A stretch of 64,000 bases of DNA, taken from assembly GCA_946800325.1 (NCBI GenBank), contig OX326961.1, forward strand, positions 44,715,415 to 44,779,414, written 5' to 3'. Each line of letters opens with the position of its first letter. Position 1 is the stretch's first letter. The notes beneath the pieces are model-generated. The model ran no database searches and was not told the origin of the DNA. It saw nothing but the letters and a program-made list of their open reading frames with translations. Of this stretch, positions 1-64,000 are shown one piece after another. Made by a program: the position numbers and the translations under genes. The DNA comes from Luzula sylvatica. Its lineage: Eukaryota > Streptophyta > Magnoliopsida > Poales > Juncaceae.

Positions 1-398
1 TTTACCTTTGTCTCCACATACATTTTACCTATTAAAATGGTAAATCTTCAAATATTTCCTTGAAGTTTGGAAACTATAGTGTACTTGGTTCATAATATTC
101 TGACCATGAGAAGAAATTCCAAGACAATAATACAAATAATTTTCAGAAAAAATGATCACACATTACAAAGAAAACAATCTTAAATAAGAAAGGAAATTCA
201 TGGCATAACTCTCAAGGAATTCTATATTTGTAGAATACCTTGAGGGTTATATCATGACAAAAGCTTCTCATTGACTAATATTAAACTTACTACAACCATT
301 CCAAGTCCTCAAAATAATAAACACTTCAACTTAACAACAACCCAAAACCCTAACCTCGCATGCTTCTAAAACCCTAAACCCTAACATTTACACAAACC
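1..398. other. 3' flank of IRK-like gene, telobox-like repeats
   Basis: No gene seen. This is the region downstream of the minus-strand receptor kinase stop codon. Four AAACCCTAA units lie between about 345 and 403, and the last overlaps the stop codon. They match the plant telobox (interstitial telomere-like) motif. The remainder is AT-rich and probably holds the 3' UTR and poly(A) signals, which I cannot place. Confidence 0.5.
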
Positions 399-3300
399 CT
401 AACTTATCTCCGCATCGGGACTATCTTGAGGACACCTAATCAACTCCAAAATATTCACAACTTCCTCCATATCAGGCCGATTAGACGGTACTTGAGAGGT
501 ACAAACCAACCCTAATTTCACAACAGGTACGGCTTCTTCAACAGGGAACTTGCCACCCAATCTCTCATCAACACACTCCTCGACTCTCCCCTCATCCAAC
601 CCACTACGCACAAAGTCGCACAACACCACCACATCGTCCTCCAAATACTCCACAGGCCTCTTCCCGGTCAGGATCTCGAGAACCAGGATTCCAAATCCAT
701 ACACGTCACATTTCTCTGTTATCTTAACCGCTCTACACGCAAATTCAGGGGCCATGTAACCCAAAGCACTCTGAATTTTACTACTCAACACGTATCGATC
801 CAACATTGGCAATAATTTCGCCAATCCATAATCCCCAATTCTCGCCTCTAACGAAGAATCGAGCAAAATGTTACTCGATTTTAAATTATAGTGTATCACG
901 CCGTGTCTATGCAAGTGGGCCAAACTTCTTGCTATCGACAATATAATATCGAAACGGTCTTTCCAAGTTAAACAATTCGTATCGGTGCTTATTTCATGTA
1001 AATGTTTATGCAAATTGCCTCCCGAAATAAAATCGTAAATTAAGAGCTGAAGAGAAGGGGTCCAATAATACCCTCTTAAAGAAATCAAATTTCTGTGTTT
1101 TATTTTTCCCAATAATTTCACTTCTCTCTCGAAATCCTCTTGAGATTTGACCAGGCTCGAAACGGTCAATTTTTTAATCGCAACGGGTTGACCGTCTCTT
1201 AATTGGGTCTTATAAACGGATCCAAACCCGCCTCGTCCAAGCTCGCAATCTTTGTTCAATAATGCATGAGATCCAGCACTGAATTCCGGATCCGACCCGT
1301 TAAACATGACCAATTTACCCGAATTAATATCTGTCGTTGGAGAATTACTAAAATACCCTTCGGATAAATCAACTGCCACGTCAGCATTCGACGGGCTGCT
1401 CGTTCGAACCCTAAAATTCAACAACATGACGGTAATTACCCCAATTGTGATCGTCGCAGCGGCGCCAATTGCAATTAGAGTCGAAATGCTAAGAATAATT
1501 CGCTTGTGGTGAAAGCTCGTGGAGATATTGGATTGAGGAGAGTAATTAGGGCCTGAAGAATTAGGGTTTAGGACGAGGGGTTTGGGGAGTACAGCTGGAC
1601 AGGATTTCTTGACGAGGGACCCGCAGAGAGAAGGGTTGTCGGAGATAGAGGAGAAAGGGATCGAGTCGAAGAAGGTTCCGGAAGGAATGTCTCCTGAGAG
1701 GAGATTGTGCGAGACGTTGAAGGCGAGAAGGTGAGCGAGGTTCGAGAAGTTTTTGGGGATCGAACCAGTTAGTTTGTTTTGGGCGAGATTTAGGGTTTCG
1801 AGATTCATTAGGGTTGATAGGGTTTGAGGAATTGGACCCTTTAGGCTGTTCTGTGATAAATCCCTGTAAAGATAATTATTAAAATAAAAAGAATAATTAA
1901 CTATTTTGTTTTGATTAGAATAGCTGGAATAAGTACTAAATAAAAGGACACTATTTTGTTGTTAATATTATTGTCCAATAATGGTACTATAACTAGGAAC
2001 ATATGACTAAAAGGTAGATCAATACAAATCCAATCACAAAACTACAAAAAGTTAGTAGTGAATGAAATTGAAAAAGGAAAAAAAGAAGAAGAAGAATAAC
2101 TTACAGAGAAGTGAGGGAATAACAATTCCCTAGCTGAGCTGGAATTTCTCCCGTGAGAGAATTTTGCGCTAGTCTTAAATCCTTCAAAGAATCTGCGTCT
2201 CCAATTTCCATCGGTACGGTACCGTTAAACCCGTTTGCAGTCAAATCAAGCGTTTCCAGGGATTTCAAACTCCCGAAACTAGCCGGCACAGAACCGGACA
2301 AGGAATTCCAGGAAAAGTTTAAATATTGCACGGCTTGAAGCTTTGAAACCGCACTCGGAATCCCTCCCGATAATGCGTTGCTCGACAAATCCATAACTTG
2401 GATTGACGGATTTGCGTTTCCAGGAACTGGAATTCCGCCACTCAGAAGATTATCTGAAAGCGAAACCCTTTGCAAACCGAGTTGATAAATCCAGGAAGGG
2501 AGATTACCGGTTAGAGAGTTCCAACTAAAATCCACTTCTTGTAGATTCGTGCACATTGAAATCGACAAAGGCGCGTTTCCGGTAAATCCGTTTCCAGAGA
2601 GTTTCAGCACTTTCAAGGAAATCAAATTCCCGAGCGAGCTCGGGATATCCCCGGAAAATTTATTCCAGGATAAATCCAGAGTCTCTAATTCCGTCATTTC
2701 TCCAATCCATGAAGGCATTTCGCCAGAAATCGAGTTACTTCTTAAACTCAAGTAACTACAAGTGGAAAGCTTTTTCAAGGAATCTGGTAATCCATCTGAA
2801 ATTAAATTATCAGAAAAATCAATGGATTTTAAAAGCAAACACTCGCCAATATCTTCTGGAAGCTTCCCAGTTAATTTATTCCCTCTTAGATTAATACTCC
2901 TTAGGTTGAACATTTTGCTAATTCCGAATGGAATATCTCCAGTTAGTTTATTTTTAGAAAAATCGAGGTTTCTTAAAGCATTTAATGCCCAAATCCCACT
3001 CGGGAAAGAACCTGAAACCTGATTTCCTGACAGGTTGAGTTCTGCAAGCGTCGAACAAGAGCCCACATTTTTGGGCACATCGCCTAAAATCATGTTGTTT
3101 GCCAAGTTGATGTATCTAATCGACCTACATTGTTCGAAATATGAATCGGGTATTGATCCGGTAAAACCGTTTTGGCTCAAATCGAGCAATTCGAGGTTTT
3201 CGAGGTTTAAAAAGTCGGGGTTTAACGGACCGGAGAAGTTATTCTTAGAAAGATCCAAGCTTTGGAGAGAATCCAACTGTAAGAGGCCTCGGCCGAGCTT

Positions 3301-3558
3301 GCCGGACAGCGAGAGACCCGACAAGGTAAGACCGACAACTCGGTTCGACTTAGGGTCGCATTTAATGCAAGCCCAATTGCATGGGTCGGAGTCATCTTCG
3401 TTCCAAGAAGAAAGCTTCGAGTAGGGGTCGATAATATCAGCCTTGAACACTATTAAACCAAGCACGTCGTCGTTAATGGCGGATGGCTTGGTAGAGTGAG
3501 CCAGAAAAGGTACGACAAACACGAAGAACAAGAGAAAAAATGGAAAACGAGGAAGCAT
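399..3558 (-). CDS. IRK: LRR receptor-like kinase, IRK type (LRR-VII), two exons
   Basis: Plasma-membrane receptor kinase, complete. Exon 1 is 3558-2105 and exon 2 is 1863-399, separated by a 241-bp GT/AG intron (2104-1864). The spliced protein is 972 residues, close to the length of Arabidopsis IRK. In order: signal peptide (about 1-22), an N-terminal LRR cap with a paired-cysteine motif, about 20 leucine-rich repeats continuing in frame across the splice, a membrane segment at about 607-633, then a kinase domain with glycine loop GRGGFG (694-699) and the ATP-binding lysine (about 715). The catalytic loop reads HYN instead of HRD (809-811) and the DFG position reads DYG (829-831). This is the atypical pattern known in IRK-type kinases, so activity may be weak or absent. 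The juxtamembrane and kinase segments (SGKLVMF, LLPMLDRYVLSSKIQSALGY) match IRK better than its relative PXC2. Family call is firm; orthology is inferred. Confidence 0.93.
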
Positions 3559-4200
3559 TTTACCGTTGCTCCCTCTAGAACTTGTCAGCGTTACAACTAA
3601 GAATAGAGTAAAAGAAAGGAAATTGTAGTAGCATGGGTTTGCTCTTGTTTTTGGTTGGTTTTGTTTTGTATTTTTGGAGGGGAAAGGTGAAAAGAGAGAG
3701 AGAGGAGAGAGGGAGAATATATTGGGAAGAGAGGAAGAAGAGAGAGGAGAGAGGGCTTCTCAAAAGAAGCAAGAAGAATGAATGAAAGCTCACGGAGTAT
3801 TGAGCAACGCCGTCGTGTTTTATCGCTCAAAGTTTACCTAGACTCGGTGTACCGTTAACTCTTTCGCATTAGATTATTCACAACCTGTAGACCAATGCTT
3901 GGGAAAAAAATATCAGGGAAATGGGGGCTGTGCTACTGGACGGTTCAGATTTGTTGAGAGGAGAATAAACGGATGGATATGGGGGTGGAGTTGAACGTTT
4001 GGACTGGGTAGTCAGCCGTCAGGTTAAAAGAGGAAAAGATAGCGGGATTCACGGGGAAGAGATGGATGAAGGTTCACGGGACACGTGGCACGCATCCCAG
4101 CGAGAGCTTCGCTGTCACTGTTTTTGGACTGTTGGATAAACAGTTTATTAGTTACACGGACCACGTAGATGCTCGTGCCACAGCAAAGTTGGGATTTATT
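3559..4200 (-). promoter_or_regulatory. Probable 5' leader and promoter of the IRK-like gene
   Basis: On the minus strand this is a pyrimidine-rich (CT-rich) leader between about 3,600 and 3,790, typical of plant 5' UTRs. A TATATT-like element lies near 3,716-3,722. No start codon here extends the receptor frame. Transcription start is not determinable by eye. Confidence 0.4.
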
Positions 4201-5344
4201 GAGTGGGGTTGCAGGGACTGATTGTCTTTGTGTTTCTAAAAAGAATGGAAATGAGAACATATGTGTGCATCAAGTATCGTGCTTTTCTTTTTTCTTTTTT
4301 CTTTTCTGAAAGCCATTACTGTTACAGTGTTACTGACAGTAAATTTAAATTCACAGATATTGTCAAATATATTTTCAATTTTTTTTAGGATGTATCGAAA
4401 AAGTCATTTTTTTTTATAAAATTAAGGGCTTGTGTGGTGGGGTTGCTCGAATTTGAGAGGAACGTGAAAATAAATTAAATCCATCATTTCAATATTTTAA
4501 ACATTATTATAAATTTGATACAAATATATAAATTTATGTTTGATTTGAAATTTATATTTGATTAATTAATTCTATAAATTTATGATCGAATTATGTGGTC
4601 ATATCATTACTCGGATTATTTTAACATTCCAACTATCAATAGATATAAAATATTGCTCGACCATTTCATTTTATAAAAATAATTTATTTATTTGCGTGCA
4701 TGACATATCATTCTAATTTTATTTTATTTTTGATAAAAATAATATTATTTAATTCGAACGGTACGTTTTTTAGTTCAACTTTTGATAACATTATTTGTTG
4801 AATACTTCTTATTTTCAAGTTCTTTTTTTCTTCTTAGTCAGGTGCAGAAGATTAGATAAGAATATAGATATACCTTTACCAAATAAGAAATACTTTTATA
4901 CTATATTATAATGAATTATACAAATTTTTGTTAATAACAAATTTCATAAAACTGCAACATAGTAAAAAAAATTCTTCTACTATATATTCTAATTCTTTTT
5001 AATTATCCAGGTTTAACTAAAACCAAATTATGAAAATTTTACTAGTCAAGTTCGAGTATGATTTCTTTTATAATGTACCAACACACAACATTCAACCCAA
5101 ATAAACAAAACAAAAAAACAAAAAAAAAAATCCTATAAAAAAAGTACAATTTACCAATCCTATTCTCAACTAAACAAATAAATGTAAAAATACCAACTTA
5201 TCATAATACAGCACCACAAGTTGGTAAAATGCAAGGCCAATGGGTGAAGGAAAATAAAATATCTCAATATAAGATTTTGCAATTTAGACCTTCATAATCC
5301 CAAGCTTGCAATATATAATCCCTAGGATATTTGCATTTTCAACC
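4201..5344. other. AT-rich intergenic DNA
   Basis: No gene, repeat structure or RNA gene seen. The right end, from about 5,200, should hold the 3' UTR of the vacuolar sorting receptor gene, which ends at 5,345 on the minus strand. Short ORFs here lack codon bias or homology that I recognise. Confidence 0.5.
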
Positions 5345-8159
5345 TCACAACTCAATATCAGCATGTTGAACCCTATTACCTCCTTCTCCTTGACTTTCAA
5401 GAGGCATGTATTGCGCCATTATCGCTCTTATCTCCGAATCCATGTAACTCTACACATCACAACAACACAATTAAACAAAAATAAAATAAAATAAAATGAA
5501 ATAATAAATAATAAGATTGAAGGGTAGAGAAGTAATTTTACCCTTAGTCGATATTTATAAACCGCATAAGCACCGGCTCCAGCTACAGCAAGACCGAGGA
5601 AAATAACCCATAAAAATCCCCATCCCACTTTAGCAGCCTCTTGATCTAATCATAAAAAAATAATTAATTAATCAATTAATTAAACCAATTAAATAAACGA
5701 AACGAGACGAATTTGGCTTACTAATGCAAGTGTCGTGTTCTCGAATGTACAGGAGATCTCCAGTGCAGCTACAGTCATAACTGCCAAATGTGTTTGTACA
5801 CTGACAATCTTTGCATTGGCATGCCGTCTCCTCCTTGCACTCATCGATATCTACAATAAAAAAAACAATTCAAAATATATAATTTATTCATACAATATAC
5901 CATTCTGTACTTGTGTAATACCTTCGCATGTGCTGACTCCGTCGCCTTTAAAACCAGACGGACACTTGCATCCTTGAGACTTTTCAGTCTGTTACATTTC
6001 AAGAAATTTTAATTTAGTGATTAAATTAAAAAATAATAATAATAATTAAAAATTAGACAAAATTATTTTTTTGGACTTACTAAGCAAGCAGAGAAGGTTT
6101 TGCCGTCCTTGGTTGAATTCCAACATCCTCCATTGTTAATTCCACATCTTCCCAATCCAGATGCTAAAATAAATAAATTACAAATTGAAAATTTTATTTA
6201 TCAAGGGAATTATTCAAAAAACACCTTAAATTTCTCAAATTTATAATCAAATTATGTACCTTTGCATTCTGTGTATCCGTCGCCGCTGAATTTGACGCCT
6301 TGTACGACTGGACATTCACACACTCTTCCTCTAAAAGTATCCTTTTAAATAATAAAAAAATTCCTTAATTATTATCAATTATTGTTTTTATTTTGTTTAA
6401 ATGGGTGGAATGTAGGGGCTTTTACGTAAATTTGTCTGCTATTTATACCTTGCATGCAGTGGCGTTATTAGACTCGTCTTGCCAGCAACCCCCGTTGTTA
6501 TCCATACACTCGTTCGTTTCAATTTCTGAAATAAATCATGATAAATATTAAAATTTAAATAAAAAAACATAAATATATAATTAAAATTATTTGAAATTCG
6601 AAGAAATTAGTTTACCTTCGCTGAGACAAACAGATGGTTCGGTAGTCTCTTCAAAACCCGAACAAATCGCTTTGAGCACCGCACTTTTATCCAATTTACC
6701 TAATAACACGAAAATATATTCATCGTAATATAATTATATCCCATATGGTACCACACAAAATAGAATACTGTACAGAAAATTATCTACCTCGATACTGTTT
6801 ATTATTTATCACAAGCGTGGGCAAAATCGTCACGTCGCCTCTCGTCCCTTTTCCAATCTACAAACCAAAAATCATAAAAATCAAACAAACAAATAAATTC
6901 AAACAAAATTAAATTCAACCAATTCAAACCTGAGAATCTTGTTCGGCTTTAAGCACGGGGTTCTCAGCATCGGCCTCGGCATCCCCAATACACTCCTTCA
7001 TTTTCTTCATATCAAACCCTAAAATAAAACATCACAAAAACCATAATTAATAACATTTTTTAAAAATATTAAATTAAATTAATTAACCGAACAAACCTAA
7101 TGAAGTGGCAACTTGATCGGCACAATCAGAAGTATACTTCTTATCCTTCATGGGACACCTCGTGGCGAAATCAGTAACATAATCCCACCAAACCCACGGC
7201 TTTCCCGTCTCGTTCGCCACCTTGAACGCACACAACTGGTACAAGTTCTGTACCACCACGTCCTTACCATCGTACCCGGTACCAAAATCCTCTTCTGGAT
7301 CAGGAGCGCAGTACCGTCCTTTATTTATGCACTGACTCTTGCATTGTTTGCTGAGTATGAACGCTTCGGGACAGTACCACGTGATGTAATGAGGGGTAAA
7401 TTGGGTATATCCTTTTTTTTCTAATGTTTGGGCTATGGCTTTGAAGTTGGTGATGAAGTCTATCTGCATGTCGCATTTGGATCCGCACTCGTCGTTGCTG
7501 TTCGTCCAGAATTCGTACTCGACGCGCTCGTCAGGGTGAGGGAGGGATTCTCTCCAGTCGAGGATTATGCTCACCATGTCTCCAGTCTCCAGTGCTTTTT
7601 TGAAACTGTCTCCGAGCTTTTTCGTGATGAGGACTGAGGGGATGGTTATGTTTGCGATGAATTCTGACGAGGCGCCGCCTTCATCGGGGGTATCCATTGT
7701 AATTAACTGCTCTATTCTGTCGTCTACTACTAGTATTGCTGCGGCTCCTCCGTTTTGCGCGTTCCACGCCTTTGTAGTGAAATAGCAATCTAATCAAAGA
7801 GAGTGTTAATCTTCGAATGATTCGATTTGATATAGTTTGTGAAAGATGAAAGATTTGTGTTACGTACCGCCTCGATCGACGAGGAGGAAAACAGGGAGGC
7901 TGCCAGGCTTGGATTGGAAACCGAGATCAAATTCAGAGAAGCTCTTGCAAGCTTTTTGATCGGATTTGGGGTAAAAGACGGAGCCGTGCATGGTGCCACC
8001 GTATTGAGGGATCCCGAAATTTCCAATTGCACATTCGTACACGTCTTTCAAGGATTTCGGTGAAGTAACTCTCAAGCTATTCTTCTCCACATTGAATTTC
8101 GCCATTGCAACTTTTAACATACACACGACCCATATCGAAAGCAACAGCTTTCCTTTCAT
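5345..8159 (-). CDS. VSR: Vacuolar sorting receptor, 12 exons (VSR copy 1)
   Basis: Type I membrane receptor that carries soluble cargo between Golgi or trans-Golgi network and the vacuolar route. Exons on the minus strand, all with GT/AG borders and matching phases: 8159-7868, 7789-7097, 7018-6930, 6857-6788, 6699-6616, 6525-6449, 6341-6260, 6163-6081, 5988-5922, 5850-5722, 5645-5542, 5449-5345. Spliced protein is 624 residues, the usual VSR length. Order: signal peptide (about 1-20), protease-associated domain, cysteine-rich central lumenal domain, EGF-like repeats ending in a calcium-binding type (DIDEC), membrane helix at about 565-585, and a cytosolic tail with the tyrosine sorting signal YMPL (604-607). 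I start at 8,159 because it gives a clean signal peptide; an upstream in-frame Met at 8,222 would add 21 residues before it. The VSR subclass is not certain. Confidence 0.95.
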
Positions 8160-8530
8160 TTTTGTCCGAATTCGAGCGACGCTGATGAAAAATAAGGAAA
8201 ATTGGATCTCTTCAACGGACACCTAGATCAAAACTCAATCTTTCCTACAAATTAAACACAATTAGAGAAACCAAGAAAGTTCAGTTTACACAAATAGAAA
8301 TTCAAGACAAAGAATCCGAATAAGGAAAAACAACTAAAATCAGACATACCCGAAATCCAGAAAAAAAAAACTTCCTCAAAAACGATTAACGAGAGCTTAA
8401 TTCGAATAATTAATCCAATTCAGAAAGACAAAGTGCGTCAATAAACTCAATTTATGATCCTTTGCGTGCCCAAAAACAGAAAAGATCTAAAAAGGCGAGA
8501 GGGAGATGCGTGCAGAACTGAGAAGCTTCG
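8160..8530 (-). promoter_or_regulatory. 5' leader of VSR copy 1 with a possible leader intron
   Basis: On the minus strand a donor-like GGGTATGT occurs near 8,350 and an acceptor-like TTTGTAG near 8,245, so the 5' UTR may contain a short intron. AT-rich promoter sequence follows to the right. Evidence is splice-site shape only. Confidence 0.35.
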
Positions 8531-9770
8531 TCTAACTAATATTTTTTTGTTTGTTACAATGACTTTGAGTTTTCTTCTTTATTAAGGCGCTAAAAGATAA
8601 ATGGAAAACTTGCCTTGCTGATACATGTCATATTTTCTTATACAACCCCGAAAACTCCATAAATATGCCATTATTTCTCATTGTTTCAGAAAAAAGCAGG
8701 ATTCAATAAATATTTTGAGTTTTATATGGGTATAAATAGAAATGATCCATTGAATAAGAAGGCTTTTAGTATTTCCATGAGGAAGAACGTTCGAGTCAAT
8801 GAGAGATATGAACCGTTGGATTGAGATCGTGTGATAGATAAGCGACGATAGATTCAAAGTCAATGATGAAACTAATACCGCAAAAGTTGCCTCCAGGATT
8901 TGGATTTAAGCTTTGTATTAACTATTTATTTATTTAATTTATTATTATTATTATTTTCTGTACTATTTTTTTTCTAGTGTAAGATTTGTTGAGACGAGAA
9001 TAAATAAACTGAATTATATCTAGATATTTATTTCGAGTGTGAATTTTTTTTGAGGTAATTTATAGAGTGATAATATTTGAGGATTAGGTGTGGTTAACAA
9101 CCATTCATTGTGATTGGCTGGGTTGGTGGGATTTAATCAGATTTTTGTTGGTCAATTTTTATTTTCGCATGTGATTCGTTGAAAAAAATATTAGTTTTTT
9201 TTTTTTTTTTTTTTTTTTTTGATGATATTGCCCGTAGGCCAAAAAAAAAAATATTAGTTGATTAAAATTTAGTTATATCTGATTTATTTTCATTATAGTT
9301 ACCTTTTTAAATCAATTCATTTTCATATCACTATTTGATTGCTCAATTCTTGCTGCTAAACAAGAAATCTTACATATGAATTTAAAATGCAAATATTAGT
9401 GAAATAAGGAAAGCATGTTATTTGATACATGAATGCAAATGGGTTTGAAAGCACCGTATAATTATGAAAAATTGTTTGATACATGACTCTGATTTTTGAT
9501 TAGTTTGGTGGTCAATTCCAAGAAATCAACTCCAATTTCAAAAGAACAAACTAAATTTGACACGGCCGAAGGAATTCAATTCAAAAAACATTTTGTCCAT
9601 TCAATGAAAAGGAAATTTCAAATACTCAAAATGGGCTTAAAAAGCCCAAAAAGAACGAATGAGTTTCAAGGATACAATGTTATTAGAGTTAAACATCCTT
9701 ATTTCATCTCTCAATTGAGACAATTCGAGATAACTAAGCGAAAATAAATTAATTAACAAAAAGTTGCAAA
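8531..9770. other. Intergenic AT-rich DNA between the tandem VSR copies
   Basis: No supported gene. The open frame at 9,496-9,747 has no recognisable domain and I do not call it. A short poly(A)-type insertion at 9,195-9,240 is listed separately. Confidence 0.45.
9195..9240 (-). mobile_element. Tiny poly(A)-tailed retro-insertion (SINE/LINE 3' end?)
   Basis: Read on the minus strand, a 20-base segment (GGCCTACGGGCAATATCATC) is followed by a run of A. The block is flanked on both sides by the same sequence, AAAAATATTAGTT, at about 9,184-9,196 and 9,247-9,259. A poly(A) tract plus direct flanking repeats is the signature of target-primed retroposition. The body is too short to classify. Confidence 0.4.
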
Positions 9771-9773
9771 AAT

Positions 9774-9827
9774 TTAGGCCTCTGGTTCAGGTTTGTCAAT
9801 GAAGGTCTTCTTAATCCAATCAAAAGG
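9774..9827 (-). pseudogene. Orphan 3'-terminal exon of an unidentified gene
   Basis: On the minus strand a good acceptor (TTTTGTGCAG) precedes an 18-codon frame, PFDWIKKTFIDKPEPEA then stop. A good donor (CAG then GTATTG) sits at 10,444/10,443, so a last intron of about 615 bp is plausible. The sequence right of that donor becomes VSR intron within a few bases, so the upstream exons of this gene are absent. I do not recognise the protein. Chance is possible. Confidence 0.25.
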
Positions 9828-10613
9828 CTGCACAAAAGAATCGAAATTTAAACAGTTAAATAACATTTAATTATTTATGGAAAATAAATGGTCAAGAGAA
9901 AGAAAAAAAAAGGTGCAAAATCTCTTTAATTTTACCGAATTTAACATAATCAAGAATTATACTTATTTTCAATGTTATTGTTTAAGCTATAAGGGAGCAA
10001 CTTAAAAGAAAAAAGAACCCTAATTCTAGATATTAATAGTATATAATTACAAATATTCATGCTAATTATTTCAGAATTGCATGGTAACTACAATTGTACC
10101 AGCATTTTCTACAAATCCATAAAGCTCGTATTCCAATTATGTTCAAATTATTCCAATTTGGGAGAAATAGGTAGCCATGACAATATTGGAATCAGACTAA
10201 TTCTACCAGTTATTCCGGCATAAAACTGTAATTTTTGGATCTGATATAAAGGTCAATCGATCAATGAAAACAGAATTTTATCTTCTTTTAAATCATAGAT
10301 CTACAGATCGATGCAAAATATGGGCCAAATCAACAGCGAAGTAAAGACGGATTCAAGATTTCTCACTGAATATCATTCGGATTTGAGCAGATCAACCGCA
10401 CAAAAGTTCTAAAAAAAGGAGAGAAAAGAGTTAAATACAATACCTGAACGATCCCATATGGTACCCCACAAAATAGAATACTGTACAGAAAATTATCTAC
10501 CTCGATACTGTTTATTATTTATCACAAGCGTGGGCAAAATCGTCCCGTCACCTCTCGTCCCTTTTCCAATCTACAAACCAAAAATCATAAAAATCAAACT
10601 AACAATAATTAAA

Positions 10614-11651
10614 GGGAAATTTTTAAAAAACCCCCTAACTTTTTTCAATATTCTAAAAAACCCCCTCACTTTTGAGAAACTCCAAAAACCCCCCTAAAAG
10701 TAAACTTTTCTTTCAAAAAACCCCCTCTAGGTGTTAAAATTAACTCTTTTGGTGTTACATTTTTTTTTGGACCAAAATACCCCTCTAGTTTTATAAAATA
10801 TAATTTTGCTAAATAATTTTAGTATTTTTTTATTTTAAAAATTCATAAATATTTCATAATTAATTAATTACATATTAACTCATATAATTATATATCAGTT
10901 TATATATTTACTTTTATATGAATGGTACATTAGATCATATATTTAGAATCAGATTTTTTGCAGATACATGCACTTGTTATGGGGTGAAAATTTCCCTTAA
11001 AAAAATTCATAAATAATTTTTAACATATAATGATTTCACAAAAATAAAATTATTAAATGTTGTGTTTGTATAATTTTAATATTTCATTTATTATTCATGA
11101 AAAACTAACATCAGATAATAATAAAATAAACACCTTGAAAATATACTGAAAGAAAAATATTTCTTTAAACATCTATTTTAATTTTATTTTCGTTCTTCTT
11201 TTATGTATGCTTTTAATAGATTCATGATATTTTAATTTTTAAATATTTGCAAGGTGTTCTTTTAATATTGCTGTTCATCTTATTATTATTTTATGTTATT
11301 TTTTCAATAAAAAGTTATGAAAGTTAAATATATGTAATGTATGGAATATTAAAATTATATAAATATAACATATGAAAATTATTTTTTAAAAATTATTATA
11401 AGCAAAAAAAAAATTAGGACTTTTTTAAAATTAATAGAAATAACAAAAATATTATTTTAATTACTAAATATGTAAAATGAAGGATATTTTGGTCATAAAA
11501 AAATATTTAACACCATCCATAGTTAATTTTAACCCCATAGGGGGGTATTTGAAAATAAAAATTTGGTAGAGGGGTTTTTTTGGAGTTTCCAAAAAGATAG
11601 GGGGTTTTTTAGAATATCCAAAAAAGATAGGGGGTTTTTTGAAAATTTCCC
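10614..11651. mobile_element. 1.04-kb non-autonomous TIR element (MITE-like, 9-bp TSD)
   Basis: Both ends begin GGGAAATTTT when read inward and the terminal inverted repeats stay similar for about 80 bp, with alternating AAAAACCCCC blocks. The element is flanked by ATAATTAAA at 10,605-10,613 and 11,652-11,660. The 9-bp duplication fits the Mutator superfamily. The interior is AT-rich and has no coding frame. It sits in intron 3 of VSR copy 2. Confidence 0.8.
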
Positions 11652-11742
11652 ATAATTAAAAGGCAGATTTTTGTATATACACAAGTTTTAAAATTTTATT
11701 CCCAAAATACACAACCATTCAAAATAATTCCTGAAATACACA

Positions 11743-11920
11743 ATGACGGACTTTGTAACTCCGCCAAATTTAAGAATGACGGCATCCGTAACTCCGTCAT
11801 TTCTTAAGCATTTAAACATCCCCATTAACCTGTCATTGGAAATTAAAAACATTAAAAACATGGCGGCATTTGTAACTCCGCCATGCAGAGAATGGCGGCA
11901 TTTCAAACTCCGCCATTTTT
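11743..11920. repeat. MULE left subterminal palindromes
   Basis: Several imperfect palindromes of about 20 bp of the form GGCGG-CATTTGTAACT-CCGCC, some with GACGG/CCGTC arms, are spaced 20-70 bp apart just inside the left terminal repeat. The same units occur inside the right end (about 62,618-62,755). Clustered subterminal motifs in MULEs are commonly transposase-binding sites; that role is inferred here. Confidence 0.6.
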
Positions 11921-12169
11921 TCCATCTCTATACATCGTCCCTTCCTTCTCTCTTCCTCCATTTTTCTTCTCCCTCTCTCTCTTCTCTCTCTAGGCGATTT
12001 TGAGTAAGGTACGTTTTTTTTGCTATTTTTTGTTGTAAATATTGTTAAAATTCGGTATTATGTGTTATCTAACCAGTGTATGTGTCAATTTTGGTTTTTT
12101 AGGACCGATTTGTGCGAAAAATTGGATTAGGGTTTCGTTTGCTAATCAAGAATTTTCTCCAAACGAAAG

Positions 12170-12375
12170 GTAAATTTTTCTTTCAATATTACATTAGGAT
12201 TTGTTTATGATTTATGATGTAGGAATTATGGTTTATGATATATGATTTAGGGTTTAGGGTTTATGTTGTAGGAATTATGGTTTAGGATATATGATTTAGG
12301 GTTTAGGATTGTTTAGGATTTATGATGTAGGAAGTAGGGTTTATTGTTTAGGATTAAGGATTTATATCAATTAAA
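12170..12375. repeat. Degenerate short tandem repeats in MULE leader
   Basis: Units resembling TTTATGATTTAGGGTTTAGG and ATGATGTAGGAATTA recur several times. They probably lie in the leader or an intron upstream of the transposase frame. Telomere-like TTTAGGG units are part of the repeat, but there is no perfect telomeric array. Confidence 0.5.
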
Positions 12376-12431
12376 AAATAAATATTGAATTTGAAATGCT
12401 TTAATTGTTGAACACAAAACGCAGCGACCAA

Positions 12432-13769
12432 ATGAAAGGCGGGTCCTTCGTGATTTATTGGGACGGCAATATCAATAGGGTTGCCGATAGTATATCCCGT
12501 TACGAAGGTGGTCGAAATATGTTAATGAATTTGCCTTACGGAAGTTCATTTCAGGATTTGGTAAACTTGATTTACAATTGCACCAAAATCAATCGTGCAA
12601 TGTATGATTTGATTCTGAAAACAAATTGGCCAATTCAATTAGGAATTTGGGATGTTGTGGAAATAAATGGGGATTCATGTCTCATAATGATGATGGAAAC
12701 TAATACTGAAAATTATAAACAATTGTTTATTGGGACAAGACCTAAATACAATCCATACCAAAGTAATGCTCCTTTTGGATACAATTATGAGGGCCATTCT
12801 TCAGATTCGGGTTATGATTCCAGATATCATTCCGGTCATATAGGATCATCGCAACAATTTCCTGGATCATCGCAACAGAATGATAATGCAGAAGAACAAG
12901 AAGAATATGATGATAATGAAGAAGAAGATGAATTAGAAGAAGAACAAGAAGATGAATTAGAACAAGAAGAATATGATGAAAGTGAACACAGTGTAGCAGA
13001 AATTGATATTGATCATGTTGTGCGTGCATCGAGTGCAGGAGGAGAATGGTTAAATTCAATGAACATGGGAGAAGAAATGCCTGATATTTTTAAAGATGAT
13101 GAATGGGTCAATTTAATGTTAGCTGATGATGGGGGTGAGGAAACAAATCAGAGGAATGATTTGCCCAGTGACAAATCATGGCTTGAACTTATGTTTGAAA
13201 CGAAAGAAGGGATGAAACATGAAATTAATGAATGGTCCATAAAAAATTACGTGGAGTTTCATGTGCAGAGAAGTACGAAAAATGAATACCAGATATGTTG
13301 CGTTAAAGACGATTGCCCGTGGAGGCTTCGTGCAATAATTCCGAAATATGATACACATTGGAAAATCAGTAAATTCACAGGAGGACATCAGTGCGTTAAT
13401 TCTAGTGTTGCCTCCCATAATCGCCAACTGAATGCGCAACACATTTGTAGTTCGATTCTGCCTTCTTTGCGTCAAGATTTAACTCTCGATCCGATTAATA
13501 TAAAGGAATTAGTTTTTTCGAGATATTATATGGAAATTAGTTATGCATGGGATGCTCGGTGCGATGCGATAGCCCTAATTTATGGAAAATGGGAGGATTC
13601 ATACGCCAATTTGCCGGCTTATATGAAGATGCTACAAGCCCGAACACGACACAATCTTGGCGAGAATTTAAATTGTACCTGCTCGTGTGGAATCCCCCAA
13701 TTGGAAGGACTTGTTTGCTCTCATGTTATTGCGGTATGTCGTAAAATTAATAAAAGCCATTACGATATG
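12432..13769 (+). pseudogene. MULE transposase (MURA type), N-terminal part, DDE domain deleted
   Basis: Encodes the N-terminal MULE region (YWDG... PYGSSFQDLV...), an acidic low-complexity linker (residues about 155-190), and the MuDR-type zinc/DNA-binding domain (CCVKDDCPWRLRA ... GGHQC). It then jumps, near 13,640, straight to a SWIM zinc finger (CTC ... GLVCSHVIAVC). The roughly 200-250-residue catalytic DDE domain normally found between these parts is missing, yet the frame stays open. I prefer the Met at 12,432 (MKGGSFVIYWDG) over 12,405, because an acceptor-like sequence lies between them. The frame is cut at the ATATG target site by element G1 and resumes at 60,129. Confidence 0.8.
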
Positions 13770-15496
13770 TGATAAGAGGAAAATAAAGCACCTTTTTGAT
13801 ATCTACTTTGAGGATTTTAGCCCTTTTGAATCACAACTTTATATATAGAATTGTTCATATTCGAGTTAACAAGAATAATTCTTCACTAATTGTGTTTTAT
13901 TGCTAATTACAGATTTTTAGGAGGAAATTCTTGCAAATCCGAGAGTGTAGTTGCCTTTCTTTCCTCGCGCCGATAAAATTGATATATCATACCGACCATT
14001 TCGTTACACGTATGAAGGAGAAGGCAAATAATCATCAACATAAGAGATTACACCAAACTCTACTCGAAATCCACTCACACATTTGCCACACCACAGCCCC
14101 CCAACTACCACACCTACCACCCCAACTACACTCAATCCTCCCACCCATCTCTTGACCAATGGAAAAACCCCAAGGGGACTATAAATAAGACCCCAAGGCC
14201 CATGGGCAGAGACTGCTTCTTCTTCCCTTCCCTTTCTTCTCTCTCTCTCTCTCAAGCACTTTCAAGAACTTTCAAGAACGTCAAGAACCGTTCAAGATTC
14301 TACTCGAATTCTCGGGTGATTGTTCGCCAAGCATCGGAGCTCGCTCCTTCTTGATGTGAGCACACCAATTGGGTCCAAGGAGGTTTCCATTGCCGGACGA
14401 GGAGCTTTCTCCATCCGGCAAAGAGGCCTAATCGATTGTAGTCGTTGAGGAGCCTCATTCTCCATCGGACGAGGAGCTTTCTCCATTCGGTGGCCAACGG
14501 TTTTGGGAGTGGAGCTTTCCTTTACCGGACGAGGAGCTTTCTCCATCCGGTAAGCCTCCCTTCTTCGAGTGGTTCTTGAATGGGTGTCTCTTCTCTCCTC
14601 AACCCGGACTAGCTTTCTAGCGGGTGACGGCGATTACCTCGAGCGAGAAGCGCTTTGGCCGGACTAGCTTTCTAGTGGTTGGAGCATCGAGCGACCACAC
14701 TAGGCGAGGATAAGGGGCTCTTCTTGACGCGTTGATGCTTTCTTGACTTGCGTTGATGCTTTCTTGACTTGATCTAGGTGTATTCTTTTCTATCTTGAAT
14801 TTCTTGTATGTTGGATGATAGTTTGAGGTTGTGTTAAAAACCGTGTTGAATCTAGTTCTTGCTTTAATCTTGTTTCTTGCATTCGAATATTTTGCTCTCT
14901 TTGTGTGATATTTTTGTTCTGTTTTTGTTCTTTTGTTGCTCTCTTTCTACTTGCATTTTAGTCCTTAATTAAGATATTAAACAATCTCTGATCAAGTCTC
15001 AATTCAAACCCTAAACAAAATAAACAAGAAAAAAAACAGAAACTATTCCGTTATAACGGACCCAAGTTGCGTTACAACGGACTAGACGGTTGGTCCTTTC
15101 ATATTCAGTTGGTTACAACTCCGTTGTAACGCAGCTTATTTCCGTTGTAACGGATGCACCAATACGTTGCAACGCTACCATAGTCCGTTGTAACGGGCGT
15201 GCTATTCCGTTGTAACGAACATTCTTCCGTTGTAACGGACTTCCACTTCACTCTATCCATTAGAATTTTCATTGCATTCCGTTGTAACGGACTCACTTCC
15301 GTTATAACGGACAACTAATTTCTGGAATAATTTCTGCCTATTTTGCTTGTTTTGATTCATTATTCGACGCATATACTCCTCGTGGAACGAACTTTCATAT
15401 TTCTACTATACACATTTAATTCCAAACTTGTTGATTGAATCGGTTTTCACATACAACGATATCTCAATTTAAAAGTGATCGAAACCCGCCTCATCA
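13770..15496 (+). repeat. G1 5' LTR
   Basis: 1,727-bp LTR. TATA box TATAAATA at 14,180-14,187 is followed by a CT-rich initiator-like tract (about 14,235-14,254). Repeats of GGACGAGGAGCTTTCTCC occur at about 14,395-14,550, and a CCGTTnnAACGG cluster at about 15,050-15,310 lies well downstream of the TATA box. Compared with the 3' LTR it has about 90 extra bases just after the TATA region, which are missing near 58,917 in the 3' copy. Confidence 0.88.
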
Positions 15497-15498
15497 AA

Positions 15499-15516
15499 TG
15501 GCGCCGCTGCCGGGGA
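15499..15516 (+). other. G1 primer binding site (tRNA-Asp)
   Basis: TGGCGCCGCTGCCGGGGA lies two bases after the 5' LTR. It is complementary to the 3' end of plant tRNA-Asp, the primer known for Athila/Tat elements, with one internal mismatch to the usual CGTTGCC form. Confidence 0.8.
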
Positions 15517-15651
15517 GTAATGTTTAAGTCAAATTTTGAATCAAACTTGCAATCTCGAGTGATATTTCTAATATATTTGATACATTTGAACTTTATATTT
15601 CACTAATTTCGAAAATTTTCTATTCTTGCAAGGTACACGGAGTAGAGCAAG

Positions 15652-16585
15652 ATGAATCGTCAAGAAAGACCAAGAACTTTTGGAGAATTGCTAACTCAAG
15701 ACAGAACTCCAAGAAGATATCCAAACACCATGACGCTTAAAGAAATTATCGATCAAGATATCAAAGAATGGGAAGAAAGAAAAGAAAACGAAGCTCGAAG
15801 ATCCATGGAAGAAAGAAGGCTCGGTTGGCTCTCATGTTCCACCTCAAATCAATACGATGAATCACACACCGAGACCATTTATCAAAATCCCATCAACGAA
15901 GCTCGCCAATACGAAAACGAATCCCCATGGGGTTATGAGACACAATCCTATACCGAAACCGCCAATAACTACTATCAACACTCAAACCCCATATACGAAC
16001 CTTCTCAAATCGAACTCGAATATCAACATGAATTCGAATACCAAGATCCACCATTTCAATCCCAAAACGAAGATCAAGATCAAGAATTAAAAAGAATGAT
16101 GGAAGAAATGATGGCGATGATGAAGCAAGAAATCGGGGGGGGGGGGGGGGGTAAGTAAAAACATGGACTCTTTGAGGCAAGAACTTAAACAAGAATTGAA
16201 ACAAGAAATGCACAATACCTCCCAACGACTCGAAAATATTCAATACTCCATAAACGATCTAGATCGAAGATTGACTCGTCTCGAGTTAGAATATTCAAAC
16301 GAGGAGAACGTGGAGATTGAAAACGACAAGAGTTTAAGTATGGGGGGATTCGATGAAAATATTGAAATTAGAACGACAATTGAAGAAGAAAAGGTGTCAG
16401 TGGATTCGGCTCTCCAAAACACAGTTCAACTCACTCCAATTGATGAAAACGAGCAATTCTCAAACAAGCAAGAAGAAAAATCTACAATTTTCCAAGGTGA
16501 ATTCTTTCCATTTCTCATCAAATTTAATTTATTTAAGAACTATGATGCTTCTCATGATAGAAATTCACCTTGTATAGATTTATAA
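15652..16585 (+). pseudogene. G1 gag remnant: core deleted, split at a G17 tract
   Basis: The first frame, 15,652-16,158, starts like Athila-type gag (RPRTFGELL compares with RPKTLKELV in G3 and G4) and ends like the gag C-terminus (MMEEMMAMMKQE). The conserved gag core and the zinc knuckle are absent. A 17-G run (16,135-16,151) puts it out of frame with the continuation at 16,163-16,585, a coiled-coil-like segment matching the gag tail. The short copy may be a deletion derivative. Confidence 0.6.
16135..16151. repeat. G17 homopolymer inside gag remnant
   Basis: Seventeen consecutive G lie at the boundary of two gag-like frames. One G fewer would join the frames. This may be a real slippage site or a sequencing length error. 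Confidence 0.9.
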
Positions 16586-16910
16586 GGAAATCAAATACAT
16601 TTGAGACACTCACGCCTCCCACAACTCCTCTTCATCAAACTCCAAGCGATGAAGCAATTATAAAAAATCCGAAGCGAAATAGAGAAAATATTTACGCCAC
16701 TTTCGACTTATGCAAAACGAGTAATACATGCGCCGATTTCTGTCATCTCCAACATCTCAAAGGGAGTATTTCGAGGCGGTCGAAAAGTAGCGATCCATGT
16801 TAGCGCTTCGTTTAATTTTGAAGGAGGATAACATCGGCATGGTCGAGCTCGAGACCACAAACGAGAGCGCTAGCGAGGGAGGCAAACCCTCGTATCAAGG
16901 GTGCAAGGAC
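16586..16910 (+). pseudogene. Decayed G1 internal sequence before solo LTR
   Basis: No open frame longer than about 75 codons. A stretch near 16,840-16,890 (GAGAGCGCTAGCGAGGGAGG) matches the post-pol segment of G3 near 44,222, so this is rearranged Athila-like internal DNA. The last five bases (AGGAC, 16,906-16,910) are the target duplication of the solo LTR that follows. Confidence 0.5.
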
Positions 16911-17911
16911 TGTTGGGAATTCACCCATCCCCGGGCCCGCGCAGCGGATATGAAGGCCCGGTTCGGTTCCCAAAATCCAAGATCACGCCATGACTTCGAG
17001 GGTACGATGCAATAGAAGGATAGACGATTACCAGCGTGAAATTGATCACGCACGATGGGTTGATCGCTCGCATCTTTTCCTTCTCCGGTGTCATGTTGGT
17101 GACTAGCCCGTGCGTCCCATACCACACGACTCCCACCGTCTTGACACGTCTCCGGTTGTCTTTCGTGCGTCCCACGTCCACACTCTTCCACAGCCAACAG
17201 TTTTGCTCCTTCTGTTTGATCACAATCCGAGAGCCACAAGTGTCGCTCCTCTACTTGTATCCACCGTGAGTCGGAGTTCGTCGGTCGCGGGTGTAACTGC
17301 CTAGACGAAGCACCGGCGAACTTGCCTGATTAGATCGATTCTCTATACCGAGAAAAACTCTTTTTTCTCGGTCTTTCTCTCTTCACACCCTTTCTCTCTC
17401 TAGAAAGATGTCTCTCTATATTTCTGAAATATTCTGAATAATACCATAGATTCGTCTGAATCAACTGATTAGAGATGAGAGATAATTATCCTATTTATAT
17501 CACATAGGATTAGGATGAGCCAAAAGACATGTATATCCAATATACATTCTTTCACACAGATTCCTCTGACAGAACATCAACCTACATGAAAGTTGTAGAT
17601 AATCTTATTATCTACCCAACACAATTTTGCCTGGCCCAATTAGAGTTCGTATGCAAAAGTTATGACTGCTTTACGAACTGTATGTCATACTATTGCACCA
17701 TTTCGGTATTTCATAGAAACGACACTGATACTTCGTTCATATGAAATATATTTCTACATGAAGGTTGTAGATAATCTTATTATCTATCTAAACCAATTTG
17801 AACCATTCAAATTGGATTTTCCTACTGAAAGATATGACCACGAATGTACGCTTACATTCGTTTATCCTTGTGTACACTTTTACGGTTGATCCTGAAACTG
17901 TATTTCCTTCA
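16911..17911 (-). mobile_element. Solo LTR of copia family D, TSD AGGAC
   Basis: 1,001-bp LTR reading TGTTGGGAATTC ... CTTCA on the plus strand. It is flanked by AGGAC on both sides (16,906-16,910 and 17,912-17,916). Orientation is opposite to the solo copy at 38,387 and the same as the LTR at 27,790-28,825, which still carries a primer site. It includes inverted repeats TAGATAAT/ATTATCTA at 17,596-17,614 and about 17,769. Confidence 0.85.
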
Positions 17912-17916
17912 AGGAC

Positions 17917-18301
17917 CACATGCACAAGCTCATTTGGTACATTCCAAGAAAAATCAAGAATTCCAAATCTCCATCGCATCCAAAGGTGTAATCTTTCTAT
18001 TCTCTCTCATTACAAGCTAACCTTGTTTCGAATCTTGCGAAATGCCACTCTATGGTGAGCAATGAAATCATATTAGGTCATCTAATCTCAAGTGGGGATA
18101 AAAGTCGACAAGGTGAAGCTCAACGTGATCAAGACGCTTTCTTATCCAAGAACGGAAAATATGTGTTTCCTCCGAATCTCCTCGTTCAACTTCCACGAGA
18201 TCCCGATCAATTATCTCGCAAAGGTGTGACCAAGACACAAGATACGTGACAAGATGGTTGGAGGCAATGCCGACAAAGAATGCGGATTCATGTTCGGTGA
18301 T
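17917..18301 (+). pseudogene. G1 reverse-transcriptase/integrase remnant
   Basis: Recognisable but broken pol. Near 18,035-18,110 the frame resembles the G3/G4 segment KCHFMVSEGIVLGHLIS; near 18,240-18,290 it resembles the integrase stretch VTKWIEAVPTRSADS. Intervening RNase H and integrase N-terminal sequence is missing. The last five bases (GTGAT) are duplicated on the far side of the solo LTR. Confidence 0.6.
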
Positions 18302-18755
18302 TGATAAGAGGAAAATAAAGCACCTTTTTGATATCTAATTTGGGGATTTTAGCCCTTTTGAATCACAACTTTATATATACAATTGTTCATATTTGAGATA
18401 ACAAGAATATTTCTTCACTAAGTGTGTTTTATTGCTTAATTACAGGTTTTAGGGGGAAATTCTCGGCAATCCGAGAGTGTAGTTTCCTTAGTCTCCTCGC
18501 GCCGTTAAAATCGATATATCATACCGACCAATTTGGTACACGTGTGAAGAAGAAGGCAAATAATCATCAACATAAGAGATTGCACCAAACTCTACTCGAA
18601 AACCACTCACACAATTGCCACTCTACAGCCCCACCTACCTCACCTACCACCCCCAACTATCCTCAATCCTCTCACCCATCTCTCGGCCAATGGGAAATTC
18701 CCAATGACACTATAAATAAGACCTATGGACAGATTTACGCTCTTTTTATGCTTTT

Positions 18756-18836
<81 letters not shown>

Positions 18837-19978
18837 CTCAAGATCCACCAAGAACCTTCAAGAACCCTACAAGAACTCATTCACTCGCTCGGGAGATTTG
18901 ACCGTGACTTGGATTTCCTTCCTTTCGACGAATCGACCTTTCTCGAGACTAACCGTGACTCGGGGATTTCCTCATTTCGGGACTTGTGAAGTTGTGTTGA
19001 GACCGTGACTCGGAGGTTTTCTCTTTCGGAGCTTGAAGAAGGTGTCAACCATGACTCGGAGTCTTTCCTTTTGGTGACCCTTCATCGACTTAGCTCGTGA
19101 CTCGAGATTTCTTCCCTTCGGTGACCAACGAAGCAAACTTGCCGTGACTCGGAGGATTGCCCATTCGGTGGTCAATCAAGCGAAGGCATAGAAGACTAAG
19201 GAAGACACATTGAGTTACTTTCTTCATTCTAGGTGTACTCTTTCTAATCTTGTAATTCTTGTTTGCTTTGTGGATTAAGTTGTGTAAAAGAGAATTTCTT
19301 GTTTGAATCGAATCTTTGTTCTAAAATCTTGTTCTTTTACTTGATCTTTTTGTTCTTAATTACTGTCTTGATCTTAGTTTAAATCTCCCTTAATTCAATC
19401 TCAAAACAAACCTTTAATTCAATCCTCAATCTAAAATATAAAACAGAAATCCAGAACAACTTCCGTTATAACGGAATAAGACTTGCGTTGCAGCGGACCT
19501 TTCGGTTTGTACCTGATTTTCAGTCTGTTGGTACTCCGTTGTAACGCACTTTACTTCCATTGTAACGGACCAGTGAAGAAAAACATTCAATAGCACTCAT
19601 ACTAGTGCGTTGTAACGGACATACTAGTTCGTTGTAACGGATCAACCAATCCGTTAGAACGCTACTTCTTTCCGTTCCAACGGACTACCACTTTCGTTGC
19701 AACGGAACTTAATCCGTTGTAACGGATCTTCATATCAATCCTTGCGTTAACAATTACCCTAATGTCCGTTATAACGGACCTTCTTTCCGTTGTAACGGAC
19801 TACCCTCTGTGAATTTTCTTTGTAATTTCTAGTCCCGTTTTGATTAAATCTTTGACGCACTTACTCCTCGTGGAACGAACTTTAATATTTCCACTAAACA
19901 CATATATTTCCAAACTTTTTGATTGAATCGGGTTTTCGAATACAACGATTAAGAATCCATAGAAAAAACCGTTCATTA
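18302..19978 (+). mobile_element. Athila-type solo LTR, TSD GTGAT
   Basis: 1,677-bp LTR (TGATAAG ... CATTA, last CA mutated) flanked by GTGAT at 18,297-18,301 and 19,979-19,983. TATA box TATAAATA at 18,711-18,718, a CT/CA microsatellite at 18,758-18,834, and a CCGTTnnAACGG cluster at about 19,459-19,800. It is the same subfamily as the LTR at 28,826-29,629. Confidence 0.85.
18758..18834. repeat. (CT)n(CA)n microsatellite in solo LTR
   Basis: An uninterrupted CT dinucleotide run of about 46 bases passes directly into a CA run of about 30 bases, about 40 bp downstream of the LTR TATA box. Shorter CT runs sit at the same position in related LTRs. Confidence 0.95.
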
Positions 19979-19983
19979 GTGAT

Positions 19984-20967
19984 CGAGACATTCAACTCCA
20001 GAAGTGTGCTCTAGAAGTCCCGTCTCAAGCCAAGAAAATATCGCATTGGACCGGCCCATTCGTGGTGACAAATGTGACACCATTTGGAGTTGTAGAGATT
20101 CGAAGCGACAAAACGACTAAAACATTGAAGTGAAGGACCATCGCCTCAAGAATGTCAACGCAAAGTTCAAAACAAGATGGATGGAGGAGCAACAAGTTGG
20201 AGACGATCAAGCACCACACATCAAAGGTTGTGTCTCTCCTTAACCACTTTTAAATTTTCTCTATATTATCGCTTGAGGAATAATTATGGGGGGGGGGGGG
20301 GGGGGGGGGGGGTATACACACAATCTTTGATAAAATAAAATAAAATTGAAATGAAAAAAAATCCCTTTTAAAGAAGTAAGTAAAACTTTTCCAGAAACAT
20401 GTCCGTTATGACGAACCTCAATGTCCGTTGTAACGGACCTACTCAAAAATTCAAATTTCAGTCCACGACTAGTATTCCATTGTAACGCAGAAACTTCCGT
20501 TATAACGGACCATATGTCCGTTGTAACGGATTTCAAACTGCGTTGTAACGGAAATTTTTATGGAAATTTTTATTTTTAATTATTTTTAATGAAATTTTAA
20601 AAATAATTTTTGAGCATTAAAATTACACAAGCCAGGGATTTTGTGCATTTTAAGGTTTTTCTCCACCTCATTGAATAAATCATCGATTTTCAAACAAATT
20701 TTCACCAAACCACCATCATTTTACTCTCAAATTTGAAATTTTCACAAAATATTTGAAGAAGTTGATTGAGATCTTCAAGAGATTCTTTCGGGGATTCAAA
20801 CCCTAATCAATAATTCACATAACCATGTGTTTTTGACAATTTGATCGATTCTCGATTTACATGACACACTATTTTCGAAACTAAAACCCATATTTTACTC
20901 GGAATTTCCAAAAAGCCTTGTTTTAATCCACTATAGTAAGTTTTGCTTAAATCTAAAATTGGAAAAT
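19984..20967 (+). pseudogene. G1 integrase C-terminus and pol-to-LTR spacer
   Basis: From about 20,015 to 20,140 the frame resembles the end of G3 integrase (WTGPFVVTNVTPFGVVEIRS). It then decays. The spacer carries a 25-G run at 20,288-20,312, a CCGTTnnAACGG cluster at about 20,399-20,550, and sequence repeated at 50,956-51,200. It ends at the AATTG target site of copia element C2. Confidence 0.65.
20288..20312. repeat. G25 homopolymer
   Basis: Twenty-five consecutive G preceded by ATTAT and followed by TATAC. The surroundings resemble the short polypurine tract context (TATGGGGGTATT) of the same family, so it may be an expanded polypurine-like tract. Confidence 0.9.
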
Positions 20968-20972
20968 AATTG

Positions 20973-22217
20973 TGTTGGTTCAAATTTCCTATTGTTTGAT
21001 TATCTCAAATACAATGTCGATACTACTAACGAAATCTAGCAACATAAATGTGTAGGAGATAGGTACAAAATGAAAGGATCAATCAAGAATAACAAGAATC
21101 AAAGACATCGAAGAATCATGGATAAAATCAAGACGCACATAAATCAAGACGTTGAAGAATTGCGAAGAAGATCAAGACATAGAAGATTCCGCAAGTTGGG
21201 ATATCTACCTAATCATCAATACAATATATAGGTGTCTCTAAACTTGTTTAAAAGATTAAACTCAATGAAAAAGTACTTGAATTCAATTAAAAAGGCTGAA
21301 ATCAGTATGTCCGTTGCAACGGAATTCCAGTCCGTTGTAACGGAACTACTCGATTTATTCAACATGGAAAAACCAGTATAGTCCGTTGCAACGTAATCAC
21401 CAATACGTTGTAACGGACATGTACGTTGTAACGGAACTCTATCTCCGTTGCAACGTTATTTTATTTCCAATGAGGAAGCCTGTCACAGAAGAATGTCCGT
21501 TGTAACGGACATTAATGTCCGTTGTAACGGACATCAAGGCTTCACTTCAGTATAAACTTCCACATAAGTCCGTTGCAACGGATTAACCAATCCGTTGTAA
21601 CGGAACCCCTCACCACGTTGTAACGGAAAACTCTCCGTTGCAACGGGAATTAAAACCAAAGCTGAAGTGTTGTCTCAGTAGTATGTCCGTTGGAACGGAC
21701 TCAAGTCCGTGGCAACGGACTAGCTAACACAGACTTCCGTTGCAACGGACTACGTTCCGTTACAACGGACTGTGCAATAAATTCAAGTACGGCAGCCATA
21801 ACGGCTAGTTTTTTGAGAGTTCCGTTGCAACGGAACATATGTCCGTTGCAACGGACTATTCAGAAAAAGCAAGTGAGGGAAGGGACTATGTGTTCTATAA
21901 ATAGAACCCTTCCCTCATTCTCTCTCATCACTTCATCTATCCAAATTATAACTTCCAAAGAGAGAAACCTTGCTATACCATTGAGCTAAACAATCTTCTA
22001 AACCATTCTTAGAGATTAGATTTCCCTCCTCATCCTCCAAATACTATTCCCAACTTGCGTGACCGATCACGTTTAGTTAGTATTTAGAAATTGTAATAGG
22101 CTAGTACCAAGAGTGTAAAGCCCGCTATAGATCGATAGAAAACGTGTAAATCGATCTAGGCAAAACCTTGTACGAGTGAGTTGGAATTCAATCGAACGCC
22201 GAAAAGGCACAAGGCAA
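20973..22217 (+). repeat. C2 5' LTR, truncated at its right end
   Basis: Starts TGTTGGTTCAAATTTCC and matches the 3' LTR base for base over long stretches up to about 22,217-22,221, where homology stops. TATA box TATAAATA at 21,896-21,903, directly downstream of a dense CCGTTnnAACGG cluster. Confidence 0.85.
21308..21858. repeat. CCGTTnnAACGG cluster in C2 5' LTR
   Basis: About 18 full or one-arm-mutated copies of CCGTT-nn-AACGG in 550 bp, centres mostly GT or GC. Two perfect TCCGTTGTAACGGA copies at 21,496-21,509 and 21,518-21,531 are 22 bp apart. The cluster ends about 40 bp before the TATA box. Confidence 0.9.
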
Positions 22218-22825
22218 TCCCCTCGGCAAACGTACTAGTGTACGCGTTCAGTCTATTATCTAATAATAGAAATGCTTCTCTCTTAAGCAAGCTGATCCGC
22301 GACTAGGGATGTTTAGAAATGACACTTTAAGTGTGACGGTTTTGCTGCACATGGTCCTCAACCATGTCGACGTCCACACAAGTTCAAATCAAGGTTCATG
22401 TAACAATCATATTACACAACCCAGCACACAGTTTTCATATAAGGTGAATGCATATTAATTTAAGTAAACAAAAATTTTAAAAGGGATGCATTCATATGGA
22501 CTAAGTATTTTGGTGATACAACGTTTACCTATGGGTATCTCCATACCCATAACCTGCGAGGACTATCGTATTAGATAACTACACTCTACTCTCTTCTTCC
22601 TCCTCTAGGTATCTCCATACCCATAGTCATCGCATGACAGTCACGCGCGACTAGAGAGAGCGGTTTTGTAAACGGGTCCGCACGTTCCCGCTAGTGTTAA
22701 TCATCATCAGGATTGGAACATTTCCAATACATATGATCACATCTTTTCACAAAATTTCATGGATCAAATGAAATTTTCTGAGTATTGGCTAGAAGTGGTT
22801 GTGACCTCGGCATTTTTGGCTTGTA

Positions 22826-23026
22826 CTATTGCGTCTCACGCAATAAACAACCATAAATCCGATAACTCGTGACTACTAGAGTTTGGTCATGTATCCTTGA
22901 TCCATACCACTTCCTTTTGCGATTAATAACCGCAATATACTCGCCTCCGTAAATAGAATCATAAACTATTGGTCTTGTGGAACCTTTCCACATAACCGTG
23001 TTTTCATTTAAGCAAAACATGTACAC
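22826..23026 (-). pseudogene. D RNase H remnant
   Basis: Minus-strand frame resembles copia RNase H. The stretch near 23,000-22,930 aligns by eye with the usual 'WKSSKQ...VADSTTEAEYIA' region (here WKGSTRPIVYDS ... GEYIAVI). Divergent and short, so no activity is expected. Confidence 0.55.
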
Positions 23027-23699
23027 ACTTTGTGATCGAAAGTCGTTCTACATATTTGGACGTGCTTAATCTTTGGAAACTGTTGTTTGTTATAACTCTT
23101 TATAACCAACACGTCCTCCACACCATTATAGATAATTAATCCTGAATTCTTTCGCAAAGTATTCAAGGATAAACTTCACCTCTATCAATACAAATCTCGA
23201 TGGGTTTAAATATACATAACCATTATGTATATATTTGTATAACCATTATACATTCACAAGAGTTAGTCTCATGTAATCGAATTACATTCAAACTCATGTG
23301 ATTCCCATGAATTTTATTGACGGTGAACTAGACGCTTTATTTGTATGACAGATAGCCACATACATATCATGACAGATATAATAGATCCTAACATCGAATG
23401 TAAGGCATCATATTATTACTTTTCGCGCTGCTTGATGTCTCACATCGAGCCGTTGAAAATTTCTGCCATTCGACATTTCGATTTAACTCCGCCAAGGAGT
23501 AATATGTTGAAAACCATTTTCAACAATATGTCGATATATGTGCTATAACATAGAACGAGGAACTTCTTAGATCTATCCTATAGATCTTCACGCTTATTTC
23601 ATAAGCGGTCTCGTCTAAATCCTTTGTCGTTACAAGAAATATAACGCAGCTCCCACTAACCTTCATGTGTACACAAAGTTTCCATTCGTTTCGACAATT

Positions 23700-23900
23700 T
23701 TATAACAGTTTATAACTTCGTCAAAACGAATATTCCAATTCCGAGAAGCTTTCTCTAATCCATCATATGGATCGTTAAAGCATGCATATCTTATCCTTGA
23801 TTCTTATGAATCGACAAAATCGTAAGGTTGTGTCAAGTATACATCCTTTCATAAAATTTCTGTCAAGAAATTCGGTTTTGACATCCATTTTGCCACATCA
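23700..23900 (-). pseudogene. D reverse transcriptase remnant
   Basis: On the minus strand, near 23,895-23,720, KMDVKTEFLDR is followed by residues matching the copia RT stretch that normally reads 'MDVKTAFLNG ... SIYGLKQASRSW', with several stop codons. Confidence 0.6.
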
Positions 23901-25009
23901 CATAGTCATAATACGCGACTATGGCAAGCAGAATTTCGAGAATGTCAAAGCATGGCAACATGCAAAAACGTTTCTTCATAGTCCGACTATGAATTGCATG
24001 AAACTCTTCGCAAAAAACCTCGCTTTACATATATGCGTATTCCTATCCATGTAGGTTCTTCATCTTGAAAAACCCACTCACATTTCACGGGTCTATCCCA
24101 GAAAGTGATGAAATCAAGTTCTGAACTTGATAATTTACATGGATCGAATCTCAGATTTCATGACACCATGTCATGTGGAATCAACTTTTCATAGCATCTT
24201 TGTAGGATATCGAATCATCATATGATTTCGATCTATCATCATTAGCCACGATAAATCCGTATTTACCGGCTTATGATATAGCCCACTTGATCTACGAAAA
24301 ATTCCTTTGTGTGTTCGACTTGCGTTCATCAACACTTGATGAAGCCATGTCAACTTTCATCGGTACAATGTTCATTTTCAAATCTCGAACTCTTTCGAGA
24401 TTTATTCTACTCCCACTAGCCCGCATAGAGATAAATGGCACCAAGTTCCAAACTTGTGCGCATCAAGTCCTCCTCCAAGAAGGCATCTCTTCGAGCCACG
24501 AAAATCTCATTTTCGTCGGGACGTTTAGAACTAATACCCTTTAGTTTTCTTAAGGATAAACGAACAATTTCCAGATTTGGGATTGAGTTTAACCGAAACA
24601 AATTTCGAAATATACCCACATCCTCAAATCTGTACAAATGACAACTTCGGAACCATTCCGATCCATATCTTTTATGGCGTCTTTTGTACCGATTAGAAGG
24701 TTTATGGTCCATATCTTATATGCAACCATTCATTAGTGCCGCTGTCTCAAGGGCATATTCCCAAAATATTTTTGGGAGATCCTATTGACTTATCATTTAT
24801 CGAACCATGTCCAACATGCGTTCATTTCCTCTTTTTGGACACATCTCAATGTTCCAAATGAAGACAATCGTGAAACGATTTCAGAATCATAAATGATCAT
24901 CAATATTCATAACTCAAATATCGCCTCTTCGATCCTATCGAAAGGTTTAGCTCAAATACTCGCCTTCTCGATCCTATCGAAAAGTTTTGATTTTCTTGCT
25001 TAGTTGATT

Positions 25010-25400
25010 TCGTATTTCGTTTTTGAAACTCTTTGAACCTTTCAAAAGTCTCCGTTTCGGCACGCATTAAATAGATATTTCCATATCTACTTTAACCGTC
25101 CATAAACATAACAAAATACTGATAGCCTTCTCTTGCCTCGGAACTTATCGGATCATCTACATGTGAATGTAAGTTCCAATAATTCGTTGGATCTTTCTCC
25201 AACCATTGGAGAATGATGCCCTTTGTCGTCTTGCCTAATAAGTAAGTATCGCATTAATCAATCGAATCTAATTCGAATGATTCTAGCAAGCCATCATATG
25301 GAATCTAGATACGCGAATCTCGTTTATATGGCCATGACGGCAATGCCAAAAGAAACAATCAACTTCTAGGTTTAATCCTCCTCGGATTTCACCATTCTTT
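25010..25400 (-). pseudogene. D pre-integrase and integrase remnant
   Basis: Minus-strand FWHCRHGHIN (near 25,350) is the gag-pre-integrase motif (usually LWHCRLGHIN). Near 25,140-25,060, EAREGYQYFVMFMDG ... RYGNIYLMRAETETFERF matches the copia integrase core; one conserved residue is a stop codon. Frames are broken. Confidence 0.65.
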
Positions 25401-26959
25401 GAGTCACTAGTTTGGACAACTCCTTGTCCGAACTCTCCGTTTTGGAAAACATTTTCCCAAAATACCCTTAGACATACAGTTCTTTCAATCCCGCTTTTGA
25501 ATTACAAGGACATCCATTGCATCTCTATGCTTTGGATTCCCCGGACACTCCAAGCATCTCCTATTCAAATTTACATCACATCATATGCAATTTCGGGATC
25601 GACTTATCTATCGAATGCATATGATATTTGGTCACGACGATCAAATCTCGTACCATCAACACACGAGTGTCAATCCAAGACCCATAAGGCGTCTCAAAAT
25701 TAACCTACTCTTTGAGCCGCATTGAATCATTCAACGCGCTCTAGCTCTTGAAATTATTTCATGAGCGCTGTGTTTTACTTTCATATACACCCGAATTCTC
25801 AAAACAATTTTGAGAATATACGTCTATACATGCCACCACAAGGCACGTAATATTGTTCGATTCCTTCTTAAAGTTTATCGAACCCGGCTTTCTCTAAAGC
25901 CAATGCCTCGAGTCCCGAATCTACCATGTCCGTGTCCAACACGTTCCTTTAAGTCTAAAGAACTATTCTTTAACTATCAAGGTTAATCATGGTAATTCCG
26001 GCCCAAAAGCCATCTATTATATCGATCTCATCAATATATATTTGGTGTTGCTTGAAAACATAATTTTAAACGGATGATGAAGATTAACTCCTAACCGTGC
26101 GTACTTAATCTATATGCTTATATGATGAATATATGACAGTGTTATTTTATCGAATCGATAACCCTCATACCGATACGGGACTCCAAGTCCATAACACTCA
26201 AGACCCATATTTCCGTTCCTCCCACAAGTGACTTTAGCCTATCGGGTGGGATCCCGTTATTTAGGTAGGATTATATCCATTCGTATCCAATACGACTCTT
26301 GAACCTTTATAGGATTTCGGTGATGGATCGTATCCCATACAATCCCAGTTCCGTGTGTGCATCCTATCTATGCCCCGAACTCCAATCTGATTGCCCTGGA
26401 CGGTTAAGTCACAACCATATCCAACATATCGTTTAAATAAGCTACTAGTGAGTCGACTTTAGCCTGTGCCTCACAAGTCCCGATTTAACGCTTGCCACTC
26501 TTTCGATGGTTACAATATCACGTGCCCGACTTTAGCCTGAACCCACGTGAAATGTAATCACCAAACTCGGTGGTTGTGGATATGGAAGGCATTTCCATGA
26601 CTTAAATATTATGAGGGATCATGCCATTGCATGTTTCTAAATCCGTGACATAATCATATTATATCACTATCACAAGATTTTCTTAAATGCATATGTATTT
26701 ATTTGGGAGTCTAATTATTCTAAATAATTATCTAATTATATGCTAGTATGATTGATGCCGATCAAATCGATATAAAAAACTCAAAATTCCGAGCTTCGTA
26801 GCCAAAGTTATCGCGAAAACAAAATCAGCATCCAGAAGGGGATCGGTTATAACGGACTGCCCCATCCGTTGTAACGCAGGGGCCCAACGGGCGCGAGAAA
26901 ACCTCGCCCGGGACGCGTCCGGGGCGCCAAAAACTGCCCCCGGGGCGGCAGAAAAACTG

Positions 26960-27560
26960 TTTTTCTGCACCCTTTCGTTATTTCATTAGAACGACACTAA
27001 TACTTCGCTCAAATGAAATATATTACAACATGAAAGTTCTAGATAATTTCATTATCTAACTAACAAAATTTGAACCATTCAAATCGGAATTTCCTACTGA
27101 AAGTTATACCAGTTTTAGTAAAATACGAACAAACGAAAAGGTAAGTATATCCAATACACACCTTTTCAACCAGAAAACTACAAACACCTTTTCAGTATTC
27201 TGTTGAAACAAAAATATTAAATTGTTCCAACCGACTTTGAACGTGAACGAAAGTTCTAGATAATCTTATTATCTAACTAACCCAATTGGATTGGACTCAA
27301 TTGGAGTTTTGATGCGACATATACGGACGTTTTAGTCTCTGTATGTCAAACAGTCACACACCCTTTCAGTATTCCATAAAAACGACACTGATAATTCGTT
27401 CAAATGAACAAACTTTCTGTATCAAAGTCATAGATAATCTCATTATCTAACTACGTCAATTTGATCCAATCAAGTTGGAGTTTCCCACTGAAAATTATCT
27501 TAGTTTTACTCATTGTTTCGTATTCTAATTTTCTGCAGATTTTGCCGTTTCGTCCGTTTT
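26960..27560 (-). repeat. D leader: LTR-like modules in tandem
   Basis: At least three degenerate copies of a roughly 170-230-bp module that also occurs in D LTRs. Each copy has CACCCTTTCgGTATTcCA, then an ACGACACTgATAaTTCGTTC-like stretch, then the hairpin TAGATAAT/ATTATCTA and an AAtTTGAACCATTCAA-like tail. Confidence 0.6.
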
Positions 27561-27776
27561 CGCTCGTTTCCAAAACGATAAATCATGAAACTTTTTCACG
27601 ATCATTCCTAGATAGTCTCAATCAACTTTTGATTGATCTCTAGCGAATTCCACTTGTGATTTTAACGGAATTTGACTTTCTCTATATGTAACATCATGCA
27701 AACGGGTACGAACTTTGATAACCCGTGCGTATATCTAATATACGACTATGATTCGACCCTCGAATCGATGGCGATC

Positions 27777-27788
27777 GCTCTGATACCA
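27777..27788 (-). other. D primer binding site (initiator tRNA-Met)
   Basis: Minus strand reads TGGTATCAGAGC directly after the LTR end, the classical plant copia primer site complementary to initiator tRNA-Met. It fixes the orientation of D. Confidence 0.85.
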
Positions 27789-27789
27789 C

Positions 27790-28825
27790 TGAAGGGGAAT
27801 ATCCTCGACCTCGGGCCCGCGCAGCGGAATGAAGGCCCGGTCCGATTCCCCGATTCCCGAGATCACGCCACGACTTCGAGAGTACGATGCAATTAGAAGG
27901 ATAGATCTATACCAGTGCCAAATTGATGGCACACGAAGGGTTGATCGCCGCCTTCTATTTCCTGTCACGTTGGTGACAATCCGCGCGTCCCATACCACGC
28001 GTCCTTCACCAATCGTTTGCTACGCCGGTTCACTCGACTTCGTCCTCGTGCGTCCAAGCGTTTCCACCGTCTTTCTTACTCGAGTCGATCACAATCGAAA
28101 AGTCACAAACGTCACTCCTCTACTTGTATCCACGATGATTCGTAAGACGTCGGTCGCGGATGCACCTGCCTAGATGATGCACCGGCGAACTTGCTCGATC
28201 TAATCGATTCTCTATCACTCGAGAAACTCCTTTCTCGATTTCTCTCTTTTCGCACCTTTTTACTCAATAGAGAAATGTCTCTCTTTAATATTCTGAATGA
28301 AATTGCTATTCAGTTGCTTCAACAGATTAGAGTGTCTAGATTAGAGAGAAAATATCCTATTTATTATCTAATCGGATAAGGATTAGCCAAAAGGCATGTA
28401 TATCCAATATACATCCTTTCACATAGAATACTGCATGAACCTGGTCAGTATTCTGTCCAGACGAAATTGATAAATTTCTCTGACAGAAAATCACCCAACA
28501 TGAACGTTGTAGATAATCTTATTATCTACTCAACCCAATTTGGCCCAGCCCAATTGGAGTTCGTATGAAAAAGTTATGACTATGTTACTAACTATATGTC
28601 ATACTGTTGCACCCTTTCGGTATTTCACATAAACGACACTGATACGTCGTTCATATGAAATATATTTCTACATGAAGGTTATAGATAATCCAATTATCTA
28701 TCTAACCCAATTTGAACCATTCAAATCGGATTTTCCCACTGACAGTTATGGCCACGAATGTACGCTTACATTCGTTCATCCACGTGTACACTTTTATGGT
28801 TGATTCTGAAACTGTATTTCCTTCA
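27790..28825 (-). repeat. D 5' LTR
   Basis: 1,036-bp LTR, on the minus strand starting TGAAGGAAATACAG and ending CCCCTTCA. It shares GC-rich GGGCCCGCGCAGCGG and hairpins TAGATAAT/ATTATCTA with the solo LTRs at 16,911 and 38,387. The right flank, AATCA, is Athila-type LTR sequence (G3). Confidence 0.8.
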
Positions 28826-29629
28826 AATCAAGCGAAGGCATAGAAGACTAAGGAAGACACATTGAGCTACTTTCTTCATTCTAGGTGTACTCTTTCAAAT
28901 CTGGTAATTCTTGTTTGCTTTGTGGATTAAGTTGTGTAAAAGAGAATTTCTTGTTTGAATCGAATCTTTGTTCTAAAATCTTGTTCTTTTACTTGATCTT
29001 TTTGTTCTTAATTACTGCCTTGATCTTAGTTTAAATTTCCCTTAATTCAATCTCAAAACAAAACTTTAATTCAATCCTCAATCTAAAATATAAAACAGAA
29101 ATCCAGAACAACTTCCGTTATAACGGAATAAGACTTGGTTGCAACGGATCATTCGGTTTGTACTTGATTTTTAGTCTGTTGGTACTCCGTTGTAACGCAA
29201 TTTACTTCCGTTGTAACGGACCAGTGAGGAAAAGCATTCAATAGCACTCATACTAGTGCGTTGTAACAGACATACTAGTTCTTTGTAACGGATCAACCAA
29301 TCCGTTAGAACGCTACTTCTTTCCGTTCCAACGGACTACCACTTTCGTTGCAACGGAACTTAATCCGTTGTAACGGATCTTCATATCAATCCTTGCGTTA
29401 ACAATTACCCTAATGTCCGTTATAACGGACCTTCTTTCCGTTGTAACGGACTACCCTCTGTGAATTTTCTTTGTAATTTCTAGTCCCGTTTTGATTAAAT
29501 CTTTGACGCACTTACTCCTCGTGGAACGAACTTTATTATTTCCACTAAACACATATATTTCCAAACTTGTTGATTGAATCGGGTTTTCGAATACAACGAT
29601 TAAGAATCCATAGAAAAAACCGTTCATCA
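28826..29629 (+). repeat. G3 5' LTR, right part
   Basis: Almost identical to 19,175-19,978 in the solo LTR at 18,302. Contains a CCGTTnnAACGG cluster (about 29,115-29,452) and ends CGTTCATCA directly before the primer site. Confidence 0.85.
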
Positions 29630-29631
29630 AA

Positions 29632-29649
29632 TGGCGCCGCTGCCGGGGA
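29632..29649 (+). other. G3 primer binding site (tRNA-Asp)
   Basis: TGGCGCCGCTGCCGGGGA, the same site as in G1 (15,499) and G4 (48,772-48,789 on the minus strand). Confidence 0.8.
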
Positions 29650-29798
29650 GTGATGTTTAAGTCAAGATTTTTGATCAAAATTTGAACTCTAATTCAAAGA
29701 CTTGTTTACTCATCTTTTTGTTTTTTCTTGTGACCATTCTAGGTGTGGAAAAGTGATCTATATGCACAACACAAGAGCTAGAAAGGGCAAACTACTTC

Positions 29799-31233
29799 TG
29801 TTGGTTCAAATTTCCTGATAGTTTGATTATTTCAAAACACTGTCATTACTAATGTATACATCCAGAAAAGTGCAGGATAACATAGGTACGATACGAAGAT
29901 GAAGGAGGACTTGTGAAGGAGGATTTCATTGGATTACATCAAGAATCAGGACATGAAGTCTCAAGATAAACAAGAAAAGAAGAACACAAGGAAGGCCATT
30001 GGAATACATCAAGAATCAAGATGTTGAAGCCTTCCGTGAGTGGGATACGCCACAAATAAACCATAGGTACAAACCTAGTAGAACTCAAGTAAAATCATGT
30101 TCAAAATAACAAAGAGTTCAGTCAAGCAGGAAGTGCGTTCTGAACGAACTCAAAGTCCGTTCAGAACGGACTTGCCACATATCAAAACTATTAAACCTTG
30201 ATTAGAACCAAACGTGTCACAGGGATGTGTGCGTTCGAACGAACAATCATGTCCGTTCGAACGGACAATTAGAATCCGTTCACCCACCTTCTGAGTGCGT
30301 TGAACGGACAATCCTTCCTGTGAACGAAAAATGTCACAGGGATGTGTGCGTTCGAACGAACACACATGTGCGTTCGAACGGACAACCTGGAATCCGTTCA
30401 CCCACTTTTCAGTGCGTTGAACGGACTCTTGTTCCTGTGAACGCAAAATGCTATGTATAATTGAGTCCGTTACGAACGGACATTGTCCGTTCGAACGGAC
30501 CCAAGATGTACTTGCACGTTATTTTGAAACGGCTAGTGCAAACTACAAGTGCGTTCTGAACGGACTTTATGCGTTCGAACGCACTTCAAGTTTTCTGAAG
30601 GATTTCTATAGAGAGTATAAATAGAATCCTTCATGGGTCTCTCTCTTTCACTCCTTCATTTTCAAACATTCAAACCTAAAAAGAGAGAAACCCTAAGCTG
30701 TGATTATCTATATCCATTGATAGCTTGAGAAACCTCTTTAGATCGTTGATCTACTTTCGATATTCTCCACTAATCGTATCCCACTCACGTGACCGATCAC
30801 GTTGTAGCTCGATTAGTGAAAAAGTGTAATAGGCTAGTGCAACAAATTGTAAAGAGCCTAAGCTATAGATCGATAGAAGCGTGTAAATCGATCTAGGCAA
30901 ATCCTTGTAATCGAGTTGAGTTGGAATTCAATCGAAAGCCAAAAAGAGGCACAAGGCATTCCCGGAGACGTAGGTACTCGCAAATAATTGAGTCGGTCAA
31001 TTAAGCGAGTAAAGGGTGAGTTAAAGCTACAAAGCAACCACCTACCGAACTTCGTAAACAAACATCTTGTGTCAAAGTGTTTGTACGGTATCATCTTTAT
31101 CATCTAAATTATTATTTATTCCGCACCGTAAATTAGGTTTAAATCCAAACTAAGTGTAAGTTAGATTTAAATCCAAACTAAGTGTAAGTTAGATTGCCAA
31201 ATTTACCCCCCTCTAGCTTAGAATTAACCAACA
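29799..31233 (+). repeat. C1 5' LTR
   Basis: Starts TGTTGGTTCAAATTTCC and ends TTAACCAACA. A cluster of CCGTTCGAACGG-type palindromes (about 30,135-30,590) lies directly upstream of TATAAATA at 30,616-30,623. A 28-bp unit (TTTAAATCCAAACTAAGTGT...) near 31,138-31,195 is duplicated here and single in the 3' LTR. Confidence 0.92.
30135..30590. repeat. CCGTTCGAACGG cluster in C1 5' LTR
   Basis: Perfect 16-bp palindromes GTCCGTTCGAACGGAC at 30,251-30,266 and 30,485-30,500, with about ten related copies (GCGTTCGAACGAAC, GCGTTCGAACGCAC, CCGTTCaGAACGG). The centre is CG, unlike the GT/GC/AC/TA centres in C2 and the Athila-like LTRs. The same cluster is in the 3' LTR at about 36,889-37,341. Confidence 0.9.
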
Positions 31234-31235
31234 AT

Positions 31236-31247
31236 TGGTATCAGAGC
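31236..31247 (+). other. C1 primer binding site (initiator tRNA-Met)
   Basis: TGGTATCAGAGC three bases after the LTR, the standard copia primer site. Confidence 0.9.
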
Positions 31248-31300
31248 AAGGTACTAACCATCTCTTTGAGTATTAGGGATAACTTGTACTTAACGATCAA

Positions 31301-33670
31301 ATGGCCGAAATTAATCCTATTGTACAAAACTCATCGATAAATCCGATAAATACCGTACCCAAATCAAATATATCAAACTCACGTGAATTAGATGGAACCA
31401 ATTGGAGTTCTTGGAAGAAATGCATGCTAAATACATTCGCTCTCCAAGGACTTGACAAGGTAGTGTTACGAGGCTTTGTCTTGGCCCAAGAGGTTGACAC
31501 GGACGGAAATGTAACCTACCCTGATCAAACTAGGGAAGATAGAACTAATGACATTTACGCTCAAAACTTAATACTGAACAACGTAATTAGTTCTATCGGA
31601 TCGCTAGTTGATCATTGTGAAAACTCATATGAAATGTGGTGTATGCTCAATGAGAGATACGAGGGTACATCTCAAATGAGAAGAACTAATATCATTGGAC
31701 TTGAACAAGAATTCAACAATCTTCGAATGATTGAGGGAGAGTCCGTTGATAAAATCTGGGCAAAAATCAATGTACTAAAAACCCGATATGCCACCCAAAA
31801 TGCACCTCTTACTGATGATAGAATTATTGCTAGATTACTTCAATCTATGCCCCGTAGTTGGGAATCTTTACGTGTAGCTTTAGGTACAGCGGTAGCTTCA
31901 CAAGACCTCACGCCTGAAGAATTGGTAAGTCAATTCCGAAATTTCGAGATTCGACTCAAGCAACTCGATGAAGAACAAGGAATCTACATACCCTCTCCTC
32001 ACTCCAAAACCGTAGCTTTGCCCGCCGTGAATGCAAGCAATGACGACAATGAAATGGATGATCTCACGTTGCGACTCCTAGAGTGGCAAAGGGACGAGAA
32101 GCGATTCAACGAGAATCGGAAACAAAAGGGGCTAAAGCTCCATTGCTTTTGGTGCAAGAAAATTGGACACATGATGGAGTCATGTTGGACTCTCCATCCG
32201 GAAAATTCGAGGTGGATCAAAAAGGATGAGGACCACAAGGATCGGGAAGGGCGAGAGCCCCGATACGAAAGAAGATACGAGGACAAGGGGCGAGAAAATC
32301 GTCAAAACTACAAAGGTAAAGAAATCAATAAGAAAAAGGCATATAAAGCTAACATCGATTGTAGGTGGGGAGAAACGGACGGATCAAGCTCATCATCCGA
32401 CCCGGATGGTCCGTTAAGTCGACACACCGCAAACCTTGCACTCATGGTAAGGATCGATCCTCCACTAATGAGCGCAGTGGAAGCGGCCATCAAATCTCTT
32501 CGTATTGAACGAGGTCTAACTACTACACATCACACGCCCATGGTTGTGGACTCGGAACCATCCACTCCCAATACCAGCTCAACACATGACCAATGTCATG
32601 AGGTACGTACATACTCTCTGCTTGACATAGAATCAATACATAAATCTAAATTTTCTCCCGCATTCGAACTAGAACTCGAATCTTGTGACGAGTTTCTTAG
32701 AGATGAAGGGAACTCTCAACTAAATGAGGGTAAACTTGAGAGCCCAACACAAGCTCTCAAGGATAAGGTAGCCTCTCTTGAGCTATCCATTTTGGCATAT
32801 AAAACTCAAATAAATGAATTTAAAGGTTTTTCAAAGTGTGAGTGTCAAACCATAAAAGGTGAGATTTCTCATCTAAAAGTCGAAATTCAAATTCTTAAAG
32901 TTGAAAATGAATCCCTGAAGAAGGCTTGTGCAAATATTGCATTGAGTCCTCCTTCATTGGATGATGTTTTAAGATCGTCATTGATAGGACAAAAGCCAAA
33001 TGACAAATCCGGTTTAGGATATAAGAAAAATAACGGTAATAAACCCGATTTTTCAATATCTCAAAATCAAAAATCTAAATGGGAAAACAATAAAGTAAGT
33101 AGTCATGGAAATGCTTTCATGTACCATGACTACAATAAAGGTAAATATGCTAAAAATGAACAACCTAAACGTGTCAATAATAATTATAGGAAAAATCATT
33201 TTACACAAAATTCACAACCTAGACATACTAATTTGGGAAGAACCGATTGTTTGTTCAAAAGGGGACCAAATGGGTATTTCTATGAAGTGACAAACTACAC
33301 CGAAGCTTCATATCAACAAGGGCCTCCCAAACATTTCACCAACACACATAAACAATTTAAACAAAATAATTTTAAGCAAAATAATTTTAAGCAAAATAAA
33401 TTTAAATCAAATAACCTTTATCAAATGCCAAAATCGATAACTTCTAAGAGAAGTAATCCGAATCAACTCTCGGACTATTTTGTGAAGAGTACCACACCCA
33501 CAAATAAGCCCACCGTAGCATTTTGTAACTATTGTTGCAAAATTGGTCATGTCTCAACAAGTTGTGATCTTCGCAATCCAAAATTAACGTCAAACTCAAT
33601 ATGGATGCGTAAAGATCGTCACTCGATGGGTCCCTCTACGTCTTTCGGTATAGGACCTCCTAGGGCTTAA
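31301..33670 (+). CDS. C1 gag-like protein with two zinc knuckles, no pol
   Basis: 789 residues, fully open, about 50 bp after the primer site. Residues about 25-230 match the copia gag fold (LDGTNWSSWKKCM ... YEMWCMLNERYEG ... RLLQSMPRSWESLR), so it should form the particle and package RNA. A first knuckle CFWCKKIGHMMESC begins near residue 282. A charged middle and a coiled-coil-like stretch (about 490-550, LKVEIQILKVENESLKKA) follow. A second knuckle CNYCCKIGHVSTSC starts near residue 742. In autonomous elements the frame would continue into protease; here it stops after GIGPPRA. The C2 fragment at 51,784-52,971 shares the coiled coil, second knuckle and tail. The extra length and second knuckle are unusual for copia gag. 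Confidence 0.88.
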   Translation: MAEINPIVQNSSINPINTVPKSNISNSRELDGTNWSSWKKCMLNTFALQGLDKVVLRGFVLAQEVDTDGNVTYPDQTREDRTNDIYAQNLILNNVISSIGSLVDHCENSYEMWCMLNERYEGTSQMRRTNIIGLEQEFNNLRMIEGESVDKIWAKINVLKTRYATQNAPLTDDRIIARLLQSMPRSWESLRVALGTAVASQDLTPEELVSQFRNFEIRLKQLDEEQGIYIPSPHSKTVALPAVNASNDDNEMDDLTLRLLEWQRDEKRFNENRKQKGLKLHCFWCKKIGHMMESCWTLHPENSRWIKKDEDHKDREGREPRYERRYEDKGRENRQNYKGKEINKKKAYKANIDCRWGETDGSSSSSDPDGPLSRHTANLALMVRIDPPLMSAVEAAIKSLRIERGLTTTHHTPMVVDSEPSTPNTSSTHDQCHEVRTYSLLDIESIHKSKFSPAFELELESCDEFLRDEGNSQLNEGKLESPTQALKDKVASLELSILAYKTQINEFKGFSKCECQTIKGEISHLKVEIQILKVENESLKKACANIALSPPSLDDVLRSSLIGQKPNDKSGLGYKKNNGNKPDFSISQNQKSKWENNKVSSHGNAFMYHDYNKGKYAKNEQPKRVNNNYRKNHFTQNSQPRHTNLGRTDCLFKRGPNGYFYEVTNYTEASYQQGPPKHFTNTHKQFKQNNFKQNNFKQNKFKSNNLYQMPKSITSKRSNPNQLSDYFVKSTTPTNKPTVAFCNYCCKIGHVSTSCDLRNPKLTSNSIWMRKDRHSMGPSTSFGIGPPRA

Positions 33671-34601
33671 GCCCTAACTTGAAACACTATGCTCCTTAGT
33701 ATCCCACACCTTAAGCCAAATATGTAAGGAGAGTATAGGAAATGGGCTAAATTAAATTCTAGCCAAATTGGTCGAGTCTCATGTAGCTACATCACAAGTG
33801 TTAATAGAGGATTACATTAGAACACTTGTCTCGGTAAATAAATCACGATTACAGTCCAGTGATCACATCTCAGGAACCAATCCGTTCGAACGAAAAACAT
33901 GTGCGTTTGGAACGGACAAATGAAGTCACCAAATACCCCCTTAACAGCCTCAAGTCCGGTCTAACGGACTAAAATACGTTCGAAACGGACAACTGGACTA
34001 TAAGATCCAAAGTCACAATTAAATTATGGCGCCATCAAATTTTCCTACCAGGATCAAGTGCGTTCGAACGTACAAATGAATGCGTTCCGAACAGAAAAAT
34101 GAATTATAGGATTATGGCGCCGGTTCATACTTTGGCGCCGACTCTTAGTGTCACCAGTGTTCAGTGCGTTCGAACGAACAATTAATGCGTTAGAACGCAC
34201 ATTCCTCATTCAGCGAACCTACTTCAAACCCTTACACTCGAGTCGTTTCATATTCTGGCGCCTCTTCTCAGTTGTGTATGCGTTCGAACGCACATGGGAG
34301 TCCGTTCGAACGGACTTAACAACTTCCCAGATACAACTTAAAATCCCAAAATAGCGCCTTTTCTCAGACATGAATGCGTTCAAACGCACATAGAAGTGCG
34401 TTCGAACGGACTCGTTGTAATAACTCTTCATCCACATGCAACCTACTGCCTTCAATGGATGTGATGGTTCCTTTTCCCTTATGGCGTGACTTGAAGGGAC
34501 ACGATTTCATCAGTTACTTAGCCCCCCTTCATTCTCTTTCTTTGTATCTCTTCCAAAACTCTCTCTCTCTCTCAGAAAAACTAAAATCGTCAACGATAGC
34601 C
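33671..34601 (+). promoter_or_regulatory. C1 inter-gene spacer with palindrome cluster
   Basis: Non-coding spacer between gag and the second gene. CCGTTCGAACGG-type copies occur from about 33,888 to 34,412, including a perfect 18-bp palindrome AGTCCGTTCGAACGGACT at 34,299-34,316. Centres are CG, as in the C1 LTRs. A pyrimidine-rich tract (about 34,530-34,575) precedes the ATG. I infer an internal promoter or enhancer for the second gene. Confidence 0.55.
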
Positions 34602-35930
34602 ATGGACGCCTCAAACTCGAGATCGAAAGCCAAGGCCATGGGGAGGAAGATAGTAGGCGAGAGTTCGAACGCTCGACGAAGAATGAAGCAAGCGGCCAAG
34701 AAGCCTACTCTTGAAGAACGCATTCAAAGTGAATACGATTTCTCTGACCCAAACAACGAGCATCTGTTTCGAACTCCAGAGGCTGGTATCCTCTTCCATG
34801 AATGGGTATCCAAGAGACCAATTGCTCCATGCTACTACTGCGATTTTCCGCCAAACATACATCACCTCCTCGACAAAGTCGAGGAAATCGAACGTCAATG
34901 GGGATTTGCAAATCTAGCATGCCTAAACAACAAATCGTATGATATAATCACGCGACTATTTTACGCAAACGCTGAATTCCACCATGACAAAGAAAAGGTA
35001 ACGTCATACATCCTCGGTGAAGATGTCGAAATCTCCATCAAAAACTTGAGTGTTCTGCTCGGACTCAGGGACGACGGAGAGAAAATCTACGACACTCGCA
35101 AGGCGAGAATCGAAGCTGCCATCACGGGTATCAAACCTGGGCAAGGGGCATCTCACTTGGCCGCCCATGAACAGTTTATCTGGGCCATCGGTAATAACAT
35201 TCTCACTCCCTCAGAAAAATTTAAGATAAATCTCGAACATCGGGATATTATACTTTTGCATCGCATGTGGTACAAGGATCAACTACCCATCCACGTGCCC
35301 TTTCTCATCACAAGCCACATGGAAAGTGTAATGAGTCATAAGAACGCGTCCTTACCATACGGAACTTTGATTGCCCGTATGTTGGAACTTCAAGGGATTG
35401 AGATACCACTGAGCGATTGGGATTTTCGACCGAAATCACCAATCAACCTCGCATCCGATGCAAACCTCCGACGTTTTGGATATCGGTATTCGCCAAACAT
35501 CCTCGGATGGATTATTGACTCCGCAAAGGATGCGGTGGCGTATCACCTTCCCCGCGATCCTACCCGGTGGACGAAGGGTAACACCTTGGACGAGGAAGAG
35601 GACAACGTCGACCCAGCCAATACCGATGAAAGCGGTGAAGAACCGGCTCCCAAACGAAAGAGGAATGTGGGGAGGGGGGAATCCTCAAATGCCCAAACGG
35701 AACGGGATGATAAGAGGTTTGCCTATGTGAAGGAGATGCTCGACGAAATGGATGAGCGCATGGAACGACACGGAAGAGCAATGCATGATGCGTTTCGTGT
35801 ATCTGAAGCACGGATGCTTGAGAACGTGGATCGACAATTTGCCGATCTTTACGTTCATCTTGAGAACCGGTTCGGAACGCACCATGAATCTCAGGAGCAA
35901 GCTCCACCTTCTCCCCACCGTCCGTCTTAA
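34602..35930 (+). CDS. C1 second gene: 'putative plant transposon protein'-like
   Basis: 442 residues, fully open. I start at MDASNSRSKAK (34,602); 76 upstream codons in the same frame cover palindromic spacer and look non-coding. The basic N-terminus (about 5-35, rich in K/R) could bind nucleic acid or act as a nuclear signal. The core (about 45-290) contains IITRLFYANAEF ... SYILGEDVEISIKNLSVLLGL, a pattern typical of the family annotated as putative plant transposon protein (I believe Pfam PF20167). An acidic segment, a KRKR patch (about 355) and a C-terminal coiled-coil-like stretch follow. Function unknown. A related frame occupies the same place in C2, so it is retained in two divergent elements. 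Alternatives are an envelope-like or accessory ORF. Confidence 0.75.
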   Translation: MDASNSRSKAKAMGRKIVGESSNARRRMKQAAKKPTLEERIQSEYDFSDPNNEHLFRTPEAGILFHEWVSKRPIAPCYYCDFPPNIHHLLDKVEEIERQWGFANLACLNNKSYDIITRLFYANAEFHHDKEKVTSYILGEDVEISIKNLSVLLGLRDDGEKIYDTRKARIEAAITGIKPGQGASHLAAHEQFIWAIGNNILTPSEKFKINLEHRDIILLHRMWYKDQLPIHVPFLITSHMESVMSHKNASLPYGTLIARMLELQGIEIPLSDWDFRPKSPINLASDANLRRFGYRYSPNILGWIIDSAKDAVAYHLPRDPTRWTKGNTLDEEEDNVDPANTDESGEEPAPKRKRNVGRGESSNAQTERDDKRFAYVKEMLDEMDERMERHGRAMHDAFRVSEARMLENVDRQFADLYVHLENRFGTHHESQEQAPPSPHRPS

Positions 35931-36552
35931 ATACCTAACCCGAGCCAAATGAATTGTGATCACCCTTGATTGTAGTGTGTGTTGTGTCGTATTATGTTAT
36001 GTTATGTCTAAGTCTTGAGTATACATGAGAGTATGTGAGAACTTATCCAAACTTTGATGTGTGTCGGTATGATTGAACAATTAGGTCTATTGAATAATTA
36101 TGTTTGATGAATAATTATGGTAGTATGTCAGTAGCATAAACTTGTGCATTTCTTTTATTATCCTATTTTGGTTTAGTGTTCATGCACTCTTCAGTATAAA
36201 TTCTGTGAAATTCCTATCAGTTCAGATGCAAGTGCGTTCGAACGCACCACTTTTTCCGTTCGGAACACACACAAACACAAAAATTGTTTTATTTTCTTTA
36301 AATCTGCTAAATTTGAAAAGATTGTCATCATTCAAAACAAAAGAATGTGATCATATTTACGAGCTCATACATTCATCAATTCATTCTTTGAGGGGGAGCT
36401 CGCATTTAGGGGGAGCCTTCCGTTGATGAAGTCTCCTTGGCCCTTTTGATCTCTTTCAAAATGGGGGAGAAACGATCGTGCGGAAAGTTCTCAACTACAT
36501 GGTGAAACTCTCCAAACCGACAGTGTTTTGAAATTAATCAAAAGGGGGAGTT
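35931..36552 (+). other. C1 3' untranslated region and polypurine tract
   Basis: No gene. A single perfect 16-bp palindrome GTGCGTTCGAACGCAC lies near 36,232-36,247. Polypurine-rich AGGGGGAG motifs occur near 36,390-36,413, and AAAAGGGGGAG at about 36,540-36,550 directly precedes the 3' LTR. Confidence 0.7.
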
Positions 36553-37959
36553 TGTTGGTTCAAATTTCCTGATAGTTTGATTATTTCAAAACACTGTCAT
36601 TACTAATGTATACATCCAGAAAAGTGCAGGATAACATAGGTACGATACGAAGATGAAGGAGGACTTGTGAAGGAGGATTTCATTGGATTACATCAAGAAT
36701 CAGGACATGAAGTCTCAAGATAAACAAGAAAAGAAGAACACAAGGAAGGCCATTGGAATACATCAAGAATCAAGATGTTGAAGCCTTCCGTGAGTGGGAT
36801 ACGCCACAAATAAACCATAGGTACAAACCTAGTAGAACTCAAGTAAAATCATGTTCAAAATAACAAAGAGTTCAGTCAAGCAGGAAGTGCGTTCTGAACG
36901 AACTCAAAGTCCGTTCAGAACGGACTTGCCACATATCAAAACTATTAAACCTTGATTAGAACCAAACGTGTCACAGGGATGTGTGCGTTCGAACGAACAA
37001 TCATGTCCGTTCGAACGGACAATTAGAATCCGTTCACCCACCTTCTGAGTGCGTTGAACGGACAATCCTTCCTATGAACGAAAAATGTCATAGGGATGTG
37101 TGCGTTCTAACGAACACACATGTGCGTTCGAACGGACAACCTGGAATCCGTTCACCCACTTTTCAGTGCGTTGAACGGACTCTTGTTCCTGTGAACGCAA
37201 AATGCTATGTATAATTGAGTCCGTTACGAACGGACATTGTCCGTTCGAACGGACCCAAGATGTACTTGCACGTTATTTTGAAACGGCTAGTGCAAACTAC
37301 AAGTGCGTTCTGAACGGACTTTATGCGTTCGAACGCACTTCAAGTTTTCTGAAGGATTTCTATAGAGAGTATAAATAGAATCCTTCATGGGTCTCTCTCT
37401 TTCACTCCTTCATTTTCAAACATTCAAACCTAAAAAGAGAGAAACCCTAAGCTGTGATTATCTATATCCATTGATAGCTTGAGAAACCTCTTTAGATCGT
37501 TGATCTACTTTCGATATTCTCCACTAATCGTATCCCACTCACGTGACCGATCACGTTGTAGCTCGATTAGTGAAAAAGTGTAATAGGCTAGTGCAACAAA
37601 TTGTAAAGAGCCTAAGCTATAGATCGATAGAAGCGTGTAAATCGATCTAGGCAAATCCTTGTAATCGAGTTGAGTTGGAATTCAATCGAAAGCCAAAAAG
37701 AGGCACAAGGCATTCCCGGAGACGTAGGTACTCGCAAATAATTGAGTCGGTCAATTAAGCGAGTAAAGGGTGAGTTAAAGTTACAAAGCAACCACCTACC
37801 GAACTTCGTAAACAAACATCTTGTGTCAAAGTGTTTGTACGGTATCATCTTTATCATCTAAATTATTATTTATTCCGCACCGTAAATTAGGTTTAAATCC
37901 AAACTAAGTGTAAGTTAGATTGCCAAATTTACCCCCCTCTAGGTTAGAATTAACCAACA
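36553..37959 (+). repeat. C1 3' LTR
   Basis: 1,407 bp, near-identical to the 5' LTR apart from lacking one 28-bp repeat unit. TATA box at about 37,370-37,377. Confidence 0.92.
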
Positions 37960-38386
37960 ACTTCCATTCGAAAAAGAAATCGAAAGAAAGAACAAGAGCT
38001 CCAAGAAAAGCAAGAAAACAACTCTAGAAGACCAAGAAGAGCATCTCAATCTAAATCAAACTTCTTCTTCTCTCTCTACTCCTTTTAATTCTAATATGGG
38101 TGAAGAACTTAGGGCACAAAGGCCAAAGACTTTGAAGGAATTAGTGGCCCCAAATGTAGAAGAAGATAACTACAATTTTATTAAGCCTAATATTCCAAAC
38201 TTCAAGGCCGATCCAAGCATTATAAACTCTCTCCCTATATTCCATGGAAAAGCCAATGAAAACCCTCATAAACATATGAAAGATTTCAAAATACAATGCA
38301 ACATTTATGCAAATTATGAGGCATTCAATGATATCTTACTTCTCATTTTTCCTTATTCTTTAGGTGAAGGACCAAAGGATTGGTTC

Positions 38387-39550
38387 TGACGGAAATACAG
38401 TTTCGGATTAACCGTAAAATTGTACACAAGGATGAACGAACGTATGCGTTCGTGGGCATAAATAATGTGTATATTAGATGCACATATGTATATTGGATAT
38501 ACATGGTTAAATTGATAAGAAACGATTTTTATTAAGAAAATCAGAAAATTCAGTTTAAGCCGTTTTAGTAAAACTGGCATAACATTCAGTACGGAACTCC
38601 GATTTGAATGGTTCAAATTGGGTTAGATAGATAATGAGATTATCTAGAACTTTCATGTAGAAATAATGTTCATTTGAACGACGTATCAGTGTCGTTTTAA
38701 TGGAATACCGAAAGGGTGCGACCGTTTGACATACAGTTAGTAAAATGTCCGTAACTTTCGCATCCGAACTCCAATTGGGCCAGGACAAATTGTATTGGAA
38801 ATATAATAATATTATCTACAACTGTCGTGATGTTCAAAGTCGGTTGGGACGATATAATATTTTCGTTTCAACAGAATACTGAAAGGGTGTCTGCAGTTTT
38901 CTGTCTGAAAAAGTGTATATGAGATATACATACCTTTTGGCCCATCCTTATCCTATGTGACATAAATAGGATGTTTCTCTCTCTCTCTAAAGACCAATTC
39001 ATTCAGTTCAACCCCTGTGGAATTAATAAGATTAATCCAGAAATTAGAGACATCTTTCTAGAGAGCGAAAGAGTGCGAAGAGAGAAAATCGAGAAAAAGA
39101 GTTTTTCTCGGTGTCGAGAATCGATCTAATCAAGCAAGTTCGCCGGTGCAGCGTCTAGGCAGTTGCATCCGCGACCGACGAACTCCGACTCACGATGGAT
39201 ACAAGTAGAGAAGCGACACTTGTGGCTCTCCGATTGTGATCAAACCGAAGGAGCAAAAATGTTGGCTGTGGAAGAGTGTGGACGTGGGACACGCACGAAA
39301 GACAACCGGAGGCGTGTCAAGACGGTGGGAGACGTGTGGTACGGGACGCACGGGCTAGTCACCAACGTGACATCGGAGAAGAAAAGGATGCGAGCGATCA
39401 ACCCTTCGAGTGCAATCAATTTTGCACTGGTAATCGTCTATCCTTCTATTGCATCGTACCCTCGAAGTCATGGCGTGATCTTGGATTTTGGGAACCGGAC
39501 CGGGCCTTCATATCCGCTGCGCGGGCCCGGGGACGGGTGAATTCCCTACA
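38387..39550 (+). mobile_element. Solo LTR of copia family D in G3 gag
   Basis: 1,164 bp, TGACGGAAATACAG ... CCCTACA, inserted within the gag codons for DWFYN. Flanks are GGTTC (38,382-38,386) and TGTTC (39,551-39,555), a 5-bp duplication with one later change. It contains TAGATAAT/ATTATCTA-type hairpins near 38,625-38,650 and the GC-rich GCGCGGGCCCGG block near its right end. Confidence 0.85.
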
Positions 39551-40503
39551 TGTTCTACAATCTCCGAGGAAATCTAGATTTCAACGAAGTCGCAAGACGA
39601 TTCAAGGACAAGTACTACTCTCATGCGAGATTGGCGGCAATTCGACGCGAACTATTGGCAATCACCCAAAAACCCAACGAACCACTTCACGAATATTACG
39701 AGAGATTCAACCGGTTGTGCGAAGAAAGCCCAAGCCACAATGTCGAAGAACACTACCTCTTCGATCAATTCATCCAAGGCTTGAGCTATAGCGAGAGTCA
39801 ACTTCTCAATGCTTCCGCGGGAGGAAGCATCGCGAACAAGGGGTTGGAAGAAGCAAAGAAGCTAATCGAGGCTATGGCATCTAATTCGCAATCAAGAAGA
39901 AACATCGAGTTCCGAGTAAACACATGTAGCGACCTCAATGTCGACATGTTGAACAACAAGCTTGAGATAATCATGAAGGCCTTGGGGAAAGAAGAAACAA
40001 AATCGTGTGGGGTTTGTCTCGCCAAAACTCACCATACCGATGAATGCCCAAGTGTCGTTGAAGAAAATGCAAGTGAGATGTACAAGAAATTCGATGCCTC
40101 AAACTCGTACAACCCGAATCTCCGAAACCATCCCAACTTTAGTTGGTCGAACCCCAACAATGCTCAACCCGATCCATATCGACAAGCGGTTGCAAAACCG
40201 GCCACGTACCAACATCCAAATGCTACACAAGCGGTTCAAAAATCGCTTCCAAATCAAGACCCAAATCAAGAAATAAAAATCATGATGGAAGGAATGATGG
40301 CGATGATGAAGCAAGAGTTTGGAGTTGTTAAGCAAGATATTGGAGTTGTTAAGCAAGATGTTGGAGTTGTCAAGCAAGATATTACGAGTGTAAGACAAGA
40401 GATTTCAAACACAAATCGACATGTAGGGAATTTGGAGACTCAAATGAACCAAATAGCTACTCGGGTAAATGTACTCGAAACCCAAGGTTCATCCCAATTA
40501 TAA

Positions 40504-43500
40504 TCTCAACCTCTAGCACCACTCGAGCAAAGGCACGTGAATGCGATATCGCTTCGCAGCGGTAAGGAAATAGGTACGAGCTCGAAGAAAGCAAAGGAGG
40601 TGGAAGAAGAGAAAGAATTGGAGGTACCGGTCCAAAAGGAAGTTCCAACTCAAGCTTCAACGAGCTGAGAAATTCCGATCCAAACAAAGCCGCCCTTCCC
40701 GAATCGCCTAGCAAAGCCGGTCGAATCAAACAATGATGTGCTCGCGATTCTCAAAAAGGTAGAAGTTAATATCCCTCTTATTGAAGCTATTAAAGAGGTA
40801 CCGAGATTAGCCAAATATCTCAAGGAGCTTTGCACGAATAAGAGAAAAATTAAGGGACACGAAACGATAAGTATGGGGGAAAGTGTGTCGGCAATTCTAA
40901 AGCTTCCACAAAAGCACAAGGATCCGGGGATGTTTGCAATTCCGTGCAAAATTGGGCAACACGAGTTGCCAAAGTGCATGCTCGATCTCGGAGCTTCAAT
41001 CAACGTTATGCCATACTCGGTCTATATCACTCTCGATCTCGGCCCTCTCGAAGATACCCAAGTGGTGATTCAACTCGCCGATCGATCAACGACAAGACCG
41101 GTTGGGGTAATCGAAGAATGTGTACAAGAAGTTTCGAATCGGATCTTTGAAAATTTTCAAGAATATTCCAACCCGTTGTTTGAAGAATTCGAGGGATGTG
41201 ATAATGCACTTTTCGAGGTCGAGCCGGAAATAGAAGAGGAAAGGAGTCTAGTTCAAGCGATCTTTTTGGGGGAGCTCGAAATTCCGATGCAAAGAACTCC
41301 ACCTTCAACCGAGCAACCACCAAGGTTAGATTTAAAACCACTTCCAAATGGATTGAAATATGTTTTTTTAGAGAAAGGGAGACATTGCCGGTAATGATCG
41401 CATCGAGCTTAACAAAAGAGGAAGAAGATAAGCTAATATAAGTGCTAAAGAAAAACAAGAAAGCGTTTGGATGGACTCTCTCCTACATACCCGGCATTAG
41501 CCCATCCATGTGCACGCACCGAATCCTCCTCGAAGATGAATCGAAACCATCAAGGGAACCTCAACGAAGACTCAATCCACCCATGATGGAAGTGGTGAAG
41601 AAAGAAATAATCAAGCTTTTGGATGCAGGGATAATCTATCCCATTACCGACTCGAAATGGGTCTCACCAATTCATGTGGTACCAAAGAAAACGGGAATAA
41701 CGATTGTTGAGAACGAAGAAGGCGAGCAAGTGCCGACAAGGATCCAAAATGGGTGGAGGGTTTGCATCGATTATCGAAAATTGAACAAAGCGACAAAGAA
41801 GGACCATTTCTCTCTCCCATTCATCGATCAAATGCTCGAAAGACTAGCGGGAAAACCGTACTATTGTTTCCTCGATGGATTCTCGGGGTATTTCCAAATT
41901 CCAATCGCACCCGAAGATCAAGAGAAGACGACTTTCACATGCCCGTTTGGAACTTTCGCCTATCGAAGCATGTCATTCGGCCTATGCAACGCTCCCGGCA
42001 CATTTCAAAGGTGTATGCTTTCTATTTTCTCCGATTATATTTCCAAATTCATTGAAGTTTTTATGGATGATTTTTCGGTATTTGGAGATTCTTTCGATTC
42101 TTGATTAGGCAATTTATCCCAAATACTCGAAAAATGCATCGAAGCTAACCTTGTCTTAAATTTTGAGAAATGACACTTCATGGTGAGCGAAGGAATTGTT
42201 TTAGGTCATCTCATCTCAAAGGAGGGAATGGAGGTCGACAAGGCGAAAATCGATGTGATCAAAACACTCCCTTATCCAAAAACGGTGAAAGATGTGAGAT
42301 CTTTTCTCGGCCATGCCGGATTCTATCAACGGTTAATTCAAGACTTTTCGAAGATCTCTCAACCAATGTGCCATCTCCTTCAAAAAGACGTGAAATTCGA
42401 GTTCGATGAGAAATGTGAGAATGCATTCGACATGCTCAAGGAGAAGCTTTGCTCGGCACCAATCATCAAGCCTCCAAATTGGGAGCTCCCATTCGAGATC
42501 ATGTGCGATGCAAGCGATTCGAGTGTGGGTGCGGTTCTCGGCCAAAGAGTAGTTAAGGATCCTCACGTCATTGCATACGCCTCGAAGACCCTCGACAATG
42601 CGCAAAGAAATTACACCACAACCGAAAAGGAGCTCCTTGCCATCGTGTTCGCCTTGGAGAAATTTCGATAGTACCTTTTGGGTACCAAGGTAATAGTGTT
42701 CTCGGATCATGGGGCTTTAAAGCATTTGATGAAAAAGAAGGAATGTAAGCCGAGATTACTTCGGTGGATCTTATTGCTCCAAGAGTTCGATCTTGAAATA
42801 AAGGATAAAAAGGGGTGCGAGAATCTTGTAGCGGACCACCATACCGATTCGAGACAAGTTTCCTGAGGAGCATATCCTCGCGGCCCGAATCGACACACCT
42901 TGGTATGCCGACTTGGTGAACTACATTGTCACGAAGCGATTCCCTCCGAATTTCTCGCAAGCTCAACGGAATAAGATGAAAAACAATGCCCGCTTTTACA
43001 TTTGGGAGGACCCGATTCTCTTTCGCGTATGCCCCGATCAAGTAATTCGAAAATGTGTTCACCAACATGAGGTACAATCTATCTTATATTTTTGTCATAA
43101 TTTGCAATGCGGGGGGCATTTCGGAATAACTCGTACCGCTCACAAGGTACCAGAATGTGGATTCTATTGGCCAACTCTTCACAAAGACGCTTCAAGCTTT
43201 GTGAAGAGTTGCGAAAAATGCCAAAGGACGGGAAATTTAAGACAAAGAGATCAAAGGCCCCTAAACAATATTATTCCATGCGAACCATTCGATGTATGGG
43301 GCATTGATTTCATGGGCCCATTTCCCTCGTCCTTTGGATATACTTACGTTTTGCTTGCCGTAGATTATGTGACGAAATGGATAGAAGCGGTGCCAACAAG
43401 GAGCGCGGATTCGAAAACGGTGGGCTAATTTCTCAAGAAGAATATCTTCCAGAGGTTCAGGGTGCCAAGGATCTTGATAAGCGATCGAGGGACGCATTTT

Positions 43501-44183
43501 TGCAACAAGAGCCTTCAAGCCTTGATCGAGAAGTACCATGTGAACCACCAAACTTGAACCGCATACCATCCACAAACGAATGGACAAGCCGAAGTTTCGA
43601 ATCAAGAAATCAAGTCTATCCTCGAGAAGGTGGTGAATCCATCGAGAAAGGATTAGAGCGCCCGACTAGGCGATGCTCTATGGGCGTATCGTACCGCTTT
43701 CAAAACTCCAATCGGTATGACCCCTTATATGGAAAGGCATGTCATTTGCCGGTAGAAATCGAACACAAAGCCTTTTGGGCCATTAAGCAACTCACTCTCG
43801 ATTACCCAAAAGACGCGTTGGCTCGAAAATTCCAATTGCTCGAGTTAGAGGAGCTTCGACAAAATGCATACGACAATTCGAATTTATGCAAGGCAAAGGC
43901 AAAAGTTTTTCATTATAGAATGATAAAGAGAAAGGAGTTTTGTGTTGGAGAAAGAGTGCTACTTTTCAATTCCCGTCTCAAACTTTTTCCCGGAAAGTTG
44001 AAATCTCGACGGATAGGCCCGTTCACCGTGATAAACGTCACCCCATATGGAGTGATCGAAATTCGAAGCGATGAAACGAGTAAAGTCTTCAAGGTGAATG
44101 GCCATCGACTCAAACACTTCTTCACCGATTTCGACAAAAGTTGGATGGACGAGCAACGATTCGGACGTGTTAATCAACAATGA
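40504..44183 (+). pseudogene. G3 pol: protease, RT, RNase H, integrase, multiply broken
   Basis: Athila-type pol in order. Protease core MLDLGASINVMPYS near 40,980-41,020; about 85 residues after VGVIEE are deleted relative to G4. RT occupies 41,442-42,104, with FMDDF (near 42,062) and a nonsense codon where G4 reads SCLGN. RT thumb and RNase H are at 42,180-42,671 (ends in a stop), and the RNase H-to-integrase link at 42,678-42,866. Integrase zinc finger and core lie at 42,913-43,428 (HX..H then CEKCQRTG; VWGIDFMGPF), and the integrase C-terminus at about 43,690-44,183 (LFPGKLKSRRIGPF). At least two frameshifts and several stops make it inactive. FMDDF rather than YIDD-type residues and the tRNA-Asp primer support the Athila lineage. 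Confidence 0.85.
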
Positions 44184-44258
44184 AGAATGCTCGGCCAAGT
44201 CAAGCTCAAGACGTTAAACAAGAGCGCTAGCGAGGGAGGCACGCCCACGCATCAAAGG

Positions 44259-45126
44259 TGATGAGCGGGTTTTTGGCGTGTTTAATATGTCGTTGTGGTA
44301 AAACCCCGAACAATCAACAAAATTTGTAATCTAAGTTTGTACAGTGGCAAATGTATAGATTCGTTCCACGGGGAGCAATTGCGTCAAAATTTGGATCAAA
44401 ATGGATGAGAAATAACGAAGAAAATTCATAGAAGATAGTCCGTTACAACGGAGTTAAGTTCCGTTACAACGGAACTTAGGGTTATGTTTAACGTGGAGAT
44501 TGAAAAGAACGTCCGTTACAACGGAGGAACTTCCGTTACAACGTAAATAGGTAGTCCGTCGTAACGGATAGGAGTAGCGTTATAACGGATTGGTTGATCC
44601 GTTACAACGTACTTGTATGTCCGTTACAACGCACTAGTATGAGTGATATTGAATGTTTTTCCTTGCTGGTCTGTTACAACGGAAATAAAGTGCGTTACAA
44701 CGGAGTACCAACAGACTGAAAGTCAGGTACAAACCGAATGGTCCGTTACAACGCAATTTAGGTTCCGTTACAACGGAACTAGTTCTGGTTTTCGAAATTG
44801 TAATTTGAATTGAGGGTTTGTTTTGAGATTAAACTAAGGGTGATTTAGGCTAAATTCAAGGCAGTAATTAAGAGTAAGAGATCAAGTAACACATCAACAA
44901 AGATTCGATTCAAGTAACAAGGATTCATTCAAGCAAACAAAGGATTCAAACAAGAAAAAGATTCACACAAATCCAAGTAATTTTATGCTACAAGAAATGC
45001 AAGAAAGGAAGGAAAACACCTAGAGAGATGAAGAGAGCTCCGAGTCTCGTCTTGAGTGCCTTCCTTGTTGTTCGAGTTGCTAGAGAGCTAGTCAAAGCGC
45101 CCAACAATTTCCTTTCGTACCGATCC
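44259..45126 (-). repeat. G4 3' LTR remnant
   Basis: Plus strand TGATGAGCGGG ... CGTACCGATCC, matching 48,792-49,672 with a handful of substitutions and one 12-bp indel. Carries a CCGTTnnAACGG cluster (about 44,438-44,780), with centres read as AC on this strand. Confidence 0.85.
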
Positions 45127-48100
45127 GTCTTTCTTCAATAGTTGGCACATTGGTTGGGCGAGCTTGGAGAAGTCTTTGATGAAGCGCCTATAGAATCCCG
45201 CATGGCCAAGAAAGGATCGCACGTCTTTTACCGTCTTTGGATACGGAAGTGTCTTGATTACGTCGATTTTCGCCTTGTCGACTTCCATTCCTTTCTCCGA
45301 GATTAAATGACCTAAAACAATTCCTTCGCTCACCATGAAGTGGCATTTCTCAAAATTTAAGACAATGTTAGCTTCGATGCATTTTTCGAGTATTTGGGAT
45401 AAATTGCCTAAGCATGAATCGAAAGAATCTCCAAATACCGAAAAATCATCCATAAAAACTTCAATGAATTTGGAAATATAATCGGAGAAAATAGAAAGCA
45501 TACACCTTTGAAACGTGCCGGGAGCGTTGCATAGGCCGAATGGCATGCGTCGATACGCGAAGGTACCAAACGGGCACGTGAATGTGGTCTTCTCTTGATC
45601 TTCGGGTGTGACCGGTATTTGGAAATAGCCCGAAAATCCGTCGAGGAAGCAATAGAATGGATTTCCCGCGAGTCTTTCTATCATTTGATCGATGAATGGA
45701 AGCGGGAAGTGGTCCTTTTTCGTCGCCTTATTGAGCTTTCGGTAATCGATGCAAACTCGCCACCCGTTTGGAACTCGAGTCGGCACTTGATCACCTTCAT
45801 CGTTCTCAACTATCGTCATCCCCGTTTTCTTCGGCACTACGTGTATGGGCGAGACCCATTTTGAATCGGCGATGGGGTAGATTATTCCGGCGTCGAGTAG
45901 CTTGATCACCTCTTTCTTTACAACTTCCATCTTTGGCGGATTGAGCCGCCTTTGTGGTTCTCGCGAGGGCTTAGCATCGTCCTCGAGAAGGATTCGGTGT
46001 GTGCACATGGAGGGGGAAATGCCCGGAATGTCGGAGAGTGTCCACCCGAAAGCCTTCTTATTCCTTTTTAGCACTTCGATGAGTTTTTCTTCTTGCTCCT
46101 TTGCTAGGTTCGAGGCGATTATCACCGGCAAAGTTTCCGCTTCATCGAGAAAAGCATACTTTAGTCCAAAAGGTAATTTTTTCAATTCTAACCTTGGAGC
46201 TTGTTCGATTGAAGGTGGAGCTCTTTGCATCGGGATTTCGAGGTCTCTTAGAAAGAGTGCTTGATCTATGCCTTGTTTTTCTTCCAAATCCGGCTCGATC
46301 TCGAATGTAGGATTGTCATATCCTTCAAATTCCTCGAATAGTGGGTTCGAGCTCCATTGAAGGTTTTCGAATGAGCTATCCATGACCTCTTGTACACAAT
46401 CGTCGATCACGTCCATAGCGCTTAAGTTGAGTGTACCTACAATGGGTTCCTTTAGTTTGTCAAAAATATTGAATTTGATTACCTCATCATCGAACTCCAT
46501 TGTGAGCTCTCCCGCGTGTACATCGATCTTTGTGCGCGCCGTCTTCAAAAATGGCCGTCCAAGGAGAATCGGGGTTGAATCGCTACTCCCCTCATTCATG
46601 TCCAACACGTAGAAATCCGCAGGAAATAGCAATCCATTCACGGTTACTATCACGTCTTCGATCACTCCAACCGGTCGAGTCGTGGACCGATCGGCCAATT
46701 GGATCACAACTTGAGTATCGTCGAGGAGGCCTAGGTCAAGAGTCTTGAATATCGAGTATGGCATTACATTTATTGAAGCGCCCAAATCAAGCATGCATTT
46801 AGGTAACTCGTGTTGCCCGATTTTACAAGGGATAGCAAACATCCCCGGATCTTTGTGCTTTTGGGGGAGTCTCAAGATTGCCGAAACACTCTCCCCCACA
46901 CTAATCAACTCATCTCCCTTTGTCTTTCTTTTATTCGTGCACAATGCCTTGAGATATTTTGCCAAACGAGACACTTCTTTGATTGCTTCGAGTAGAGGAA
47001 TGTTTACCTCCACTTTCTTTAAGATGGCAAGCACGTCGTTGTTCGATTCGATTGGCTTTGGGAGACGACTCGGGAAAGGTGGCTTGACTTGAGTCGATTC
47101 GGTTTCTAGTTCTTGAGTTGGTAATGTCGCGGCTTGAGTCGGACTCTTCTTCGGTACCGGTACCTCGAGTTCCTTTTCTTCTTGTACCTCCTTGCTCTTC
47201 GAACTTTCGCCCACCTCTTTACCGCTTTGGAGCGATATTGCGTTCACATGCCTTTGCTCGGAAGGAGCCAACGATTGAGATTGGAGTCGAGATGTACCTT
47301 GGGTCTCGAAAACATTGAGTCGAGTAGCCATTTGATTCATTTGAGTCTCCAAGTTCCCCACATGGCGATTCGTGTTCGCAATTTCGCTCTTAAATTCTTG
47401 CTTCAATTCTTGCTTCATCGTTTCCATGTTTTTATTGACCCCCCCGATTTCTTGTTTGATTATAGAGGTTATACCGTTCATCATCGTCTTCATATCGAAC
47501 TCTTGTCCTTGTACCGGTTTCGGTATCGGTTGTGAAGCGTTCGGGTGTTGGTATGTGGCCGGCTTTGTAAACGGTTGTCGATACGGATCGGGTTGAGCAT
47601 TGTTCGTGTTTGACCATGAGAAGTTCGGGTGATTGCGAAGGTTGGGATTGTACGAATTGGAGGGCTCGAATTTCTTGTACGCGGCGTTTACGTCTTCGAC
47701 TAAGCTCGGGCACTCGTCCGTGTAGTGAGCACTAGCATTACAAACCCCACATTTCTTGGTTTCTTCTTTGCCCAAAGCTTTCATTATGATCTCGAGTTTA
47801 TCGTTAAGCACGTCGACATTGAGGTCGGTACATGCGTTAACTCGGTATTCCACGTTCTTCCTCGATTGCGAATTGGTTGCCGTGATCTCTAGCAATTTCT
47901 TAATTTCTTCGAGATCCTTGTTGGAGATACTTCCCCCCGCGGATGCGTTGAGGAATTGACTTTCCGAGTAGCCGAGACCGTTAATGAATTGCTCATAGAG
48001 GAATTGCGGTTCCACACTATGGCTTGGGCATTCTTCCTTCAAACGCATGAAACGATCGTAGTATTCGTGGAATGCTTCGTTCGGTTTTTGCGTTATTGCC

Positions 48101-48660
48101 AAAAGTTCTCGCCTTATAGCCGCCAATCGAGAGGCCGAATAGTACCTCTCCTTGAAGAGGTTTGCTACTTCGTTGAATGCGAGAGGGCCTCTAAGCGTGT
48201 AGAACCAATCCTTGGGTCCTTCACCTAATGAGTAAGGAAAAAGAAGAAGAAGAATGTCACTAAAAGCTTCATAATTCGAATATATGTTTAGTTGAATCTT
48301 GAAATCCTTTAAGTGTTTATGAGGGTTTTCCGTGGCTTTCCCGTGAAAAATAGGCAATGAGCCTATAATGCTCGGATCCACTTTGAAATTCGGTATATTG
48401 GGCCTAATAAAATTATAGTTATCTTCCACATTTCTAGGTGCTACTAATTCTCTCAAGGTTTTTGGCCTTGGAGCTCTTGTTTCATCACCCATATTTGAAT
48501 TTAAATGAGTAGAGAGAAAAGAAAAAGTTTGAGTTTGAAGTTGAGGTTCGTCTTGATCTTCTTGTGTCGGTTCCTTGCTCTTCTTAGAGCTCTTGTTCTT
48601 TCTTTCGATTTCCTTGACAAATGGAAGTAATTCGCCTTTTCGCGATCTTGTGTTGTGCAT
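45088..48660 (-). pseudogene. G4 gag-protease-RT frame fused into LTR sequence
   Basis: A 1,190-residue open frame from MHNTRSRKGELL. Gag core (LPIFHGKATENPHKH), knuckle CGVCNASAHYTDEC (near residue 305), protease MLDLGASINVMPYS (near 620) with LLGRPFL downstream, and RT palm with FMDDF (near 1,070). After QLLKKD the frame runs 13 codons into LTR sequence and stops. An in-frame upstream Met at 48,678 exists; I start at 48,660 because that is the conserved gag start in G3. Gag and protease look intact, but without RNase H and integrase the copy cannot mobilise itself. Confidence 0.85.
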
Positions 48661-48771
48661 AAAGCTTTCTTCTTTCACCTAGATTGTCACAAGAGAAACA
48701 AAGAAGTGAGTAAACAAATTTATGAATTTAAATCTCAAGTTTCGATCTTAAAATATTGACTTAAACACCGC

Positions 48772-48789
48772 TCCCCGGCAGCGGCGCCA
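48772..48789 (-). other. G4 primer binding site (tRNA-Asp)
   Basis: Reverse complement TGGCGCCGCTGCCGGGGA, two bases from the LTR end, as in G1 and G3. Confidence 0.8.
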
Positions 48790-48791
48790 TT

Positions 48792-49952
48792 TGATGAGCG
48801 GGTTTTTGGCGTGTTTAATATGTCGTTGTGGTAAAACCCCGAACAATCAACAAAATTTGTAATCTAAGTTTGTACAGTGGCAAATGTATAGATTCGTTCC
48901 ACGGGGAGCAATTGCGTCAAAATTTGGATCAAAATGGATGAGAAATAACGAAGAAAATTCACAGAAGATAGTCCGTTACAACGGAGTTAAGTTCCGTTAC
49001 AACGGAACTTAGGGTTATGTTTAACGTGGAGATTGAAAAGAACGTCCGTTACAACGGAGGAACTTCCGTTACAACGTAAATAGGTAGTCCGTCGTAACGG
49101 ATAGGAGTAGCGTTATAACGGATTGGTTAATCCGTTACAACGTACTTGTATGTCCGTTACAACGCACTAGTATGAGTGATATTGAATGTTTTTCCTTGCT
49201 GGTCCGTTACAACGGAAATAAAGTGCGTTACAACGGAGTACCAACAGACTGAAAGTCAGGTACAAACCGAATGGTCCGTTACAACGCAATTTAGGTTCCG
49301 TTACAACGGAACTAGTTCTGGTTTTCGAAATTGTAATTTGAATTGAGGATTGAATTGAGGGTTTGTTTTGAGATTAAACTAAGGGTGATTTAGGCTAAAT
49401 TCAAGGCAGTAATTAAGAGTAAGAGATCAAGTAACACATCAACAAAGATTCGATTCAAGTAACAAGGATTCATTCAAGCAAACAAAGGATTCAAACAAGA
49501 AAAAGATTCACACAAATCCAAGTAATTTTATGCTACAAGAAATGCAAGAAAGGAAGGAAAACACCTAGAGAGATGAAGAGAGCTCCGAGTCTCGTCTTGA
49601 GTGCCTTCCTTGTTGTTCGAGTTGCTAGAGAGCTAGTCAAAGCGCCCAACAATTTCCTTTCGTACCGATCCACCCGTCAATAGAAGTGAGCTTCGTACCG
49701 GTTGGGTGGGCTCGAGATGTGCAAAGGTCGATTGAAAAGAAGCTTCCAACCAATCACGCCGAGAAAGCTCGACTCCTTGCTTGTGAAAGTTCGAATGAAA
49801 TAAGTTTCACCCTAATTCCACAACTTTTCCTTAGCCGAAGTGTAAACCGATTCACCGAATGAAGTGAGCTTCTATTCGGTGATCGATCTTAGAAAATTAT
49901 CGTTCATAGTTGCAATTCTTACTTGTTCTTGAAAGTTCTTGGACTTGCTTAA

Positions 49953-50023
<71 letters not shown>

Positions 50024-50482
50024 GGAGTAAAAGAGCGTGCCAAACTCGTGGCCCTTGTGGTCCTATTTATAGCACTCATGGAGTCTTCTTATTGGCCACG
50101 AGTTGGTGGAGAGGATTGGGGGTAAGGAGGTAATTCCCACCAAAGGTAGGTGGGCAGGATAAGGGATAAGGATTGAGTGGTTTTCGTGTAGACTTTTGTG
50201 TAAGTTTCTATCATGATGATTGTTTGCCTCCCGTCTCATTCATTAACCGAATATATCGGTGTAATATATCGTTTTCACTCCTCTTGATGTGTTGGAGACA
50301 ACTACACTCTCCAAATTCCCAGAAATTCCTTCTAATTCCTGTGATTAAGCAATAAAACACACTTAGTGAAGAAATATTCATGTTATCTCAAATATGATTA
50401 ATAAAGTATATAGAATTGCTCTTCACAAGGGCTAAAATTCCTAAATTAAGCATCAAATTTGTGCCTTATTTGCCTCACATCA
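48792..50482 (-). repeat. G4 5' LTR, flanked by both a primer site and a polypurine tract
   Basis: 1,691 bp. The minus strand starts TGATGTGAGGC and ends GCTCATCA. A GA (CT on the minus strand) microsatellite lies at about 49,956-50,020, just downstream of a TATAAATA-like box near 50,066-50,073. A CCGTTnnAACGG cluster lies at about 48,970-49,312. Confidence 0.85.
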
Positions 50483-50955
50483 AATACCCCCACACTTAAA
50501 TCCTTGATCGTCCTCGATCAATTGGAATATAAAAGTCAAGCATAAGAGAGAATTGCATAAGATTTTGTTGAAATTATATTGTTGGTTCGAAAACTAATTT
50601 CACAAGGCAAATTGGTTTACTCTTATTTCATAATGATTACTAATATTTAGAGAGATATAGGTCGACCAAATATAGAATCTATTTCAATAAATTGCACAAA
50701 TTCGAAGAGTTTACTAGAGCAAATGATCTCAACCGAAAAAGATGATTAAACACCATCATTCAATTCTTTTCACTCCACAATTCACAAGGATCTTCATGAA
50801 AAAGTATTAATGAAAACCAATTTTTCCGTTTTACAAAAATCGTTTCTTAAGTGTAAATTGTCACTTTTAAACCGTTCGGTACGTTAGTACTTGGTTCATC
50901 TTCGATTTCTACTAAATTTTCCCAATTTGCGCTCAAATTTTGAACTCTTTTTTCT
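50483..50955 (-). other. Athila-like 3' internal sequence with polypurine tract, inverted
   Basis: Read on the minus strand this matches 58,050-58,490 of G1 (GATCATC-rich spacer, GACGATCAAGG, then GTGTGGGGGTATT) and runs directly into the LTR start at 50,482. No coding frame. Sequence right of about 50,955 is in the opposite orientation, marking an inversion or fusion breakpoint. Confidence 0.65.
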
Positions 50956-51624
50956 TTCCTTGATTTACATGACATTCACTAAATTCATAAGTTTCCCAAA
51001 TTGAAATTTTCACAAAATATTTGAAGGAGTTGATTGAGATCTTGAAGAGATTCTTTTGGGATTCAAACCCTAATCAATGAATTCACTAAATTCATAAGTT
51101 TTGACGATTTCATCAATCCTTGATTTACATGACACACCATTTTCATAACTTAAACCCATATTTCACTTGAAATTTCTAAAAGCCTTGTTTCAACCACTTT
51201 AGTATGTTTTGCTTAAATCTAAAATTTGACCAATTGCACTTAAGAGATCTCGACCGTTCATGGGGATTTGAGATTGCATTAATGGGAACCGAATTGTGCT
51301 CAATGCTTGATTCGTGAAGCCCATACACCTTGATTAAGCGGTCTTGGTCGAACCGTAACCATTGGTCGGCTAAAGGGGTGCATGGGTCATGATAAACCAA
51401 AGTATCCGGTCTTGGTCGAACCGTAACCATTGGTCGTGCGAAAAAGTTTTCTATGGTCACGGGTTAAAGTGCTTAGATTGTCGAATCCGTGTGGTTGATT
51501 AAGCGGTCTTGGTCGAACCGTAACCATTGGTCGGCTAAAGATCACACGGATCCATGGGGTTTGATTAAGCGGTCTTGGCCGAACCGTAACCATTGGTCGG
51601 CTAAAGAACAACATGGGGACCATC
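50956..51624 (+). other. Athila-like 3' spacer with tandem repeats
   Basis: Plus-strand sequence homologous to G1 spacer at about 20,735-20,967 joined to 55,890-56,290, but here uninterrupted, i.e. the pre-insertion state of the AATTG site occupied by C2. Four copies of a unit containing GGTCGAACCGTAACCATTGG lie at about 51,330-51,610. It joins C2 gag sequence at about 51,625. Confidence 0.65.
51330..51610. repeat. Tandem repeat with GGTCGAACCGTAACCATTGG core (array 1)
   Basis: Four units spaced about 65-90 bp. Three are GATTAAGCGGTCTTGG... ending GGCTAAAG; one variant ends CGTGCGAAAAAG. Array 2 at 55,990-56,270 has the same order of units. Confidence 0.85.
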
Positions 51625-52971
51625 TAAGCAATACTAGTCTATAAAGGCAAAAAGAAGACCAAACAACTCGGTAACGCTAAGGCTTTAATTGTCACATCGG
51701 ATCCATGGGGAGATTCGGAAAGCTCAAACTCATCTTCCGACTCGGAGTATAATGGTGTACACACAATCGCAAATGCAACCCTAATGGCGGAATGCACTCA
51801 TTCGATGGATGATGTGGTAGAAAGAGCCATTCAAGCAATGCTCCTCCAACGAGGTCCAATACCGAGACCACGTGCACCACACTCTCCGAGCGTCACCTCT
51901 CATGCATCTACATCCAACCCATCGCCGGACCAAGATCATGAGGTATTTCTTAAACCAATAATATATTCAACTAGTTCAACCTCGGATTCATGTTCCTCAC
52001 CAAAATTAAACTCACAACTCGAACTTGAATCATTCGACGCTCTCTTAAGAGACGTGGATGAACCAAGTCCAAATGAGAGAAAGGTCGAGAGCACAATTCT
52101 AGCTCTAAATGCAAAGGTAGTTTCCCTAGAATTATCGGTCAAAGCATACCAAGCACAATTGAAGGAATTCCAAGGTTTTTCAAAGTGTGAATGCAAGAAC
52201 CTCAACCTTGAGATATCTCACCTAAGATTAGAACTCCAAAACTCCAAAGTAGAAAATGAATCCTTGATGAAGGCTCGTACATCATGCGCACCAATCACCC
52301 CGTCATTGGATCAAATATTGAAAGGGGCGTTAGTGGGACAAAAGCCAAACGACAAGTCGGGTCTCGGGTTCAAAAAGGAGAGTAAACCCGGCCTCTCAAA
52401 ATCAAATGATCAAAAAGGTAAACGGGAGAACAATCAACGAAACAATCGCGGAAATGCATTCATATACCGTGATCAAAACAAAGGTAAAAATGTTAGAATG
52501 GAACACCCTACACATAATTGGTTCTATCATAGGGATAACCATTTTACGCAACCATCATCCCATAGACGTACCGATTTGGGACGACCCGAGTGTTGGTTTC
52601 AACGAGGATCAAATGGGTATTTTTATGAGGTGAATTACCCCGCCAACCGTCCATATCAACCGAGGGCTCCTAGACCTTACAACCATACACGCAAACCTTT
52701 TCAACCGAAAAACAATTTTGTCAACTCAATCAAACCGATACCTCAAAAGAAACCCCTAACAAACCAACTCTCAAATTACTTTGTCAAGAGTTCCGAAACC
52801 ATCAACAAACCGACAATTGCTTTTTGCAATTATTGTTGCAAGTCAGGACACATATCCACGAGTTGTGATCTTCGCCACCCAAAATCCACTACAAATTTTG
52901 TATGGATGCGTAAAGATAGACACACTATGGGTCCCTCCACCTCAAAGGGTGTTGGACCATCAAGGACCTAA
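51625..52971 (+). pseudogene. C2 gag C-terminal part
   Basis: The open frame begins at the junction and ends at 52,971. It matches C1 gag from about residue 345 onward: Ser/Asp-rich stretch, coiled-coil-like LRLELQNSKVENESLMKA, a basic NRGNAFIYRDQNKGK region, knuckle CNYCCKSGHISTSC and the WMRKDRHTMGPST tail. The N-terminal gag core and first knuckle are missing. It shows the long gag with C-terminal knuckle is a shared trait of C1 and C2. Confidence 0.78.
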
Positions 52972-54118
52972 ATCATGTGTGAAAAACTCACTCCCTCTCC
53001 TCGCTACCGTGAGTAAATCATTGAGGGGGAGTGTGAGTACAAGAATTCATATTAGATTAAATTCCAATATGAATTCCCTATATTGTTTATATATAATTAT
53101 CTACATACTTACAAAAGGCCGAGAAAGGTGTGTTACGTTCATGTAGGCACACAAGAACGAAGAGAAAAGCCGAAGAGCTCATCGTATATAAACGCTTAAA
53201 TAGCTACCATAGAGCAAAATTGAACTCTAGGAATCGATCAAGAACTCTCTTTTGTAAGCTTGGTTCTCGGGTCCATGACCAGAGCAAAGGTATAATCGCT
53301 TTGTAAATGAGTCAATGATTATAGTTATTTATAGTTATATAAACGCATCATCGATTGTCATGGATACTCACATGCGCATTTTCTAAAAATTCTTTGTACA
53401 CAAATTTTTGAAGAAATGCATACATTCATATCCATAAAACATATTTTGAATAAAACATATAATTTTGGAAGTTATGACACACAAAGGCTCTTCAAAAATC
53501 AAAAGTTAAAAACTTCATCTCACAAGAGAGTCCGTTACAACGCACAAATGTGCGTTACAACGAAACTAAGAAGACAAGCTGAAAACCGGAAAAATCACAT
53601 GTTCCGTTACAACGGATCAACCAATCCGTTGCAACGAACGTGTGCGTTACAACGAACATATTTTGTTGTAACGGAATTCTACAATGCCTGTTCAATTACC
53701 CCCCAATTCAACTGTTACGTTACAACGGATAAACCAATCCGTTGCAACGGACATGTCCGTTACAACGGACTTACTGCGTGGTAACGGACTGCTGAAATAC
53801 CAGTTAAATACCCCCAAATCGACAGTTGCGTTACAACGGAACTTCACTTACGTTGCAACGGACTTGGCGGTAACTGCAATAAAATTCAAGGGACGGCTCT
53901 CTCTCTCTCCACTCTCCTCACCTTCTCCCTCACTCTTCACGATAAGAAACCGTTCTCCTACCTTCTCCTGTCGACTCCACTTCTCCAAACTGGTACCACC
54001 TCTCCTCTCCTCCTTCCTTCTCCCTATTTAAACTCCCAACTACACTCCATTGAGATCTAAACACCCATTTCTCTCTCGAAAACCCTATTTAACTCAAAAC
54101 CCTATTTCTCTCTCGAAA
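52972..54118 (+). promoter_or_regulatory. C2 inter-gene spacer with palindrome cluster
   Basis: No gene. CCGTTACAACGG, CCGTTGCAACGG and mutated forms cluster at about 53,530-53,865, matching the centre types of the C2 LTRs rather than those of C1. A TATTTAAAC box (about 54,025) and a CT-rich leader precede the second gene. Inferred internal promoter. Confidence 0.55.
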
Positions 54119-54586
54119 ATGTCTACCAAGAGATCTAAACGTCCATTACCAACCGGCAATCGCCGATTCGAATTCAACAACACCGAAAACAACTATCTCT
54201 TCGAATCAATTACGCGGGCACGCAAATTTCACGAAGAGTTCAAAGAACGTCCGGTAGCCAAATGTTTCTACGTGGAAATTCCTCCCGAGGCTATCACACT
54301 TCGCGGTGCCGTGCAACCTCGCATCAACAATTGGAGTATCGGTGGGTTGTGTAGTCTTCAATACCCCACATACAACCAAATCGTGCGTCTTTTCTACTCT
54401 CACGCCACACATGACGACGACAACAAATGTATTCGAAGCTATGTTCTCGGTAAGGAATTAACAATTTCGGAGGCAAATTTAATCGAATGGCTCGGTCTAT
54501 CCCCGGATGGTGATCGATTCTATGTGAGTCGCGGTGACTCGTATCACGGTGATGACTCGGAAGAAATGGAGAAAATCAAGACATAG
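54119..54586 (+). pseudogene. C2 second gene, N-terminal part ('putative plant transposon protein'-like)
   Basis: Starts MSTKRSKRPLPTG (basic). The core resembles C1: RFEFNN ... FHEEFKERPVAKCFYVEIPP ... IVRLFYSHATHDDDNK ... SYVLGKELTISEANLIEWLGL. After about residue 150 it runs into LTR sequence at about 54,575, with a short shared AAAATCAAGAC at the junction, so the C-terminal half and the first part of the 3' LTR are deleted. Confidence 0.75.
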
Positions 54587-55889
54587 ACATAGAATTGCGA
54601 AGAAGATCAAGACATAGAAGATTCCGCAAGTTGGGATAGCTACCTAATCATCAATACAATATATAGGTGTCTCTAAACTTGTTTAAAAGATTAAACTCAA
54701 TGAAAAAGTACTTGAATTCAATTAAAAAGGCTGAAATCAGTATGTCCGTTGCAACGGAATTCCAGTCCGTTGTAACGGAACTACTCGATTTATTCAACAT
54801 GGAAAAAACCAGTATAGTCCGTTGCAACGTAATCACCAATACGTTGTAACGGACATGTACGTTGTAACGGAACTCTATCTCCGTTGCAACGTTATTTTAT
54901 TTCCAATGAGGAAGCCTGTCACAGAAGAATGTCCGTTGTAACGGACATTAATGTCCGTTATAACGGACATCAAGGCTTCACTTCAGTATAAACTTCCACA
55001 TAAGTTCGTTGCAACGGATTAACCAATCCGTTGTAACGGAACCCCTCACCACGTTGTAACGGAAAACTCTCTGTTGCAACGGGAATTAAAACCAAAGCTG
55101 AAGTGTTGTCTCAGTAGCATGTCCGTTGGAACGGACTCAAGTCCGTGGCAACGGACTAGCTAACACAGACTTCCGTTGCAACGGACTACGTTCCGTTACA
55201 ACGGACTGTGCAATAAATTCAAGTACGGCAGCCATAACGGCTAGTTTTTTGAGAGTTCCGTTGCAACGGAACATATGTTCGTTGCAACGGACTATTCAGA
55301 AAAAGCAAGTGAGGGAAGGGACTATGTGTTCTATAAATAGAATCCTTCCCTCATTCTCTCTCATCACTTCATCTATCCAAATTATAACTTCCAAAGAGAG
55401 AAACCTTGCTATACCATTGAGCTAAACAATCTTCTAAACCATTCTTAGAGATTAGATTTCCCTCCTCATCCTCCAAATACTATTCCCAACTTGCGTGACC
55501 GATCACGTTTAGTTAGTATTTAGAAATTGTAATAGGCTAGTACCAAGAGTGTAAAGCCCGCTATAGATCGATAGAAAACGTGTAAATCGATCTAGGCAAA
55601 ACCTTGTACGAGTGAGTTGGAATTCAATCGAACGCCGAAAAGGCACAAGGCATTCCCGGAGACGTAGGTACTCGCAATTAGTTGAATCGGTCAATTAAGC
55701 GAGTAAAGGGTGAGTTAAAGCTACAAAGCAACCACCTACCGAACTCCGTAATAAACATCGCGTGTTCGGTATTTTCATTTCATTATTACTTAAATTTATA
55801 TTCCGCACTAAATTAGAATTTGTATACCTAGTCGAAAATTGCCCACTAGGTTACCTATTCACCCCCCTCTAGGTTAGAATTAATCAACA
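54580..55889 (+). repeat. C2 3' LTR, left end deleted
   Basis: Matches 21,125-22,217 in the 5' LTR nearly base for base, then continues to its true end TTAGAATTAATCAACA. TATA box at 55,332-55,339 with the palindrome cluster at about 54,741-55,293 upstream. Confidence 0.85.
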
Positions 55890-55894
55890 AATTG

Positions 55895-56409
55895 CACTTA
55901 AGGGATCCCAATCGTTCATGGGGATTTGAACTTTAACTAACGGGAAACAAGTTGCGCTCAAGGCTTAATTCGTGAAATCCATGCAAGTTGATTAAGCGGT
56001 CATGGTCGAACCGTAACCATTGGTCGGCTAAAGGGTTGCATGGATCTATGGAAAACCAAAGTAGCCGGTCATGGTCAAACCGTAACCATTGGTCGTGCGA
56101 AAAAGTTTTTTATGGGCCACGAGTTAAGTGCTTAAATTGTCGAGTCCGTGTGGTTGATTAAGCGGCCTTGGTCGAACCGTAACCATTGGTCCGCTAAAGA
56201 TCACACAGATCCATGGGGTTTGATTAATCGGTCTTGGTCGAACCGTAACCATTGGTCGGCTAAAGAACCACATGGGGACCATTTAAGCACTAATAAACAA
56301 AGAATGAAAAAAAGAGTTTTTACAATTAAAAGAGATGGCCACTCTAAAGAATAAAGAAAGAAAGAAAAGAATAAAATAAAAACAAAAAGGCGAGCGCAAT
56401 TTGGGGAAA
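55895..56409 (+). other. G1 3' spacer with tandem repeats (array 2)
   Basis: Continuation of G1 after C2. Four GGTCGAACCGTAACCATTGG-type units (one with GGTCAAACC) lie at 55,990-56,270, then a purine-rich AAAGAAAG stretch. No coding frame. It ends at the TTTAG target site of the next solo LTR. Confidence 0.7.
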
Positions 56410-56414
56410 TTTAG

Positions 56415-56878
56415 TGATAAGAGGAAAATAAAACACCTTTTTGATATCTAATTTGGGGATTTTAGCCCTTTTGAATCACAACTTTATATATACAATTGTT
56501 CATATTTGAGATAACAAAAATATTTCTTCACTAAGTGTGTTTTATTGCTTAATTACAGGTTTTAGGGGGAAATTCTCGACAAACCAAGAGTGTAGTTGCC
56601 TTCGTCTCCTCGCGCCGTTAAAATCGATATATCATACCGACCAATTCGGTACACGTGTGAAGGAGAAGGCAAATAATCATCATCATAAGAGATTGCACCA
56701 AACTCTACTCGAAAACCACTCACACAATTGCCACTCTACAGCCCCACCTACCTCACCTACCACTCCCAACTACCCTCAATCCTCTCACCCATCTCTCGGC
56801 CAATGGGAAAGCCTCAATGACACTATAAATAAGACCCCAAGGCCTATGGGAAGACCCCCCCTCCCTCGCTCTTCGGAG

Positions 56879-56922
<44 letters not shown>

Positions 56923-58049
56923 GCAAGTCCAAGAATCTTTCAAGAACACGCAAGAATTACCAAGAACGAACGATAAATTCTCTAAGATCGATCACCGAAT
57001 ATAAGCTCACTTCATTCGGTGAATTGGTCTACACTTCGACGAAGATCGAGTTGTGGGGTTTTGGTTGGAGCTTTCTTCATCCGAATCCGCGCAAGCAAGG
57101 AGTCAAGCTTACTCTATTCCACTCGGGAGCTTTCTTCCAATTGGATTCCTTGCAAATCTCGAATTCACTCAACCGGCACGGAGCTCACTTCGATTGGCGA
57201 GTGGATTGGTACGAAAGGAACAAGTTGTGCGAGGTGTCTAGCTCACTAGCATCTCAAGGCAACGAGGAAGGCATCCAAGACGAGATCGGAGCTCACTTCA
57301 TCTCTCTAGGTGTTTTCTTTCCTTTTCTTGAAATTCTTGTAGTTTTAATTGAATTGGATTTGTGTAAAGAATTCATGGTTTAATGAAACTTTTGCTTTCG
57401 AAATCTTCTTTGTTTGTTTGTGTGATCTTAGTGCTTATTTCTTAGTTTAATTGCTTTTAAATTTGAATCCAAAACAAACCATCAAACTGCTCCCAATTCA
57501 AATCTCAAACCAGAAATCTAGAACTACTTCCGTTATAACGGAACTCGCACTACGTTGCAACGGACTGGACGGTTTGTACCTCAATTTCAGTTGGTTACAA
57601 CTCCGTTGTAATGTACCTATAGTTCCGTTGTAACGGACTAGTCAGAATTTCTACTCAATAGCATCAATACAAATGCGTTGTAACGGACATCGCGGTTCGT
57701 TGTAACGGATTAACCAATCCGTTGCAACGCAACCACTGTTCGTTATAACGGACAAGTATAGTGCGTTATAACAGAGTTTCATCCGTTGTAACGGACGTTC
57801 ATCTCACGCTTAGCGCCAGAATTTTCACTCAAGTCCGTTGTAACGGACCTATATTGCGTTATAACGGACTATATTCTAGAAAATGTCTGCCTAACTCTTG
57901 CTTGTTTTGATTCATTATTTGACGCATATACTCCTCGTGGAACGAATCTATACATTTGCCACTGTACAAACATAGATTATAAATTTTGTTGATTGTTCGG
58001 GGTTTTAACACAACGACATATTAAAACACGCCAAAAATCCCGCTCATCA
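56415..58049 (+). mobile_element. Athila-type solo LTR, TSD TTTAG
   Basis: 1,635 bp, TGATAAG ... CGCTCATCA, flanked by TTTAG (56,410-56,414 and 58,050-58,054). TATAAATA at about 56,822-56,829, CT microsatellite 56,880-56,917, CCGTTnnAACGG cluster about 57,528-57,880. Its right third matches the G4 LTRs, so it belongs to the G4 subfamily. Confidence 0.87.
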
Positions 58050-58054
58050 TTTAG

Positions 58055-58490
58055 TTGAGATCAAAGATGAACCAAGTACTCACGTACCGAACGATTTTAA
58101 AAAGTGACAATTTACATTAAAGAAATAATTTTTGCAAAACGAAACGAGGGGTTTTTACTAAAGCTTTTTCATGATAATCCTTGTAAATAGTGGTGTGAAA
58201 AGACTTGAATTGTGGTGTTTAATCATCTTTATCGGTTGAGATCACTTGTTCTTTAAACTCTTGAATTTGTGAAACTTTATTGAAAATAGATTCTAATAGA
58301 ACTCAAACATATTTCTTTCGATATTAGTGAATATGACAAAATGAGAGTGAAGAACTTTTCTTGTGAGAATTGAGTTTTGACATCGATGAATATAATTTCA
58401 ATAAAACCTATACATGCATTTTTTTTTTTGTGCTTCATTTTTATGCTCATGGTGATCGAGGACGATCAAAGGTTTAAGTATGGGGGTATT
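58055..58490 (+). other. G1 3' internal end and polypurine tract
   Basis: No coding frame. GATCGAGGACGATCAAAGG and then TATGGGGGTATT directly precede the 3' LTR, the normal plus-strand primer context. Confidence 0.7.
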
Positions 58491-60123
58491 TGATAAGAGG
58501 AAAATAAAGCACCTTTTTGATATCTACTTTGAGGATTTTAGCCCTTTTGAATCACAACTTTATATATATAATTGTTCATATTCGAGTTAACAAGAATATT
58601 TCTTCACTAATTGTGTTTTATTGATAATTACAGGTTTTTAGGAGGAAATTCTTGCAAATCCGAGAGTGTAGTTGCCTTCCTCTCCTCGTGCCGATAAAAT
58701 TGATATATCATACCGACCATTTCGGTACACGTATGAAGGAGAAGGCAAATAATCATCAACATAAGAGATTACATCAAACTCTACTCGAAATCCACTCACA
58801 CATTTGCCACACCACAGCCACCCAACTACCACACCTACCACCCCAACTACCCTCAATCCTCTCACCGATCTCTTGACCAATGGAAAAGCCCCAAGGGCAC
58901 TATAAATAAGACCCCAACAGAGACGTCAAGAACCGTTCAAGATTCTACTCGAATTCTCGGGTGATTGTTCGCCAAGCATCGGAGCTCGCTCCTTCTTGAT
59001 GTGAGCACACCAATTGGGTCTAAGGAGGTTTCCATTGCCGGACGAGGAGCTTTCTCCATCCGGCAAAGAGGCCTAATCGATTGTAGTCGTTGAGGAGCCT
59101 CATTCTCCATCGGACGAGGAGCTTTCTCCATTCGGTGGCCAACGGTTTTGGGAGTGGAGATTTCCTTTACCGGACGAGGAGCTTTCTCCATCCGGTAAGC
59201 ATCCCTTCTTCGAGTGGTTCTTGAGTGGGTGTCTCTTCTCTCCTCAACCCGGACTAGCTTTCTAGCGGGTGACGGCGATTACCTCGAGCGAGAAGCGCTT
59301 TGGCCGGACTAGCTTTCTAGCGGTTGGAGCATCGAGCGACCACACTAGGCGAGGATAAGGGGCTCTTCTTGACTTGCGTTGATGCTTTCTTGACTTGATC
59401 TAGGTGTATTCTTTTCTATCTTGAATTTCTTGTATGTTGGATGATAGTTTGAGGTTGTGTTAAAAACTGTGTTGAATCTAGTTCTTGCTTTAATCTTGTT
59501 TCTTGCATTCGAATCTTTTGCTCTCTTTGTGTGATATTTTTGTTCTCTCTTTGTTCTTTTGTTGCTCTCTTTTTACTTGCATTTTAATCCTTAATTAAGA
59601 TATTAAACAATCTCTGATCAAGTCTCAATTCAAACCCTAAACAAAATAAACAAGAAACAAAACAGAAACTATTCCGTTATAACGGACCCAAGTTGCGTTA
59701 CAACGGACTAGACGGTTGGTCCTTTCATATTCAGTTGGTTACAACTCCGTTGTAACGCAGCTTATTTCCGTTGTAACGGATGCACCAATACGTTGCAACG
59801 CTACCATAGTCCGTTGTAACGGACGTGCTATTCCGTTGTAACGGACATTCTTCCGTTGTAACGAACTTCCACTTCACTCTATCCATTAGAATTTTCATTG
59901 CATTCCGTTGTAACGGACTCACTTCCGTTATAACGGACAACTAATTTCTGGAATAATTTCTGCCTATTTTGCTTGTTTTGATTCATTATTCGACGCATAT
60001 ACTCCTCGTGGAACGAACTTTCATATTTCTACTATACACATTTAATTCCAAACTTGTTGATTGAATCGGTTTTCACATACAACGATATCTCAATTTAAAA
60101 GTGATCGAAAACCCGTCTCATCA
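58491..60123 (+). repeat. G1 3' LTR
   Basis: 1,633 bp, very similar to 13,770-15,496 but lacking about 90 bp near 58,917. CCGTTnnAACGG cluster at about 59,672-59,940. Ends CTCATCA, then ATATG. Confidence 0.88.
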
Positions 60124-60128
60124 ATATG

Positions 60129-60407
60129 TGTCATGATTTCTATCGTATTGACGCTTTCAAAAAAATTTACTAACAAATTTTACCGGTTATCCTGGACCGT
60201 CGTTATTGGCCTCGTGTGCGAGGGCCGATATTACTTCCACCAGAGGATGTGCGAAGGCTGCCTGGGCGTCCTAAGAAAAAACGAGACCAAACCGAGATGG
60301 ACCCACAAGGGAGAAAAGGCAACACATGTAGTTTTTGCAAGGCTCGAGGGCATACCATACGTACTTGTGTGGAACATCGTGCCGTTCAACAATGTCGAGT
60401 TGATTAG
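60129..60407 (+). pseudogene. MULE transposase, C-terminal part
   Basis: Continues the frame of 12,432-13,769 once G1 and one ATATG copy are removed. It has the typical MULE tail: YWPRVRGP, an AT-hook-like PGRPKKKR, and a zinc knuckle CSFCKARGHTIRTC. One in-frame TAA at 60,171-60,173 interrupts it; the natural stop is at 60,405-60,407. With the DDE deletion upstream, the transposase cannot be catalytic. Confidence 0.78.
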
Positions 60408-60623
60408 TGTTGAATTATGTTTTATTTTATTTGTATTTTTTACACTACGTAATTTTTATTGAGATTGTTTATTGTTTGGACTATGTATGTGTTATGGTTT
60501 GTATTGACTAATTTTAGACTATGTAGTTGTTATTGAGATTGTTTTTTTTTTTAGTTTTTATTTGTATTACCTCTTTATTTATATGAATTCTTGGACTAAT
60601 TTTGGTGTAACTTTTTTATTCAG

Positions 60624-61146
60624 ATGGCTAATCCTGGACCAGTGGATTCGTCAGTTTAACTGATCAGGTGAACCATGTGTCCAACGAGCTAGTGACCCGG
60701 TCTTGCGATCCATGGTCGAGGAGCTACGTTTAGACATCCATCGAGCTAGACAGAATCGGACTTGTAGCTCGAATTGTTCTGCCGGACACACTTTGGATCA
60801 GATGGCCAGTAGGATGACTTTGCTACTCGACACATTGTCCTTGAATAATCCACCTAATCCGCCTTCACCATCCCGTCGACAAGAACATCCATCTCAGCAT
60901 GAGTCCCAACCACCTCCACTCTTTGGAATGCAACCCGAGTTCAACCCATGGAACGAGGTATTCCAGCCACCGAATTCCGATTACGTGTGCACTTCCCGCC
61001 CTAATTATGCATCGGCTACTGAGTTGATGGATTTCATGAATACGACTTATCCATCGACTCATAATCCATATGGTGAGGCAAGTTCTTCTCGGAACCCGTA
61101 TGAATTCTTCGACTCCACTCAGAATGCTCCGAGAGAAGATATTTAG
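60624..61146 (+). pseudogene. Possible additional MULE coding exon(s), frame broken
   Basis: An acceptor-like TTTTTTATTCAG precedes ATGGCTAATCC at 60,624, but that frame stops within about 12 codons. A longer open frame follows to 61,146 (Pro/Ser/Asn-rich, ends APREDI). No domain recognised. It may be a 3' extension of the transposase transcript or captured sequence. Confidence 0.35.
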
Positions 61147-61439
61147 TTTTTTTTTTAGGATTGTGTTTCGTATTGTCATGTTTGTTTGTTTGTTTGTTTA
61201 GGATTATGTTTGTTTAGGATTATGTTTCATGTGTGCATGTTTGTTTAGGATTATGTTTCAAATTGTCATATTGTCATGTTTTTTTGTTATCGATTTATGT
61301 TTGTTTAAAATACATTACTACAATAACCATATTAAAAAACTTAGTACATTAACCATATTAAAGAACTTGCTACAATAACCAAATTAAAAAAAACTTACTA
61401 CAATAACCAAATAGAAAATACATTACTACTAAAATCTTC

Positions 61440-62163
61440 TTAATTCCTTGGATAGTAAAAAAATCGTTTTACTTCATTTCCTTGATAAACGACATATTTC
61501 TTCACTATGTTCCCATGCACGTCACCATATTGTTTCCTTGGTATGTACGCAGGTTTGATATATAGCCATTCGGATACCATCCGCATTAACGCGCCGTGAT
61601 TTGTATGCACAGGCATAATCTTCCTTTCCGGATTAACTCCTCTTTGATACCATAAATCGATATATATATCACCCAAAGTGCATTCATTATACATGAAGTC
61701 GTACATTTCCTTTACAATTCTTTCCCAACGTATGGTACAATATTTCCAAAATATGTCGATTTCCTCCAGATTTGTAACATCAACTGGCCACTTGTAACGT
61801 TTCTAGTTAACCAAAAAACACACATAAGCAAAATAATAAATTTTTCAAAAGTTAAAAATTAAATTTCAAATAACTTACACGAAATTCATCAAAAACTCTA
61901 ACTTGTGCTTTGGGGCACCAACTATCCCAATTAAGCCATCCTTCGTTATTTTGGGCTAAAATAATGTACATGTCATGATGTATGAATAACGATTCATCGC
62001 GTTTTTTTCCCAAATAACGAATATCGTACATATGACACTCAATAACGGGCCTATCTTTGTGGGGAACCGGAGGAGATAAGACATGTCTTTTATCAAAAAA
62101 TGTCTCCTTCAACTCAATATCCCACCATTCTTTTTTGACAGGAGTAGAAGATGAAGAAGCCAT
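61440..62163 (-). CDS. MULE second gene, two exons, unknown function
   Basis: Minus strand, convergent with the transposase. Exon 1 is 62163-61879 and exon 2 is 61802-61440, with a 76-bp intron (GTAAGT donor, CTAG acceptor) at phase 0. This gives a 215-residue protein starting MASSSSTPVKKEWWDIEL. It is rich in Trp and Tyr, with repeated Y/W clusters (FWKYCTIRWER; DIYIDLWYQRG), and has no signal peptide or membrane segment. No domain recognised. The intact frame and clean splice contrast with the ruined transposase. Position and direction recall mudrB of maize MuDR, but I see no sequence likeness. It could be an accessory MULE protein or a captured host gene. Confidence 0.6.
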
Positions 62164-62617
62164 TAAATATGAAAGCTTGAAAAAAGAAGAAGAGAAAGAT
62201 GATTATTTTTTGGTTTTTGAAAAAATGAGAAGAAGAGGAAGATATTAATAGGACTGAAAAAAGTAAAATCGAATATATTCCTTTATAATAAAGACAAGAA
62301 ACAATTTCTGAAAAAGTTAAAGGGAATATATTCGTTTTTGGTTCTTTATGACAGTGTAAGGTCTTGTCAAACTTTGTTTTTCAGAACAAAAATTGATTCT
62401 CTTCTATGTATTCAATAAATTCCGACACCTATAATTTTCAAAAAAATTTCATCTTTATCTTTACAAGAAATATACTATATATAATATATTAATTTATTCA
62501 ACTACTCACATAAAATATACTCAACATAAACTATACTCAACATAAACTATTACCATCATTTACTTACATATTAAATATAACAAAAAACAACAGAAAAAAT
62601 AATATCCTGAATTTTGG

Positions 62618-62755
62618 CGGAATTACAAATTCCGCCAGTTATAAAACATGATTAAACCACGGGAAAACAGAATTAATCCTAAATTAATGAGTAAGAAAAA
62701 TGGCGGAGTTACATATGCCGCCATATTAGTTTTGGCGGAGTATGTAACTCCGATA
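62618..62755. repeat. MULE right subterminal palindromes
   Basis: GGCGGAATTACAAATTCCGCC-like and GGCGGAGTtACATATGCCGCC-like units mirror those in the left end (11,743-11,920). Confidence 0.6.
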
Positions 62756-64000
62756 TTGTGTATTTTTGGAATTAACTTCAGGACTTGGTTATTTTGGGGA
62801 TATAATTTTAAAATTTGTGTATATACAAAAATCTGCCTAATTAAAAGTTCAAAACAAAATTAAATTAAATTAAATTAAATTAATTCAAACCTGAGAATCT
62901 TGGTCGGCTTTAAGCACAGGGTTCTCAGCATCGGCCTCAGAATCCCCAATACACTCCTTCATTTTCTTCATATCAAACCCTAAAATAAAACAACACAAAA
63001 AACCATAATTAATAACATTTTTTAAAATTAAATAAAATTAATAAAAAAAATGAACAAACCTAATGAGGTGGCAACTTGATCGGCACAATCAGAAGTATAC
63101 TTCTTATCCTTCATGGGACACCTCGTGGCGAAATCAGTAACATAATCCCACCAAACCCACGGCTTTCCCGTCTCGTTCGCCACCTTGAACGCACACAACT
63201 GGTACAAGTTCTGTACCACCACGTCCTTACCATCGTACCCGGTACCAAAATCCTCTTCTGGGTCCGGAGCACAGTACCGTCCTTTATTTATGCACTGACT
63301 CTTGCATTGTTTGCTCACTATGAACGCTTCGGGACAGTACCACGTGATGTAATGAGGGGTAAATTGGGTATATCCTTTTTTTTCTAATGTTTGGGCTAGG
63401 GCTTCGAAGTTGGTGTTGAAGTTTATCTGCGTGTCGCATTTGGATCCGCATTTGTCGTTGATGTTCGTCCAGAATTCGTACTCGACGCGCTCGTCAGGGT
63501 GCGGGAGGGATTCTCTCCAGTCGAGACTTATGCTCACCATGTCTCCAGTGTCCAGTGCTTTTTTGAGACTGTCTCCGAGTTTTTTTGTGATGAGGACTGA
63601 GGGGATGGTTATGTTTGCGATGAATTCTGACAAGGCGCCGCCGTCTTCGGGGGTATCCATTGTAATTAACGGCCTTATTCTGTCGTCTACTACTAGTATT
63701 GCTGCGGCTCCTCCGTTTTGCGCGTTCCACGCTTTTGTAGTGAAATAGCAATCTAATCAAAGAGATTTTGAGTGTTAATCGTCGAATGATTCGATTTGAT
63801 ATAGTTTGTGAAAGAGGAAAGATTTGTGTCACGTACCATCTCGATCGACGAGGAGGAAAACAGGGAGGCTGCCAGGCTTGGATTGGAAACCGAGATCGAA
63901 TTCAGAGAAGCTCTTGCAAGCTTTTTGATCGGATTTGGGGTAAACGACGGAGCCGTGCATGGTGCCACCGTATTGAGGGATCCCGAAATTTCCAATTGCA

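Follow-up and report, generated by a model that had tools for sequence, protein, structure and literature searches.

Why should LTRs belonging to both gypsy-type and copia-like retrotransposons carry dense clusters of the same short palindrome, and what might read them? The question arises from a 64-kb window, by which we mean the whole stretch of 64,000 nucleotides analysed here, in which the original prediction had placed such clusters in 11 LTR intervals; all 11 were confirmed and four further arrays were found (20,395-20,552; 26,840-26,880; 33,875-34,412; 53,525-53,865). That LTR promoters recruit sites for host factors is established; what gives the locus its interest is the precise layout (a dyad, a pair at two helical turns and pairs whole turns apart), present in gypsy-type and copia-like elements. 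If selection has maintained such a common layout, a single regulator acting on several retrotransposon lineages of the genome would be indicated. The layout also opens three possibilities to direct testing: that selfish elements have converged on a common regulator, that they have traded enhancers, or that they make use of one another's activators.

The palindrome and its arrays

The arrays and the elements that carry them are the following:

13770..15496, + strand, 5' LTR of element A (TGATAAG..CATCA), ATATG before it, PBS at 15499
15040..15312, + strand, array A5, 10 dyads, 5' LTR of the outer Athila-like element A
19455..19800, + strand, array in a solo Athila-like LTR (18302-19978), 12 sites, 10 exact and the others with one core mismatch
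20395..20552, + strand, array X20, 6 sites, 4 exact
21305..21858, + strand, array in C2 LTR copy a, 18 sites, 17 exact
26840..26880, + strand, pair m26, 2 sites 22 bp apart, 1 exact
29110..29452, + strand, array in Athila-like LTR remnant B, 12 sites, 9 exact
29799..37959, + strand, C1 element, LTRs 29799-31233 and 36553-37959, target duplication ACTTC, PBS at 31236
30125..30590, + strand, array in C1 5' LTR, 12 sites, centre mostly CG, gap 1-3 bp
33875..34412, + strand, C1 internal array upstream of ORF2, 11 sites in helical phase
34602..35927, + strand, ORF2 of C1, which runs to 442 aa from its ATG and belongs to PF20167 in Pfam ('putative plant transposon protein')
36880..37345, + strand, array in C1 3' LTR
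44435..44780, - strand, array in Athila-like LTR D, copy 44259-45126, 12 sites, 10 exact
48968..49312, - strand, array in Athila-like LTR D, copy adjoining the PBS at 48772, 12 sites, 11 exact
53525..53865, + strand, internal array I53 of a C1-related gag element, 12 sites, 10 exact
54119..54583, + strand, ORF2-like fragment, 155 aa, downstream of I53
54740..55295, + strand, array in C2 LTR copy b, 18 sites, 16 exact
57525..57880, + strand, array in Athila-like LTR E, 12 sites, 10 exact
58491..60123, + strand, 3' LTR of element A, ATATG after it
59670..59940, + strand, array A3, 10 dyads, 3' LTR of element A

The palindrome occurs far above background in the 64-kb window, as had been expected: there are 68 exact copies of CCGTTNNAACGG, against a mean of 0.04 and a maximum of 1 in 100 dinucleotide-preserving shuffles, and 139 copies of CGTTNNAACG, against a mean of 1.28 and a maximum of 5. 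The 15 arrays, which total 5,400 bases, hold 138 of these 139 copies, the sole exception (36,235) lying within C1. The motif is better spelled TnCGTTRYAACGnA. Its two cores, originally described as 2 bp apart, are so placed in 139 sites, but in C1, and only there, the gap between CGTT and AACG can also be 3 bp (10 sites) or 1 bp (4 sites). Outside C1, the centre is RY in 112 of 118 sites; among exact-core sites, CG is the centre in 6/6 of the C1 LTR array and 6/8 of the C1 internal array, whereas GC, GT or AC is found in 26/27 from the C2 LTR and I53 arrays. Because centres match within C1 and differ in the C2 LTR and I53, specificity appears to track the element family.

The claim that copies are often mutated in one arm stands for the outermost base, exactly one outer base being altered in 31 of the 72 exact-core sites from seven non-C1 arrays; compensation in both arms was seen in none of these 72, and in 4/14 outer pairs of C1. 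Observed/expected CpG is 1.67 in the array against 0.86 in the remainder of the A5 LTR. Stretches of the C1 LTRs (117 bp) and of I53 (113 bp) are also duplicated locally in tandem.

Spacing, conservation and promoter context

Contrary to what was first thought, the sites are not spaced irregularly. Outside C1 the spacing peaks at 18-23 and 49-54 bp: one array each from Athila, C2 LTR, I53 and X20 gave 44 spacings, of which 31 fall in the first range and 11 in the second, and their best period (8 to 14 scanned) is 10.4, a strength reached in 0/5000 random placements. The C1 internal array alone, with spacings unlike those of the other arrays, gives R=0.90 at 10.4 (0/5000 random placements), and across all site-to-site distances of up to 130 bp the best period is 10.4 as well (6 to 40 scanned). 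Most spacings in the arrays thus come close to a whole number of helical turns, such as 2 or 5, with a period of 10.4-10.5 bp. The helical reading leans on C1 and the all-pair distances, as for neighbouring non-C1 spacings alone a period of about 31 (R 0.93) beats 10.4 (R 0.76), because spacings of 21 and 52 differ by 31. Off-phase spacings of 18, 19 and 65 bp are present, I53 alone is weakly phased (84/5000 random placements as strong) and Athila D alone peaks at a period of 14.0. In four non-C1 arrays no site out of 48 is isolated (product of chances 0.0005), against 2/12 and 1/11 in the C1 arrays.

Comparison of Athila-like subfamilies showed core cells to differ in 15/528 cases and those outside cores in 735/2103, while between recent copies the figures are 6/464 and 23/2143. 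Since the cores are kept between subfamilies and decay like the rest between recent copies, the alignments imply that selection acts on them in active lineages.

In C2 LTR copy a, TATAAATAG stands at about 21896, some 42 bp past the last site, and in the C1 5' LTR at about 30616, some 34 bp past it, placing these arrays upstream of TATA boxes. The internal arrays stand upstream of ORF2 in two elements (C1 and the I53 element), with TATTTAA about 164 bp downstream of I53; downstream of the C1 internal array, dyads excepted, a search for TATA-like boxes gave nothing. With the same exception, none was found in the remainder of the LTR beyond the array for Athila-like A, B and D, and LTR E has one far downstream of its array.

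Kinship of the elements and origin of the arrays

The internal regions of elements B and D encode gypsy-type gag, RT, RNase H and integrase zinc-binding domains (PF03732, PF00078, PF17919 and PF17921 across their ORFs). A PBS, TGGCGCCGCTGCCGGGGA, which we take to be Asp-type, adjoins LTRs A, B and D, the Athila-like LTRs have TG..CA ends, and the 5-bp target duplication ATATG flanks element A on both sides; the label Athila-like is that of the original prediction together with these domain, LTR, target duplication and PBS features. The two LTRs of element A are 97.9% identical (1598/1632 aligned bases) and those of C1 agree at 1401/1406 aligned bases, C1 being inserted about 150 bp past the PBS of element B. 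C1 has a copia-type gag (PF14223, 2.2e-20) and a presumably Met-type PBS. No copia reverse transcriptase or integrase was detected in its two long ORFs, for which reason C1 was filed as non-autonomous and as copia-like by gag and PBS.

The same dyad is thus carried by gypsy-type and copia-like LTRs, as had been proposed, but the description of these families as unrelated needs to be narrowed. The LTRs of C1 and C2 begin and finish alike, with identities of 74% across the initial 139 aligned bases and 78% across 550 of R-U5; they are related on this comparison, which contradicts the different LTR ends formerly ascribed to them, and the claim of different polymerases finds no support, no polymerase domain having been detected in the two long ORFs of C1. 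For Athila the description survives: once the sites were masked, Athila matched neither C2 nor I53 at E<=1 and the best Athila-C1 match has E=0.29, in a BLAST comparison blind to matches as short as one 10-bp spacer. One such spacer, ATYAACCAAT, occupies an equivalent position, in like orientation, in Athila, C2 LTR and I53, identical between Athila and C2 LTR as ATTAACCAAT (5/500 shuffles performed equally well) and between Athila and the internal array as ATCAACCAAT (3/500 shuffles), both figures being uncorrected for the 15 comparisons made. Judged by alignment, Athila and C2 arrays have no detected homology beyond motif, spacing and this spacer.

We regard it as a serious possibility, though one short of an even chance, that the array, or a seed unit consisting of a pair linked by ATYAACCAAT, moved between Athila-like and copia-like LTRs long ago through recombination or template switching, after which spacers diverged and sites were kept, an origin compatible with any function. 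The common spacer and the alike layout, in which arrays start and finish with a pair, favour such an exchange, but the masked comparison gives it no help, the spacer match is expected in about 1 in 100 shuffles per family pair with 15 pairs tested, and a needed cofactor site (CCAAT) would yield the same spacer. A precedent exists, as far as the available text goes, in the gypsy element Quinta and the copia element Gisela, which have an LTR segment in common (PMC11302176). Quinta moreover codes for gag and a domain of unknown function but for no polymerase, an arrangement that C1 seems to share; however, that case concerns one homologous segment of about 162 bp, whereas here inter-site homology between Athila and C2 amounts to one spacer (PMC11302176).

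Possible readers of the arrays

On balance, the arrays are probably cis-regulatory promoter/enhancer modules read by a dimeric DNA-binding protein, and we infer both binding and activation of transcription at the dyads from sequence features. Each dyad would be read by a dimer of one sequence-specific protein; with sites paired about two helical turns apart and pairs mostly five or other whole turns apart, the bound proteins would be aligned on one face of the DNA and could act together. LTR arrays would then be upstream (U3) modules, and internal arrays would probably belong to the promoter that serves the second ORF in C1-type elements.

That this protein is a host MYB-like factor is quite conceivable, if somewhat less than an even prospect. 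The half-site YAACG, which we take to be a c-Myb/MBSI-like core (CNGTTR / YAACNG), has the required pyrimidine before AAC in 230/236 half-sites outside C1, so that a MYB-like core can be upheld there, but in only 2/40 in C1. The more specific MSA label has to be abandoned: the MSA (MYB3R) consensus is YCYAACGGYYA, and although the AACGG core is common to both, the full consensus occurs in 0/236 non-C1 half-sites and 0/40 in C1. c-Myb-type proteins should moreover tolerate AACTG, yet no dyad has it in one or both arms, and the CG centre and 1-3 bp gap of C1 are incompatible with the half-site used elsewhere.

Host factor sites in LTR promoters have been described for Tto1 (NtMYB2), Rider (MYB cores) and ONSEN (heat elements), and in the available text the likeness lies in such host-type sites in the LTR promoter region (PMC6762207); here, by contrast, an LTR holds 10-18 dyads in helical phase whether it is gypsy-type or copia-like, and dyads recur in internal arrays. 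A literature search, covering few subscription journals, found no description of the motif among the papers listed, and 2 papers containing any of six exact motif forms were judged unrelated by title and start of abstract. Among viral contigs, 21 stretches had the paired pattern, none with a dense RY-centred array, and we regard these as phage or other viral sequence with no relation to the present elements; pattern matches to an Athila-like gag-RT piece occurred in 7 stretches, none encoding a relative.

The binder may instead be encoded by the elements themselves, which we think unlikely: the C1-type ORF2 (PF20167) would bind the arrays in its own promoter and in LTRs as a VANC-like activator or anti-silencing factor, and Athila-like elements would carry sites to exploit it. 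Homologous ORF2s do stand downstream of internal arrays in two elements (the fragment after I53 is 34% identical to C1 ORF2 over 122 aa), and the CG centre common to the C1 LTR and internal arrays points the same way, though it could have arisen by copying between LTR and internal region. VANC targets in VANDALs, according to the available text, are likewise dense short motifs in non-coding regions, growing by tandem duplication into family-specific variants and co-evolving with the protein, but the VANC21 motif YAGTATTAY is non-palindromic and VANDALs are DNA transposons, whereas here the motif is a palindrome and the binder putative (PMC5735166). Against the same idea, Pfam recognised no DNA-binding domain in ORF2, its structure model is unusable (mean pLDDT 41), neither PDB sequences nor NCBIfam gave a credible match, and no ORF2 copy was found in Athila-like elements (tblastn against the 64-kb window, E<=0.01). 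The absence of homologues at E<=0.001 among 6749 candidates is a weak negative because the query carried 76 residues before the likely ATG. The fuller version, in which ORF2 and phased arrays would form a self-activating or anti-silencing circuit within non-autonomous copia-like elements, parasitised by unrelated Athila-like elements of that genome with the same arrays, whether evolved or acquired, strikes us as rather unlikely; if true, it would be a trans-acting regulatory network common to gypsy and copia retrotransposons.

It is improbable that the dyads are host-read silencing, nucleosome-positioning or centromere-docking sites and not activator sites: the arrays are CG-rich, a context for plant DNA methylation, and a nucleosome-holding LTR segment is described for Quinta in the available text (PMC11302176), but conservation of cores between subfamilies is unexpected for sites merely harming the element, and arrays lie beside TATA boxes (C1, C2) and ahead of ORF2. 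We consider it very improbable that the sites reflect RNA hairpins or the neutral drift of tandem repeats, since drift leaves core conservation and phasing unexplained and outer bases outside C1 lack covariation, even though every site is self-complementary, tandem duplications are present and some C1 outer pairs are compensated.

On account of an apparent likeness of ORF2 to plant mobile domains, the MAIL1/MAIN 'DOWN' motif was also considered. It was dropped, the form printed for the MORC1 promoter in the available text, CATGCAGTTT, being different (PMC9899485; see PMC7156037, PMC5418596). As to other proteins of the host, which is a flowering plant, an LRR kinase has a best relative 75% identical (Typha; among 7994 candidates scored), and a vacuolar sorting receptor fragment one that is 76% identical.

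Form and distribution of the dyad

The dyad CCGTTNNAACGG is found in 68 copies in the window, against a mean of 0.04 in 100 dinucleotide shuffles, and CGTTNNAACG in 139 copies, against a mean of 1.28 in as many shuffles. Fifteen arrays, amounting to 5,400 bases, take in 138 of these 139 copies, the sole one outside them being at 36,235, within the copia-like element C1; this copy (36235-36264) has a CG centre, lies between ORF2 of C1 and its 3' LTR, and is followed about 22 bp further on by a half-site that resembles a partner. Sites are present in all 11 of the intervals named in the original prediction, and four further arrays can be added to them.

Additional arrays, and elements delimited in the window (forward-strand coordinates)
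20,395-20,552: X20, an array of sites
26,840-26,880: m26, a pair of sites
33,875-34,412: internal array of C1
53,525-53,865: I53, internal array of a C1-related gag element
13770-15496 and 58491-60123: LTRs of the Athila-like element A, 97.9% identical, target duplication ATATG
18302-19978: solo Athila-like LTR, GTGAT at both flanks
29799-37959: C1 element, LTRs 99.6% identical, target duplication ACTTC

All of the arrays come from one 64-kb window, the Athila-like subfamilies and duplicated copies among them not being independent, and the arrays may have arisen independently as few as two or three times, or a single time in the event of exchange.

The consensus obtained from the 118 exact-core sites of the 12 non-C1 arrays (duplicated copies counted) is T-n-CGTT-RY-AACG-n-A, with the RY centre in 112 sites, the flanking T in 116 and the flanking A in 108, while the outer C and outer G are present in only 83 and 94. 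These base counts describe a 14-bp dyad whose second and second-last positions change fairly freely, with hardly any variation in the T/A pair that encloses them. C1 departs from this pattern: 17 of its 20 exact-core sites have CG at the centre, and the gap between half-sites, elsewhere 2 bp, narrows to 1 bp in 4 of its cases and widens to 3 bp in 10, alongside gaps of 2 bp. Among the 236 non-C1 half-sites, 230 read YAACG and 173 YAACGG; not one agrees with the MSA consensus. No dyad in the window has AACTG in either arm or in both, and the CG of the core is therefore strictly kept.

Elements carrying the arrays

The LTRs of element A are separated by about 43 kb, much of which consists of other elements. 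The ORF at 12405-13769, which has a MuDR-type DNA-binding domain and a SWIM zinc finger, reaches the start of the outer Athila-like LTR, the arrangement expected had a MULE-like gene been the insertion site of element A. A vacuolar-sorting-receptor gene segment occurs twice in direct orientation (6891-8031 and 62852-64000, 94% identical), flanking the transposon nest, and a long inverted pair (41373-42390 and 45126-46143, 84%) apparently derives from Athila-like elements B and D, which lie in opposite orientations. A strongly conserved block in the alignment of Athila-like LTRs, GACGCAnnTrCTCCyCGTGGAACGAA, lies 3' of the arrays (15340-15440 and homologous positions) and is a possible marker of the R region or of the point where transcription starts.

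C1 is inserted about 150 bp past the PBS of element B. For C2, AATTG flanks the LTR start (20973) and end (55889), and the flanks joined side by side match a continuous stretch at 50994-51636. The LTR families had been described as unrelated, which fails for C1 and C2: their LTRs show homology at the start (74%) and at the end (78%), making these two copia-like families related. The proteins encoded by C1 are a copia-type gag and ORF2 (PF20167); a search of its two long ORFs revealed no polymerase. Its gag shares 49% identity over 421 aa with the product of the ORF at 51628-52968, upstream of I53, and its ORF2 is 34% identical over 122 aa to that of the I53 element, the internal array being located between gag and the second ORF in both. 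The gag element holding I53 may belong either to C2 or to a further related family.

Spacing and conservation of the sites

The original prediction of irregular spacing is contradicted by the 44 spacings taken from one array each of Athila-like element D, the C2 LTR, I53 and X20, which fall mainly at 18-23 bp (31) and 49-54 bp (11), the remaining two being 30 and 65. In the 8-14 range they are best fitted by a period of 10.4 bp, a periodicity that 0 of 5000 random placements, matched in length and count to the real arrays, could equal. When only neighbouring non-C1 spacings are considered, a period near 31 (R 0.93) beats 10.4 (0.76), because 21 and 52 are 31 apart; the distances of up to 130 bp between any two sites, taken over seven non-C1 arrays, peak at 10.4. 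Taken alone, I53 is weakly periodic (84/5000), and the element D array is significant in the 10-10.9 range (2/5000), yet peaks at 14.0. The C1 internal array, with spacings of 20.5 to 106 bp quite unlike the others, gives R=0.90 at 10.4 (0/5000), and the C1 LTR array, which includes a 117-bp duplication, R 0.78 (6/5000). None of 48 sites in four non-C1 arrays is isolated, every one having a neighbour at 18-23 bp, compared with 2/12 and 1/11 isolated sites in the two C1 arrays.

Counting a column as core where the motif is present in either row with at most one mismatch, 15 of 528 core cells differ among the four Athila-like subfamilies, against 735 of 2103 other cells (six pairs, not independent of one another). 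Between recent copies (five pairs, of which solo/B are not LTRs of one element) the figures are 6/464 and 23/2143, with CG positions differing in 5/232 cases in cores and 1/92 elsewhere. The Fisher test on these counts (p=6e-5) is overstated since pairs share branches. On these counts, the sites decay roughly like their surroundings in single copies but are held in replicating lineages, which would mean that the Athila-like sites are kept there by selection.

Putative function, binder and origin

We favour the reading that the arrays are promoter or enhancer modules, to which a putative dimeric protein would bind, the bound dimers cooperating along one face of the helix. Array placement in C1, C2 and I53 fits promoter function: TATTTAA lies 3' of the I53 array and 5' of the ATG, and TATAAATAG follows the last LTR site by about 42 bp in C2 and 34 bp in C1. 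A purely LTR-specific role, e.g., in integration, does not match this placement. No TATA-like box was seen between the C1 internal array and ORF2, nor outside the dyads in the Athila-like LTRs A, B and D.

Given the YAACG half-site, a host MYB-like factor would be our first guess for the binder. The chief alternative is that ORF2 itself binds, as a candidate counterpart in C1-type elements of the VANC system (PMC5735166), a model for an element-encoded binder. The CG centre common to the LTR and internal arrays of C1, as against RY in C2 and I53, would be expected of such a family-specific binder, but copying between LTR and internal region would equally produce it. That the dyads act as RNA hairpins is unlikely outside C1, where 31 of 72 outer pairs are disrupted by a change in a single arm and not one shows compensation.

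A 10-bp spacer is identical in sequence and alike in place and orientation between families: Athila shares it with the C2 LTR as ATTAACCAAT (equalled in 5/500 shuffles) and with I53 as ATCAACCAAT (3/500), both being uncorrected figures among 15 family comparisons. ACCAAT also lies 5' of one site in the C1 internal array, a match that is not significant (253/500), and is a common word, occurring 39 times on the + strand of the window. The shared spacer may be either a unit exchanged long ago between Athila and copia-like elements, a requirement for a CCAAT-type cofactor, or chance. Exchange has a published precedent between one gypsy and one copia LTR (PMC11302176); against it, with sites masked, neither C2 nor I53 has a match to the Athila arrays at E<=1. 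Under the same masking, C1 and Athila arrays match at E=0.29 at best.

Similar dyads occur in the viral contig IMGVR_UViG_3300032030_000463, whose stretches L003 and L006, which may overlap, carry 10 and 14 CGTTnnAACG dyads, with TCCGTTTAAACGGA in 8 of the 12 whose sequence was read; these may represent a family of phage operators and seem to have no relation to the retrotransposon arrays.
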